Below, in pieces: positions 1 to 64,000 of a stretch of 64,000 bases of DNA. Source of the stretch: Tetrapyrgos nigripes. Its lineage: Eukaryota > Basidiomycota > Agaricomycetes > Agaricales > Campanellaceae. The notes beneath the pieces are model-generated. The model was not told the origin of the DNA. It was given only the letters and a program-made list of their open reading frames with translations, and made no database searches. Location of the stretch: the NCBI GenBank assembly GCA_013368315.1, contig JAACJM010000231.1:62001-126000 (forward strand), read 5' to 3'. The position numbers and the translations under genes were made by a program. Within the stretch, counting starts at the first letter, position 1; every line of letters starts with the position of its first letter.

Positions 1-2461
1 TTATTTTGATACTCGAGATCACAGCAAGGCCAAGATGACCTATAGGGGAATACTTGCTTCTCTTATGCTGGATACAGGCCTTCAATTCAATTCAGCTCAG
101 CTTAAGTCTCTGTATGAGAGATACAACTCAGGAAGGGATCAAATGCCAGCTGATGCTATGAAGTCTACCTTGTTGGACCTGTTAAAGCAGGGATCTTCAT
201 CTATATATATCTTTATGGATGCTTTTGATGAATGTAAAATTCAGGACCAGTGTTTGGTAGCAGATTTTATTCAACAGCTCCTGGGACTAGGCATCAACAT
301 TCATATTTTTGTTAGCTGCAGATATCCAGCTAATCATATTGGGATGAATGCTGGTACTTATGAGATATCTCTTAACACAGAAGTTGTAGAGGGAGATATA
401 GAGATATATATCCAACAATCTCTCCAATCCAGGGAGTTATTTGTGAAGATCAGAGAAGAAGTAACAGAGGCCCTGTTGCATGGTTCCCATGGACAGTAAG
501 TATTATTTTTTCTGATTCAATGTGTTTAGTTGCTAATACTATAAAGGATTCGATGGGTAGATTGCCAAATTCAATATTTCCACCAGCTAGGATCATGGCG
601 AGCAATTAGGAAAGCCCTGAAAAGTCTACCAAAAACCTTGGAGGAAACTTATGAGCAGGCATTGAGTGCTATCAAAAGAGAGCATAAAGACGATGCACAG
701 GCCATATTGAAATGGCTTTTATTCGGATATGATGAGTTGACTATGAAAATGCTGCCAGAAATATTTCGGATTGATTTTGAGCAACAAAGTTTAGATGATC
801 CTGAGCCCATACAGGGACATGAGTTGTGCAACATTATCAGCTCAACATTAGTTGTGGTCCAACAAGTGACTCGCTACAGTTATCTGACTCACCCGAACAA
901 TCAACAAGAAGATATCCTACAACTAGGACATCCATCAGTGAAGGAGTATATTGTTTCAGAAGAAATCAAAGAAAGTTCAGCCAAGCTTTTTCAGATCAAT
1001 GATCAGCTGGCACATGAATTCATTGCTCAATGTTGTTTAATCTATCTAGTGGTTTGTGGATCAGATGGACATATAGACTGGGAACTGTTTCCTTTAGCAA
1101 ATTATGCTGTGAACAGATGGACAGAACATGTCAGAAATTTACAACAATTGGGAGATCCAGTCAAGTGTTTAAGTTTACATTTGCTCACAGATACAAATAC
1201 ATCCTGCTTGACATGGATGGACTTGATACCTTATTTTCGGGGGGCTGCTGCAGGGTCTGCTCTGCCATTTTATTATGCCAGCATGGTTAATCTCCCTAAT
1301 ATGATACTGTTAATGATAGAGAACGGAGAAGATGTCAATGCTCAGGGTGGTAAATATGGCACTGCACTCCAGGCTGCCTCATTGAGAGTCAATGTAGACA
1401 TAGTCAAGCTTCTGCTTGAGAATGGGGCAGATGTCAATGCTCAGGGTGGTGTATTTGGCACTGCACTCCAGGCTGCCTCATGGGAAGGCAATGTAGACAT
1501 AGTCAAGCTTCTGCTTGAGAATGGGGCAGATGTCAATGCTCAGGGTGGAGTATATGGCAATGCACTCCAGGCTGCTTTATTTGAAGGAGAAGTAGACATA
1601 GTCAAGCTTCTGCTTGAGAATGGGGCAGATGTCAATGCTCAGGGTGGACTATATGGCAATGCACTCCAGGCTGCTTCATATAGAGGAGAAGTAGACATAG
1701 TCAAGCTTCTGCTTGAGAATGGGGCAGATGTCAATGCTCAGGGTGGAGAATATGGCAATGCACTCCAGGCTGCTTCATCAATAGGATATGTAGACATAGT
1801 CAAGCTTCTGCTTGAGAATGGGGCAGATGTCAATGCTCAGGGTGGACTATATGGCAATGCATTCCAGGCTGCTTCATGTGAAGGAGAAGTAGACATAGTC
1901 AAGCTTCTGCTTGAGAATGGGGCAGATGTCAATGCTCAGGGTGGAGTATATGGCAATGCACTCCAGGGTGCTTCATATAACAGACGTGTAGACATGGTCA
2001 AGCTTCTGCTTGAGAATGGAGCAGATGTCAATGCTCAGGGTGGTGTATTTGGCAATGCACTCCAGGGTGCTTCATTTGGAGGAGCAGTAGACATAGTCAA
2101 GTTTCTGCTTGAGAACAGAGCAAAGGTCAATGTCGAAGGAGGCAAATATGGCACTGCTCTCCAAGCTGCTTCCATTGCACCTATTGATTGGGATCCTCGT
2201 TGTGACTATGTCAAATTGGTAGAAATGCTACTTGATAATGGAGCAGATATCAATTCCCGAGGTGGTCAATATGGTAGTCCCATTCAGGCTGCTGCCATTA
2301 GAGGCACTCAAGAAATATATCACCTCTTGATAGAGAAAGGAGTAACTCCAATTGATCCTATTTTCACTATCTTTCAAAGGGACCCTCGCATTCCCATTCC
2401 ACTTATGGACAATGAACCAGCAGACCATCAGATCTACTGCCCACTCTTCTGGAATATGTAG
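1..2461 (+). CDS. NACHT-ankyrin NLR protein, 5' end outside the window
   Basis: Predicted intracellular NOD-like receptor: a NACHT NTPase that would oligomerise on recognition of a non-self or damage signal by its ankyrin repeats. The reading frame is open from base 2. A first exon (to 495) carries the Walker B-type segment IFMDAFDEC at about 210-236. It is joined by a 51-nt intron (496-546, gtaag...aaag, branch-like gctaat) to the exon ending at 2461. The second exon holds a winged-helix-like segment (KALKSLPKTLEETYEQAL) and, from about 1327, roughly ten ankyrin repeats, eight of them near identical. The TAA at 497 lies inside the intron. The P-loop is upstream of the window; the paralogue at 62359 shows what it looks like. 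No premature stop is seen. Class is confident; the ligand and the N-terminal effector are unknown. Confidence 0.88.
1394..2185 (+). repeat. Tandem 99-bp ankyrin-coding units
   Basis: Eight consecutive units start with gtagacatagtc at 1394, 1493, 1592, 1691, 1790, 1889, 1988 and 2087, exactly 99 bp (33 codons) apart. Each encodes VDIVKLLLENGADVNAQGG, then a variable residue, then YGNALQAAS and a variable four-residue tip. The first six or seven are almost identical at the DNA level apart from the variable codons. The last unit is diverged (KFLLENRAKVNVEGG), as expected of an array edge that escapes homogenisation. Confidence 0.95.
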
Positions 2462-3048
2462 TTTACTGTAGTATTTTGACTGTAGGTTCGTATCTGAAAG
2501 GCAATTATATTCTCTGGATGTATGATGGAATCGTCTCTTTTAAAAATCTTCAAAATGAAATTTTACTGTGAATTACTTGTTTCTCCTGCACAAATGTTTA
2601 TAGTGAATACCTGAAATTTCTGTAGTCTCTTATGAAAATGAATACTTTTTATTTATACCTGTGCGTCCTCTGGTGAGCTTTTTTCAGAACTCAGTAAGTA
2701 CTTTCTGCTAACTATCAAGTACAATATTCAAGGCTCTGTCAATGTCACCCAATATATATTATATGAGAGGTTTGATCACTGCATTGATTGTGTTTCTAAA
2801 GTGATGTGAGAGCTTACATTCTCCTGTGATATGAACTATTGACTTTATTATGAGTACTATATATTACCGTGATAGTAAGGAGTCCCAGTGCGTACGGCCT
2901 ATCCTATTATGCAGCAATAGTTGTCAACGTTGAGGGCCTTCAGCTTGAATTTGGGCTACAAGATTGACACCAATAAAATGTCCTCACAATCGCTACTGAG
3001 GTATGTCGAGTCAGAAATAGATACCCCGTTTAAGGAAGTATAATACCA
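2462..3048. other. 3' flank of the NLR gene, no gene seen
   Basis: AT-rich sequence with stops in all frames. It should contain the NLR 3' UTR. I see no RNA gene or repeat here. Confidence 0.5.
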
Positions 3049-4020
3049 TTGCATTTCAGATCGTTTTCTTCAACTCGCATCTCGGACAATGTGGCGATAC
3101 GTTTCGTGGAACGTTCCTGGACCCACCCGACAGCGAGAGCACGAGCTCACACCTTCAATATCTGCAGTAGATGGCAAACCCGCCGTCTGGTCAACCTGTC
3201 TACCTACGTACATGCTTCGGAGAATTTCCTTCTAGCCACTAGCATCAATAGTACTGGGGGAACACATATCGAACACTGTTCAATCAATGGAGGGTACCAT
3301 CATTTCCGATTCGCCGTCATTTGTGAGTTATGGCCCGTGACTCACCCGTGCTTTTCCCTATTCATTTATCAAGTCTTCCTCCAATTAGTTTGCGAAAAAA
3401 GCCTACTAGGTGATAATAGATGTATATTTAAGAGCTGTTGTTTTGGCGAGCAACTGACAAGTTTGATGAGAGATGAACAAAGAGCGAATTTCTTCTGTTT
3501 CCGTGAAAATGCAAACGGCCCGGGTCACCACGATAGCATTCTGTTGCATAGATTCCTCGAGTCTGACCTTCAATGATGTCGTTCTTTCTGTGAGGACGCT
3601 GACAGGAGTGATAGCCAACGCGTTTGAGAATGTTTATCACAGTTGGCATTTTCACAGTGTAAGAACGGCGTCCCAGCCCGGTAATGACGTCATAACACCT
3701 TCGACTTCTTCACATTTGTCACTCACACATTTTCCTTCACGACGACGACAGCGCTGGTATGTACAATTGTTTCACCTTTCTCTCTCTTTCTTCCTTTTCT
3801 TCTTCGTTGTTTTGACGGTTTGTCCTTCCTTCAACTGACTCTGGAAACAGGACGACGTGTTTCGGAGAAGATATCCTCACCTGGTTTACTCTACGCGACT
3901 GGGTTAATTCGTCAGGGTGACATATCAGGGATGCAACTGCCGTTGGATACAGTGAGTTTAGACTGACGAGGTTATTCCTTTTTCCGTGTTCTGACACATT
4001 TTACAGTCTTCACCCATCCC
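3049..4020. other. No supportable gene
   Basis: Several overlapping open frames exist on both strands (for example 3049-3576 on plus) but none has a recognisable motif or a clear exon-intron pattern. A possible exon reads PSISAVDGKPAVW at about 3149-3190 in another frame. I cannot separate a decayed gene from chance here. Confidence 0.3.
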
Positions 4021-6535
4021 TTCGACATCTACTACACCTCGTTCTCCCCCGCATCCTCATCCTTAACCTGCCCTGGGCCCACTCCCTACCCAAACTTCAA
4101 CGTTACACCATCCGCCTTCCCATACTTCGACACCAACAATCCCCATCTGCCCCACCCCCCTCCTGCAATGTCATCCTCACTCCCGCCAAATACGGTATAG
4201 AGGGGGTGTCACCTACGAAAGTGTTGGCGGTGTAGGGTGTTGGAGGGGGCCTTCAAGTCATGGTGGTGGGCAATGGATTTAGGGAGGGGGAGACGTTGAG
4301 CGTGCCTCGGCCCTCAAGAGTGCCTTCTCTACCTGGGACTCGGAGTGGTAGTTGGGTGTTCCTGGCATGGTGCCCATGGGTACAAGGGCAAGCTTGAGCT
4401 CCAGGTCTGTCGCTCATGCTCCGCTTCCCTCTACATCAAAATCGGCCGCACGTCAACTCCCTCCATATCCACATCCACAATGCGACCTCTTTCTTGTCCT
4501 ACTTCTACTCCCTGGCTCGTCAGCCCTCCCACTCCCATTCCCACTCCCACGTCTATGCCTACTTCTGCGCCTCAGCAAATACCTCATACTAATGCCAACG
4601 CCAACATCCTCCCAACGAAACTCAATATCCATGGAAACCCATACCCCATCATCGCTATTCCTTTTGTCCCCATACCCATACCGGTTCCCGTTCCCATTGC
4701 AGGTGGTACTTCAGGATATACCTACCTGTTCAGAACTCCACCAAGTGACTGTACGCCATACGCCTGCCCCTGGGCCTAGGATTTCTCATTCCCCTCACCC
4801 ACTTCCATGCCCACGCCCACCTTCAACCTCGCAGATACAGGTGGAAGGGGAGTTAGACATACAGATACCGTTTTTTCGATGCGGTGTTTTTGCTTTCCAG
4901 TATCAATATCCCCAAATGCGAGTACCTGTACCCCTCCTCACCCCACATCGAAACCAGTTACACCACCCATCCTTACCCCAACTCAAACGCAACCGCAAAC
5001 AACATCAACGTCTCCTCGAGCATCAGCATGAGCATCGTCAAGGCAAACGGGGGGTTCATAGGAATGCGAATACGAATACGGATAATCCGAAGGATGTCAA
5101 TGTTGTAGAGGTGGTATGGGCATGGAAGAGGAGAGAAGCAGAGAGAGGGTGAGGGATCTAGAGGCGAAGGGGGTAAAAAGGGACAGGGAGACGGAGGGGA
5201 GGAGGGGGGTATGAGTACCTCCATCCCTACCAACCGGATATGGATGCAGCTAGCCTATAGGTACAGGGGGTATGGGTATGGGTACCGTCAATGATGAAGG
5301 ATGTATCCCTCATTCTGCGGATGCGAGGAGGACACCTACATCCATACCTTCGAGAAGTCAAAGTCACAGTCATGCACAGGATCCTCAACCCGATCCCAGT
5401 CCTGGTCAAAGACAGTGACAAAGACAGCGTTCTAATGCTACTCCTATTGCTATTCCCATCGCTATACCCACTCCCAGTGCAAACGCGAAACCATCACCAC
5501 CACCCGCCACCACCGTCACCATCACCCACCACCACCGTCACCATCACCGTCGTCGTCGTCATCATCATTAGTGATGGCTCCCGCTGCCACTGCCTATGCC
5601 ACCTCTTCGTCTTTTTCTTGCAATGACCAACTCGGCGACCAAATTGACCAGATCAACGCAAACGCAAACGGTCCCGGCCTACCCTCCAACGCTAATCCTA
5701 ATTGTAACGCTGCTAATCTCGATGGTGTACCTAACACCAACACCAATGTCAGTGCCGACGCAGACCGGTGCCATCCCAAGTCTACATCTACATCTCTTCC
5801 TGACCCCGGCCCCATCTCTCTCTCTAACGCATTCGGGTATGCATACCCTGCTAATATGAATACCGCCATTCATCCAACGTCAACGTCTAGTGCCAATGAT
5901 GCCAACGCTGACTACGCCTGTTCCGGCTTTCTCATGCAAACGCAAACGCATGCCACGTCTAATCCCATTCATCTCTCCTCCTTCTCCGAGTGCGAAAGTG
6001 CATGTGGGAGCGTGACCATCGACATGGACGTGAATGACCCCCCTGTTTATGGTGATGTTGCGAAGGAGGTCAGGGAGAGAAGAAGCCGGGAAAGAAGGAG
6101 TTGGGAATGGGAAAGGTGGAGAGGATATGGCTATGGCTATGGAGGTGGAAGACGTGGACATGGACGTTGCTCAAGACTTGGGATTGGGATTTGGATTAAG
6201 ATTTGGTGTTGCAAAGGAGAGGACGCTGGTCTCCATGCCCGACCTTGATCCCTACCCCTGGGTTTTCGCGTTCTTCTTCTACTTCTTCCTCGACTTCTAC
6301 GTCATTCGCTTCTACGTGGCCAAACCCATCGTCATCGATATCTGTGTCGACATCCAGTACAATGTTGTTACCCCACACTCCTGCTGCACTGCTTGTGAAA
6401 TGTGGCCATGGGTTTGGAGATGGAGATGGAGTTGGTGCGGACCTCGTTAAGGCGGTTAGTGATGCAGTTCAGGTGAGTTCAATTTGTTGTTTTTATTCCA
6501 CCAAACTCCCACTAACCTTCCACATATCTATCTAG
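4021..6535 (+). pseudogene. Frameshifted low-complexity Pro/Thr/Asn-rich coding remnant
   Basis: The stretch is strongly low-complexity and reads as fungal disordered protein on the plus strand, but the sensible frame changes repeatedly. PIPTPTSMPTSAPQQIPHTN lies in frame 1 near 4530; NSNATANNINVSS in frame 3 near 4990; QINANANGPGLPSNANPN in frame 3 near 5650; KCGHGFGDGDGVGADL in frame 2 near 6400. The last segment ends at a plausible splice donor (cag/gtgagt at about 6471). Internal runs such as repeated cacccaccaccg (about 5500-5560) suggest slippage. No domain is recognisable, and it may never have been more than one rapidly evolving disordered protein. Confidence 0.4.
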
Positions 6536-7009
6536 GGGTGGTCACCGTACCATGCACAGCCACAGTCATAAGAAATACGGCTGCAGATGGCTACGGGAGC
6601 GCCGTGACTGTGTCTTATAAATTCCTCCTCTATTCGAGACAGTACGGGTACTGTATTTACCGGCTGTGTCACGGCTTTACAGAATAAAAATTTCTATTTA
6701 TTCGTACAACAGGTTTTTGCAAGGTCTTCAATGCATAATAGGTAGTCTAAAGTGAACCAAACCATACTTCTTCCAGGTACAGTGTCTCGATGGAGTGCCA
6801 GGCTTCGAGAAAGCATCTCTACTCATCGCCATAATATCTAGAACTACTCCCTGATGCAATGCTAGGTGCTCTTGTAGTCATTGGCTGTTGAAAGCTACAG
6901 CGTGTGATGAGATTCTTTATGTCAGCAGGAAGGCGTAGCAGTACAAAAATGCCATGAAGAAACAAGTTCATGCAATCCAAAGCCATGGGCAAGAGACAAG
7001 GGAGAGAAA
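6536..7009. other. No gene seen; LINE target flank
   Basis: Non-coding sequence between the low-complexity remnant and the LINE. Its right edge is the 5' copy of the LINE target duplication. Confidence 0.5.
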
Positions 7010-7023
7010 CGGAGCAAAATCCC
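7010..7023. repeat. Target-site duplication of the LINE, 5' copy
   Basis: CGGAGCAAAATCCC here matches CGGAGCAAAATTCCC immediately after the poly(A) at 16117, with one extra T in the 3' copy. Confidence 0.85.
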
Positions 7024-7675
7024 TTGAACAAGGACCACCATCATCTCACGATGGTGATCCAGCGTCTGGCCTTTACGTGGCTCAAGGGATAAGTACCTCT
7101 ACGGAGGGAAACTAACAGACGTTCTCCTCACACACATGAGAAGAAAATGGCCTTTATCACAAGGCCTGACCTCGCCTCCCTCGTCTGGGATGGTCACCCC
7201 CACTTCGGGGAGTAAGACGCGACTTGCAGTCTTGCCACACTCTCTTTGTAGTGGACATCATGAATACCATGATACAGTGTACACGTCGATATACACTTAA
7301 TACATCTAAAGCTTGTTATGACCACTGACAATGCCGCCATACCTCCCCCAAAGACTGAGTCAACGTCCGCCGAGGACACAAGGCACGAACAGTCCCGAAC
7401 TTTCCCGACAATGATGTCATGCCACATGTAACCGCTCTACCACGTCCCTCTACATCAGTCTACATCCCTACCAAGCCTCTACTTCGTTCCACTGACCTAG
7501 TCTAACAAACTCCGAATCTATTGTCAAAAATAAATGACTGCGCGACGCCTGCTCACAGCACCCTAACCAAGACCCAACAAGAGCCATCCCAGTACCTGCA
7601 GCATGTGCACCATACCCCGCCCTCCTTCCCTTAGCTGAAAAACTAGCCGAAACTCCTGGCGGCTGAGAAAACCAT

Positions 7676-9505
7676 GTGCAGCGACAAAATGAAGAAAAAC
7701 CCAATGGCGCCAACCTCTTCTACGTAGGAACTTTCTCTCTACCCAGTATGTCGGAAGTCGTTTCCGTCCAAAATCAGAATTTACCCAACTCGTCTGAGCC
7801 TAGCAACCCTCAGCACCCCAATTCTCTACCTCTTCCAGAACCCACCACGCCAGGGCACGCAGCGCCTAGCAAAAAGAAGAAGAAGAAGAACAATGGCTCA
7901 GTTGCTGAAGAACCCTCAAAGGAGTCGTCTCGTCAACACCAAGACTCGCCGGAGTCTGAGACAATTGACGAAAGGGAATCACGCCCTACAAAGGACCTAC
8001 CGAGACGCCGTTCCCGAAGCAACTCTGCTTCTGGTTCAGAGGTGTGTAATGAAAAAGATTTCAGCATTTCATTGCTCTGACAAATTGTCCAGGAGGGAAA
8101 CTCTCAACCCGGACCAAACCCAGCTCATGGTAACTACCAAGTTGGGGAGGAGGACCCGTTCAATCCAGCACCCCAACCTCATCAGGTAGAAAGGCGCTTT
8201 GAGATTCGAGGCAGACACAACAGCCCAATGGATCAAGACGATACTCAAACCCCTACCAGACCTCGAACTCGTCGCCCACCCAGCCCCATCCATTTAGTCC
8301 ACATAGACCACGAATCTGGAAACCTGATCCTGCCGAATGCCTATGATAGCCATGGTCTCCCCTTCGAAGCTGAAAAGAACCGTCTCAAATGGTTCACTAG
8401 AAGAGGGCCAGATCCCGGATGCTCTTTCCTGAACCCCAAATACACTGACAGCATCTTCCCTTTCCGTGGATTCCCCTTGTCCCAACTATTCGACAACGTC
8501 GTCCCACGCCAGGTAGCTGCCATTAAGAACGCCCCTGACCGCCACCTAGCTGTGGTCCCCTTCGATGCTGGACCAGCCTTCATCAAGGACCACCCCACCT
8601 TCCCGCACGATGTCGAAGCCTTCATGAAGAGCTTCCGCTACGAAGGACTCGAGAACATCACCTGCATCTGGGCTGAGGCTGAGTCCAAACCCCCTGGCTA
8701 CAACAAGCTGTATGGCAAGCCCTGGGCCCTCATCGTGTATAGCCCTACAGGCTTTCCTGAGGATTTCCGTCGGGAAGTCCTGTATCAGGGGACTTACGCA
8801 TTCTCTGAGACGTTCGCTTTCAGCGTGATGGAATTCGACCCCGGCTACCTCTTCTCCCCCATCCTCTGCAATTTTACAGGCCCATCGGGTGCAGACAGCC
8901 TCATCCGCAATGATGCGCAACAGATCAACACTGCGTTAGGAACAATCAAAGACGTGCTTAGAAACACCAACGCCTTTTTCAACCTCGTGCACCGCCTCGT
9001 CGGCCAGGGAGAGGAGTCCACCCCTGTCGCAGTCTACCAGAACACAGTAAACTGGATGAATACCCTTACCCTCCAATACGTCGAAACGAGGAACCCCCAC
9101 GTCCCAGGAACAGCTGTCTATCAGCTAACTGGACTGCCCATTGCCCAGACGCCTGAGGACCACGCCTTGATGTGCAACATCATCCGAGCTGCCAGCTACC
9201 CAATGGCTGGTGGTCTTCTCGAGCTGAAACCCAAACATGGCCGTCTCACATGTGCTCACTGCAAGATCGACACGCACCCAGCACATGCATGCCCCTTCCC
9301 CGATATACCTGGCTGGAGAGGACCATGCTATGAGGAACTCGATCAGAACACACCCACCGATGAGGGGACTCGAGCCCCAGCCTACAACAGAGGCCGCAGC
9401 TCTCGTGGATACCGCGGTGGGGCTCGCAGTGGGGCCGGTGGTCGAGGTGGCCGTGGCAGATACAGGGGACGTGTCAACACTCGTTGTGGACGTCCCTATT
9501 ACTAG
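7676..9505 (+). CDS. LINE ORF1, gag-like RNA-binding protein with CCHC knuckle
   Basis: Nucleic-acid chaperone that would coat the LINE transcript. It is read as two exons, 7676-8041 and 8093-9505, giving about 592 residues. The separating 51 nt (gtgtgt...tccag) are in phase and contain an in-frame TGA, and both sides join in the same frame. The N-terminus is polar with a poly-lysine run (SKKKKKKNNG). The central part resembles gag-like proteins of fungal LINEs. Near the C-terminus is a CCHC zinc knuckle, CAHCKIDTHPAHAC (about 9250-9291), followed by an RGG-type tail (RGGARSGAGGRGGRGRYRGR). MSEVVSV at 7748 is an alternative start. If the 51 nt are not spliced, the downstream product would start at MDQDD (8228). 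Confidence 0.75.
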
Positions 9506-10133
9506 ACCATCATCTGCTACTGAATCACTATTACTAGTCATTCTCTGAAAGCATCTAACTGCCGATCACTACCTCTCTACCCATCTATACTAACTAACTA
9601 CCACTCGTTTGCACTATCCATGTGTATCTATCATTAACTGCCACTCCTTTTTGTTATACTATCTATCCACTATTTAATATAGTTGACTGCACATGCCTAT
9701 GTCTACCCATGCTAGGATGGAAGACGCAGTGTATCGTTGCAAGAAGGGCTTCACACTGCGCACCCCCAGAGCCCAAATATACTGGTAAGTTACTTAGGTG
9801 AGTTACTACAGGAAAGCTCTGGGGTTTCCAATGGCTACTACGGTATGAGCCATCTCCCAAAGGAGGAACCATGTGGAAGCTGATATGTCTCCCTAGCGAG
9901 ACTATCTACTAAAGCATGGACACCACTCTGGCTGAGAACCCTGGGGGGAGCCCTCTCTCGCAACTACTAACCCGAACAACAGATACAATACTAACTTTTC
10001 TACAGGTGACGCACGGTATATTGGAACAAAGCCGGCCACCTCAAGAGAGAATGTTCCCTCAGCTGCTGAGAATGTCCCCGATCACCGGGGTGGCCGGGAC
10101 GGTCCTAGCAGATGCAGAGACTCTACGGAGTTG
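9506..10133 (+). other. Spacer between LINE ORF1 and ORF2
   Basis: Contains a 72-codon open frame (9916-10134) of no recognisable family. Its TGA stop overlaps the first ATG of ORF2 as TGATG at 10132-10136. This could be a reinitiation-type junction or chance. Confidence 0.4.
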
Positions 10134-13100
10134 ATGCAAATCCCTCCCCTAATCAGTCCCACCAGTCTACCTCACTGTGTTAACCCATGCTCTTTGGAAG
10201 GCTCCCAATCTGGAAGCAATATAGGCAATCGCCCTATGCATCAAAACCCGCACTTGCAGGAAGGTTCGAATTCGTCGAACGATACGTCACTCTCTGACAT
10301 AGACGTTGACCCATACTTGTTGGGCAATTCACAGTCGTTGAATCCTACACAGACTCAATACACCTGTAACTCATCAGGATCTGTTAATATGAATAATCCT
10401 ACGTACAGTGCTCCGCATCAGCTAGAAAGCCAACAATTGCTCAATAACAGAGACAATATCCCCAGATCACAACCAGAAAACTCTCAGAACATGCAATTCA
10501 TTATAGACAATGATTACTGGTGGTTTCCAACACAAACCACAGACCCCACGCAAAGGAGTCAACGAACAAGTCAGTTTGTTCAAGATGAGGACGGGTTTCT
10601 CCACTACAACCCGCAAGCAGTGCAATCTCAAGAAAGCGCTGCTGAACCCTCAGAGAGCGAAGAACCAGACCATGATCCTCTACCGTTCCAGAATGACAGC
10701 ACTCAAGGACACTCCCAAGCAGAAAGCTACCACCAACACGAGTCCAGTCAAACACCCCAAATGCCACGGCGGGAGCGCCGCCGTCAGGAACGCATCTTAA
10801 AAAAGAACACAAAGGCTGCAATACGTATTGCATCACTGAACATACGAGGCTACGGACACACTAACACAACACACCCAACTCATAAGTGGAGACATGTAAA
10901 TCAAATTATGAGAGACAAAAGGATAGGAATACTAATGGTGCAGGAGGCCCACCTAACTACAGAAAGAGTTACGGAGAACGAACATCTACATAAGCAACTG
11001 AGAATCTTCCATTCCTCGGACCCAGAAAACCCAACTGGGAAAGCTGGAGTAGCAATTGTCCTTAATCGTCGTCTAACGAGCACTTCGGAAGTTAAAATAG
11101 TCGAAGTCATACCTGGGCGTGCGCTGCAAATCACCACAAATTGGCATAAACAGGATAAGTTCACGGCTCTGACAATATATGCACCCAATGTGACTGAGAA
11201 TGATGGGGCAGAGAACAAGCAATTCTGGGAAAAGATTAAACAATTCTATGAGATACATCCACGCATACCCAAACCAGACATTGTAGCTGGTGATTTCAAC
11301 ATCGTTGAAGCTGGAGGAATGGATCGACTACCAGCTAGATCAGATCCAGAGGACGCCTTAGATGCCCTAGACAACCTAAAAATAATGTTAAACCTCAAAG
11401 ATGGATGGCGAGATACATATCCAACGACAAAAATGTACACTTACCCTAGCACCAGACGACAATCCAACACAAGCTCGCAATCAAGGCTAGACCGCATTTA
11501 TGTAAAACCTACAGTCCTGAAAACTGCACGAGAATGGAAGATTGAGCCCAATGGCGTCCCAAACGCTGACCACTTGATGGTATCTGTACAGGTTACAACT
11601 GCAAACGCCCCTAACATTGGAAAGGGATGATGGAGTATTGCTCCACACCAGTTAAAAGACAAAAAACTAATTGACATGATCCTTGAGGAAAGCAAGGAAA
11701 TAAAACAAAAACTAGACATCCTACTGGATCAGCGTACTGTAGAGGACAACGCCCAAGTCCTACTGCACAAATGGAAAACTAAAACGCTGGAAATAGCGCG
11801 GAACCGAGCTAAGACGGCAACCCCTAAAACATTACTTAAGATCAGAAACCTCCAGAACGACCTAGAAAAAACGGCAAATGACCCATCAGTACCAGAGGAA
11901 GAACGTCTTGAAAAGCTCAACTCACTTGTCACCAAACTCACCCATGTTGAAAGAGAAAGGCACCAAAAAATACGCCTTGCTATGGCGACGCGCGACCGGA
12001 TTGAGGGAGAAACTATCTCTAGGTACTGGATACAGATCAACAAGGAACAAAAACCGAAAGATATGATATACGCTCTACGAAAACCCGATCATGTAATACC
12101 CGAAGATGCGGAATACATACCTGGGAGCGTCTATGAAAAAGACTCCAAACACATGGCGGAAATTGCGAGAAACTACCACAATGATCTGCAAGATAAAGTC
12201 GCCCACCAGGCACCTGAGGAAGAGCGAACAGCTATCATCGAAGAGGTTCTTAACCAACTAGATAAGAAAACAACGGATGAACAGAAAGAAGAGATGTCAG
12301 CTGAGGTCTCCACAGGAGACGTTCAAATGGCCCTTAAGCTCACCAAAAACAACACATCGTGCGGCCTGGACGGCATTCCATATGAACTGTACAAATGCCT
12401 TAATCAAAGAGCCCAAGCTACACAAGCAAATGAAGGATCAAACATCTTTAATGTGGTCGAGTTGCTAACCGCAGCATATAATGATATCGCAACCTTTGGA
12501 ATTGACCCGAAAACGAAATTTGCGGCAGGATGGATGTGCCTGTTATATAAAAAGAACGACCGCACCGAGATCGCAAACTACTGACCAATAACGATCCTGA
12601 ACACCGACTATAAGATAATGACAAAAGTGCTAGCAATGCGCCTTGCCCATGCAGCACCACACCTACTACACGAAAGCCAAGCAGGCTTCGTACCAGGCAG
12701 ACTTATCACAGACCAAACGAAACTAATTTGTATGATCATGGACTACGCCAAGGTTACAGAAACCAACGGTCTTATCATCGCGCTTGACCAAGAAAAGGCA
12801 TACGATAAGATAGACCATGAATACATGTGGCAAACATTACGGAAATTTGAGATCCCAGAACGCTTCATCCAGACAGTCTCACACCTATATGATAATGCAC
12901 ACATGCAGGTTATGGTGAACGGCCACCTAAGCACAGACTTCAAAGTCAGGCGAGGAGTACGCCAGGGAGATCCACTTTCGTGCTTACTGTTTGATCTTGC
13001 GATTGAACCCCTGGCCGCAATGCTTCGGAACTCCGAACTAAAAGGTTATGAAATACCTGGCGAAAAAGAAAAGCTAATTGCGAACCTTTTCGCTGATGAC

Positions 13101-15641
13101 ACAACCGTCTTCCTGAGTGCGGAAGACGATTTTGAAATACTACAAAAAATCCTGGACAAGTGGTGCATAGCATCTAAAGCAAAGTTCAACATAGCAAAAA
13201 CAGAAATCATACCTATTGGAACTGCCACCTATCGTGCCAGAGTCATCAACACAAGAACAACGAAAGATGGCCAAACCCCCTTACCCGAATGGCTACACAT
13301 TGCTGTTGAAGGAGAGGCTACAAGAATCTTAGGTGCCTGGTTTGGGAACGGCATAAGCAACACCAGTGTCTGGGAACCAACACTAGAGAAAATTGATACT
13401 CGCCTAGAGCATTGGAACAAGGGACACCCAACAATGGAAGGCCGATGCCACATAGTTCAGATGGTCATTGGGGGAATGACCCAATACCTGACACAAGTGC
13501 AGGGAATGCCGAAACCTATTGAAAAGAAAATGTCAAAAAGAATCCAAAACTTTGTATGGGCAGAGAAGCAAAAAAATCCAGTGAATAAATCAACAGTTCA
13601 TGGACCAATAGAACAAGGAGGAAGGAAAGTCCTTGACATCGAAGCCCGAAACGATGCAATAGAAGTGATGTGGGCCAAATCCTACCTAACCTTTGGTGCC
13701 AGCCGACCGCTTTGGGCTAAAGTAGCCGACGTGTTATTCGCCCTGAATACACCATCATCGCAGACAGAAAGAAATGTCGCACCAGAGGTAAAGAAAAATA
13801 TACTTCTACAATCATGGAAGACATCAATAAAGCAAACGCCAGCAACAGCAGCGACGAATGATTTGCAAAAGCTACTACATACCTTTAAAGAGTATGGAAT
13901 TAGACAGGAAGGTCGAGCTTTCGGAAGGGAAATCCTGCGAGAGATGCCTATCTGGTACCATAAACACGCCGACCTGAAGATCAGGCAACTGAACCACTCG
14001 TCAGCAAGCGAATGCCTACGGAAAAACCACAACCTACTTACCGTAGGACAAGCGGAACAATTAGCAGCCCGCCTTAATGAGCCCATGCATGTGGCCGACA
14101 ACCTGTGTCTCTGCATACAGTGTATGTGGATAAGCATGACGTTTAACTGCCTCCACCCTCATGCATGTATGAAAAGAGTGAAAGAATTACTGGATACCCT
14201 TCCTGAAAAATGGGACCCAAGGAAAGAACAACCGGAGGACTATGAGCCCCGAAATCCACTCGCATCCGACGACAAAGATATCACAATATTTGACACCAGA
14301 GTTACAACAAATGGGTCCATCACTGACACTTTCTGGGTTTTTACAGAAGGAATAACCTGTAACGAAACCCCTAACACAAAACAACACGATGGCTTAGCTA
14401 TTAACCCGGTTACTGTCGCTACAGACAGATCCTGCCTGGAGAACGGACGCCTAGACGCGAAGGCAGGGGCTGGAGTTTTTTTCGGAGAAAATGACCACTG
14501 AAACAACTCGCTGAGACTCCCGAACCACCTGTACAGAATAGAAGCGGACCGAATCATGCAAACTCCCCTGGAACAATCCAACCAAACCGGGGAAGTTGTT
14601 GCCATCAAATTCGCGACGGAAATATTGCCGCTAGACGAAGAATTAATGATCGAAACTGACTCAAAGTATGCGCAAACCCAACTCACCTCCAATGTTCAAG
14701 CAAACGAAGACAAAGGCTATATTGGCGTTAAAAACTGTGAGCTGCTAAAAGCAACGGTAGTCAGTATACGAAAACGTAAACAGGGGACCCATTTCAAGTG
14801 GGTGAAAGGCCACAACGGTCATGACGGGAATGAAGCAGCCGATAAACTTGCTGGAGTTGGTGCCGAGAAGCAAAGTACTGACAACATATGTATTAGAAGA
14901 GCCCCCGCCCTAGAGATCACTGGAGCAAAACTCAGTACCATGACCCAAGCGCTGGCCTATCAGGCAATACGAGAAAGAAAGATGAAAAAAGAGAAAAGAA
15001 AGAACGGGCCTAGAAGGAGAACAGTCCAGAATCTCGAGAAAGTCCGAGCCCAAGTAGAGGAAGCCTTCGAAATAGTCCCAAAAGCAGAAGCAATCTGGAG
15101 AGCGATCAGGCATAAGGACTTCACGAGAAAAACCAGAAACTTTCTCTGGATGACAACACACGACGCTTACATGACCGGATCACTGTGGCAGCGCGCAAGC
15201 TTCTCAGAAGAACTACAGGAACAGGCAATATGTAAGCACGACAACCAACTGGAAGACATGGAACACATACTAACGTCCTGCGAGTCGCCAGGCCAGAATG
15301 TAGTATGGGAACTGGCACAAAGGTTGTGGGAAAAGAAGTCCCGAAAAGAATGGTATCGTCCTGGAATAGGAACGATTCTAGGTGCCGCTGCTGGAGACAT
15401 AAAAGACGAAGAGACCGAGAAACTCAAAAGTGGGGAAACAAGGCTATGGAGGATACTAATAGCAGAGTCTGCGTACCTGATCTGGGTCCTCCGTTGCGAA
15501 CGTGTAATTGCAAATGAAAATACACAGTTCTCAGAAGATGAAATTACAAATAGGTGGTCAAAAATGATCAATGAAAGGCTCAAACTAGATGCCAGAATGA
15601 CGAACAAGAAGTATGAAGGAAAAGCTCTCTCTCGAAGATAG
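10134..15641 (+). pseudogene. LINE ORF2: endonuclease, reverse transcriptase, RNase H
   Basis: One continuous frame of about 1,835 codons broken by three TGA codons at 11628, 12582 and 14499. N-terminal 220 residues are Ser/Asn/Gln-rich. The APE endonuclease follows (about 10810-11610: SLNIRG, VQEAH, VAGDFNIVE, SRLDRIYV, NADHL). The reverse transcriptase spans about 12350-13230 (SQAGFVPGRLITD, IALDQEKAYDKIDHEYM, GVRQGDPLSCLLFDLA, FADDT). A CCHC-like cluster (CIQC...CLHPHAC) lies at about 14110-14170, then RNase H (ATDRS, GEVVAI, IETDSKY, KGHNGHDGNEAAD). The second stop sits in the NY-x-PIT motif, where arginine is usual. Translation resumes in the same frame after each stop, so these are point nonsense changes rather than frameshifts. 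RNase H active-site acidic residues are present; the usual TDGS reads TDRS. Confidence 0.88.
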
Positions 15642-16084
15642 TAGAGAACACGTGGAGAGGTCTCCTCCACAACGAAGCAAACCTACCTAAAAACTGGACC
15701 AACGTAGCAGGGGTTTTAGTGGGTATTGAGCAGGATTTACTGAGGAGGACCAGGAATCGGGAGAGGTGAACAACTCACCTCGATGAACGATTTTTCGCGA
15801 GGGTCGAGGAAACTCGTCCCAATGAACGAAACCCGGCCCTACCCGAATTTCAGCCTAATTGGTAAATCGTCTACAAACCTGCTCTGAGTCCCACACTCAG
15901 TGCGCAAAAGCATTTCCCCTCGGAGGAACTCTCTATGTTTACAACTATGTTTTCAATATGTCTACCTATGCAACAGTATGTAGTAACGAGGTTGAGATCC
16001 CTCGTGCCCCCAACTGCGAGCCTGAGACAACGACCCCTTTGTCGTTGAGCAACATGGCCTCTGCGTAGAGCAGAAACGCACCTC

Positions 16085-16116
<32 letters not shown>
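15642..16116 (+). other. LINE 3' UTR and poly(A) tail
   Basis: Non-coding 3' region ending in 31 consecutive A residues (16086-16116), directly followed by the 3' target duplication. Confidence 0.85.
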
Positions 16117-16117
<1 letters not shown>

Positions 16118-16131
16118 GGAGCAAAATTCCC
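16117..16131. repeat. Target-site duplication of the LINE, 3' copy
   Basis: CGGAGCAAAATTCCC follows the poly(A) and matches 7010-7023. Confidence 0.85.
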
Positions 16132-16339
16132 ACAGGGCAAAGCTGTCATTCACAGCTATATTGACATATAACAATTTACGCAGACGGCTAACTGTCTTGC
16201 CATCGCTGTGTTGTTAAAATTTGCTCCAGACTCCATATGGTACGGCGTCGTAACCGTATCTACTGTCCGTGCACACTGTATATACGGCTACAGTGGCCTG
16301 ATACCACTGCATGTCGTACACCCCTGGAAATTCGCGCTG

Positions 16340-17045
16340 ATTATAATAGAGTCACTTACTTGAATCTAACCTGAAGAGGCTGTCCGCATAAGCTTCTTTT
16401 GTCAGGACTAGCTAAAGAACCAATAAAGAACGGAGCTGTGGCTCCAGGCTAGTTATGTCGAATCACAAGTGAAGAATGGAAAGCTTGAACCTTGATACCA
16501 AGTAACGGAGTTCGTGAAGACTATCGGCGACCTGTCACTAAGGAAATGAATACTGTGGCAACAGAGAAGTGAAGAACAATCGAAAGACAAACTCAGGGAA
16601 ACTCGACCGCAGAGAAAGAAGAGAACTGAATAACAGGAGGGCATACGCTCGAGCTCCAATTCCGCTGCTACAGATACACTATTGATTTGCGTCTGCAATC
16701 ATGTAATCATATTTCACTATAATTCATTGGACATGTATATAAGTACAGTGGATGTAGATACATACGACAGAGAGAACTCCGCCGTCATTAGACACTAGAG
16801 ACCTCATCTTTGGGTGGCAGATAGAGCAAATTTCTTTGTGATTTGATCAGGGGAATCCCGCCTGTGGACTCGCAGTTTGTGCACTGAGGAATCACAGTTA
16901 GTGAATAGGGGAATCTCGACCTGCGGACTCACAGTATTATGGAGGAATCTCCATTTGATTGAATAAAGCTCTATACATCTCATTATCCACCTTTGAGATC
17001 ATCTGAGAGAGGGTTGAACTTTACTCATCAATACGCTTATCATTT
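16340..17045 (+). mobile_element. Possible LTR remnant
   Basis: No coding potential. A TATATAAG box at about 16737 is followed some 220 nt later by gaataaag (about 16963) and then by a stretch ending cttatca/tttgaggccccttcg. This is the promoter, poly(A) signal and end order of a retrotransposon LTR. I could not find a matching TG start, a second LTR or a target duplication, so borders are guesses. Confidence 0.3.
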
Positions 17046-17099
17046 GAGGCCCCTTCGAACTTAAGGAGTCTTACTGAGAGCTTCGAGACAAGCGTTCTT

Positions 17100-17260
17100 T
17101 TTGAATCGCAAATGCAACCGCAACCGCAATCGCAACTGTGACCAATAAATCGCAACTCTTTAGATTGCAACTACCAGGGAATCGAAACTCGCTATCGAAA
17201 CTCAAGAATCGCAACTGCCCACCTATCGCAACTGTTAAGTATCGCAACTGGATGAGTTAG
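17100..17260. repeat. TCGCAAC-rich block, left copy
   Basis: About ten occurrences of tcgcaac or its variants, with the order CTTCGAGACAAGCG, then (CGCAAC)n, then aatcgcaactc, gcaactacc, aatcgaaactcgc. The same motifs in the same order occur in reverse complement at 59755-59890. This looks like subterminal repeat sequence of a Plavaka/CACTA-type element. Confidence 0.6.
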
Positions 17261-17807
17261 GAACAACAGAGCAACCTTTTTTGGGGGACAATATAAGTAT
17301 CACCAGTATATAAGTGAGCCGTAGTAGCCTGAGGTGAGTGTTCCTTCCCTCCCATTCCTCCCTCTGCTTATGGAACGGCTCACCATACTCACCATTTCCT
17401 GCCTTCTACACCGCCAATTGTATCGCTTATTGAAATTTGCCTGACGATTCACCTGATCTTACTACAACTGCTCAGGCAGTCTCCAGCTGGACATCAGGAC
17501 AAAGACAGCTGGGGCTGGAAGCAGGATGGAGCCAGTGTACCGACACAGCTGAGATTCAGCTGTGCCGCCAGCTAGAGAATTAGTGTTACCTTGCTGGTTA
17601 ATGACTGATATTCATCTGATGAACTTGTAGAAGCCGATCTTCTCCACATCGCAGTTCGTTTTCATTTTTCTCTACTCATGAGTCCGATCCTTTCGTTAAT
17701 CATTGATAGACTTCTAGGGCTACATGCGTATATACTTCGTCAAGTACCATTATTTGCTTCAAGCAATGCGGCATCATCATTCTCCAGTGTCGACGCCGCC
17801 ATTGGTT
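17261..17807. other. Non-coding 3' flank with CAGCTG motifs
   Basis: Contains a 9-bp perfect inverted repeat CACAGCTGAgatTCAGCTGTG at about 17543-17563 and several further CAGCTGG words. No gene is recognised. Confidence 0.4.
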
Positions 17808-20800
17808 TTACACGTTTCCGCAGTTTGGGGAGGGTTGTGGAATTGGATGAGAAGGGCCGGCAATACTGTTTGGGGACAGAATTTCGGGTGCGAGGTCAGT
17901 GACATCAGCTTTCCTTTTCTTCGAAGATTTCCTACTCCCTTCAGCGACACCAACAGTTGAGTCTGCATTTAAACCACTAGCTTGGTTTTTGCTCTCCTCC
18001 TTCTTCTGCTTATTTTCCTCTCTCTTCTGCTGAGTTTGCTGATTCTTTGTAAAGAGAACCTTCCGAAGTTCGCTGGCCTGCGTATCGTGTTGTACTTTTC
18101 GGTCTGGGAATAGTAATCTATTGTCAGAGTTGTGCTCAATGAATGATTCCATCATGCCTGTTTCCTTCCGCTCTTGGACACAGTTTCGTAGGCCAGTATC
18201 AGTGCATTTTGCAGTATGACAATCGTGTTGAACATTTTGCTCAAAAAGCAGCCTCTATGTAATACAATCAGAGATATTGTCAGTAATCTGGAGAGTACTC
18301 ACCGAACTTGGCACTATCACGAAACTGATCTCCGCGTGCCGGCAAAAGACATATGGCAGGTCAAAGAAGTTATCCTTTTCCGCAGACACTTCAAATCTTT
18401 CCAAGATGACAATGTTCATTTTATCCAAGTTGTTAGTAAGGATTTCGTTAATGCGTCCAAGGAGAATTTGATCCTGAATAAATGTACAGTGGGTCTCAAA
18501 GCAAAATCATGACTTCTGGAAGGGTGGTTCACATTGATTGGAGACTTGTAGAACACCCAAGATCCGACTGAAGACTCATCAAGAGATTCGGTGACAACAG
18601 ACTTGCATCGAACCCAGATAAGATTTGTATCGAATGCATCTCGGTTAATTGCAGCATTTCCTTTCGTTTCTTCGATCCTGCACTGTCGTGGTGTCGATTG
18701 CGAGAGCACTGCCGGCGTTGCGCACTGCTTATTATTCCGTGACATGGGTAATTTCACTATAGCACCTGTATCGTCATATGGTGAGTGATTGAAATTTTGC
18801 ACAGAGATCTGGGACTTACCTGCTTTTAATTGAGAGTCTGCCACATTCATACCAAATATCGACTGCAGAAGAGGTTGTTCCTGAAGAAATTTTCGTGCGC
18901 CAGGACCCGCACTAGTCCATTCCCCAGTGATCATGTTCTGCCACCTGCCCCCGGCAAGACAGTGTTTAAGACTTTCCTGGGCACCTATCTGACGAGAGAT
19001 ATCACGACTAGGTGCTTGGTGATTGGATAGAACTGAGCAGAATCTGAATACAGCATTGTATGATTCAAATATCTCTGTAGCCATTCCTACAAGAGGACCA
19101 AATCCACGAGCATCGGCAGGAATGTGAATGAGGCGATGAAGTTTGGCTTTCCAAAGAATTTTTGTGGGGTCTATATCTGCAAACATATCAAGGACATTCG
19201 CAATTGCGATGTGGAGATCTTGCTGTAAAACATCTCAAGGTAAGAATTGTTGTGAAACACGCAAGCCCTTTTTAACTCACGCAATATTGGTCAATGTTGT
19301 CAATTTCCGGGACCCAAAGAAGTGCTGAAAGCAACGCGATTGCTTTCCATGCCTTGAAATGCTTATCATCAACCAGATCATGGACATGAAACACCGCAGT
19401 TTGAATGACGGTCTTCAATTGACGGCCGACAAGGGAATTCCCATAATCAATAATGTACTGGGATCAAATTGGTTGGACCGAGAGGCCTTTCACATCCGTC
19501 GCCTGTAGCCGCTGCGAATAAAGTTGTTTTTGCTGAGGTGTTTTCCATTTTGAGTTTGAGTAATGCCAAATGTATTTCACAATACCGAGGAGAATTGTGT
19601 GCAAAATCTCTACAGGGGTATCGCGTGCAGGGTCAAAGCCTAAAAAGGGAAGTGCGCTCTTCATTAGAATAATTGGATGAAGCTCACAGATATTTAATGA
19701 CTGACCTTCCGTGGTCAAAAAGCTACTGTAAATATTATCAGAGTTTTCCTCCACCAATGATAGTAGATGCGCTTCAATCTCTGCTGATGTCTTGGTGGGA
19801 TTTCCCACTTTCACGGCCTTGAACTGCTTGAGATAGTGGTCAATCCAGTACTGGGTGTAATCATCCTTGGTACCACTGTTAGTCTGTCGTACTTTGATGG
19901 GCTCTGGAATGCCTTTGCAAGCGAGTTTGACCTGCGACTCAAGTTCTGCTTTAATACTTTCACAGGTACAAGCATGACCAGGCTAATAGATTTTAGCCCA
20001 TAGAATATTACCCCATTTGCAAGGAACACTCACCTCAAACATGGCATGAAAACCTGAGTCCGAGGATTTTTCTGTCTCTGTTCCACCGACATCACATTTG
20101 CAACATGCATGATTTCTGAGTGCACCGATATGACATGCGACATCACTCTGAGCAGGATTGTCAGCTGGTTCTGCATGTGCACGTAGCATGAAACGTGTGG
20201 TGAAGCCGTTCTCATCCTCAACACAGACTGGATCAGTGTGAGTCTTATCAAGAATTTTCTTGATGTCGTGGTACTGCTTGATGTGGAAACAAGATGAATA
20301 TGGACTTCTTGTTGAAGAAGTCTTCGAGGGAGATTTCTGTGACTGATATATGAGTTATTGTGTTTGTTCCAAGACTTTGAACGGTTCCCAGACACATTGT
20401 CTCCAAAATGATCAATGAAACTGGTATACAGAGGATCACCACTGGCAATTTTGCGATACTTGTTGGGCATTTTCTGAGGGTAACCAACGGACTCAGATGC
20501 CTCTACACTTTATGATTAGATGATACTATTTCATGCCGAGAGAAACTGCTGCCTCACCGCTCCATTGTCTCGGAATCTTTCCTTTACTCTCCAAATCAAG
20601 GAAATTGGACACAAGAGAATCTGCTCTGACATTGATGAGTTCAGTGTCAACTACATGACCGATGCCCTGTTTCGATTGGTTTTGATGTCAGCCAATTAGA
20701 TATAAATGAAGAGGAGCTCACAAGTTGATCAACATTCACTTGAAATGCTTCGGCGCAGACTGCCTGCTTAAAGACAATCCAACAAATCAGGATCACAAAG

Positions 20801-22126
20801 CTGCCATCCTTCAGATGTGCCAATTCAAAAACATAAAAGTGGCGGCCATTCCCAGCATCGTACATTGGACTGAGAATATTAGGATCCATTTGTTGCCATT
20901 TCTCTGCATGCCACACCTCCCGGATAATTCCGTCATCTGGAATTTCAGGATAAAAGTGGATATGCTGACGAACAGAAGGATTCGCCCAATCCTAAAGGTT
21001 TGTCATAAAAATGAATCATTGGTTTGAAGACAAAATTTACTAAGAATGACTTACATTTGCGATGATTGCACGAGGATCATTGATATAGAATAGTTTTCCT
21101 TGAACTGATGTGCATTCAATGTTTGGAATACCTCGCGTTTCTCGCTGAATTTTCTGGGCCTTTTGCAGAGCATAAAAAGTTGGTACATCCTTAGCATCGC
21201 ACTCTTTCAGTGCCCAAATGAACAGCTTCATCATGGCATCAGAAATGCGAAGGCGTGGGAGATTGTCCAGGGTATCCAGAATGCACATCTGTAGAGCGAT
21301 ATTACTACATTGGGATTATTAGTTTAATTAAATGAAGCTCTCGCTGTCTTCAATGCCCAGGGATACCAGTCAGGATCTGAAGCCATTGGTAATTGTGTGT
21401 CATGAAGGAGACTGTCAACAATGTCATTGTGAATGGCTGTGCAGAACATTTTTGGAAGTATCAGATTTCGGACTGGTCAGTTTATCCGATCAGAAACTGT
21501 CGACGACTCGATGTACCAGCATTTTTCATCATGTCGTTGAGCATATGCTCTTGCTCTTCCTCCTCCAGCTCCAAAGCCATGTTAACTGGGGAAGCATGCT
21601 CTCCTACAGCACCAGCAAGTCTCGAGTCATCCCAACTTTCAATCAGCTTGTTGACCTCTGATCTCAGTTTTCCCTCCTGCTCTGCTGGCTCTCCGCCTGG
21701 AAGGTCATAGTCTCTGTTATCCCAAAACTCCGAGGAAGGCATGTCTATGGCAACTTCAAAGGGTTGATTTTTGAAAGTCAAGGCTCATGGAGGTTAGCAG
21801 GGGTATTCAGATTAGCTGATGTCCCGTGCGTTTCCGCTTCCAATTCTCGTGTTTGTGCTACTCTGAGATTCCTTCCTTGAATTACAGACCCCGCTTTTCA
21901 TTTGGAAGCCTCCTTGTGCTTTTTACTTTTGAGGTGGTCTCGAGCATTTCTGATCTGGACATATTTACGGCCAGCAATTCCAGGCGTACAAGTATTGCAG
22001 TAAACTTGTTTCCCATCATCGTGAAGGACAAAACCTGTAGTTTTCAGTGCATATATCAGATCTCAAACTTCCTGTGTCCAAAATACGAGTTGGGACGTAC
22101 ACTCATCGAGTTTAGGGGGCATGGTG
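17808..22126 (-). CDS. Multi-exon basidiomycete transposon protein ([13 protein letters not shown] family), possibly a transposase
   Basis: A long multi-exon minus-strand gene. It appears to start MPPKLDE (about 22125), then a U1/C2H2-like zinc finger, CNTC...HLKSKKH (about 22010-21915). Later exons contain [20 protein letters not shown] (about 21275), [20 protein letters not shown] (about 20910), [20 protein letters not shown] (about 20430), [20 protein letters not shown] (about 19625) and [17 protein letters not shown] (about 19040). The last exon ends in a lysine-rich tail and stops at 17808. I know this architecture from repeated hypothetical proteins of mushroom genomes and infer a transposase-like role, but I cannot assign a superfamily or the catalytic residues. 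Exon borders were not all resolved, so some frames may be broken. It is divergent from the gene at 22323, about 200 bp away. Confidence 0.65.
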
Positions 22127-22322
22127 TAAGGATACGTTTGAGTAAGTTTCGTTTGTTGTTTGACAACGAAAAAGTCAACTTATGCTTTGACATCCTTTTT
22201 GGCAGTAGCAACGGCTGCTCTGCCTTTTGTTCTCCTTTAAAGGATGTCTTATGCAATCCAGCCCAATAAAATGGTTCGCATAATTCCTTTAAGACCAACC
22301 ACCATTTCATTCGTCAACCTCC

Positions 22323-23823
22323 ATGTTGTCTTGTGCCTCCAGCGACTTTGATCTAGGTCTGGATGACCTTGACAACCTCGCCGCTTCCTCTCCAATTCGG
22401 CCTGCAAAGAACGCAAAGAAGAATGCGAACAGAAAGCGACCTCATCCCAACCCAGCCGACTCAGACTCAGGCTCTGACTCTAATTCTGACAACAGTTCCC
22501 AACATAACATCATCAATGCCAATGTTATCCAGGCTGCCCTTTGACTTGGCCAAAGCAAGAGGTTCAAACCCAACCAAATGGAAGAGCTTGAGGCCTTTCT
22601 CAATGTATGTTGCATTATATCATAACATTTCTATGTCTGATTTCAGCTTTGAGGAGTCGGCTATGGGGCATGATGCTCGAAAGTTTATCCAAGGCATGGA
22701 AACTCTTGATAAGCTCGAAAAGATCGTGTCCAGCAAACCAAAGTGGGAGGTTTCAAAGTCCTTAAAGGTGCGTGCTTCTTATGCATTTTCTTCTGGTATC
22801 TGTTTTTAACTGATAATGCAACGTGCTTCACATTTCAGGAGAACGTCAAAAGCTATGTCACTGCTGCCAGCCTCTCCATCAACATCATCTCCTACCGTTC
22901 CTCTGACACAAACCGCATTGTATGTGAAAAACTCCTTGGCCTGGCTCTCCCAGACCTTCCTGAGAACATTCGTCAAGACACTGCTGCCATGAAAACATTC
23001 TTAAATGCGATTGAAGAGGAGTTTACTCAGAGGAGGGGTGCTATGAAGAAGGATGTGAGTCTTTGGCTGCACATCTTCCTCTGTTGACTCTGAACATTTC
23101 TTTGCTCTTCAGATTCGCAAGAGTATGTTCAAAGAAGTTGACAAGAGCTGGGAAATTCTTCCTCTCGACGAATGCCAGAATGTTTACCAACTCGCTCAGT
23201 CACTTGTCAAAGGTACGCGATGTGTTGTGACTGCTGATCTTTGCGCTTGCATTGCGATCTTGGTACGTTGCTATTATAATCTCGATGGCTATCACTGATG
23301 CATGGCTTCTCAGCAACGAGCATATGAAAAAAAGCCGGGTAAAGAATACTGGCTCCAAGTCGACACCACCATCGCGCGTCTACGGTCAAAAGGGGAATAT
23401 AACAAGGAAAATATTGGGCAGTGTGTTCCATTCCTTTATCCATTCATTTGACTAACATCGTTATTTACTGCTGAGAGTCTTGTCAAGCATATCCTCAAGA
23501 CGGATCTTCAGAAGTATTGCAAAGACGTGGTCGCAAATCAGTCTTACAATGAACCGCAGTCGGACATACAGTCGGAGATGGATCAGCTGATTGAAGCACG
23601 TCAACTTCATCGTGATAATGGCAGGGAAGCAGGAAAAGGAAAGGAGAAGAGGAAGAGGAAGAAGGGAAAGGAAGCTAGAAAGGAAGGAGAAGCGAGTGGT
23701 AGTACGCCTGAAAACGAGACGGCGGATAGGCAGAATACCTCATCTCCAGGCAATTTGGTACATTCAGAATCTAGATCTGTAACGCCTGCGCCCAATCAGG
23801 AGCAGGACGAGCTTGATGAATGA
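22323..23823 (+). pseudogene. Small helical protein with Lys/Arg-rich tail, one in-frame TGA
   Basis: Five or more short exons. The first begins MLSCASSDFDLGLDDLDNLA and has an acidic Ser/Asp/Asn stretch. An in-frame TGA at 22542 precedes LGQSKRFKPNQMEELEAFL in the same frame. Introns (for example gtatgt...ttcag at about 22604-22648) separate FEESAMGHDARKFIQGM, then ENVKSYVTAASLSINIISYR, IRKSMFKEVDKSWEILP and HILKTDLQKYCKDV. The C-terminus is strongly basic (about 23630-23690) and ends at 23823. I recognise it as an unnamed family that recurs beside transposases in agaricomycetes. The function is unknown. Divergent orientation to the 17808-22126 gene suggests a shared promoter and element. 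Confidence 0.55.
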
Positions 23824-24070
23824 AGTACATACTCTGTAACATAGTACTGTCTATTGTATTTGATTTTTCTATCATCTTTGTGGACTTTCAGACGGCTACA
23901 CAAGAACTTACATCCAATTAATGATGGATTTCTGTCAAGGAGCTCACTGAAAAATGGTAAGCCTTCAACGGAATTTTATCTGCTCTCCAGAAGAGAACAT
24001 GTGTGACAGTGCTACGTCTCAGCCCACTACTGACACGAGTTCAGCAATAGGCTGGTGAATTCCACAGCCG

Positions 24071-24773
24071 TTGTCCAGAATAACCAATGTATATTTAGCA
24101 GTTGGTTTAACAGGAAAGCTACAGCTACTACCACATGGAATATGGGTGGGATTGACTGGGATCCAGCTGGTCAGTCAGCCAGAAAGGAGGTGTGCTGGAG
24201 ACAGACTGGTACCAGTTCCAGAATTACATGGTGTCCAGCCGGACTCTGCATCGGTACCCACTGAAACTTGCAGGTGGTCAGACTCCAACCTCCATCTGGC
24301 CGGCACCTGGCTCCCAAATAGCGGTGTAGTCACATTTCCTGACCTGTCGCTCAAGTGGCTGTGCTTATTCATGCAGCTGACATGTCACTTGAAGCCCGAG
24401 CTACTTCTTTCTGCACCCAGTCGACAATTCCCTCCTGCCCATCTTCCAAACCACGTTGCCGTTTTCCTGGCCAATTCTCTCGCATGTCCTGTCAATGATA
24501 TTACATCTTTATGGATAGTACTCAAGACCTTTGTATGGGAGGATACCGAGCCATTGTTGGATGAAGAGGAGCAGGGTTTCGTTGAGCGGTATGAGCTAGA
24601 AGTTGAGAAAGGGAAAGAAATAGGTGTGTGTTGCTTCACTGTCCATATGAGTATGACACTGATTTAGTTCTTTCTAGCCTTTGACATGTTCTACCCTCCC
24701 ATTTCCTCCTGCAAAAAATGTCACAGGGATCTCTCCAAGCTGTCCCGAGTTTGTGTGATGTATTTTACACTTA
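24071..24773 (+). pseudogene. CxC5/CxC6 KDZ transposase, 5' part, cut by the 22.6-kb insertion
   Basis: N-terminal part of a KDZ-superfamily transposase of the CxC5 type. From about 24346 the frame reads LKWLCLFMQLTCHLKPELLL and runs to KGKEI. A short intron (about 24624-24676, ggtgtgt...ttctag) follows, then AFDMFYPPISSCKKCHRDLS, the first cysteine pair of the CxC5 zinc cluster. The coding sequence stops abruptly at the TTA target site (24771-24773), inside the segment VCVMYFTL. The second half continues at 47346 in the same frame. Frames upstream of 24340 are open from 24071 but unrecognised. Confidence 0.85.
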
Positions 24774-26037
24774 CACTGGGTGCAAACACTTGTAAATCCT
24801 CTGCTTTACTGAGGTTTTACAAGAGTATTACACCAAGCCAATCAATATGTAAGACTCCTTGTCATACATTAGTATTACAAGAGACAGAAAAAAATTAGAA
24901 CAACCTTGTATGACCATTGTAAGTCACAAAGAAATACCATGGACTTTCAGTGTGACTTGCTGTCACTGTATACCCTTGGTGGATATACTGTGGAATTACA
25001 CAGGAATTTCAGAGTGACTTTTTGTCACAATATGTCATGTAGTAAGACACATAAGAAATACTGGAGTATTTCACTGTGACAGATAATCACAGTATGACAA
25101 ACAGTAAGGCAAGAGAGATTTACAAAGGACTTACAAGGAAGCAAAATCTGCAGGAAATTTACAAAGTGACAATCAAGTCACAGTAATACACTTGTAAGAC
25201 TAGCTGTATTATGAAGGAATTACAAGAAACATTTGCTACAAACACTGGTAAATCCTCAGCCTTACTGGAGTATTACAAGAGTATTATGGGGAACCAATCA
25301 ATATGTAAGTTGGCTTGACTTACAAGTGTATTACAAAATAGACAAAAAATGAGGACTATTCTGAAAGACCATTGTAAGCTGCAAGGACATACCATGGACT
25401 TTCAGTGTGAGGCTTTGTCACAGTATAGCATTGAAGAGCATACAGTGGAATTACAAGGTGACTTTTTTGTCACAGTATGTCTTGTAAAACAGAACTGAAA
25501 TACCAGGGTATTTCAGTGTGAGATAATGTCACAGTAAGACAATTTGTAAACCAAGTAACATTTACAGAGGACTTACCAGAAGGTAGAACTTGAAAGTCTT
25601 GGGTAAGACTGCTCATATTTACACTGAATTTACTGAGGGACATCTGTGTCACAGTAATACCCTAGAAAGACTTGTGATTTTACAAGGGAATTACAAGATG
25701 CAGGTTTTAAAACTCGTAAGTCTCTGGAAAAAACCTGCATGCTAAATGGAGAATATACAGTGTGACAGACTGGTCACAGTAAGACACTTGTAAGTCACAA
25801 GACATTACAATGACTTTACTGAAAAGTGACTATTTTGTAAGTCATCATGTACTGTATATCCAATGGACTTACAAGAGACTTGTTGGATGGATTTGCAGTG
25901 CATGTCAATTAAGTAATACAGAAGGGCTTACTGAAAATTTACAGGATGTAATACAATGAATTCATTCAACCAGGTTAATTAAATTTTACTAAATATAAAT
26001 AGACAGCTCAGGCTAGACAAGAAAAGGACAGACTACT
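24774..26037 (+). repeat. Left terminal inverted repeat with palindrome array
   Basis: Non-coding. It contains at least nine interrupted palindromes of the form GTGAC-N5-7-GTCACAGTA, at about 24952, 25014, 25076, 25166, 25407, 25458, 25519, 25638 and 25759. It also has many TTACAAG/CTTGTAA words. An imperfect tandem duplication of about 455 bp is visible: ctggtaaatcctcagcctta at 25247 repeats 24790, including the following attacaagagtatta and aatcaatatgtaag blocks. These are likely transposase-binding sites. Its reverse complement is at 46132-47342. Confidence 0.9.
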
Positions 26038-26446
26038 GTGTCTGCCTTGTCATCTTCGTCTGCTCAGTCTGTTACATCTGCCCATCTGCCCCATCTGCCT
26101 TGTCTGCTTTGTCTGCCCTGTCTGCCTTGTCTCTGCTCCATCTGCCTTGTCTGCCTTGTCTGCTCTGTCTGCTCTGTCTGCCTCGTGTGCTTCGTGTGCT
26201 TCATCTGCCCTGTCTGCCCCATCTGCCTTGTCTGCCCCTTCTGCCTTGTCTGCCTTGTCTGCCCCGTCTGCCCCATCTGCCTTGTCTGCCCCATCTGCCT
26301 TGTCTGCCTCATTTGCTCTGTCTGCCTTGTCTGCCTCATTTGCTCTGTCTGCCTCGTCTTCCCCGTTTGCCTCGTCTGCCTCATCTGCTCCGTCTGCCTC
26401 ATGTGCCTTGTCTGCTCCATCTGCCTCGTCTGCCTCCACTTATATC
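26038..26446 (+). repeat. TCTGCC 9-bp minisatellite, left arm, outer part
   Basis: About 45 units of a 9-bp repeat with consensus TCTGCCNYG. The first 150 bp or so match the reverse complement of 45330-45475, so they belong to the terminal inverted repeat. Because units are 9 bp without stops, all frames stay open, giving false proteins of SALSALS, LPCLPCL, CLVCLVC or ADEADEA type. Confidence 0.92.
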
Positions 26447-26486
26447 TGCTACATTCATGTATCAATATGGACAGTTGTCCATATTA

Positions 26487-27774
26487 CAGTCATGTACCAG
26501 TCCTTGAGACACAAATTTGAGTTCTGTCTCTAGTACTCGATACATGGCAAATATACGAAATCTTTTTTTCGCAAAGTATCTTGTAAGCTACAATAAGTAG
26601 TATCTAATAGTAGTGGATGTAGCAGAGGAATTTTTTCTTCAAGAAAGTCCAAATGTCACGCTTTCAGGTTCCTTGAGACACTGTGACAATGTTAAGTAAG
26701 CAACCTCAATCCTCATCCATTTCGCCGTCCTCATTCCTCTCATTGTTGCCTTCGCCGCCTTCAGCCCCTTCCTCATCTCCATCAACAGTCTGGGATGCTT
26801 CCCTGTTTGTCCCAATCACGTTTGTCTTGACATAGGCAAACCAATGTTCCACCACATGTTTGTTCAAGGCACCGGCTCTTTGTGTATCCAAGGATTTACT
26901 CCAATAGGTATCAATTTCTGGATGTCGTGCATAGAAGTCGTATAACCATCTCTTGCCTACTTTCTCGTACTTTTCTCCATACTTGTTAAATAGAATATGA
27001 TTTGCGAATTCTTCAATCTGTAATTTCGTGGGCCCCTGGGTGCGATTTCCTAATTTTACGATATGATCTGCGATGATGCGCTCCTCTGCTTCGGTCAGCT
27101 TCTGCTTTGATGCATTGAATTCCTGGATGGTGCGACCTCCCCTCGCTCTTCTGCTTAATGTTGACCTGTCCACCCTGTACTCCAGTGCAATCTTTCGCAA
27201 GCCCTTTCTTTTGTCTTCGGGTTTTTTTTGCTCTTCTGTGTACGCGTTGACTGCTAACTCCAATTGGCCAGCTTTCTGCTGAGATGCGTCGTGGGCCTTC
27301 CTGAGTTGAGACTGTGCTTTCCCTACCATAACAGGCAGGTTTAAATGAAGAGATGATGTGGAGAACGAAGTGGAAATAAATGAAGTGCGATGGTCGTGTC
27401 AAGCTGTCACGCTTTTCGCGACCTTTTTTTTCAACAACTTTCTACCACATTTGTTATCGATCCACTGCCTAAACAAGCATTGGTACTTCAAGATATAATC
27501 CTTATCTTCGTCATCAAGCAAAATTTGGGACCAAAATCACCCTTAAAACAGTCTCCAGACACATCTCAAAATTTGATGCGTCTCAAAATGAGTCAAATTA
27601 GACATTCATCTGGGCACCACACCCGCAAATCTCACTCATGATGGCCAACGCTTTCTCAAAAGATGAAGGTAGTGTATATCTATATTTTTGACTAACTTAG
27701 AAGCAGAAAGAAAGATAGTAATCATAAGATATACATAGATTTTCGCAAGTGTCTCAAGGACCGGTACATGACTG
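26487..27774 (-). mobile_element. Pogo/Fot1-like element, TA target site
   Basis: 1,288 bp bounded by TA duplications (26485-26486 and 27775-27776). Its 26-bp terminal inverted repeats, cagtcatgtaccagtccttg at the left, have one mismatch. It encodes a short DNA-binding protein on the minus strand. Ends and TA target preference fit the pogo/Fot1 branch of Tc1/mariner. It is inserted in the left arm of the foldback. Confidence 0.9.
26706..27329 (-). CDS. Pogo-type transposase DNA-binding region only (Psq HTH plus CENP-B HTH)
   Basis: 207 residues and intact. Residues about 24-68 form a Psq-like helix-turn-helix (LAVNAYTEEQ...KIALEYRVDRSTLSRRARGG). Residues about 80-155 form a CENP-B-type HTH (LTEAEERIIADHIVKLGNR ... 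KVGKRWLYDFYARHPEI). It then ends in a very acidic tail (DGDEEGAEGGEGNNERNEDG) instead of a DDE nuclease domain, which would need some 200 further residues. It could bind the element ends but not cut. Either it is a deletion derivative with a fused acidic tail, or an intron-separated catalytic exon has been lost, because little coding space remains before 26487. Confidence 0.8.
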   Translation of the reverse strand: MVGKAQSQLRKAHDASQQKAGQLELAVNAYTEEQKKPEDKRKGLRKIALEYRVDRSTLSRRARGGRTIQEFNASKQKLTEAEERIIADHIVKLGNRTQGPTKLQIEEFANHILFNKYGEKYEKVGKRWLYDFYARHPEIDTYWSKSLDTQRAGALNKHVVEHWFAYVKTNVIGTNREASQTVDGDEEGAEGGEGNNERNEDGEMDED

Positions 27775-29812
27775 TATCTGATACATCCACAAGGAAAACT
27801 TTCCATAGGCCAAAAAACAGACTGGCCCTACGGGTTATTTCCCACGGCTAGAGTGGGGCACTGGGGGTGGGTCTGGTAGGCCTTTCCTTATCAAGCAGTG
27901 AGCAGAACAGTCCGGGGTTTTTTCCCATGCATGCTAAACAGTGAGCGGGGGCTTTAGGGGGCGGGGGACGGGTTTTTCCCATGCTCCAAAATTTGATAGG
28001 AGGTGCAGGTGATCAGTAGGGCCCCGAATCTGCAAATAGAATAGGGGTATATGCTGTGGCTGGCTCAGAAAATGCAAAATACATTCCTGGAGCCGGCAAT
28101 AAAAAATGATAAAATGACATAAGTAGATACGATAGTGTATTTTGGGTTCCTGAATCTGAATATACACTTAGATTTACAATATCTGCAGTGGTTATTGAGA
28201 TATGGCCAAAATACTGCCCAAAATATAGCAAAAGAGGAGGATGGGTACTAGCCATTGCATCAAATCAGCTCTGATCACCATGTGGTTTGGTAGGGTATTG
28301 CATATAAACTTTCTAAACATGGGAATATGGTTTATTATATTTTATCATCAGGCCCTGAGGAGCTGTACCCAATTTACTGTCAAAAAGCCCAAAACTTCGG
28401 ATGGCCATAGACACTGTATGCTATAGCATCTGATATAACTATGGATATGTCTCCTAGGGTATTTTTGCTCACTGAATCCGAATTTCCACTTGGATGAGCT
28501 CTATATACTCTGGTTCTGCAGATATTGAGTACTTACCCCTAAACATAGGCACCTGTGGCACCTACAAATATGTACCTTATAAAATGGGATGGGTGGGTCT
28601 AAAAGTGCTTATTGATGCTGTAAACACAAATATGAAGTCGTATCCTCTATATGACAAAGATCCAAGACTCTATTTCCAATTTATTGCCAGAAAATTGCCA
28701 CAGAAGCAAAAAAAGTGAAATGGCCATAGACACTGCATGCTATAGCATCTGATATAACTATGGATATGTCTCCTAGGGTATTTCTGGTCACTGAATCTGA
28801 ATTTCCACTTGGGTAAGCTCTATATACTCTGGTTCTGTGGATATTGAGTACTTACCCCTAAACATAGGCACCTGTGGCACCTGGAAATATGTGACTTCAT
28901 ATTTGTGCTTACAGCATCAATAAGCACTTTTAGACCAACCCATCCCATTTTATAAGGTACATATTTGTAGGTGCCACAGGTGCCTATGTTTAGGGGTAAG
29001 TACTCAATATCCACAGAACCAGAGTATATAGAGCTTATCCAAGTGGAAATTCAGATTCAGTGAGCAAAAATACCCTAGGAGACATATCCATAGTTATATC
29101 AGATGCTATAGCATACAGTGTTTATGGCCATCCGAAGTTTTGGGCTTTTTTGACAGTAAATTGGGTACAGCTCCTCAGGGCCTGACGATACAATATAATA
29201 AACCATATTCCCATGTTCAGAAAGTCTATATGCAGTATCCTACCAAACCACATGGTGATCAGAGCTGATTTGATGCAATGGCTAGTACCCATCCTCCTCT
29301 TTTGCTATATTTTGGGCAGTATTTTGGCCATATCTCAATAACCACTGCAGATATTGTAAATCTAAGTGTATATTCAGATTCAGGAACCCAAAATACACTA
29401 TCATATCTACTTATGTCATTTTATCATTTTTTATTGCCGGCTCCAGGAATGTATTTTGCATTTTCGGAGCCAGCCACAGCATATACCCCTATTCTATTTG
29501 CAGATTCGGGGCCCTACTGATCACCTGCACCTCCTATCAAATTTTGAAGCGTGGGAAAACCCCGCCCCTCCGCCCCCTAAAGCCCCTGCTCACTGTCTAG
29601 CATGCATGGGAAAAAACCCCGGACTGTTCTGCTCACTGCTTTATAAGGAAAGGCCTACCAGACCCACCCCCAGTGCCTCACTCTAGCTGTGGGAAATAAC
29701 CCGTAGGGCCAGTCTGTTTTTTGGCCTATGGAAATTTTTCCTTGGGGATGTATCAGATAATATGGACAACTGTCCATGATTGATGCATGAATCTAGCAGC
29801 TATAGCTATTGC

Positions 29813-30762
29813 CTCATCTTCCCCGTCTGCCTCGTCTGCCTTGTCTGCTTCGTCTGCTCCGTCTGCCTTGTCTTCCCCGTCTGCCTCATCTGCCTCGTCT
29901 GTTTCATCTGCTTTGTCTGCCTCGTTTGCCTCGTCTGCCTCATCTGCCTTGTCTGCCTTGTCTTCCCCGTCTGCCTTGTCTGCCTTGTCTGCCCTGTCTG
30001 CCTTGTCTGCCTTGTCTGCTCCGTCTGCCTCGTCTTCCCCATCTGCCTTGTCTGCCTTGTCTGCCCCGTCTGCCTTGTCTGCCTTGTCTACCCCATCTGC
30101 CTTGTCTGCTGCGTCTTCCGCGTCTGTCTTGTCTGCCTGTCTGCCTCGTCTGCTCTGTCTTCCTCGTCTGCCTCGTCTGCCCCATCTGCCTTGTCTGCTT
30201 CGTCTGCCCCGTCTGCCTTGTCTGCTTCGTCTGCCCCGTCTGCCTCATCTGCCTCGTCTGCTCTGTCTGCCTCGTCTGCTCCGTCTGCTCCGTCTCGTCT
30301 GCTTCGTCTGCTCCGTCTGCTCTGTCTTGTCTGCCTCGTCTGCTCCGTCTTGTCTGCCTCGTCTGCTCCGTCTTGTCTGCCTCGTCTGCTCCGTCTTGTC
30401 TGCCTCGTCTGCTCCGTCTTGTCTGCCTCGTCTGCTCCGTCTTGTCTGCCTCGTCTGCTCCGTCTTGTCTGCCTCGTCTGCTCCGTCTTGTCTGCCTCAT
30501 CTGCTCCGTCTGCCTCGTCTGCTCCATCTGCCTCGTCTGCCTTGTCTGCTCCGTCTGCCTCGTCTGCTTCATCTGCCCCGTCTGCCTTGTCTGCTCCGTC
30601 TGCTCCGTCTGCTCTGTCTCGTCTGCCTTGTCTGCCTTGTCTGCTCCATCTGCCCCGTCTGCCCCGTCTGCCCCGTCTGCCTTGTCTGCCGCTCTGTCTG
30701 CCTTGTCTGCTTTGTCTGCCTCGTCTTCCCCGTCTGCCTCGTCTGCCCTGTCTGCCTCGTGA
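29813..30762 (+). repeat. TCTGCC 9-bp minisatellite, left arm, inner part
   Basis: About 105 units in the same orientation as 26038-26446. The two parts are one array split by the foldback. A higher-order unit of 24 bp (tctgcctcgtctgctccgtcttg) repeats about seven times at 30335-30490. All frames are open and give artefactual low-complexity proteins on both strands. Confidence 0.92.
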
Positions 30763-31060
30763 GGCGATTCAGTACCAATATCAAGATACACCTGGTAAGC
30801 CCCACAAACAATATTGCAATATGGGTGGGGGACCCTCACATATCGATGGGGCAGGGGTATTGGGGCCAGTATCGCAATACGGGCTGGGGTCCCCAGGCAT
30901 ATACCATTCCGGGTATTCCCTTGATAGTGCCAGCCACATGCTGCTTATATAAAATTGTAGAAAACCTTTTCTTTTGCCATTTTCCATCATTTATTGCTCG
31001 GCTCGAAACTTTTATTGCTCGGCTGCCTATTTTTCCCGTCTTGTCGGTTCACAGTCCCTT
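30763..31060. repeat. Inner end of the left arm, diverged inverted match to 43490-43837
   Basis: Next to the minisatellite, blocks such as ttgcaatatgggtggg, ggggccagtatc and atacgggctgg align in order with the reverse complement of 43490-43837 (ttgtaatataggtggg, ggggccatatct, atacaggctgg). This suggests the ancestral inverted repeats extended past the minisatellites. Confidence 0.5.
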
Positions 31061-32546
31061 TTGGTATGTACTATATAGTTATCCCACGCCTCCCCACCAC
31101 TCTACCAATGACAATGACTCGCACCACTCTTGGGTCAATCCCACACCTCCCCACCACTCTGCTAACGACAATGACTTGCCCCATCAACAGTGCTTCTGGG
31201 TAACTACTCATTGATTTCTCTTTCAACGCATAACTAATCAACACACTTCCTTCAGTGTCCCAATCGGCGCCAAAGCTCCCCAAGGAGTAGTAAGCAGTGT
31301 TTCGGAGGACTTGAGGACAGGGTACATAACAGAGGGTACACAATGCAAAAGGTGCGCAATCCGCTTGTAAATTCCTTGCATAGCACTTATCTCTTTCCTC
31401 ATTAGTATTGTCAGAGACGAAAGTTCGCTTCCACCAATCACCTCTCTCCCAGGCATTGTTGCTGACAGCGATGATGATCTCCCTCCGCTCGAAGATGATG
31501 ACGGATGCTTATACGACAACTCACACGTTCTAAGGCCTCTAACTCCACAGTCTAACAGCACTGGATCTCAAGCTATGCTCCAAACATACGTTTTCTTCTC
31601 GGACCATGCGATCAATTGACAACTAATGGCTGACTGTCGTTTTCTTCAGACATTTGCTGTTCCTTTCATGTTTCCTATTCAGACCATCATCGTGCTGTCG
31701 TTTGGAGAAGCTCTATCACCGCTCTGTTTACTCTGAACTTCCAGCCTTGGCCCAAGTATGATGACATGCCTATTGGCACATGTAGCATATGACAGTACTA
31801 GTCTTTCTTTCAACAGTTTGAAGGTGCATAGTAAATTGTAATACCAATGTAACCATTCCCATCAAATTTGAATTATTGAACCTTTCAAAACACCTTTTCA
31901 AGGGGTACACATTTGTTAACATCATTAGATATCATTTTTCATTGGCCAGGGGTGAGGGTCCGCTTAGATATTTATGATTAAAGTCTTACATACGAACTAT
32001 GAGTGCTTTATGTATTTACAAGATCAAGTATCCTTCTTCCCCGCTTCACAGTAGTATTTAACTCGTTGGCACTGCAACACTTTCAGCAATACAAGACTCA
32101 ACCCATGGATTGCCTTCTTAGCAGGAACATTCACTAGCGCTAGCAGACCTGTATTCCTGAAGAATTGATGATTTCCGCAGGTTACAAAGTCGCAAGACAC
32201 GTCGTGGTAGACCCTGGTAGACCCTAAGACACCTGCGGGACAGTTTACCGGAAATATCCGACAGTTGATGCAATCTGACAAATTGAAGACCTCTTAAACT
32301 CCACCAAGTCCCATTGAAGTACCCTTCATTAAACGCATAGGTCCACGCATCCTGTTTCTACGTCTTTTTGTAGAAACAGGATGCATGGGCCAACTGCAAA
32401 CAAGTAATACTTATACATGGTTCTAAGCTAGACCTCTACCTGCGTCTAGACTTCTTGGCAGCTCCCGTCGTCTTCGTCTGAGCTTCCTTGGCAACCATAG
32501 ATCGGGTCCTCCTTTCTCCACCTGAGTCGTCGACCACATCAGATTT
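31061..32546. other. Mostly non-coding interior of the element
   Basis: A 60-bp near-duplication occurs at 31081-31190 (cctccccaccactct twice). One possible plus-strand exon reads SLPPITSLPGIVADSDDDLP at about 31416-31475, typical of disordered fungal protein, but no gene can be built around it. On the minus strand 32281-32024 is open without a known motif. Confidence 0.35.
32347..32384. repeat. Perfect 15-bp hairpin
   Basis: GCATCCTGTTTCTAC, an 8-nt loop (gtcttttt), then GTAGAAACAGGATGC. It lies 160-200 bp beyond the 3' end of the minus-strand gene at 32547, so it would form in that transcript as well as in DNA. Confidence 0.85.
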
Positions 32547-35183
32547 TCATTTAGCCCCTCGTGGAGGAGGAGTCATGCCATACTCAATCACTCTGCCCAA
32601 TGTCTCCTCTACATCCCTAGCCAACAGTACCCAGTCTGCAAGCAGGATCCTTTGCTCATCAGATCTTTGCTCACCAACCTCCCCCATAAGCAAATTGAGC
32701 ACCCACACCATACCACAGATAACATGCCAAACCCCGTTATGACCTGAGGTGCGATCTAATGGGGCCCAGTCCTCATCATCAGACTCTCAGATTGGTACGA
32801 CATCTTTCCACCATCCCTTCAAGTCATCCATCAATGCTGTACGTGCCTCATCGTTCTGCACCCGGATATCCGGCAATGCGGGCCTGCCAATTTTCTCCCA
32901 CATCTTCAACAAGCCCAGCTCCTTTTGGCTCTTCACCGAACCATTGCTCTCGGTAAACTGGAACTCCTCCTCGTACTCAATGAACATATCCATCAGCGTC
33001 TCTAAGTCCTCGAAAAAGTCCTCTCTTGGTCTGTCATCGAAGTGCTGTCCCCACACATGCAAATACGTCCGCATTTCCTTCCAAAACTTCCCCTCTTTCT
33101 GATGTTTCCAGGGTACTTCGTCGTCTACTTCCATCTGGTCTTGCTTACTGTTCCTGGTGGATACAGTCATCGACGTTTCATTGGAAGGAGGATTTCCGGA
33201 GTTGGAACTGGTTGGTTCCGAGTCAGTAGTAAGAGTTGATGACATGTCATGTGTACCATGAGGAGAATCGTGAGTAATCCCACAAGAATTGGCACCAGGT
33301 TCCAACTGAGGCACATGGCTTTGAAGAGGAGGGGTACGAGCTGTAGATGGCTGGGAACCAGGAGATTCGGAGGGACTAGGAGTGGGACAAGCTGTAGATG
33401 GTTGAGAACCCGCAGGTTCGGAAGGACGAGGAATGGGATGAGTTGTAGACGGTTGAGAGTCAGAAGGTTTCAAAGGATGGGGAGAGGGTTCGGCAAGATT
33501 GGTAGCCATATCTGTGCATGTAGAAGCCCCCTGGACCCCAGGGTTCATGTTTGCAGAGTTTCGGCTGGGACCTGGTTTTTGTTTGCTGCCTTTGTGAGCT
33601 TTGCTTGTCCCAGAGGATGCTGACATTGATGTATTAGCGGAGCTGCCTTCTGGAAGGTCTGATCTGGTATTAGGGGTACAGTACTTTGATAGAATTGACC
33701 AGTCACTCACTGAAAAGCATTTCGCCAAATCGTACCAGTGAAGACTCTGTCGCTGCATAACCCACAGGGTCATACTTTGGCCAACTCAGTGGTGGATCCA
33801 GTTGACTTTGATCTTGCTCAGAATGGAAGGGTTACGTCCAAAAAACACCGTTGAGACACCCATATTCAAATCCTCAGCCAAAGCTTTGTTAAATTTTGAC
33901 ACCGCCGGTCCCCAACGTTTGAGAGCTCTGCAACATACACGCTGTCAATAAATCAATAGTGAGTCTCCCAAAAAACAGTACTTACACGATCATTTCTTCC
34001 GCAGTCTTCTCATCACGCACGACGTCTTTATTTCCTTCCTCCCAAGATTTCATCGCCACCTCATACTCCTCAGTCTGCTTTTCCTCAATTTCTGCCTTGA
34101 AACTATCACTCTGAGCCAGATAAACGGCCTGGGACACTTCATAATTCATCTTCACTCGGACTGGGGGCTTCCTCTCCTCTGAACTGTTGTTTGCAGTTCT
34201 CCAAGCCACATACTCCTTCTCCACCTTCCTAAACTCTGCATCTGCTTGTGCCTTCACCATTTTCTGATAGTAAAGCCTCTGAAACAGCTGTACTGGGTCT
34301 CCACGAGTTGGTTTGGGCTTCTTCTTCTTGCTTCCGGTCACCACGAGCACTTGGTCCAATATGTCGTTTGGATCTTGAACTCGATGGCGTTCAGCACGGT
34401 AATAGTTGCCGATCTTCTGCTTACAAGGTTTAGTGATGTCGTTATACTTATACAAGTCAAGATATGTACACACCTTCCACATCAAGCTGAAACCGGCTTT
34501 CTTCACTCCTTGCTCTTTGGCAGATAGATTGTACCAGCCAAAATGTTTAGCCACTTGGGTGAAGCTAGCCACATCAAGTATGTGGTCGTCATCAGCCTCA
34601 GCCGGCTTCTCGGTAGCAGAAGATCCGTCTTGAGTAGGATTGGCAGGATTGTTTGTAGCTGTCTTCGTGGTATCATTGGGCTGGGTGGTATCACCGTCAG
34701 GAAAATGAGAGGAAGAACCATTCGACGGCTCCTTTTCTTGAGAGATAGCTGGGCTGGGTAACTCCTGAGCGCCATTTTCACTGTGGCCACCTTGGGAAGC
34801 AGGCGGCTCAGCAGCACCTGACTCGCCGTCCAAAGATCCCTGTTCTGGATTTTGCGATGCACTGGACAAGGCAGAACTATCTTGGGTTCTGGCAGCCTCT
34901 TTGGAAGATAGTCAGACTGAAGAAGCTCCTATGCAGATAATTTACCCTTACCATTGCCCTCTTCCTGCTCTTCCTTAATAATAGCCTTCACGGCTTCGAC
35001 ACCGAATTTGATGTAGAACTTTGTGGTGATAGACGTGTAAAACGTCCCGACCATTCTGTTGTCATCACACTTGATGAACTCCTCCTGATTGTCCTTGAGA
35101 AAGGCTTCATGTTGTGGGTTTTTGGCAACCCAGGACAGAACACCCAGTTTCTTCTTGTCTGCCTTGGTTTTGCAGCGTGTCAT
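32547..35183 (-). pseudogene. Unknown TE-associated basidiomycete protein
   Basis: Four or more exons. Exon 1 (35183 to about 34951) starts MTRCKTKADKKKLGVLSWVA and contains GTFYTSITTKFYIKFGVEAV. Exon 2 (about 34900-33985) is a Ser/Glu/Asp-rich linker, then HFGWYNLSAKEQGVKKAGFS and a charged helical region. The next part (about 33925-33700) reads LKRWGPAVSKFNKALAEDLN and then WPKYDPVGYAATESSLVRFG in another frame, suggesting a frameshift near 33820. A Pro/Ser repeat (SEPAGSQPSTACPTPSPS type) precedes WKHQKEGKFWKEMRTYLHVW. An in-frame TGA at 32787-32789 precedes ESDDEDWAPLD and the final exon, ending TPPPRGAK. I recognise the pattern from multicopy mushroom proteins but know no function. Confidence 0.55.
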
Positions 35184-35600
35184 AGGATGGAGAATGAGAA
35201 GGTAAGCAACAATTGTGTTTTGGTATGGGCTGGGGTAAGTACTTGCGGAATCTGTGAAAATAAAAGTCCAGCCACATAGTTCTAATATACTCGACTTGTC
35301 ACATGTAATACTGGGGTAAGTAAGTACTTGCGGATTCTGTGAAAAAAAAAAATCCAGCCACATATTTCTAATATAAGTTCTCTATTCACTCTTGAAATTG
35401 GGTGTGTTTGCAGCACGTCATAGGATGGAGAATGAGAAGGTAAGCAACGATTGTGTTTTGATACAGACTGGGGTAAGTACTTGCAGAATCTGTGAAAATA
35501 AAAGTCATGCCAAGTAATTCTAATATACACGACTCACATGCGACAGTCTGGGGTAAGTAAGTACTTGCGGATTTTAATATAATTTCCTTATCACTCTCGA
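35167..35600. repeat. Tandem duplication over the 5' end of the minus-strand gene
   Basis: About 236 bp (35167-35402) repeated at 35406-35600, both beginning with tgcagc-gtcataggatggagaatgagaagg. Each copy contains two sub-copies of an about 80-bp unit (ctggggtaagtacttgcgga ... ttctaatata), so the unit occurs four times at about 35228, 35311, 35469 and 35549. The duplicate includes the start codon and presumptive promoter. Confidence 0.85.
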
Positions 35601-35639
35601 AATTGTGCCACTCTTAGTTTACCGGTCCATGTCATGTGA

Positions 35640-37310
35640 CCCGTTCCCTCCTCATTGCCTTGAGCTTCACTGCACTTTTGCCACTGTATTATTGAGCTCT
35701 AGAAGTTTTTTAACCTTTTTTTAACCTTTGTCCATATAGAATTGAGTGGTTTGGCTACAATAGCACATAGTCTAGATGACCCTTGTACCTCAGCGCCCTT
35801 TCATTTCCCCATCGATCATGTGATCAGGCGATTATTATCGCAAAAAGCTGTAGCCCACACACTGGATGATGCATATGGTTCCCTTCCGGTCCAGGATGAA
35901 CTACATTCTGGGTCCTCTTTGCCCTCTTCTCGTCAGCACCCTCTTCAACTCCTCAATACGTTCTGGGTCCTGTTCTCCCTCCCCCGTCTTGTCAGCGCCC
36001 TCTTCAACTCCCTGAAGCCTCCCTCTTTCCATGTCACTTTACTCCCTTCCACTTCTAGGACCACCCTTCTCGTTCTACAAAGCATGAGCTAGTCGGTAAA
36101 TGATCCTCATCCGCTGATTGTCAGACTTGGTTGCAAAGTATTTGCCATGTCTTGCACCAAGTGCGTACCCTTCTCTCTATTGGTTTCTTTAACTCTTCCT
36201 CTTGATCGTTCAGTCAAAATAGGCCACCGGTAGTAGACTGCACAGGGCGTGTTTTTGGACTACTAGTTGCCCATCCTCCTGACGATCTTTCTGTATCAGA
36301 ACAAACTGGCCCCAATCTTCGCAACCATAGGGACAATGGTCAGAAGGTATGTCATCCTACTCCTCTATAACGTTAACGGTGGCTCTGCTTTCGACGTAGA
36401 CTGACACTAATACAGGCAGCAGACTCCAATCTTGTTCCTCACTGGATTAACAGCATATTCGCTGCCATCACCAACGTCAAAAACTACATATTTGGTTGGT
36501 GAGCTATCTCCACTCTTCGTCTCTTCTAACACTATCCCCTCAGCATTCATGACCCATAGGAACGTTCCCATTGCCTCTAATCAGTGCCCATAAGTCCTTC
36601 CCAACTGTTTTAATGCCTCTAGTATCTAACCTACGTAGATACTCCTAGGAACGTTCCCATTGCCTCCGAGTAATCAGTGCCTTCAGTCCTTCCCAACTGG
36701 TTTAATGCCTCTAGTATCTAACCTATGTTGATACTCTGGTCTATTTCAGTATGCGGACGATGGATGAAGGACTAGGGTATTGACTCCGAGGGAGTCACTA
36801 ATACTACTCTAAATTATCTGAAGTTAAATATCTACACAATACCTAACCTGTACATTTAACAATTACTGTATAGACTTTCAGACCAACCCCGGTGAATGTC
36901 CCAAACTCGACGAGCAGTGTGAACTTGAGTGGTGCTTATGTGAGCACATTCTGAATGTCAGAGTGAAGTTAGTGATAGGAGTACAAGGCTGAGTCCTTGT
37001 TTTATTGCACGTTGGACTAGCCTGTCTTCCAGTTATTGCAACAGTGAATTCTTAATGCAGTCCTGGAGCTTATAACTCAATTTTGTAGTGATCAGCCTTA
37101 AAATGAAAAAGCCAGACAAAACAGGTTTTGACGCAGTCAGATCAACTTATTAGATGTCGCGCAAGGTTTCTTTCTCTTGTTTTATCTTCCTCTTCCACAT
37201 GCCGCATGCAAAACTCTATCATACTAGGGCTCAGCAGAAAGCTGCTAATTGCGCTAAAAGCCAAAGACATTATCAAAAATAATTATGTTCGAAGTCTCAT
37301 CTTATGTAGC
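35640..37310 (+). other. Decayed coding fragments, no assembled gene
   Basis: A short plus-strand segment at about 36210-36350 reads PPVVDCTGRVFGLLVAHPPD, and another at about 36418-36500 reads PHWINSIFAAITNVKNYIFG. They resemble pieces of a common unnamed mushroom protein with a VFAVLAGRP-type motif. I cannot connect them. Confidence 0.35.
36558..36742. repeat. Tandem duplication of about 93 bp
   Basis: taggaacgttcccattgcct ... tctagtatctaacctacgtagatactc at 36558 is repeated from 36651 with few changes. Confidence 0.85.
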
Positions 37311-37319
37311 TAACCAGTC

Positions 37320-38004
37320 CTCCCAGAAACAGCGAGGCAATCAATAAACAGCGACGTGAGCTGTATGCCAAAGTTGTGGAAGCTCAGAAGGAGGCAGAGT
37401 ATGTACCTCTTTGATTCGTGACCTCTCATTCATATTTCCTCAGAGTACTGCTTCGAAAGCAACGTCAAGAAAAGCATTGGACACGTACTAAGAGGTCTCT
37501 CAGTCAAGAAAGGTGAGCGGATTTGACTTTCGACTACAAATTTATTTCATGTCCTATCACTTCAGAAATGCTTTATGTGGTGTCCGTAATTTGGAGACTC
37601 TCCTTAATAGAGAGACGGCCTGCTCTCCCTCAAAATAACTTCGAGAGTGTTGTATCCAGTACCAAGATTGGCTCAAAATTGGAGGCACTGTCAAGTCACT
37701 CAGCCCGTTGGACCTGCCTAAACAAACAATTGGTGATTTGCTTGACCGCTGTCAGCGCTTCATGAGCTCAATCCTGCAGGAATTTGGTTGTGGCTGCGAG
37801 TACTCTGAAGCCTCGTTTATTGCGAGGCGAATCAAAATGGTTTTTGATTGTTTGGAGAATATGGAAATGGCCCAGATGGAAGGCCTCCTTGAGTTGGATC
37901 ATAAATGGGGTAGACTGCTGTATCAGCAGGAAGCTGTTGTTCATTCTATTGATGGACATACTTCTAAAGTGATTAGCTCGTCTGTATTGATATACGTAGG
38001 CTGA
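37320..38004 (+). pseudogene. Unknown helical/coiled-coil protein
   Basis: Exon pieces NSEAINKQRRELYAKVVEAQ and VLLRKQRQEKHWTRTKRSLS are separated by short introns (about 37400-37441 and 37511-37564). The long last piece contains WLKIGGTVKSLSPLDLPKQT and IARRIKMVFDCLENMEMAQM. The charged N-terminus looks coiled-coil. An in-frame TAA (about 37639) after SPSK interrupts the joined frame. No known domain. It lies directly upstream of the viroplasmin-like gene and the KDZ transposase in the same orientation, which suggests it is element cargo. Confidence 0.45.
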
Positions 38005-38128
38005 TGCATTAAGAAATTCTTGTGGCTGTGTGCGTCCATCAGAATTTTCGTACATATATATGTATGGGATTTGTGATCAAACGCATCTCTTTGGGATACC
38101 TTCATCATCAATCCTTGCTCATTCTACC

Positions 38129-39281
38129 ATGCCCTGCAACTCCACCAACCGCAATGCCCAAGATTCCAGCAATGCCCACTGCCTGACTTATCTGCATCAT
38201 CTTCGCCACATCCTAACCATGCCCGATGAAGGTACGTGTGCTGGTATGATTGTCACAATTGCTTCTTGACGTTTTGAGTCAGCGATCCTCATCAGCTCCA
38301 GTGCAATTGGTCAAGACACCATTATCAGAAACCACATTGTCCCTGCTGGTGCTGGTACGTATTACGGGTAGTTTGTATCATCGTCATTGGCTAAACCTCG
38401 GGTCGATAGATGTCATGATTTCCATGTTGCCCACGCCTGGCTTTGGTCGTGGAAGCTTGGATTTGCTGAATGTCTGCCATGATTGCCAACACTATCAAGG
38501 TGTCACTAGGCTTTCCCTGACCCAGGCAGCTTCCGTCTCAACCCTCTTAGGCACCAACCCAACGGGATCCAACGCCGTGCAGACCCCAGTGAATGGCACC
38601 CATGCAGAAGAGTCCTCCACTAGGGAAAGTGCTTCAGAGATCGTACTCGAGGTTCAACAATTGTATCGAGCCTACGTTGTGCCTCCTGCTCCTGATGTTC
38701 TCGCACATGAATACCCTGGCATGGATTATGACCCAGCCTACGTCGTTTTCTGTGGGATGAGGTTGGGTATCTTCCCTGATGCGTGAGTCACCCAAACTGC
38801 CCATATGTCAGTTTTCTAATAATTAACTTGCAGTCAAATCTCAGATGCGTTGATTAAAGGTGTCTCCGGCAGTGATCGGCAAAGTTTTTTGATGTTCACA
38901 AAAGCACGCTTCAACGGCAAATCACTCTCTCCCTCTCCAAAGGTATTACCTCAGGTCCCAAATGTGCTATTCAACGTTAGCAACCCTGCCCTGGTAGGAG
39001 ACTTTTACGTGGTCACTCAGAAAGGTCGCCGACCACAGGTTGTTCCTGTTCAGTCTAATTTTGTCCCTAACGCCAACAAGTAGGTTGCATGCCTGAATGA
39101 CGAGTCTAATTGACGTTTGTTTAGTAATTATCCTCTCAGTACAGGAGTTATTGCTGCGTCGGTTCCTGGGGCTTCAAGGGAGTGGGTTGGAACTGGTGTC
39201 ATTTACATTGACAGTGACTCTGAGGCAGACGAGGAACTTTCTCCTCCTGAAAGTGTCGTAGTTGTGGTGGCTGACGAGTAG
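38129..39281 (+). CDS. Protein with RNase H1 N-terminal/viroplasmin-like domain
   Basis: Start MPCNSTNRNAQDSSNAHCLT; short introns at about 38232-38281, 38356-38410, 38784-38833 and 39082-39125; stop at 39281. The segment DPAYVVFCGMRLGIFPD, followed after the intron by SDALIKGVSGSDRQSFLMFT and KARFNGK (about 38730-38922), follows the pattern of the hybrid-binding domain (YAV-x-GR-x-GI-y-x-W...VxGfxgaxfkxFxxxxeAxxfl). In RNase H1 and caulimovirus viroplasmin this fold binds RNA:DNA hybrids or dsRNA. The N-terminal half is unrecognised and the tail is acidic (DSDSEADEELSPPES). No RNase H catalytic domain follows. Position just upstream of the KDZ gene suggests a partner in transposition, which is inference. 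Confidence 0.65.
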
Positions 39282-39472
39282 TTGAGATCTTGCCAAAAAT
39301 GTATTTCCGTAGATCTAGAGCCACGTGTCGTGTGAATTGATTTCCTCATCATGTCTCTTGATCCCAACCGCAAACTACCTCCTTGTGTAACGATAACGAT
39401 ATATCTCCTTAAGCTAAGCGATGGAGTATTTCTTCACAGCTGAGTAAAACTTTAATCATTTCTCTGCCTGAA

Positions 39473-42400
39473 ATGCCTCCAAGACGCAAGAGACAGTCAG
39501 ATGATGATGGTTGGTATGAAGAGCCCGTTGCAACAAGTACCACCTATGCCATGTCTCAAGATGAACGGAACCAATTACGCCCGTCAACTTGCAGCCCTTG
39601 CCGCATCAAAGCGAATCAGCACATGTTGAAGACCCTCCCCTGCAGACAGATTACCCTGACTTCTCAGCGCTAGGCTTTGATTTTCTCACTTGGGATAACT
39701 CTCAAGATGGTGTTGTCGAGCAAGATGAGGGTCTTTTGGGATTAAGCGAAGCCAAGGATCCAGACACTGCTTATATTGTCCTCAAACCAAAGTTGCATTT
39801 CCATTCAGTGCGTACTTATCCTTTTCGATGATGAAACATCGTTAATAATTGATTCTGCTATTGTGGTTTCAGGATAATCCAAACCGTTCATGGTTGCCTT
39901 TTCGCCAGCAATATTTGGAAGAAATGCTGTGGCTTGAGGGAAAGAGAGGTCTGGGAGGAAAATGCAGTTCGCCAGACTGCACGGAGATACCGACGTTTAG
40001 ATGTGGAGATGATGAATGTTTACTCGCAGGGATGATGTGCCAGGCGTGTATAGTCAAAGCACATGCCCGGCTGCCTCTCCATTGGATTGAGGTGCATATC
40101 CAATCGTCAGTGGATTTTCCAGTTGTTGACTTATATCTCCTCAGGAGTGGAATGGAAAGTACTTCCAATACACCTCTTTGAAGAGACTTGGGTTGACCAT
40201 ACAACTGGGTCATGAACCTGGTGAAACTTGCTTTTTCGAGCAAAGGGGTCACTCAGATTTCACAGTACTTCATACTGACGGCATCCACGAGGTCTTGGTA
40301 GCTTTCTGTGGATGTAATCACACACTTGATCACTGGAAACAGCTTTTACGTGCTCAGTGGTACCCATCAATGGCAGTAAACCCGCAGACAGCAACAACTT
40401 TCGTTTTGTTGCACCAATTCCAACATTGCAATTGTCTTGGAAAGCTACCAGGTTACGATTACTACTTGGCTCTACATATCATGACGGAGAGTCGTTTGAG
40501 GGAGAAGCCAAAGGTGCGTAAAGAAACTATGACTCCTATTAGGAATCATCTCAAGTCTAGATGGGTTTAGGATCGATATCGGGTCCTGTTACGGTCAATA
40601 TTCCAGTGGCGCAATCTCAAGATGGCCAAGCGAGGCGGCCGTGCTCATAGTCCATTGGGAATCGAGGGCACAGCCACAGGTGAACTCGTTTTGCCATGTC
40701 CAGCATGTCTGCATCCAGGCAGAAATATTCCTTCAGACTGGAGGGATAAGCCTTGTGAATTGGCGTATGTCGAGCAGTACTAACAGTTTTCATAGTTTTC
40801 TATACTATCTATTTCTAGCAGTGGATGCTAACTTCCGACTTCGCAACCAAATAGTCTCCAACAATTACCACAGCCCGACACTCGGAGATGGCTGGGCCTA
40901 CCTGGTGCCTTCGGAAGATTACAAGGCACATTTGTCCAGATACGTAGATGAACAAGATGTAAGTGGAAATGTTGATGTTACGCATACATATTAGTTTTCT
41001 GATCTACTTCATATGCCCAGATGAGCAGTTGCTCCAGTTTTGCTGCTATGTTTCTTGCCAATTTGAAGAATGTGAAGGGTCTACAGGTTAGTGGCGTTGG
41101 TGGAGTATGTTGTGGAAGGCATGGTATTTGGCAAAGTAATGGATTGGGAGATCTGCAAAAGGGAGAACGGTAAGTTTGACAATTCTTTGTCACAGCACAT
41201 ACTCATTAAGAGATTCAGATATGCTAACATGGACTTCATGTTCTGGTCAACCATCAAGGATGAGGAGTACCTGTGCATTATTGTATCTTATGACATATCA
41301 TGCCAATGGGGTAAACACTTTTGGACACGTATGGATGCTCTCGATCCGAGTATCAAAGTCAAATTCATGCGCCAAGGAATTGTTTTCATGGTACTGAAGT
41401 TCCACCTGCGTGCGCACCAAGACAAATGTCATGTTCCTTTCTCGTTTGACTTTGCTCCTGGATGTGGTCAAACTCATGGGGAAGTTGTGGAGGAGGGATG
41501 GTCTCAATCGAATAAGGCAGCAGCTCAGATGAAAGAGATGGGTCCAGGAACGCAGGCCATGACCATTGATGACATATTCGGATTTGCTAACTGGAGAAGC
41601 ATCAAAAATCTCGGTAAATGACATTATCTGTCCTCTGTTGATTGTCTGATCTCATCTAATTCTAGATTGTGTACTTGCAAAGCGATTGATCGGTGCTGTT
41701 AAAGAATTCAATGAACATTACGAAGATTTTCACAAATTCGATGCTGGATTGATGAAGGCATTAGGTGGTGATACATTGAAGGACTGGGAGGACATGGTAG
41801 TGGCTTGGGATGAAAGTCATGATAATCCATGCCCATACGAGTCATCAGAAGGCAGTACGTCCTGATTCTTGTTGATCTTCATCTTGGTGATTACTGATCG
41901 GCATTATAGAGAAGGAAAATAATTTTTTCAAGAAGATCCAAGTACAGTTAGCCGAGGAGGAACATGCGCAGATCGCACGTGGTGTAAACATCCATTCTTT
42001 GAGTCTTTGTGCCTTTCTTGTTCAAGGTATTGAACTTCAAGAGATACAGTGAGTCTTTAATCTATTCAATTTAGCTGTTTTTGACATTTCTTTCAGAAGA
42101 AGCATAGAATTATTTATTACAACAAATAAGACGCTGACTCCTACACAACAACTGGAATTACAGAAACGTCGATCATCGGCCCTCAAGATCATTCAATTTC
42201 GGTCCCTCCAACACATCTTGATGCCCCATCTGGTTGATATTCTATCTCCGGATGACATGAAATACATCACTGCCCCTGACACCACTCGTCTGGAAAAAAT
42301 CAGACTTTTCCTTCCTTCAGATCTTGGGACCAATTCACAACAGCAGCGTGCATGTGTGGCTGGCCTAGCTGCAAGTGAAGGGCATTTACAGCGTGTGGAA

Positions 42401-43295
42401 GCATTTGACACACTTGAAGGAATTAGGAGTGGACTGCGGACCCGGACTGCAAGTGCTTGTTACAAGATTTGGAACGTCACAGGGCAAGTATCCAATACAA
42501 AGGCTGGTGGGGTACTGCGCCACATTGATATCCGGATCCACTCGCAAAAGATCCGTTATTGGGTAGCGAGACAGGGCTTGGTGCGACTGATCGGAAAGGG
42601 AAAATGGGAAGATGAGCTGAGGGAGTTGAAGGATCAAGATGTTTGAGGCATGAGTGAATGACAGCTGTCAAAGGAAGAGCAGGCTGAACAAGAAGAACAC
42701 CGTTGTCAAATAGGAATCGACCCAGAGGAGGTGGATGAAGATGACTATTTGGTGGATGAGGGAGTCTATTCGAGAGTTCAGGGAGAGCGCAAGAGAACAT
42801 TGTCATGGATCTGGTATGATGTGACAGTTACGGAAGACGAACCGGGTTTCCAAGATGGTGCGTCATTGTTCTTGTCATTTCATGTTCAACTTCTAAATTG
42901 TATTGGCAGCTATACGTGTAGAGTGGTGTAAAGCGAGAGCTAGGATGCTGCGTTGGAAAGAGAAGGTGATGCTGCTCACAGAGGAGTTACGACGCATGTA
43001 TGAATATTCGATTTGGAAGGGAGAATAGTGGATGGCGAGAAGAGTGGGCGAGCTTGAAGGGCACGCTTCAGATCAGATTTCGGCAGAGCTTTGAGAAGGA
43101 CTTGATGGATATGCTTGGCAACAAACTCAATATGAGGTGGAAGGTGCCTTGAAGGTCCATGCACGGTGGGCCAAGCTGACCGAGCATGCAGAAAAAGTTG
43201 TTGACCGCATCAAGGACCTGCCTACCATTTACTTCGACTTGGAGGACGATGAAACTGAAGCCGAGGAGATGAGAGAGGCTGAGGAAGATATGTAG
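39473..43295 (+). pseudogene. CxC2-type KDZ transposase of the 22.6-kb element
   Basis: About ten exons. N-terminus MPPRRKRQSDDDGWYEEPVA, with a probable frameshift near 39580. The CxC2 zinc cluster spans about 39955-40180 (CSSPDC, FRCGDDECL, CQAC, LPLHWIE then EWNGKYFQYTSLKRLGL). The KDZ RNase H-like fold follows: first acidic residue in LFLAVDANFRLRNQ (about 40810), second in IIVSYDISCQWGK (about 41280), glutamate in GEVVEEGWSQSN (about 41480), with GLGDLQKGER and MGPGTQAMTIDD as further signatures. The intron at about 40516-40570 removes an apparent TAG. After the catalytic core, TGA codons at 42644, 42659 and 43092 and a TAG near 43027 break the C-terminal helical region. The transposase was probably active until recently, since the TIRs are nearly identical, but this copy looks truncated. 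Confidence 0.85.
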
Positions 43296-43349
43296 TGTAA
43301 AAGAATAAATAGTTTTTTCTTTAAATACATCTAAGTGGGCTAAAAAAAT

Positions 43350-43418
43350 GCACACAGAGGGATTGAACCATTGACAGCGCGATCACATGAAGACAATGGA
43401 CCACTAAGCCATGAGGGA
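43350..43418 (-). ncRNA. tRNA-like sequence (A and B boxes), possible SINE head
   Basis: On the minus strand TGGCTTAGTGG (A-box) and GGTTCAATCCC (B-box) are spaced as in a tRNA, with CATG near the anticodon position. Acceptor and T-stem pairing is poor, so this is a tRNA relic or a tRNA-derived SINE rather than a working tRNA. Confidence 0.35.
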
Positions 43419-43489
43419 ATTATAAGGATGTTCTGGGAGGTTATTTACCCCTGTCAACACTCGGACAGTGTTAGCTGCTTCCACACCTT

Positions 43490-43837
43490 GGTAGCTGCAG
43501 AATTAACCCGTGCAACTGATACAGGGAACGAGCTGCCCTGATCCGGCTATATAATGTCATAGGCAAGACCATAAGCGGCCTAGTGGAAATGTCTGAGGAA
43601 TAATGCGTAGCTGAGCAAAATAATATACGTAGCCGATAAAAAAGCTGTTTCTGATATTTCCCTTCTGTTGCCAAGCTTTGTAATACAATAATATCTGGCC
43701 CCTGGGTAGATACCAGCCTGTATCTAGATATGGCCCCAGAATCCACCTGAGAATATCATGGTACAGACCCACCTATATTACAACACTATCCCTGGGGGTA
43801 CTCACCTGTATCACAATATTGGGGCTGCTTAGGGTGG
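43490..43837. repeat. Inner end of the right arm
   Basis: Diverged reverse-complement match to 30763-31060, lying just inside the right minisatellite. No gene seen. Confidence 0.5.
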
Positions 43838-45475
43838 CCTCGTCTGCCTTGTCTGCCTCGTCTTCCCCGTCTGCCGTGTCTGCCTTGTCTTCCCCGTCTG
43901 CCTTGTCTTTCCCATCTGCCTTGTCTGCCTTGTCTTCCCCATCTGCCTTGTCTGCCTTGTCTTCCCCGTCTGCCTTGTCCTCCGTCTGCCTTGTCTGCCT
44001 CATCTTCCCCGTCTGCTTTGTCTGCCTTGTCTTCCCCGTCTGCCCCGTCTTCCCCGTCTGCCCTGTCTTCCCCATCTGCCCCGTCTTCCCCGTCTGCCCT
44101 GTCTTCCCCGTCTGCCCCGTCTTCCCCGTCTGCCCCGTCTTCCCCGTCTGCCCTGTCTTCCCCGTCTGCCTCATCTGCCCCATCTGCCTCGTCTGCCCCT
44201 TCGGCCCCGTCTGCCCCGTCTGCCCCGTCTGCCCCGTCTGCCCTGTCTGCCCTGTCTGCCCTGTCTGCCCCGTCTTCCCTGTCTGCCTCGTCTTCCCCGT
44301 CTGCCTCGTCTGCCTCGTCTTCCCGGTCTGCCTCGTCTGCCCGGTCTGCCTCGTCTGCCTCGTCTGCCTCGTCTGCCTCGTCTGCCTCGTCTGTCTCGTC
44401 TGCCTCGTCTGCCTCGTCTGCCTCGTCTGTCTCGTCTGCCTCGTCTGCCTCGTCTGCCTCGTCTGCCTCGTCTGCCTCGTCTGCCTCATCTGCCTCATCT
44501 GCCTCATCTGCCTCGTCTGCCTCATCTGCCTCGTCTTCCTCGTCTGCCTCATCTGCCTCGTCTGCCTCGTCTGCCTTGTCGTCCCTGTCTGCCTCGTCTT
44601 CCTCGTCTGCCTCGTCTGCCTCATCTGCCTCGTCTGCCTCGTCTTCCTCGTCTTCCTCGTCTGCCTCGTCTGCCCCCTCTTCCCCGTCTTCCCCCCCTGT
44701 CTGCCCCGTCTTCCCCGTCTTCCCCCCCGTCTGCCCCGCCTTCCCCGTCTTCCCCCCCTTCTGCCCTGCCTTCCCCGTCTTCCCCCCCGTCTGCCCCGTC
44801 TTCCCTGTCTTCCCCCCTGTCTGCCCCGTCTTCCCCGTCTGCCCCGTCTTCCCCCCCGTCTTCCCTGTCTTCTCCGTCTTCCCCCCGTCTTCCCCGTCTT
44901 CTCCATCTTCCCCGTCTTCGCCGTCTGCCACGTCTTCCCCGTCTGCCACGTCTTCCCCGTCTGCCACGTCTTCCCCGTCTGCCACGTCTTCCCCGTCTGC
45001 CACGTCTTCCCCGTCTTCCCCTTCTGCCCCGTCTTCCCTGTCTGCCCCGTCTTTTCCGTCTTTTCCGTCTGCCTCGTCTTCCCTGTCTGCCACGTCTTCC
45101 CCATCTTCCCCGTCTGCCTCGTCTTCCCCGTCTGCGTCGTCTGCTTCATCTGCGTCATCTGCTTCATCTGCCAAAGCAGACAACGCAGACAAAGCAGACG
45201 ACACAGACAAAGCAGATGAGGCAGACAAAGCAGACGAGGCAGACAAAGCAGACAAAGCAGATGAGGCAGACAAAGCAGACAAAGCAGATGAGGCAGACAA
45301 AGCAGACAAAGCAGATGAGGCAGACAAAGCAGACGAGGCAGACAGAGCAGACAAGGCAGACAAGGCAGACGGAGCAGAGACAAGGCAGACAGGCCAGACA
45401 AAGCAGACAAGGCAGATGGGGCAGATGGGGCAGATGTAACAGACTGAGCAGACGAAGATGACAAGGCAGACACAG
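43838..45475. repeat. TCTGCC 9-bp minisatellite, right arm, with strand switch
   Basis: About 148 units in TCTGCC orientation (43838-45172), then an abrupt switch to GGCAGA orientation (45173-45475, about 34 units). The outer reversed part is the expected inverted copy of the left arm. The inner part is inverted relative to expectation. Sub-blocks of homogenised units are visible, such as cgtctgcct repeats at 44350-44520 and cttccccgtctgccacgt at 44930-45010. All frames are open, giving spurious several-hundred-residue proteins on both strands. Confidence 0.92.
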
Positions 45476-45477
45476 TA

Positions 45478-46129
45478 CAGTCATTTAGTAGTCCTTGAGC
45501 CAGTAATTTGAATCGAGTCTCTGACACTCAACACTGTGGAATTAGGCCATTCTTTTTTTATTCAGTTGCTCCAGCAACCCCTTGAGTACATTTCTAGCTA
45601 CAGTAAATTGTATGTACAAGTAGTATACTCGTATAGGAAATATTTTATCGAGAAGGTCCAAATGTCACGCTTTTGGAGTCCTTGAGCCAGTGTGACAAGC
45701 GTTATGTAAATGCGTCAATCAAGTCCGAAGGTCGCGTTTGGCTGTCACGCTTTTTGCGGCCTAGTTTTCAAGAGCCTCCCAGTGTATTGCTTATCAATCA
45801 ACTGCCTAAACAAGTATTGGGACATCAAGGGCTAAACATTATCTTCATGATCAGGTAAAATTTTCGGCCACAAAATGCCCCAAAACGATCCCCAGGCGAA
45901 TCCCAAAATTTGACACATCTGAAAATCAGTCAAATTGGACGGTTATCTGGGCACCACACCTGCATATCTCACTCATGATGGTCAAGCTCCTCATGAAAGA
46001 TGAAGGAAGTGTATTTCTCAATTATAGAGTACTTTAGAACCAGAAAATACAATGGGAACTATCAAAAATATACATATTTTCGCGAGTGGCTCAAGGACTA
46101 CGACTGGCTCAAGGACTACTAAATGACTG
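45478..46129. mobile_element. Pogo-like MITE, 652 bp
   Basis: Bounded by TA duplications (45476-45477 and 46130-46131) with inverted repeats of at least 26 bp (cagtcatttagtagtccttg). Internal blocks match the pogo-like element at 26487 (caaatgtcacgctttt, ctgtcacgctttttgcg, actgcctaaacaagtattgg), so it is a deletion relative. There is no coding capacity. Removing it with one TA restores the junction between TIR and minisatellite found in the left arm exactly. Confidence 0.88.
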
Positions 46130-46131
46130 TA

Positions 46132-47342
46132 GTCTGCCCTTTTCCTGTCCAGCCTGAGCTGTCTATTTATATTTAGTAAAATTTAATTAACCTGGTTGAA
46201 TGAATTCATTGTATTACATCCTGTAAATTTTCAGTAAGCCCTTCTGTATTACTTAATTGACATGCACTGCAAATCCATCCAACAAGTCTCTTGTAAGTCC
46301 ATTGGATATACATGATGACTTACAAAATAGTCACTTTTCAGTAAAGTCATTGTAATGTCTTGTGACTTACAAGTGTCTTACTGTGACCAGTCTGTCACAC
46401 TGTATATTCTCCATTTAGCATGCAGGTTTTTTCCAGAGACTTACGAGATAGACTTTTAAAACCTGCATCTTGTAATTCCCTTGTAAAATCACAAGTCTTT
46501 CTAGGGTATTACTGTGACACAGATGTCCCTCCGTAAATTCAGTGTAAATATGAGCAGTCTTACCCAAGACTTTCAAGTTCTACCTTCTGGTAAGTCCTCT
46601 GTAAATGTTACTTGGTTTACAAATTGTCTTACTGTGACATTATCTCACACTGAAATACCCTGGTATTTCAGTTCTGTTTTACAAGAAGACATACTGTGAC
46701 AAAGCCTCACACTGAAAGTCCATGGTATGTCCTTGCAGCTTACAATGGTCTTTCAGAATAGTCCTCATTTTTTGTCTATTTTGTAATACACTTGTAATTC
46801 AAGCCAACTTACATATTGATTGGTTCCCCATAATACTCTTGTAATACTCCAGTAAGGCTGAGGATTTACCCATGTTTGTAGCAAATGTTTCTTGTAATTC
46901 CTTCATAATACAGCTAGTCTTACAAGTGTATTACTGTGACTTGATTGTCACTTTGTAAATTTCCTGCAGATTTTGCTTCCTTGTAAGTCCTTTGTAAATC
47001 TCTCTTGCCTTACTGTTTGTCATACTGTGATTATCTGTCACACTGAAATACTCCAGTATTTCCTATGTGTCTTACTACATGACATATTGTGACAAAAAGT
47101 CACTCTGAAATTCCTGTGTAATTCCACAGTATATCCACCAAGGGTATACAGTGACAGCAAGTCACACTGAAAGTCCATGGTATTTCTTTGTGACTTACAA
47201 TGGTCATACAAGGTTGTTCTAATTTTTTCTGTCTCTTGTAATACTAATGTATGACAAGGAGTCTTACATATTGATTGGCTTGGTGTAATACTCTTGTAAA
47301 ACCTCAGTAAAGCAGAGGATTTACAAGTATTTGCACCCAGTG
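46132..47342 (-). repeat. Right terminal inverted repeat
   Basis: Reverse complement of 24774-26037; aligned stretches of hundreds of bases differ by only a few positions. It carries the same GTGAC/GTCAC palindrome array. The apparent open frames are chance. Confidence 0.9.
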
Positions 47343-48911
47343 TTACTGGGTCCCGGACAGCGTACTCTACTTCACTACGTTGTCCTCACTGTCCTGTTCG
47401 CTACTACCCCCAATACTACGTTGATTCTACTTCCCAAACACAGCATTATTACACGCCCTCCATTCCCAAGTTCATTCACCTTGAACAGCATGCCTATATC
47501 TCTACCCAAGTTTGCGAGCTCTTCACATTGTTAATGCTTTTTGCATGGGTCTCTAATCATAACTGTGCTGCTATTTTCAACTATGCCCTATCCTCCCCTC
47601 TTTCCCGGCATTGCCCAGCAAGCACTTCTGCTCATACTCTCACATCTGAGCAGGTGTGGCGCTCGTTTGTATTCAACACGTTGTTCCGTGACTCCACCGA
47701 TAAGAACACTACTCTTATACTTCCAGACGGTCCTGGCCCTGATCACAACTTGCACCTGAAAGAGGTGATTTCAAACTGCAATGACTACGTGGATTGTCAT
47801 GGCCAGGCTGAATGGCTTCATGCGTGTAGCATATGTGAGAAGTTCATTCAGACTGATCTTCCTGACGCATACCTCAGTCTTCGCCCACTCCATGCAGTTG
47901 TTACTGATGGTATTAGTCTTGGCCACCCTTGCTGCAAAATTCACAACTGCCTGGAACCCCTCATCAACAATCGTTCCCATTTTTGTCGTACTCATGAGGA
48001 GTTCAAGAACATGTGTGTTGTTAGTGACTGCACTGCTCCAGCTCGAGATAATCATCAGACTTGTGACGACGATGATCATCAGAACATTGAAGACAACTGA
48101 AATATCAAAGGCAAGGCATTCTTTCTCTTGAAACAATGCTTGCAGAGGATAGGTGCTTCTCAGCTTCAGAGCACACTTGATCTTGCTTCAAACAGATCTG
48201 AGGTTGAAGATCTGGCTCATAAATCTGACCATGGCAATTATCGTGTCCTCACCAGATTTTCTCGTCGTCACTCACACAATGAGCAGCTAATTGTGTCTAC
48301 TTGTGGCATCATCATTGCCAGAGCCACTATGTTTGGTGCTGAAGCTGTTTCTGGTGTCAAGGTTTGTCTTTTTTACTGCTATTAGCATTATTCCATCTTC
48401 TTATTCCCTATCTTGATACTAGGACTTTTTGAAATCTGTCTACCCCACTCCTTCAGAGCTCCCTGACGTCATCTTCTTTGATAACAACTGTCAACTTCAG
48501 AAGCATTTGATCACACAAGACGATGACTACTTCGACAACGTCATTCTCCCAGTAGATGTATTTCACTTCAAATCCAAGCACTCAGAAAAGGATGAGTTCT
48601 GCCAGTAACACTGTAACCCAGCGCAGTGGGATGAGCTTGTTGGAGGAGATGGGCAGTGGGTCTTCAATTCATCTATCGCAGAGCAAACAAATGTGTGGTT
48701 TGGAGGGTATGAAGCTATGGTTAGGGATATGCTGGCGCATAACTACGAGTTCTTCTTTGATGAGATGATCAAACACCGCAATGAGATCACTGTTCACAGG
48801 TTAAATGTTAAGTCTGGGCAGATCCTAGTGTTAGGAAACACATCGGACCTGAGTGGAAGTCTTGTTGGAGTTTTAGGAAAGGATGAAGACGGACCCAGGT
48901 GGAACTGGTAG
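47343..48911 (+). pseudogene. CxC5/CxC6 KDZ transposase, 3' part
   Basis: Continues the gene cut at 24773. From 47346 the frame reads TGSRTAYSTSLRCPHCPV (second CxC5 cysteine pair), then CELFTLLMLFAWVSNHNCAA. The CxC6 region follows (CSICEKF, HPCCKIHNC, CVVSDCTAPARDNHQTC at about 47820-48065). An in-frame TGA at 48098 follows IEDN and the same frame resumes NIKGKAFFLLKQCLQRIG. The KDZ catalytic part reads NEQLIVSTCGIIIARATMFG, an intron (about 48361-48422), then FFDNNCQLQKHL and VDVFHFKSKHSEKDEFCQ with TAA at 48606, then HCNPAQWDEL and EQTNVWFGGYEAMVRDML. It ends near 48911. It is doubly inactivated, by stops and by the insertion. Confidence 0.88.
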
Positions 48912-50160
48912 TCTCTGGAAATGAAGTATAGGGAAGACACGGAATGGAATCCGTTAAGATGGTACTTTGTTTTCTGAAGTCGGATGAAGTTAGGAGACCA
49001 GCTAATTCGATTTTCGACTTAAGCTATCTACTACAAAGTTGCTAGCTTAAGTACTACTTCGGAAACTATCAGAATGAATAGGAGTAAGATAGGAAGGGTT
49101 CGGAAATGAAGGAAAAGCACATGGTGCTATTGGAGATGGATGGAGTACTGCGGAACGAAGTGGAAACAAAGTGGAAACGAGGTGGAATGGATTGGAGATG
49201 AAGTGGAGTAGCTTTGGAGATTAGATACGAGCTATCCGGTAGTTATCCGAAATGAATCACGAGTTCCCAGATGGGATCCATGTGTGGAGATTAATAGTGG
49301 AGCTCAGATATGAAATCGGAAATGAATGATTGGAAAGTGTTCAGGATGAAAGGGAATGAAGTTCGAAATAAAAGGAAAAGAAGTTCGGAAAAGAATCGGA
49401 TGTGATTGGAAAGATGTATGGAAGCATAGATATTACATTAAAGCAGACAGGTAAATATCCTTACTATGTACCAGTGGACCATGGATTAGTCTATTAGTCA
49501 GCATTTACGCTTGTACAACGAAGGTATGGAGTGGCATATATATTGAGGACATAGCTTACATTGACTTGTAATAGGTGAGGGGAGCACTAGGCAGACAACT
49601 TGGTGGGTGGTCTTTCTCTCACGGCACCCATCACAGAGTAACTATGATGATGGCGACAGCGCGTGCTTGTCTGCATTTGGTGAACCGCCTTTCTCACTTT
49701 CTCCCCATCTTCACAGTGTTGGACAACACACAAGGTGAGTACCTGTTCCATTCTTTGACCTGCTTTTCCAGCTGTGGGATATCTGGAACGTTTTCCTCGA
49801 GGCTGTGGTTGTTGGTAGCAGACTCTATCCCTCCAGGGTCCAACAACACCGGCAGCCTCAAAGAACATGCTCAAGATATCCATTCCTTTTACCTTCTGCA
49901 CCTTTTCAGGCCTGTTGGGTTTTACTAGCTCATGCAACTAAAATATAGCATCCAAAACAATCCCGGGTTACAAGCCAACCCTCTTGATACTCAGTGCGTC
50001 TCATCTCATCTCATCTCTCCATGTTGTATTCTCACTTCTTCTTCACTTTGATTTCTCTTGCTGCCTCTCTACATCCTCTAGCAATCACTTTGCTACCCTC
50101 ACAGTAGACCGTTTAATTCGTGGCCCGTCTCTGTGTGCCATCTACCACCAGTCATTTAGG
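48912..50160. other. Purine-rich non-coding stretch, then an unassigned open frame
   Basis: 48912-49440 is rich in degenerate ggaaatgaa/ggaatga words and lacks coding signal. 49575-49928 is open on plus without recognised motifs. Nothing else is seen up to the ABC remnant. Confidence 0.4.
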
Positions 50161-50740
50161 TCTATCCCGCAATGAGTACATGAACCTACCTACTCACTAC
50201 GCACCTACTGAGGCTCTTCGGCTTGACGCATGTGAGTAATACCCTAGTTGGGGATGCAGCCATTTGAGGTGTCTCAGGAGGAGAGAAGAAATGTGTATCT
50301 ATTTGTGAAGTTTCGGCAGCAAGAGCAAGGCTTGTTAGTTGGGACAAGTGAGTAGATGCTTATCTCTTTGCGTCCCTCCCGGTCCTGATCGACCCATATA
50401 GCACTACCTGTGGATTGGATTCTTTTACTGCACTGGAGTACGTTCACGCCCTGCAAACAGTGACAGACATACTGAAGATGACGACAATCACGGCATTATA
50501 TCAGGCTGGAGAGAGCCTGTACAACTATTTCGACAAGGTGTGTATGTCCTTTTGTCCCATTTAAACCATAGTATTAATATCAGTATGCAGGTCACTGTTG
50601 TTTATGAAGGCAGACTCGCCTACTTTGGTCCTGCATTGTCTGCTCGCCAGTACTTCATTGACCTGGGCTATGAACCCACCAATTGTCAAACAACAGCTGA
50701 TTTCCTGGTCGCTGTCACTAATCCCAATGAGCGCTTTCGA
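50161..50740 (+). pseudogene. PDR-type ABC transporter fragment
   Basis: Remnant of the first nucleotide-binding domain of a pleiotropic drug resistance transporter (a plasma-membrane drug efflux pump in fungi). Pieces in order: VGDAAI, TGA (50265), GVSGGEKKCVSIFEV (signature motif VSGGE); an intron at about 50347-50401; LDSFTALEYVHALQTVTDIL; YQAGESLYNYFDK; an intron at about 50537-50589; VVYEGRLAYFGPALSARQYF; YEPTNCQTTADFLVAVTNPN. Several cysteines replace arginines of the family (KKC, TTCG, TNCQ), which fits CGT to TGT change. The other domains are absent, so it is about a tenth of a full gene. Confidence 0.82.
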
Positions 50741-50776
50741 AAATGCTGCATCAATATTGGTCTGATCAAATCATAA

Positions 50777-51632
50777 CAGCAAGGACTGAAATCGACTCGC
50801 TCCGATTTCAGGACAGAGATTTGGTGGTGATGGGGATGTTCAAGTTGGAGTACAGATCTTTTGGCATGGTGAGCTTTTCTTCCGGTACAAAAGGGAATAC
50901 CGTTAATGCTCCATTTTTAGATTGATGTCGTCACTTGTCATTTGGATAGTCGTGTATATGTGCGAAAGTCGATAGAGAAGAGATTTGCACTTAGAGCAAT
51001 GTTCTCCGCAATTTGAGCACGATATCCTTCTGCAAGCATTGAAGTCGAATACATGTTGGGCACCGCATCTCTTGTGTGCTTTTCATACTGAGACGCATCT
51101 TCATTTCGTCATGGATTACGCAGAAGGTGGTACACTCTGGGATGTACTCGAATCTAGCCCTTTAGAGGGCAAGATTTCTGAAGACAATTTATGATGGTGG
51201 ACTCCTCAAATAGTGAGTGCTATACATTGGTGTCACTCGCAAGGATTTGCACACCGGTATGTGTGCTTACATTGTTTTAATTCTCCCATCCTTCTGACGA
51301 TCCTCTCCAGCGATATTAAACCACATAACTTACATATCCTTTTAATCGACTTTGGGTCAGCCGCGCCGTTACTCCCTCCAAATAAAGATGGTGTTCAGCT
51401 CGTGCCCACACGTTTCTGTATTGTTCCATGTGGAACTTGCGACTATATCTCACCAGAGATTCTGAAGGCTCATGAGCAGGCACTTGTCGCTTTAGAAATG
51501 GAGGAGAAAGGCAGTCAGGTAAATGAAACGAAGGATGATGTGTATGGACTAGAGATGGACTGGTGGAGTATGGGTGCAATGTTGTATGAGATGGCGTATG
51601 GAATTTTCTTGTTTAAGTGCGCGTTACTCTAG
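50777..51632 (+). pseudogene. AGC-type Ser/Thr kinase remnant
   Basis: Kinase domain pieces in order: YRSFGM, where the glycine loop is degenerate; an intron at about 50871-50921; VVTCHLDSRVYVRKSIEKRF (ATP-binding lysine); a frameshift near 50995; LHFVMDYAEGGTLWDVL (hinge); TGA at 51192; SAIHWCHSQGFAHR, an intron at about 51257-51310, then DIKPHN (catalytic loop); LLIDFGSAAP (DFG); GTCDYISPEIL; DWWSMGAMLYEM. It ends after subdomain IX with no C-lobe end. The pattern resembles the DMPK/CRIK-like AGC kinases that mushrooms carry. Frameshift plus nonsense make it a pseudogene. It directly follows the ABC fragment in the same orientation. Confidence 0.82.
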
Positions 51633-51759
51633 TTTACAATGTACGTTGAAGGTATTATGATTTAGCTAATTGTCCTTTGCTCTGTCTACTTCCTTTTTGA
51701 TCCCAAGATTTTCCTTCTGCTTCTTAAGGATAGGTACACCAGCAGGATACTCCTGCTTT

Positions 51760-52540
51760 ACTCATTCAACAAAGCTTCCCCAGGTACTTCTTGGTTGTGC
51801 AGAAAACTCGTCAATTAGAATTTTTGAAGCAGCTGTGTAATACCTCTTCCATCGTGCGAGCGTTGAATTAACAACTGGTGGCTTCTTGCCTGAGTCAAAG
51901 CACTCTTTCATTGGCTGGAAGTACTTGAGGGCCAGGAAGCCTTTGCTGAATGAGGGAGTTGTTTTTCCTTGTCCGAAAGAGTGTGACTCGGAGTGACTGA
52001 TTGTTCAGTCTTTTCACTAGCAGTGATGTTGACCTTAAAACAGTCAGACTCAGTATCGGGTCCTGAATCTGAATTCATGAGAGGTGGTGAAGCCAAGTGA
52101 AGAGGTGTTGCGCAAGTGAACAGATCAAAGAGTGGAATCATGCCAGCAGACGGAGACAGTGATTGAAGGGGAGTAGTGGTAAATGCATGAGATGTTTGTG
52201 AAGGAGTGAGAGGGGGAGTATTAATGTGTGGGTGGACTTGTGGTCTTGAATCAACCTGTTCTAATGGATGCACAGCCTTCCTCTTGTGGCCGGTTGGAGT
52301 TGCTATTACAAATCCTTCCAAACGCCTGTTCGACTCCTTCTCCATTGCTTCCTTCATGTCCTCTGGAACTTCGAGTGTATTTCCCAGACCATATGTGCGA
52401 GGAGCACGGTATAACACAGTCTCGCCGGCAACCAAACATTGTGGGACTGAAATATCAGATGCTTGCCACTTCCTGCTTTCGGGATTGTATGCCTCAGGAT
52501 TTGATCCTCTGATGTCGGAACTTTTGAAACGACGTCATAA
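51760..52540 (-). pseudogene. Unknown protein, last gene of the minus-strand cluster
   Basis: Open from about 52540, reading GSNPEAYNPESRKWQASD, then VAGETVLYRAPRTYGLGN and EDMKEAMEKESNRRLEGFVI, a Pro/Ser/Thr-rich middle, and after a frame change near 51940, SKGFLALKYFQPMKECFDSG and TLARWKRYYTAASKILIDEF, ending at 51760. There is no known domain and no clear start. The frame change may be an intron or a frameshift. It may be the C-terminal part of a larger transposon-encoded protein. Confidence 0.4.
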
Positions 52541-52770
52541 CATAGCGTAACCTATTATTACTCGAGTAATGGCAAGTTGCCGAAATAAGCGGATTATTAA
52601 GATGAAGAAAATCATTATATGGGTGCCGGCTGGAGCAGTTATAATACATAATGGGGAGCGCCCGGTCATCAAGGGGGGGAGCGACACTTGACAATCAAAA
52701 AGTGAATCCTTATGCTAAGCTTTGATGTTTCACACTATTGAGTATTGAATAGTGAGTAGGCAATTATGAA

Positions 52771-52850
52771 GGCCCTACACGAGAATCGAACCCTTGCGAA
52801 TCCAGAACCACATTGGGACGTCATAGACAGTTAGGCCACTGACCTGTGTT
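52771..52850 (-). ncRNA. tRNA-like sequence (A and B boxes)
   Basis: Minus strand TGGCCTAACTG (A-box, about 52838-52828) and GGTTCGATTCT (B-box, about 52792-52782) at tRNA-like spacing. The T-stem has mismatches, so it is probably a tRNA relic or SINE head. Confidence 0.4.
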
Positions 52851-53056
52851 AGTACAAGGGATCAAGCTTTATTTGACATGTCATTTGTGGCCCATATACT
52901 CCACACTGCCCAATCAATGTGGGCGACATAGCGACTTTGCATTCGCAACCTCTCGAAATCTACTCTGATGGATGCCACAAGCAATGTATTTCAGACCCAG
53001 ATGTATGTATGTACAATTTAAATTCAGACAAACTGCAATGAATAGTATCAATTATA

Positions 53057-54240
53057 CTAATTTCTCCGAGTACTCCGCTTGGGGCGCGTACTACGTTCCG
53101 GCTCATCAGACTCAGCTTCGAGATGAGTGCTAGAAGGAGCAGCTCTCGTAGCCCTTCCTCGCCTATGCCCAGTTCCACCTCTACGACCACGAGGTTGATT
53201 AGATGGATCAAGCGCCGTTACATCAAGATCATTGACACCCGCGTGAACAGCATCAATGTCTGATGAACTCGGAGTGTTGGCCGGTGTGACAACGACAGAG
53301 GGAAGAGTGTTAGAGGAAGGATCAGATGATGCATGCGGAACTTGATGGGCAATGCTCGGAGCTGATGGTACCACGAGTTGCTGCATCAGCGCATCGAGCT
53401 CATCAATCTCGCCATCGCCAGAAGTGCTAGGATCCGTGAGAGCAAATGTAATGCCAGTGACTCCAGCAAATACTCGTCGGTTGTAGAAGTCGTATAGAGA
53501 TTTGGCCCAGGATGTACCTTTCGACTCAGCCAATACAATCATCTTGCGGTACTGTTGGAAATGTTCGCGATAGGGAATGCGTGATACAGTGCCGACTTCA
53601 GAAAACTCTTTATCAGGAGAGATGATGAAGCGAAGCTTTAGAGAATTTTATGTAGTGAGTATTACCGTCCTGATTGAAATAGATAACGTGCACGTACCAT
53701 GATCACAGACAGAGCAATGCACGATGCATTGACACCACGCACTCCCCACAGATGGCCAGCCAAATTGCCTCCGACTTTGTCATCTGGGTTCTTGATGGAT
53801 GTGGGACCGAAAAGCGTAACGCGAATGATCTGCAAAATAAGGGTTCAGTTGGATACAAATAGAATATGATCACAATACTTACACGGGGCTGGAACTCGTT
53901 GAGAAAAAGTGTATGCGGGTTGATGATTTGATCAGGGAAAAAAATGGGAGCAAGCTTCTCTTCATGAACATCCTTCTTCCCTTGTGTCCACAGACTAGTG
54001 AGATCGTCAGATTGTGCACGCTTTTCCCCTGCTTTCACAACTGAGATGTAATCAGGAAGTGAAAGTTCACGAAGGATGATAGTGGCGTGTGAACGAACAC
54101 GATCCGTCGTATGGGTATTGCATCGGAGTTCCGGATCCTATTATGTCAAAAATTGTGAAAGATTAACCTTTCCTCAAGGCAGCATCGCGTCGGACTTCTC
54201 GCATCATTTTCTTTGAACTTTCTACAAATGGTAAGTAATA
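53057..54240 (-). CDS. Unknown basidiomycete protein beside Plavaka
   Basis: Exons (descending): about 54222-54160 (MMREVRRDAALRKG), 54136-53885 (DPELRCNTHTTDRVRSH ... LAPIFFPDQIINPHTLFLNE), 53829-53700 (RVTLFGPTSIKNPDDKVGG, LWGVRGVNASCIALSVIM), 53640-53057 (LRFIISPDKEFSEVGTVSRI, YREHFQQYRKMIVL). The tail is disordered and basic, with RGRRGGTGHRRGRATRA, ending RSTRRN. Introns are 50-60 nt. The core, which ends in a ...sPDxeFxxvGxxsrIxYxxdFxxY pattern, belongs to a family of unnamed mushroom proteins often found with transposons. It lies about 20 bp downstream of the Plavaka stop on the same strand, so probably element cargo. Function unknown. Confidence 0.6.
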
Positions 54241-54258
54241 AATGTTTTACATCATGAA

Positions 54259-57200
54259 TCATGATACCTCCGTAAAACCCGGGTATAGCCTCTTCATTCT
54301 AAGAAACAAATCTCCGTCGAGAACATCCATCACAAACCTATCTGCTGAACCGGAAGAATCATCAACGGCTGGAGCAAGAATTCCTCGAACAATTGATTGT
54401 ATCGGAATGAATTCTGTACTGGCCTCTTTTCTGATTCGCAGGAGACCCAGCCTTCTATCACTAGCATTCCGGTTACGTACTACCTTGTATGGCTGGACAA
54501 GTGCAACTGGATATGCGCCGTCTCCGACCCGGCAAGTGAATAGATAAAGAAGTTGCGCAAAGACAAATTCATCTTCTGTGGCGTGGAAAAGGACGAAATC
54601 AAATCGAGGTTTTCCATAAAAGCTGGGGTTGCACCGGAGCCAATTGACCTCTGGGCGCCAGGTTTCTAGGGATTGAAAGTATGTTTTGAGATACTGATAT
54701 GGCGATATCTGTTGTCGTAATATTTGACAATTTAGTAGTACTTAAATTGAGCAAGAAGTGTCACATACCAAGTCAGAGGCCTTGAATTTGATAGCCTTGT
54801 TTCCAGGAAGTGAGATACCATGAGCAGGGAGATATCTAGATAGAAACTCTCCAAGGCGAATACGAAATCTCAGAAATGAAGAATCAGTTTTGTGATGATT
54901 CTCCAGATCCTGTAATGCTATGTCCTTCTGATTGCCTCCAAGATAGAAATTCTCCTTTACTATGCCGCCCTGATCCAGCTTATCTTCTTCAGATCTATTT
55001 GAGTAATCATCAAGATCATTGAGTGTTGAGCGAATAGTGACTGAGACCATAAACTGGTGCTGGATTCGTGTAATCTGCGGCATATGGTTAAAATGGTTAG
55101 AAAATCTGCATGGTCAGATATTTACCTGATCTGCAACATTTTTAAAATTAGTCCTGTCATGATAGATCTTGCGCAAAGGACCATGCATCTTCTCATTGAT
55201 TTTTGTGCCAAAAACACGTGAGACTCCCTTCCCAAGGATGTCATCAAACCAATGGGTATGATAGTGCATTTTGATGAAATTCCAGGATTTCTTGGCTACC
55301 TCATCATTCTCTGATCTTGCACTCATAGGCTCATATATCTGTAGACAAATTATACAGAGCATTCAAAATAAAACTAATGAACTCACTGATATCATCTCAG
55401 AAAATGTTAGTACAGCCTTCCTGCCCTCTGAAATGGTGCTCTCTGTTTGGAGATCAAGAGAACCATACATATTTATGTTCAGGTAAGCTCTCAAACATCT
55501 CAAGAGCTGGAATGCAGCAGTGGATTGAAAAACATCATGTGCAGCATATAAAAAAATCTAGTACAAAATATCAATATTCAAGTGTTTGCAATGGATGTGC
55601 ATGGAAGTCTGACCTTTGATATGTCTCTATGCTTTGAGCCATCATTGAATGAGACATTGGTGACTGCCTTGAAGTGATTCAATGTGCTCCAAGAAGGCAT
55701 ATTAGAGAATCTTGAGATTTGAATACGGTGAGAATAGAAAAAAAAAGAAAAAAAAAAAAGGATTAAGCTGACCTTGAATCAATTTTGACAGCTGCAGCTC
55801 TTGCACCCTGGCCAGCTATCTCATCCAAATGCCTCTTGAACTGAGCAAATAAATGGTCATCCCAAGTACCCCCACTGCCAAAATGGAGTTCATCAAAAGA
55901 GGAAGCCATATATGGATTCATGAAGTTGACATCAAGAAACACATTCTAAAATCACAGTTACCAAAGGAATTCCACAGTATATGATGCAACTTACAGCCAC
56001 AGGCCTAAGTCCAAACTCTTTTGTGAGATTATCCTTTTCAGTGTTTGTCTTGCTAGCAAAAACTTTAGTCATGAGAAGACGTGTTTCTTGAACATCTCGC
56101 GCTGGAAACAGCTTCGAGAGGTCTGAAAGCTCATGACTAGGCACCAGACATTTTGGACAAGGACATAATCCACCTAAGCCTCGAATCAAAGCCATAACAC
56201 ATCTGTAAGCATAATAAAACATCAATAAAAAAATATAACCATGTTTTTGAAGACCTACTGCTCCTCATAATCAGAAGATAATATATATGGAATTGGGAAC
56301 AAGCACCTAGTGTGATTATCACCACATTTCAAGGAGCAGCCAGTTTCTGAATGAGGAATAATAGATTCCAAAATCTTGCGGACAGAGGCATGCCATACTG
56401 CATTCTTGAAATTCACAAAGCCTGTTTTTCCAGTCTCAGCAGTGTCTTCATCAACCTATGGATTATGATGTTAGTGGTCACAACATATAATTTAAAATTT
56501 AGATATGCTTGCAATTGGAAGCCAGCCTACAAGTCTACCACCACCTAACCCTGTTCCATTTCGAATGTCAGATGGCAGATTAGCACATCGTGCAATCACT
56601 GGGTAGCCCTTCTGTGTACCAAAAGACGATAGCTTATTTTTATCAGCATAAAGAATGATAAAAAATGGTTTTGCAGTTTTGGGAAGTTCATGCTGTAATA
56701 ATTATCAATAACCAGGAGGTAAGATTGGGGGATATAAATTATATGTAAAGGTCTGACCTGAATGCGCCACCAGGAGTCAGCAGTCCAAGGTTCCTCAATA
56801 AATCTCTCCCACTTCTGACCATCAAACTTGGAGAGAACGCGAGCATCCCAATTGAGATATGGTGCCAATTTCTGACTTGTGGCAATTTCTTCTACCCATT
56901 CTGATAGTGGCCGAAAATGTACATCAAAAGTCTTGGGCTCCCCTTTGTACTCAACTTTGATAGGTGCCTTCTGAAACTATTCTGATATTGAGATACTTCT
57001 GATAAATTATGCAGTTAATGTACTTACCTGCAGAGTTTTTATAGCAGCAAGATCCCATAATTTCTGCATTTCAGATGCAGATTCAATTGTAAACAAATCA
57101 TCTGGATCAGGCTTATCTCGACAGCAGCTGAGGAGCTTTATAAGGTCCTCAGTGAGACTTGAGGAGAGGCCTGCATGTAATGCAAATTCTGCAACCTCAA

Positions 57201-57964
57201 AGTCAAGTCTTGACCGAAAGGGTTTCCAGGGAGTAAAGTCAGTTGGATGCCATAGATCAGATGCTTGTCCAAATCCAAAATCATCAAACCTCTGGATTGT
57301 CTGATCTTGCCCACTATTAGGATGAAATTCTGTCTTGATATCATCCTTGAGCACTCCTGCATGGGCTTGTTCAGGAGGCTCAAGGACTGGATCATCCAAG
57401 CTATCTACAATGATGTTGAACATAATATGGCCTTCAGATAATATATATTATGGACTCACTGAAGATAGCAGCCTGAAAGTCCTCAAACTCCCTATCTTCA
57501 AACTCCCTATCCTCGGGTTCTATTGACATCTCAGGAATTACCACTTAGATCTACTACAGTAATAGTATTGGCTTACCCCTAATGTTGCCTGTGAAACCAA
57601 CTTCTTGGGTTCTCCTATGAGATATGGCAGTGTTTGCTGGCCCTAATGATCCCTAAATACTGTGGAAGTAACAGGGTTGCATAAGACATGCCTGGATTAG
57701 GGAATGCGAGATAATCTGGGTCTGGAAAATCCGGATTTTGTTCATTATACTGATATTATATGAATAATTGATAAGCCTCTCTTACTCACCATTCATGTGC
57801 CTAGCATGATACTTCTCTGTAGCAGCCTTATCCTGGTCTTCTCTCATGCATCCCCGCTCATGCCGGGTGACTCCCTTTGGATGAAAGAAATCAAAGCAAA
57901 CAGTGCATTGCACCAGGCCATCTTCATTGACCTTGCGTTGTATTTTATTTGGTTTTGGAGGCAT
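54259..57964 (-). CDS. Plavaka-family transposase
   Basis: DDE-type transposase of the CACTA-related Plavaka family. Exon 1 (57964-57790) has the C2H2-like finger VQCTVCFDFFHPKGVTRHER. Later exons: FRSRLDFEVAEFALHAGLSS (about 57210), FRPLSEWVEEIATSQKLAPY and RFIEEPWTADSWWRIQ (about 56900-56760), FFIILYADKNKLSSFGTQKG (about 56670), GTGLGGGRLVGWLP, YILSSDYEEQ, then after an intron (about 56208-56258) CVMALIRGLGGLCPCPKCLV, MHYHTHWFDDIL, MHGPLRKIYHDRTNFKNVAD, YQYLKTYFQSLETWRPEVNW, and the end at 54259. I followed the frame through most junctions without finding a premature stop, unlike the other transposases here. It may be intact. Confidence 0.87.
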
Positions 57965-58140
57965 AAGGTAGGGAATAATCAACAAAGAGTGCGTATCTCG
58001 GCTGTATGGGTAGTGATGGGAGGGACCAGGTACTTCATCGAAGAGCGAAGGCTTTTCTGTTGATCAGAGGATGATGCCGGCGATGCCCATGAGGCAATTA
58101 TAACGGCGTCTATATTTGGTTCATGCCGGTGATAATGACA

Positions 58141-59277
58141 TCATGATGCCGAACTGATTATAATGCCGAATGGAAAGTTCCGACAGACAGTCTGAATAAA
58201 TTCTGGGGAACCCTTCAAGCAGAAGAATGGGTACGTCTTTGAGCAATCAGTAAAGTCTTCTGGAAAGCCCTTCGCATTCCAGAATGTAATGTCAACAGTC
58301 TGTGCAGCATCGTCCTTGTAAGTCTTCCTATTCACTAAAATGGATGACTTCTGATGATAGTCATTGATTGCAGTTTCTCGACGCTCATAATGAGCATGCT
58401 TCAAAGGTCGTCCAAGTACTGGTTTCGGCACTTTGGGAATGGATTTGGATGAAATGGAATGAGGACGAGAAACTGAAGATCCTGAAGTGAACACTGTAGA
58501 TGATTCTGTAGTAGATAATTGAAATCTGTGGGATTGCAACTTGCAACTATGCTGGCTCTCTAGCTGGTATGCTCCACAGCAGTTCTTGCATAACAGAAAA
58601 GAACACTGCTGTGCTGGTTTGGTTTCCTTCTTCTGTACACAGCCTTTTCCAGCGCATTTAGACTTCACAGTGCCGTTGATAACTGTAGTCAACTTGCGAT
58701 TGATTCTCCAAGGCCCATCAGAATCAATGACAAATGCAGGTGAGTCAGATGGAATAGAGGTGACTGTATTAGGAGTGCTGGACTCAGAGGGACTCGGAAT
58801 GACCACAGTAGCTGCAGTGTCAGAGAAATCTTCTGGAGTCGGATCTATGGATGGGAAAGAAGGCGGGGGAGGAATAGACTCATTGCAGAGAATGCCATCC
58901 TCTATGTCGTCTAATAGAGCGCTGAACTCGAGGGCTTCAGCAGATGACATCAGGATGTCAGGAATGTCTGGAATGACAGGTTCAACTTGCCGAAGCCGAG
59001 AGGGAGTGACAGGATGATTAAAATCAAATAAATCATCGACTGAACGAGATTGGCGTTTAGGGGTAGGATGAGACTTCTTGGGACTGAATGGGTACTTTGA
59101 AGGGGATGGAGGGAAGTCAGTGAATTCTTCTACAATGAAGTCGTTGTCTAGGAGCCCTGCGAAGGTGTTGCTGGGAGGAAGTGTATAGTGCTTCATCTCC
59201 GGAGCAATAATTGGGAGCAGATCCTCTCGCCAAGCAATGAAGTGGGAATCAAGTGGACCAGTGCCCACGCACTGCAT
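58141..59277 (-). CDS. Cys-cluster protein upstream of Plavaka
   Basis: 378 residues in one exon, MQCVGTGPLDSHF to ISSAS. Residues 1-185 are disordered Pro/Ser/acidic. Residues about 208-255 hold a cysteine cluster, KCAGKGCVQKKETKPAQQC then LCKNCCGAYQ and CKLQSH, that should bind zinc. Residues about 315-378 carry VDITFWNAKGFPEDF, YPFFCLKGSPEFIQTVC. This architecture recurs in unnamed mushroom proteins near transposons. It lies 176 bp upstream of the Plavaka start on the same strand, so a DNA-binding partner is plausible but unproven. Confidence 0.65.
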   Translation of the reverse strand: MQCVGTGPLDSHFIAWREDLLPIIAPEMKHYTLPPSNTFAGLLDNDFIVEEFTDFPPSPSKYPFSPKKSHPTPKRQSRSVDDLFDFNHPVTPSRLRQVEPVIPDIPDILMSSAEALEFSALLDDIEDGILCNESIPPPPSFPSIDPTPEDFSDTAATVVIPSPSESSTPNTVTSIPSDSPAFVIDSDGPWRINRKLTTVINGTVKSKCAGKGCVQKKETKPAQQCSFLLCKNCCGAYQLESQHSCKLQSHRFQLSTTESSTVFTSGSSVSRPHSISSKSIPKVPKPVLGRPLKHAHYERRETAINDYHQKSSILVNRKTYKDDAAQTVDITFWNAKGFPEDFTDCSKTYPFFCLKGSPEFIQTVCRNFPFGIIISSAS

Positions 59278-59754
59278 AAGAATTTGGTGAACAGAAATTT
59301 AGAACTGAGAACCATTGTTATGAACAATTACTATGCACTGCTTCGTACCAATACCCCTTACATTTCTTATTCGCTGTGCCTTTGCACATCTTGACTATGA
59401 CACGATTTGAACATGGACTCGTTGCACCATCAGCGAGGTCAATGACACTGGTGCATCGACCGTGAAGTGAGGTATGGGTTGTTTTCTTCCAGTGGTAGGA
59501 GTACCGAGGCGTCATGGACATCGCGCACACTGTATGACAGAGGAGAGAGTGGGGCAGAATGGGCAGAGAAATCAGTTTACATTACGAGCTTTTATAGCTG
59601 TACTGTACAGGACATCTTTTGTACTACGCAGAGGGGAGCAATGGACTCGAATACAGTGGAAGATAAGGTAATAAAACAGTAGACCAAGCCAAAAACAGAC
59701 AACAATCAAAAAAGGGAAAATTTCGATTGTTAAATGAGGCTATGGCAAACAGAA

Positions 59755-59909
59755 AAGCGAGGAGTTTCGATTTTTAGTAGTTGCGAAGTTCGGAGTTGCG
59801 ACCTGATCCGGCTGCCGGACGGAGTTGCGATCCCAGTTGCGGTTGCGATTGCGGTTGCGATTGCGATTTTCGAATTTCGCTGGTGTCGAAGTCCTGGTCT
59901 TACTGAGTG
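59755..59909 (-). repeat. Plavaka-type terminus: CACT end and TCGCAAC block
   Basis: Read on the minus strand from 59909, the sequence is CACTCAGTAAGACCAGGACT, then CTTCGACACCAGCG, then repeated (A)TCGCAAC/CGCAACC words, then AATCGAAACTC. A CACT start followed by short subterminal repeats is the terminal structure of CACTA-class elements. It lies upstream of the minus-strand Plavaka gene cluster and so should be its 5' end. The partner end is not certain; see 17100-17260. Confidence 0.55.
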
Positions 59910-61388
59910 TTTGTAATTGATAGTATAGTAGCTTTCTATTGAAAGTTACATTTCTATCTACTACACTCGAGAGCCCTATCAGGCCACCCTTATTTCAGAC
60001 TGCAATCAACTCAACCATAATCAACCACCCTGAGGTTGATTGGAATGACTCTGAGCTTTATCTTTAGCTTCTCTGCCACCCTGCTAATGAGATTGAATGG
60101 TTTGGACGCTTGAGCCTTTTGTGAGTGTCCGTTTCTTCCTATGCGACCCGTTATTTATCGTTTTTGTGTCCGTGGTCCCATCATCCAATAGGGGATTGCT
60201 ATTCCTGCCCGTCCGAGTACCACCAGAAATGCGTCCAGGATTGATCCCTGTAGCACAAGATATAATTGGTAAGCTGGAGGTCGTTATTGTTCCCGTTGAT
60301 AATCATTGCCTCTTCCTTGGAGTGTTTGGTAGTGGGGTCCTGACTGCTGGGGTGAGGTATCAGGTTGCGTGGATATTGTTTTGCTGTTGCTTTCTCTTGT
60401 ACTTCCTTTCTGCAGTCTTGGTTAAATCATGTTTCATCTATACCTGTATGTTTGATCCCTTTGGTCTTGTTGTCACAAATTTACAGAATACATGAAGTTT
60501 TGAAGTGAATTGTAAGGATTGTCCGACATTCACCCGAGATGAATCATTCTGCAACTTAGGGTCAAAGATGTTTATGACATTAAATTTACCGTTTCTTTCT
60601 CAAATTCCTGTTTTGGGGAGGGCGAGGAAGCCCATTGTGACAAAATACAGACCAGGAGTGTTGGTTTCGAAAATTTTTGTCCCATTCTTTAAAGGTGTCT
60701 TGGGCCATGACGGTTCTTCCAACTTATGGGAGCATCCAAGTGAGTTCCAATAACTTCAGCGCTTTAGTGATACTAGACAGTACTCAGTTGAGGTTAAGTC
60801 TTTTGTTCAGGGTCCGAGTAAGTACACATATAACACACTTGTTTATGAAGATGTCTAATTTTTCTTCAGCCTGGTATTAGATAAGGACAATGCTAGAGCT
60901 CCTCCTTCAACTAGAGCCTTCATCTTTTGTGAGACGTTTCTTGACAGGAATCATACTCTGGGGGGATGTTTTTATTGCCTGCATGACAGGCCGGGTCTCT
61001 ATGGAACTGAAAGACGATGTACTATACTATTTCAAAGAAGTGTTCAAGGGGGATGACGCGTGACAGTCAAGGAGTTCAGTTCATTTTAAGCTCATTTATG
61101 GCCCAGTTCATACAGATATTACTACTTATGTATGTAAAGTCAAAGTGAACTGATTTGCAGGCCGTCAGTATGGAACTCAAAGGACTGGAGTACAATGCTG
61201 CTGGCAGTGATGATGAAGACAGCACCAATGACAAAAAACTTACCATGAATAACTTACAGATTGTAGCCAATAGTCATATGACGCAAATTTTTCGTTTTTC
61301 GGGCCTCAAAATAGCCCGGAAATAGGTAGTTGGTCAATCAGTTCATTCTGTGTGCATTATGCGTGACGAACTATAAAAATTGAACAGT
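59910..61388. other. No recognised gene
   Basis: Plus-strand segments such as LLFLPVRVPPEMRPGLIPVA (about 60199-60258) and GVLGHDGSSNLWEHPSEF (about 60696-60750) look like coding sequence with short introns, but I recognise no family. It could be a decayed host gene. Confidence 0.3.
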
Positions 61389-61727
61389 TCAGTCATCACC
61401 GTTATGCGTGACTGAACACTTCTTCGAAATAGTACAGTATTCCAACTTCCCATTAGAAATTCCAATTCTGAGAACTTTGCTGTGAGTACTCACCCATCCC
61501 GTCTCACACTGCGGGTTTTTACAGCATATAGTCAGTAATTTGTCTTGCTTTTGCTGATCTGTTGCTGGCATACCACAGGTGCAATTCCGCAGATCAAAAG
61601 CGAAAGTAGTTCGTACTCGACCTCGGGTGGTTCTACTTGTTATGCGAGTAGCAGCACCATGCGCTGACCACTGCGCCTGGTCCTCAATTGAGTCCCATTC
61701 GCTGGGTTGCTTTTTCTTTTTGGCCAT
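61389..61727 (-). pseudogene. Short Cys-rich fragment
   Basis: MAKKKKQPSEWDSIEDQAQW start, then CTCGMPATDQQ ... CCKNPQCETGWVS. The cysteine spacing resembles the first half of the PHD-like or zinc-ribbon modules in mushroom transposon proteins. After WVSTHSK there is a likely intron donor and no continuation was found. Confidence 0.4.
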
Positions 61728-62050
61728 GGCGAGCAAAGATGGAGGTGAGTCCGCCCACTAGTTGACGTTCTCTGACCTCCGTCGACGTCGAGCAGCACCT
61801 CCACAGGTTCTTCTTAGATGCTCAGTTGGATACCATGAGGAAAACTTTGGCCAGACCTGACCTCCTCTCTCCCCCCCTACCTGATGTGCCGGATATGTAG
61901 CCTGCCTCCCCCTTGAACGAGTCCTAAAAGCCACCATCAGGCTTAAATTTTGGGGTTTTTTTTTTTCCTGCTTGTGTTTTTTGTCCCTGTGCACCTCTTC
62001 CCCCATAGGGAAAGTCACAGCAAAGAATAGCTCTTAATCTTAACAACGTA

Positions 62051-62340
62051 GGTTAGCTGGTCTTTCGCAAAGCCTTATCTTTGATTCTCTAGTACACTTT
62101 TTATAAAAGCTCATGTGACTTTAGACACTTTTCAAAACCTCTTGCGCTTTGCCATCAACCACCCTATTGAGCGCTAAAGACCAAGTTGTGAAGATCTTAT
62201 CTAGGCGCTCAAACTGTATTACATCAAGGTCAGCAGGTCTTTCGCAAGACCTTATCTTTGATGCTTCATTGCGCTTTACATAGACACTCATGTGACTTTA
62301 GACACTTTTCAAACTTCTTGCGATTTACCACCAACTATCA
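62051..62340. repeat. Diverged tandem duplication upstream of the second NLR
   Basis: ctggtctttcgcaaagcctt...actcatgtgactttagacacttttcaaa at 62051-62165 recurs at 62228-62340, offset 177 bp. It spans the presumptive promoter of the NLR starting at 62359. Confidence 0.8.
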
Positions 62341-62358
62341 TTCGACGAGAGGCGGGCT

Positions 62359-64000
62359 ATGAACAGTGTCAAGCAGAAATTTACGAAGGGAAAGAAAGAC
62401 AAAAAAGTGGATGATATAGGTAGGAAAAGTCAATGGATATGCTCTCAATCAAGACCTCATACACATTTATTCAGGAGGGAATCCTGTTGAGGATAATATT
62501 AATCAGAGCCAGATTGCAGGCCCCGAAGCAGTCCAATCAAGTATGTATACTACCACTGGTTTTATTTCCGAATTCACGGACAACCTGACTGAACAAAACA
62601 AACGCAAAAAACTGGCATTAACAGGTCAGTGTGAATAATACTTCAGAAAATCAACTGTGAATTTAATTCTGTATGAAATCTAGATCCAGATACTGGTCTA
62701 GTTGGCAGAGCAACTGAGAAGGAAACTTATCTCGATGGTCAAATTCCACAACGACCAAGGATCACTGCAGGGAGAGACGTGCATATGAACAATGTCCAGG
62801 GTAACCAGAACCAGACAATCAACAATGATTATCGCCAGACAGGTATCCAATATTTTATTGTTCACGAGTTTAATACTTATTTGATCATCAATTAACACAG
62901 GAGGAAATAATACTTTTGTCATGGTGGATATGAATACAAGTAGGTTGACTCACTCTGAATAATTTATGAAAAACTAGAACTGTACACTTACAATCAACAG
63001 TGTATAACATCAAGAAGTGGATCAATGCACCTGATTCATCTTTCAATTTCAATGCTGCATATGACAACATGACAAAGGGCACTGGAGAGTGGCTCCTCAA
63101 TGACTCCAGATTGATTCAATGGAAGGAAAGTGGAGGGCTACTCTGGCTTCAAGGCAAAGGTAGACTTGACTTAATTTAATGCAAATCAATGTCCTGATGA
63201 GATCATGTTCTAGCTGGTTCTGGAAAGACTTTTCTGCTGTAAGTATTCTGACTTTCAAAAAGGAAATTCTATGAAAATCCATTAATTTTCAATCCTTTAG
63301 CACCAAAGCCATTACTAGTCTTAAGGCTGACAATCATGATGTCCTCTATTTCTATTTTGATACTCGAGATCAAAGCAAAGCCAAAGCAACCTATAAAGGA
63401 ATGCTTGCTTCCCTTATGCTGGATATGGGCCTTCAATTCAATCAAGCTCAGTTGATGAATCTTTATGAGAAATACAACTCAGGAAGGACTCAAATGCCAG
63501 CTGATGCTATGAAGTCTACATTGTTGGATTTTCTCAGGCAGAAGTCTTCATCTATGTTCATCTTTGTAGATGCATTTGATGAATGTGACAATCAGGAGCA
63601 GCATCCAGTGACAGAATTTATTCAACAGCTACTGGTGCAAGGCTTAAAGATTCATATTTGTGTCAGCTGCAGATATCCAGCTAATCATATTGGAATGAAA
63701 TGCTGGTACTTATGAGATATCTCTCAACCCAGAGGTTGTAGAGGGAGATATAGAGATATATATCCAACAATCTCTTCAATCCAGGCCATTATTTGTCAAT
63801 ATCAAAGAGGAAGTAACAGAGGCCCTGTTGCATGGTTCTCATGGACAGTAAGTATTATTTTTCTGATTCAATCTGTTTAGTAGCTAATACTGTAAAGGAT
63901 TCGATGGGTAGATTGCCAAATTCAATATTTCCACCAGCTAGGGTCAGGGCGAGCAATCAGGAAAGCTCTGAAAAGTCTACCAAAAACCTTGGAGGAAACT
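62359..64000 (+). pseudogene. NACHT NLR, paralogue of the first gene, frameshifted; 3' end outside window
   Basis: Exons read 62359-62419, 62475-62624, 62684-62842, 62901-62939, 63001-63159, 63214-63238, 63301-63846 and from 63898. The N-terminus is basic (MNSVKQKFTKGKKDKK). Before NACHT lies an Asn/Gln-rich segment, GRDVHMNNVQGNQNQTINN. The Walker A motif GKAGSGKT spans a junction into a 25-nt exon (63214-63238), and Walker B is FVDAFDEC (about 63569). From 63352 it matches 1-660 closely, with the same intron after HGQ. One extra A in the run at 63698-63700 (gaaatgc against gaatgc in the first copy) shifts the frame, giving a stop at 63713-63715, and the original frame then continues open. 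The ankyrin part is beyond the window. Confidence 0.85.

Follow-up and report, generated by a model that had tools for sequence, protein, structure and literature searches.

In the 64,000-nucleotide stretch of Tetrapyrgos nigripes DNA that was analysed (the window), a segment of 22,569 bp has CACTA-like ends and contains a KDZ transposase gene, which raises the question of how the two came together. The initial annotation regarded the segment as one giant KDZ-carrying transposon and offered two explanations: that CACTA-like ends may occur on fungal KDZ elements, or that a CACTA-like vehicle carries the KDZ gene as a passenger. The terminal features that it described were confirmed. The segment reads CACTGGGTGC...GCACCCAGTG between two copies of TTA, with exact bounds at 24774–47342, and its CACTG/CAGTG ends belong to terminal inverted repeats (TIRs) of ~1.2 kb, which match left to right over 653 bp at 98.9% and then over ~580 bp at 96.9%. 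The unity of the segment did not stand. In all likelihood, four or more independent DNA transposons, probably five, are nested in it (Table 1), and a single 22.6-kb transposon was rejected, since the KDZ gene sits in a separate nested transposon with its own ends. The apparent giant does not represent a novel type of KDZ transposon; its size is due to nesting, the vehicle itself measuring ~5.5 kb, and so is its odd mix of KDZ, minisatellites and other genes.

Table 1. Features of the nested locus (positions in the window)
Feature	Position	Strand	Remarks
Composite: outer CACTG element and all nested inserts	24774–47342	.	22,569 bp; ends, TIRs and TSD; ends repeated genome-wide
3-bp target-site duplication (TSD), TTA	24771–24773 (left), 47343–47345 (right)	.	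Single TTA in the uninterrupted relative C171
Left TIR, CACTGGGTGCAAA...	24774–26039	+	~1.26 kb; rich in CTTGTAA/TTACAAG motifs
9-bp minisatellite (GTCTGCCTC), first part	26040–26436	.	
Insert with internal inverted repeat	26437–29809	.	Edges approximate; TSD unreadable inside minisatellite
Pogo-like element	26487–27774	-	1,288 bp; TA duplications; within inverted-repeat insert
HTH_Tnp_Tc5 DNA-binding ORF of pogo-like element	26709–27398	-	PF03221, E 4.6e-6
Minisatellite, second part, up to KDZ insertion	29810–30760	.	Last 7 bases (30754–30760), GCCTCGT, are the left KDZ TSD
KDZ element 7-bp TSD, GCCTCGT	30754–30760 and 43837–43843		
Nested KDZ transposon, GAGGCGATTCAG...CTTAGGGTG	30761–43836	+	13,076 bp; edges fixed by C209 copy
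CxC2 cysteine cluster ORF of KDZ transposase gene	40130–40567	+	PF18803, E 1.6e-37
KDZ catalytic domain ORF	41076–41618	+	PF18758, E 9.8e-33; profile positions 96–217 of 217
Minisatellite, third part, right of KDZ element	43837–45172	.	
Inverted minisatellite	45172–45436	.	Second, shorter arm of the palindrome
Pogo-like MITE	45478–46129	.	652 bp; TA duplications; inside right TIR
Right TIR	46132–47342	-	Inner end resumes at ~45437–45477, beyond the MITE
Target, right part: ORF containing CxC5/CxC6 clusters, which go with a different KDZ family	47346–48097	+	Left part ~24668–24773

The KDZ gene lies in a separate, complete transposon nested in the outer minisatellite. This element (30761–43836) combines the KDZ catalytic domain (PF18758) and a CxC cluster (PF18803) with its own ends and a TSD within the 7–8 bp expected of KDZ elements, whereas the 22.6-kb segment as a whole is flanked by 3 bp. 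A second copy, C209, is ~95% identical, ends at the same two bases (window 30761 and 43836), lies in other surrounding sequence and has CATAATA on both sides as its 7-bp duplication; no CACTGGGTGC end was found in the flanks fetched. Two non-autonomous relatives of 0.7 kb, C302 (708 bp) and C6 (700 bp), share the ends GAGGCG..AGGGTG and have the 7-bp TSDs TGTCGCT and AGTAATA, respectively. A 7-bp duplication accompanies all four KDZ-type insertions with both ends read, two of which are these relatives without a gene; at a third relative of the left end (C235), the ~1 kb beyond it contained neither a second end nor a repeated 7-mer. The KDZ ends are known from these four places, among further KDZ-like places in the genome. 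The duplication in the window says little by itself, because the surrounding repeat contains GCCTCGT.

These edges bear on two other accounts of the locus. If the KDZ transposase mobilised the whole 22.6-kb element, fungal KDZ elements could have CACTG ends and 3-bp duplications; KDZ is indeed the only catalytic transposase domain recognised among the 10 ORFs scanned, and the CACTG ends with their 3-bp duplication are real. However, the nearest KDZ copy repeats the sharp edges and the 7-bp length away from any CACTGGGTGC end in its fetched flanks, the two 0.7-kb relatives repeat the same ends and TSD length, and the KDZ region was matched in none of 19 other outer-element copies examined, four of them seen only in part. 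We consider this account very improbable; CACTA-like ends on fungal KDZ elements find no support here, where each of the four insertions with both ends read has the separate KDZ ends and a 7-bp duplication. Equally improbable is the capture of the KDZ segment as cargo of the CACTG element by repair or recombination instead of KDZ transposition. In favour of capture, the segment is surrounded by a minisatellite, where such repair events are likely to occur, and the repeat already contains the 7 bases of the duplication; yet the edges of the segment agree to the base with those of C209 and with the termini of C302 and C6, each with a 7-bp duplication, as transposition predicts, which argues against capture by repair. 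Transposition of a complete KDZ element into the minisatellite is the reading that we retain, and the passenger explanation holds in outline, with a whole nested transposon as the passenger and no captured gene.

Without its inserts, the outer element measures ~5.5 kb and consists of TIR, minisatellite, inverted minisatellite and TIR in this order; the minisatellites of the initial annotation were confirmed as 9-bp arrays in four stretches, one of them inverted. Subterminal short repeats are a feature of CACTA/EnSpm (CMC) elements, and the CTTGTAA/TTACAAG motif occurs 14 times in 1,250 bp of the left TIR, against a mean of 0.25 and a maximum of 3 in 1000 mononucleotide shuffles. Together with CACT(A/G)-type termini (CACTGGGTGC at both ends) and the 3-bp duplication, these repeats fit a non-autonomous CACTA/EnSpm-like element, an assignment drawn from ends, TSD and subterminal repeats. 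Transposase-gene content was judged from a Pfam scan of 10 ORFs of the window copy, and since no CMC transposase was found among them, the outer element is at most a non-autonomous member of this group. Its ends are shared by many places: the terminus pattern with up to three mismatches was present at 615 places in the genome (306 forward and 309 reverse, with 0 in the reversed-pattern control), and these terminus counts suggest a family of about 300 copies. The other complete copies read were 3–10 kb long. Perfect 3-bp duplications flanked all 15 complete copies in which both ends match the exact 13-base terminus; one copy with both ends, the right one mutated (C188a), lies between CTA and GGG without a duplication.

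The segment from 26437 to 29809 is probably another nested element. Its 867-bp arms (27775–28639 and 28893–29759) are 96.8% identical, and relatives at 73–84% were present in three of the 19 other outer-element copies (C194b, C238 and C188a). Within it lies a pogo-like element (26487–27774), which has an internal deletion relative to places at C11 and C91. KDZ had been taken as the only transposase-like gene of the segment; its CxC2 and KDZ domains are present, but so is the HTH_Tnp_Tc5 ORF at 26709–27398 on the minus strand. The idea that this ORF provides the CACTG element with an accessory DNA-binding protein was rejected, because the ORF sits within the TA-flanked pogo-like insert. Pogo/Fot1-type Tc1-mariner elements have TA duplications, CAGT ends and HTH_Tnp_Tc5. 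Both inserts in the window share the CAGT ends and have TA at both ends, and HTH_Tnp_Tc5 was found in the first only; they differ in that the first is derived by deletion and its ORF yielded no DDE domain, and the second is a 652-bp MITE. When the flanks of this MITE were joined, they matched the left TIR (26014–26053) at 37 of 40 bases. A viroplasmin-like protein, also named in the initial annotation, gave no Pfam match in three ORF-level tries (E up to 0.5, 0.1 and 1) and is unsupported rather than excluded.

The site entered by the outer element could be compared with an uninterrupted related site, C171, where the joined flanks (440 bases) align over their full length at 85%, with a single TTA; at C230, bases 1–373 align at 84%. 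Joining the flanks extends the CxC5 match from positions 28–116 to 3–116 of 117. From this arrangement, we propose that a non-autonomous CACTA-like element (~5.5 kb, CACTG ends, ~1.2-kb TIRs, core of minisatellite with inverted halves) would have entered the CxC5/CxC6 gene of one KDZ family and produced the TTA duplication. Subsequently, in an order that is not fixed, the inverted-repeat insert would have entered the minisatellite and then received the pogo-like element, the CxC2-type KDZ transposon would have entered the minisatellite with a 7-bp duplication, and the pogo-like MITE the right TIR with a TA duplication. Every member of the nest would have been moved by its own kind of transposase, the outer element presumably in trans by a CACTA/EnSpm (CMC) transposase recognising the CACTGG end and the repeated subterminal motifs.

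In and beside the outer-element copies read, no gene could be shown to belong to an autonomous partner with CACTGGGTGC ends. We judge the chances to be about even that the family is moved by a tnp2-type (Transposase_21) CACTA transposase still in the genome. Transposase_21 has 117 genome matches, 15 of these below Pfam's cut-off; one falls within the 23.9 kb that separate the C96 ends, one directly adjoins a TIR-minisatellite half-element at C79, and one is found at C34, where a CACTGGGTGC left end lies 7.9 kb to its left and ends of a sister family flank it on both sides. The unit of the C96 gene ends in ...CATAGTG, and tnp2 units with a CACTA-type end are thus present in the genome. However, this unit has a CACTATGG-type terminus of its own at its right edge and is found again at C107 (99.6–99.7%), so that, judged from the right edge, it looks nested. 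The C79 gene is without the start seen at C277 (read by eye), and the next 5 kb contain no second end, for which reasons C79 is a likely deletion junction. C79-like genes elsewhere have no match to the outer TIR, at C86 in 3.25 kb 5′ of the gene and at C277 in 3.7 kb upstream or 4 kb downstream. By a rough reckoning, chance alone would put a few of the 117 places between paired ends, and one or two such cases therefore carry little weight. The C96 and C79 genes were rejected as a proven autonomous partner, the CACTA transposase genes in or beside other copies looking either nested or placed at a broken junction. A Plavaka-type transposase is an improbable source. Plavaka is abundant (at least 163 genome matches) and, in the available text of PMC12730594, belongs to the same broad clade and has 2–3 bp TSDs, but its ends are given there as TGT..ACA or CATCA..TGATG, and no Plavaka place was located between CACTGGGTGC end pairs among the matches listed (first 100 of 615 ends), on which ground it was rejected as the partner.

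Once the nesting is undone, the parts resemble published fungal elements. CNIRT6, an active CACTA/CMC element of Cryptococcus, has CACTG ends and 3-bp TSDs of varying sequence according to the accessible part of PMC12810828, as does the outer element in its ends and duplication length; it is ~7.5 kb long, has 24-bp TIRs and encodes a transposase, whereas the outer element has ~1.2-kb TIRs and its own transposase was not found. EnSpm elements of rusts have CAC..GTG ends and 3-bp TSDs in the portion of PMC12730594 available. The same sources give TSDs of 8 or 4–8 bp for Cryptococcus KDZ1–KDZ3 (4–8 bp for KDZ2 and KDZ3; PMC12810828), and of 8 bp for Zisupton and 7 bp for Kyakuja (PMC12730594). 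The nested KDZ element shares with these a KDZ domain, a CxC cluster and ends of its own, and its 7-bp duplications equal the Kyakuja length and fall inside the KDZ2/KDZ3 range. It differs in having CxC2 and GAGGCG..AGGGTG instead of CxC1 and CA..TG, and in TSD length from Zisupton; its GA..TG ends show imperfect inverted similarity, against CA..TG without TIR in Kyakuja. The apparent exception is removed: here, as in the published fungal cases, KDZ elements and CACTA-like elements each retain ends and a target duplication of their own, and genes lying between matching TIRs can mislead classification unless nesting is undone. Two things keep their interest: a CxC2 KDZ element whose ends and 7-bp duplication were measured, and a high-copy, palindromic, minisatellite-filled CACTA-like family moved by a putative outside transposase.

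For this outer family, no minisatellite-filled CACTA or foldback counterpart in fungi was recognised in the literature as judged by titles. The foldback element Tetris of Drosophila virilis, as described in the available part of PMC9659126, is likewise non-autonomous, with inverted terminal repeats and a link to tandem repeats; unlike Tetris, the outer element has CACTA-like ends, a 3-bp duplication and a tandem repeat as the core inside ~1.2-kb TIRs. Over ~1.2 kb, the median left–right TIR identity is 99.4% within copies versus 98.6% between copies. We raise, tentatively and with considerable doubt, the idea that the family forms a large group of CACTA-like elements that are apparently non-coding and palindromic over most of their length. 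Within a given copy, the two arms would evolve in concert, perhaps via a hairpin; such a hairpin, arising in transposition or repair, might let one arm template the other. The sister family, which has CACTGGAGGC ends, occupies 240 terminus places, and the single copy seen contains a different tandem repeat.

The 22,569-bp region that the initial annotation read as one KDZ-carrying transposon holds several nested elements; the CxC2 KDZ element is separate from the CACTG-ended outer element in whose minisatellite it lies, and this nesting explains the apparent KDZ/CACTA combination. The ends, target-site duplications, terminal inverted repeats (TIRs), minisatellites and KDZ gene of that reading were all borne out by sequence comparison and Pfam. 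The outer ends are inverted repeats of each other (653 bp at 98.9% identity, then about 580 bp at 96.9%), and the subterminal motifs CTTGTAA/TTACAAG occur 14 times in 1,250 bp, compared with a shuffle mean of 0.25 and a maximum of 3. The first ~360 bp of each TIR is repeated, about 75% identical, about 460 bp inward (window 24783–25141 and 25239–25582); an old duplication thus seems to be present within the TIR. A Pfam scan of 10 ORFs detected CxC2 and KDZ domains between 40 and 42 kb on the + strand and an HTH_Tnp_Tc5 domain at 26709–27398 on the − strand, so that the description of KDZ as the sole transposase-like gene was inexact; a proposed viroplasmin-like protein received no support from Pfam.

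Coordinates of the elements and repeats (window positions unless a contig is named; a hyphen before or after a sequence marks the element boundary)
Feature	Position	Length	Ends or remarks
Outer element	24774–47342	22,569 bp	TTA-CACTGGGTGCAAA ... TTTGCACCCAGTG-TTA
9-base minisatellites	26040–26436, 29810–30760, 43837–45172		
9-base minisatellite, opposite sense	45172–45436		
Insert with 867-bp inverted arms	about 26437–29809		contains the 1,288-bp element
Element carrying HTH_Tnp_Tc5 gene	26487–27774	1,288 bp	TA-CAGTCATGTACC
Nested KDZ element	30761–43836		
Relative of the 1,288-bp element	45478–46129	652 bp	interrupts right TIR
tnp2 unit	C96:185900–191108 (L042+L028); C107 (L053/L054)		end reads CACTATGGAACCCAAGCCGGGTG in inverse sense; C96 unit lies between CACTGGGTGC ends
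Half-element with tnp2-type gene	C79:31600–40800 (L044/L045)		one CACTGGGTGC end
Sister-family copy	C209:38161–41903 (L039 and L041)		ends also given as CACTGGAGGCAAATCCCTGTAAATC

When the KDZ region was used as a DNA query, a single close copy was detected, on contig C209; it is 94–95% identical over most of its length and lacks 1.3 kb of the KDZ gene. Similarity between the two starts at window base 30761 and stops at 43836, both exactly at minisatellite edges. The window element is flanked on both sides by GCCTCGT and the C209 copy by CATAATA, the latter in surroundings that, read by eye, look retroelement-like. Five more places carry a similar left end, and three were sampled: those on C302 and C6 are non-autonomous relatives of 708 and 700 bp, with ends GAGGCG...AGGGTG and duplications TGTCGCT and AGTAATA, respectively, and no second end was present within the short piece examined from C235. 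All four KDZ-type insertions with both ends read (window, C209, C302 and C6) share ends and 7-bp duplications. In inverted orientation, the left end of the relatives is also similar to the window KDZ element's right end (57 bp at 78.9%).

The outer element belongs to a high-copy family in the assembly searched (98.5 Mb, 587 contigs). Using a 600-bp TIR query, with 40 of 595 candidates scored, we found at least 40 full-length places at 99–100% identity, counting the window copy; allowing up to 3 mismatches, the 25-base terminus occurs at 306 forward and 309 reverse places (reversed control, 0). Twenty sampled loci contained 19 other copies, four of which (C238, C255, C96 and the second C188 copy) had one end only within the sampled DNA. 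The exact 13-base terminus was present at both ends in 14 of the 19, and these and the window copy all have identical 3-bp flanks (15/15: TTA in four copies; CCA and TAT in two each; ACT, ATA, AGA, ATT, TGA, TAA and CTA in one each). The flanks of the other C188 copy, C188a, whose right end is mutated, do not match (CTA and GGG). The other copies consist of TIR, minisatellite and TIR, with further inserts in some, and the 14 intact-ended ones measure 3.2–9.9 kb, a range that includes the ~5,459 bp left of the outer element without its nested inserts. As for whether other copies share KDZ, a check proposed in the initial annotation, a comparison of the 19, four of which were incompletely sampled, with the KDZ region gave no match at E 1e-10.

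Among the smaller inserts, the 1,288-bp element has its middle deleted in comparison with the C11 and C91 loci, the joined flanks of the 652-bp insert agree with the left TIR in 37 out of 40 bases, and three of the 19 non-window copies contain relatives (73–84%) of the insert with 867-bp arms. The minisatellite flips sense inside the core in all five copies profiled (C21, C27, C98, C106 and the window). Left and right TIRs compared over ~1.2 kb have a median identity of 99.4% within copies and 98.6% between them (14 copies, leaving out C42 for an interruption in its left TIR); the first 640 bp alone give 99.3% and 99.1% (15 copies). The slightly higher likeness within copies hints at conversion between arms. 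Very long reading frames stay open on both strands of the 9-bp minisatellite, as at 2528–8599 of the sampled piece L020 (more than 2,000 codons in one frame) and at window 43837–45172, and such low-complexity ORFs may be wrongly taken for genes.

Dense subterminal motifs, like CACTG ends and 3-bp duplications, are features of CACTA/EnSpm elements. PMC12810828 describes CNIRT6, an active Cryptococcus CMC element with 24-bp TIRs, which shares with the outer element a CACTG start and 3-bp duplications, and gives duplications of 8 bp for KDZ1 and 4–8 bp for KDZ2 and KDZ3. PMC12730594, on fungal transposons, lists CAC..GTG ends and 3 bp for rust EnSpm families, 8 bp for Zisupton, 7 bp for two Laccaria Kyakuja families, which have CA..TG ends and lack TIRs, and CATCA or TGT ends for Plavaka. 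The outer element is classed here as CACTA-like and non-autonomous, and the nested one as a KDZ element. The suggestion that fungal KDZ elements can have CACTA-like ends is not upheld here. Neither element breaks these published end and duplication rules; what remains of interest is the high-copy palindromic outer family and a CxC2 KDZ element with a 7-bp duplication.

No autonomous partner of the outer family was found among the tnp2 (Transposase_21) loci followed and the Plavaka matches listed, none of the latter lying between the outer-family end pairs listed. The genome has 117 tnp2 matches, 15 of them below Pfam's cut-off. One lies between the C96 ends, which are 23.9 kb apart; because the similarity to its near-identical copy on C107 (99.6–99.7%, 2.1 kb compared) stops at a ...CATAGTG terminus, this unit, one edge of which was read, appears to be a nested CACTA element with an end of the CACTATGG type. 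On C79, a tnp2-type gene lies directly inside a TIR–minisatellite half-element, with one frame open across the junction; a second end is absent from the next 5 kb. The C79 gene lacks the N-terminal part that was read by eye on C277, and the flanks examined of related tnp2 genes on C86 and C277 show no match to the outer-family TIR. On C34, a CACTGGGTGC left end is followed, 7.9 kb to the right, by a tnp2 match that lies between two ends of a sister TIR family.

This sister family, with ends CACTGGAGGCAAATCC, has 240 terminus places (123+117; control, 0). Its C209 copy, at a distance of 1.7 kb from the second KDZ element, carries a different, GTCCAGAGTGCGCGCAGGTTGC-like tandem repeat and includes a short TIR stretch 79% like that of the window's outer element.

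The outer flanks, joined with one TTA, make a 440-bp sequence that aligns over its whole length with C171 (85% identity) and over 373 bp with C230 (84%). The outer element interrupts a CxC5/CxC6 gene, whose match to the CxC5 profile extends from positions 28–116 when interrupted to 3–116 when joined. The outer element thus sits in a gene that belongs to one KDZ-associated family and itself holds a KDZ transposon of another. Elsewhere in the window, a 99-bp tandem array at 1319–2172 (89% matches) codes for ankyrin repeats (Ank_2, E 2.9e-66), and a protein kinase domain (Pkinase, E 8.9e-20) lies at about 51069–51617 on the + strand.
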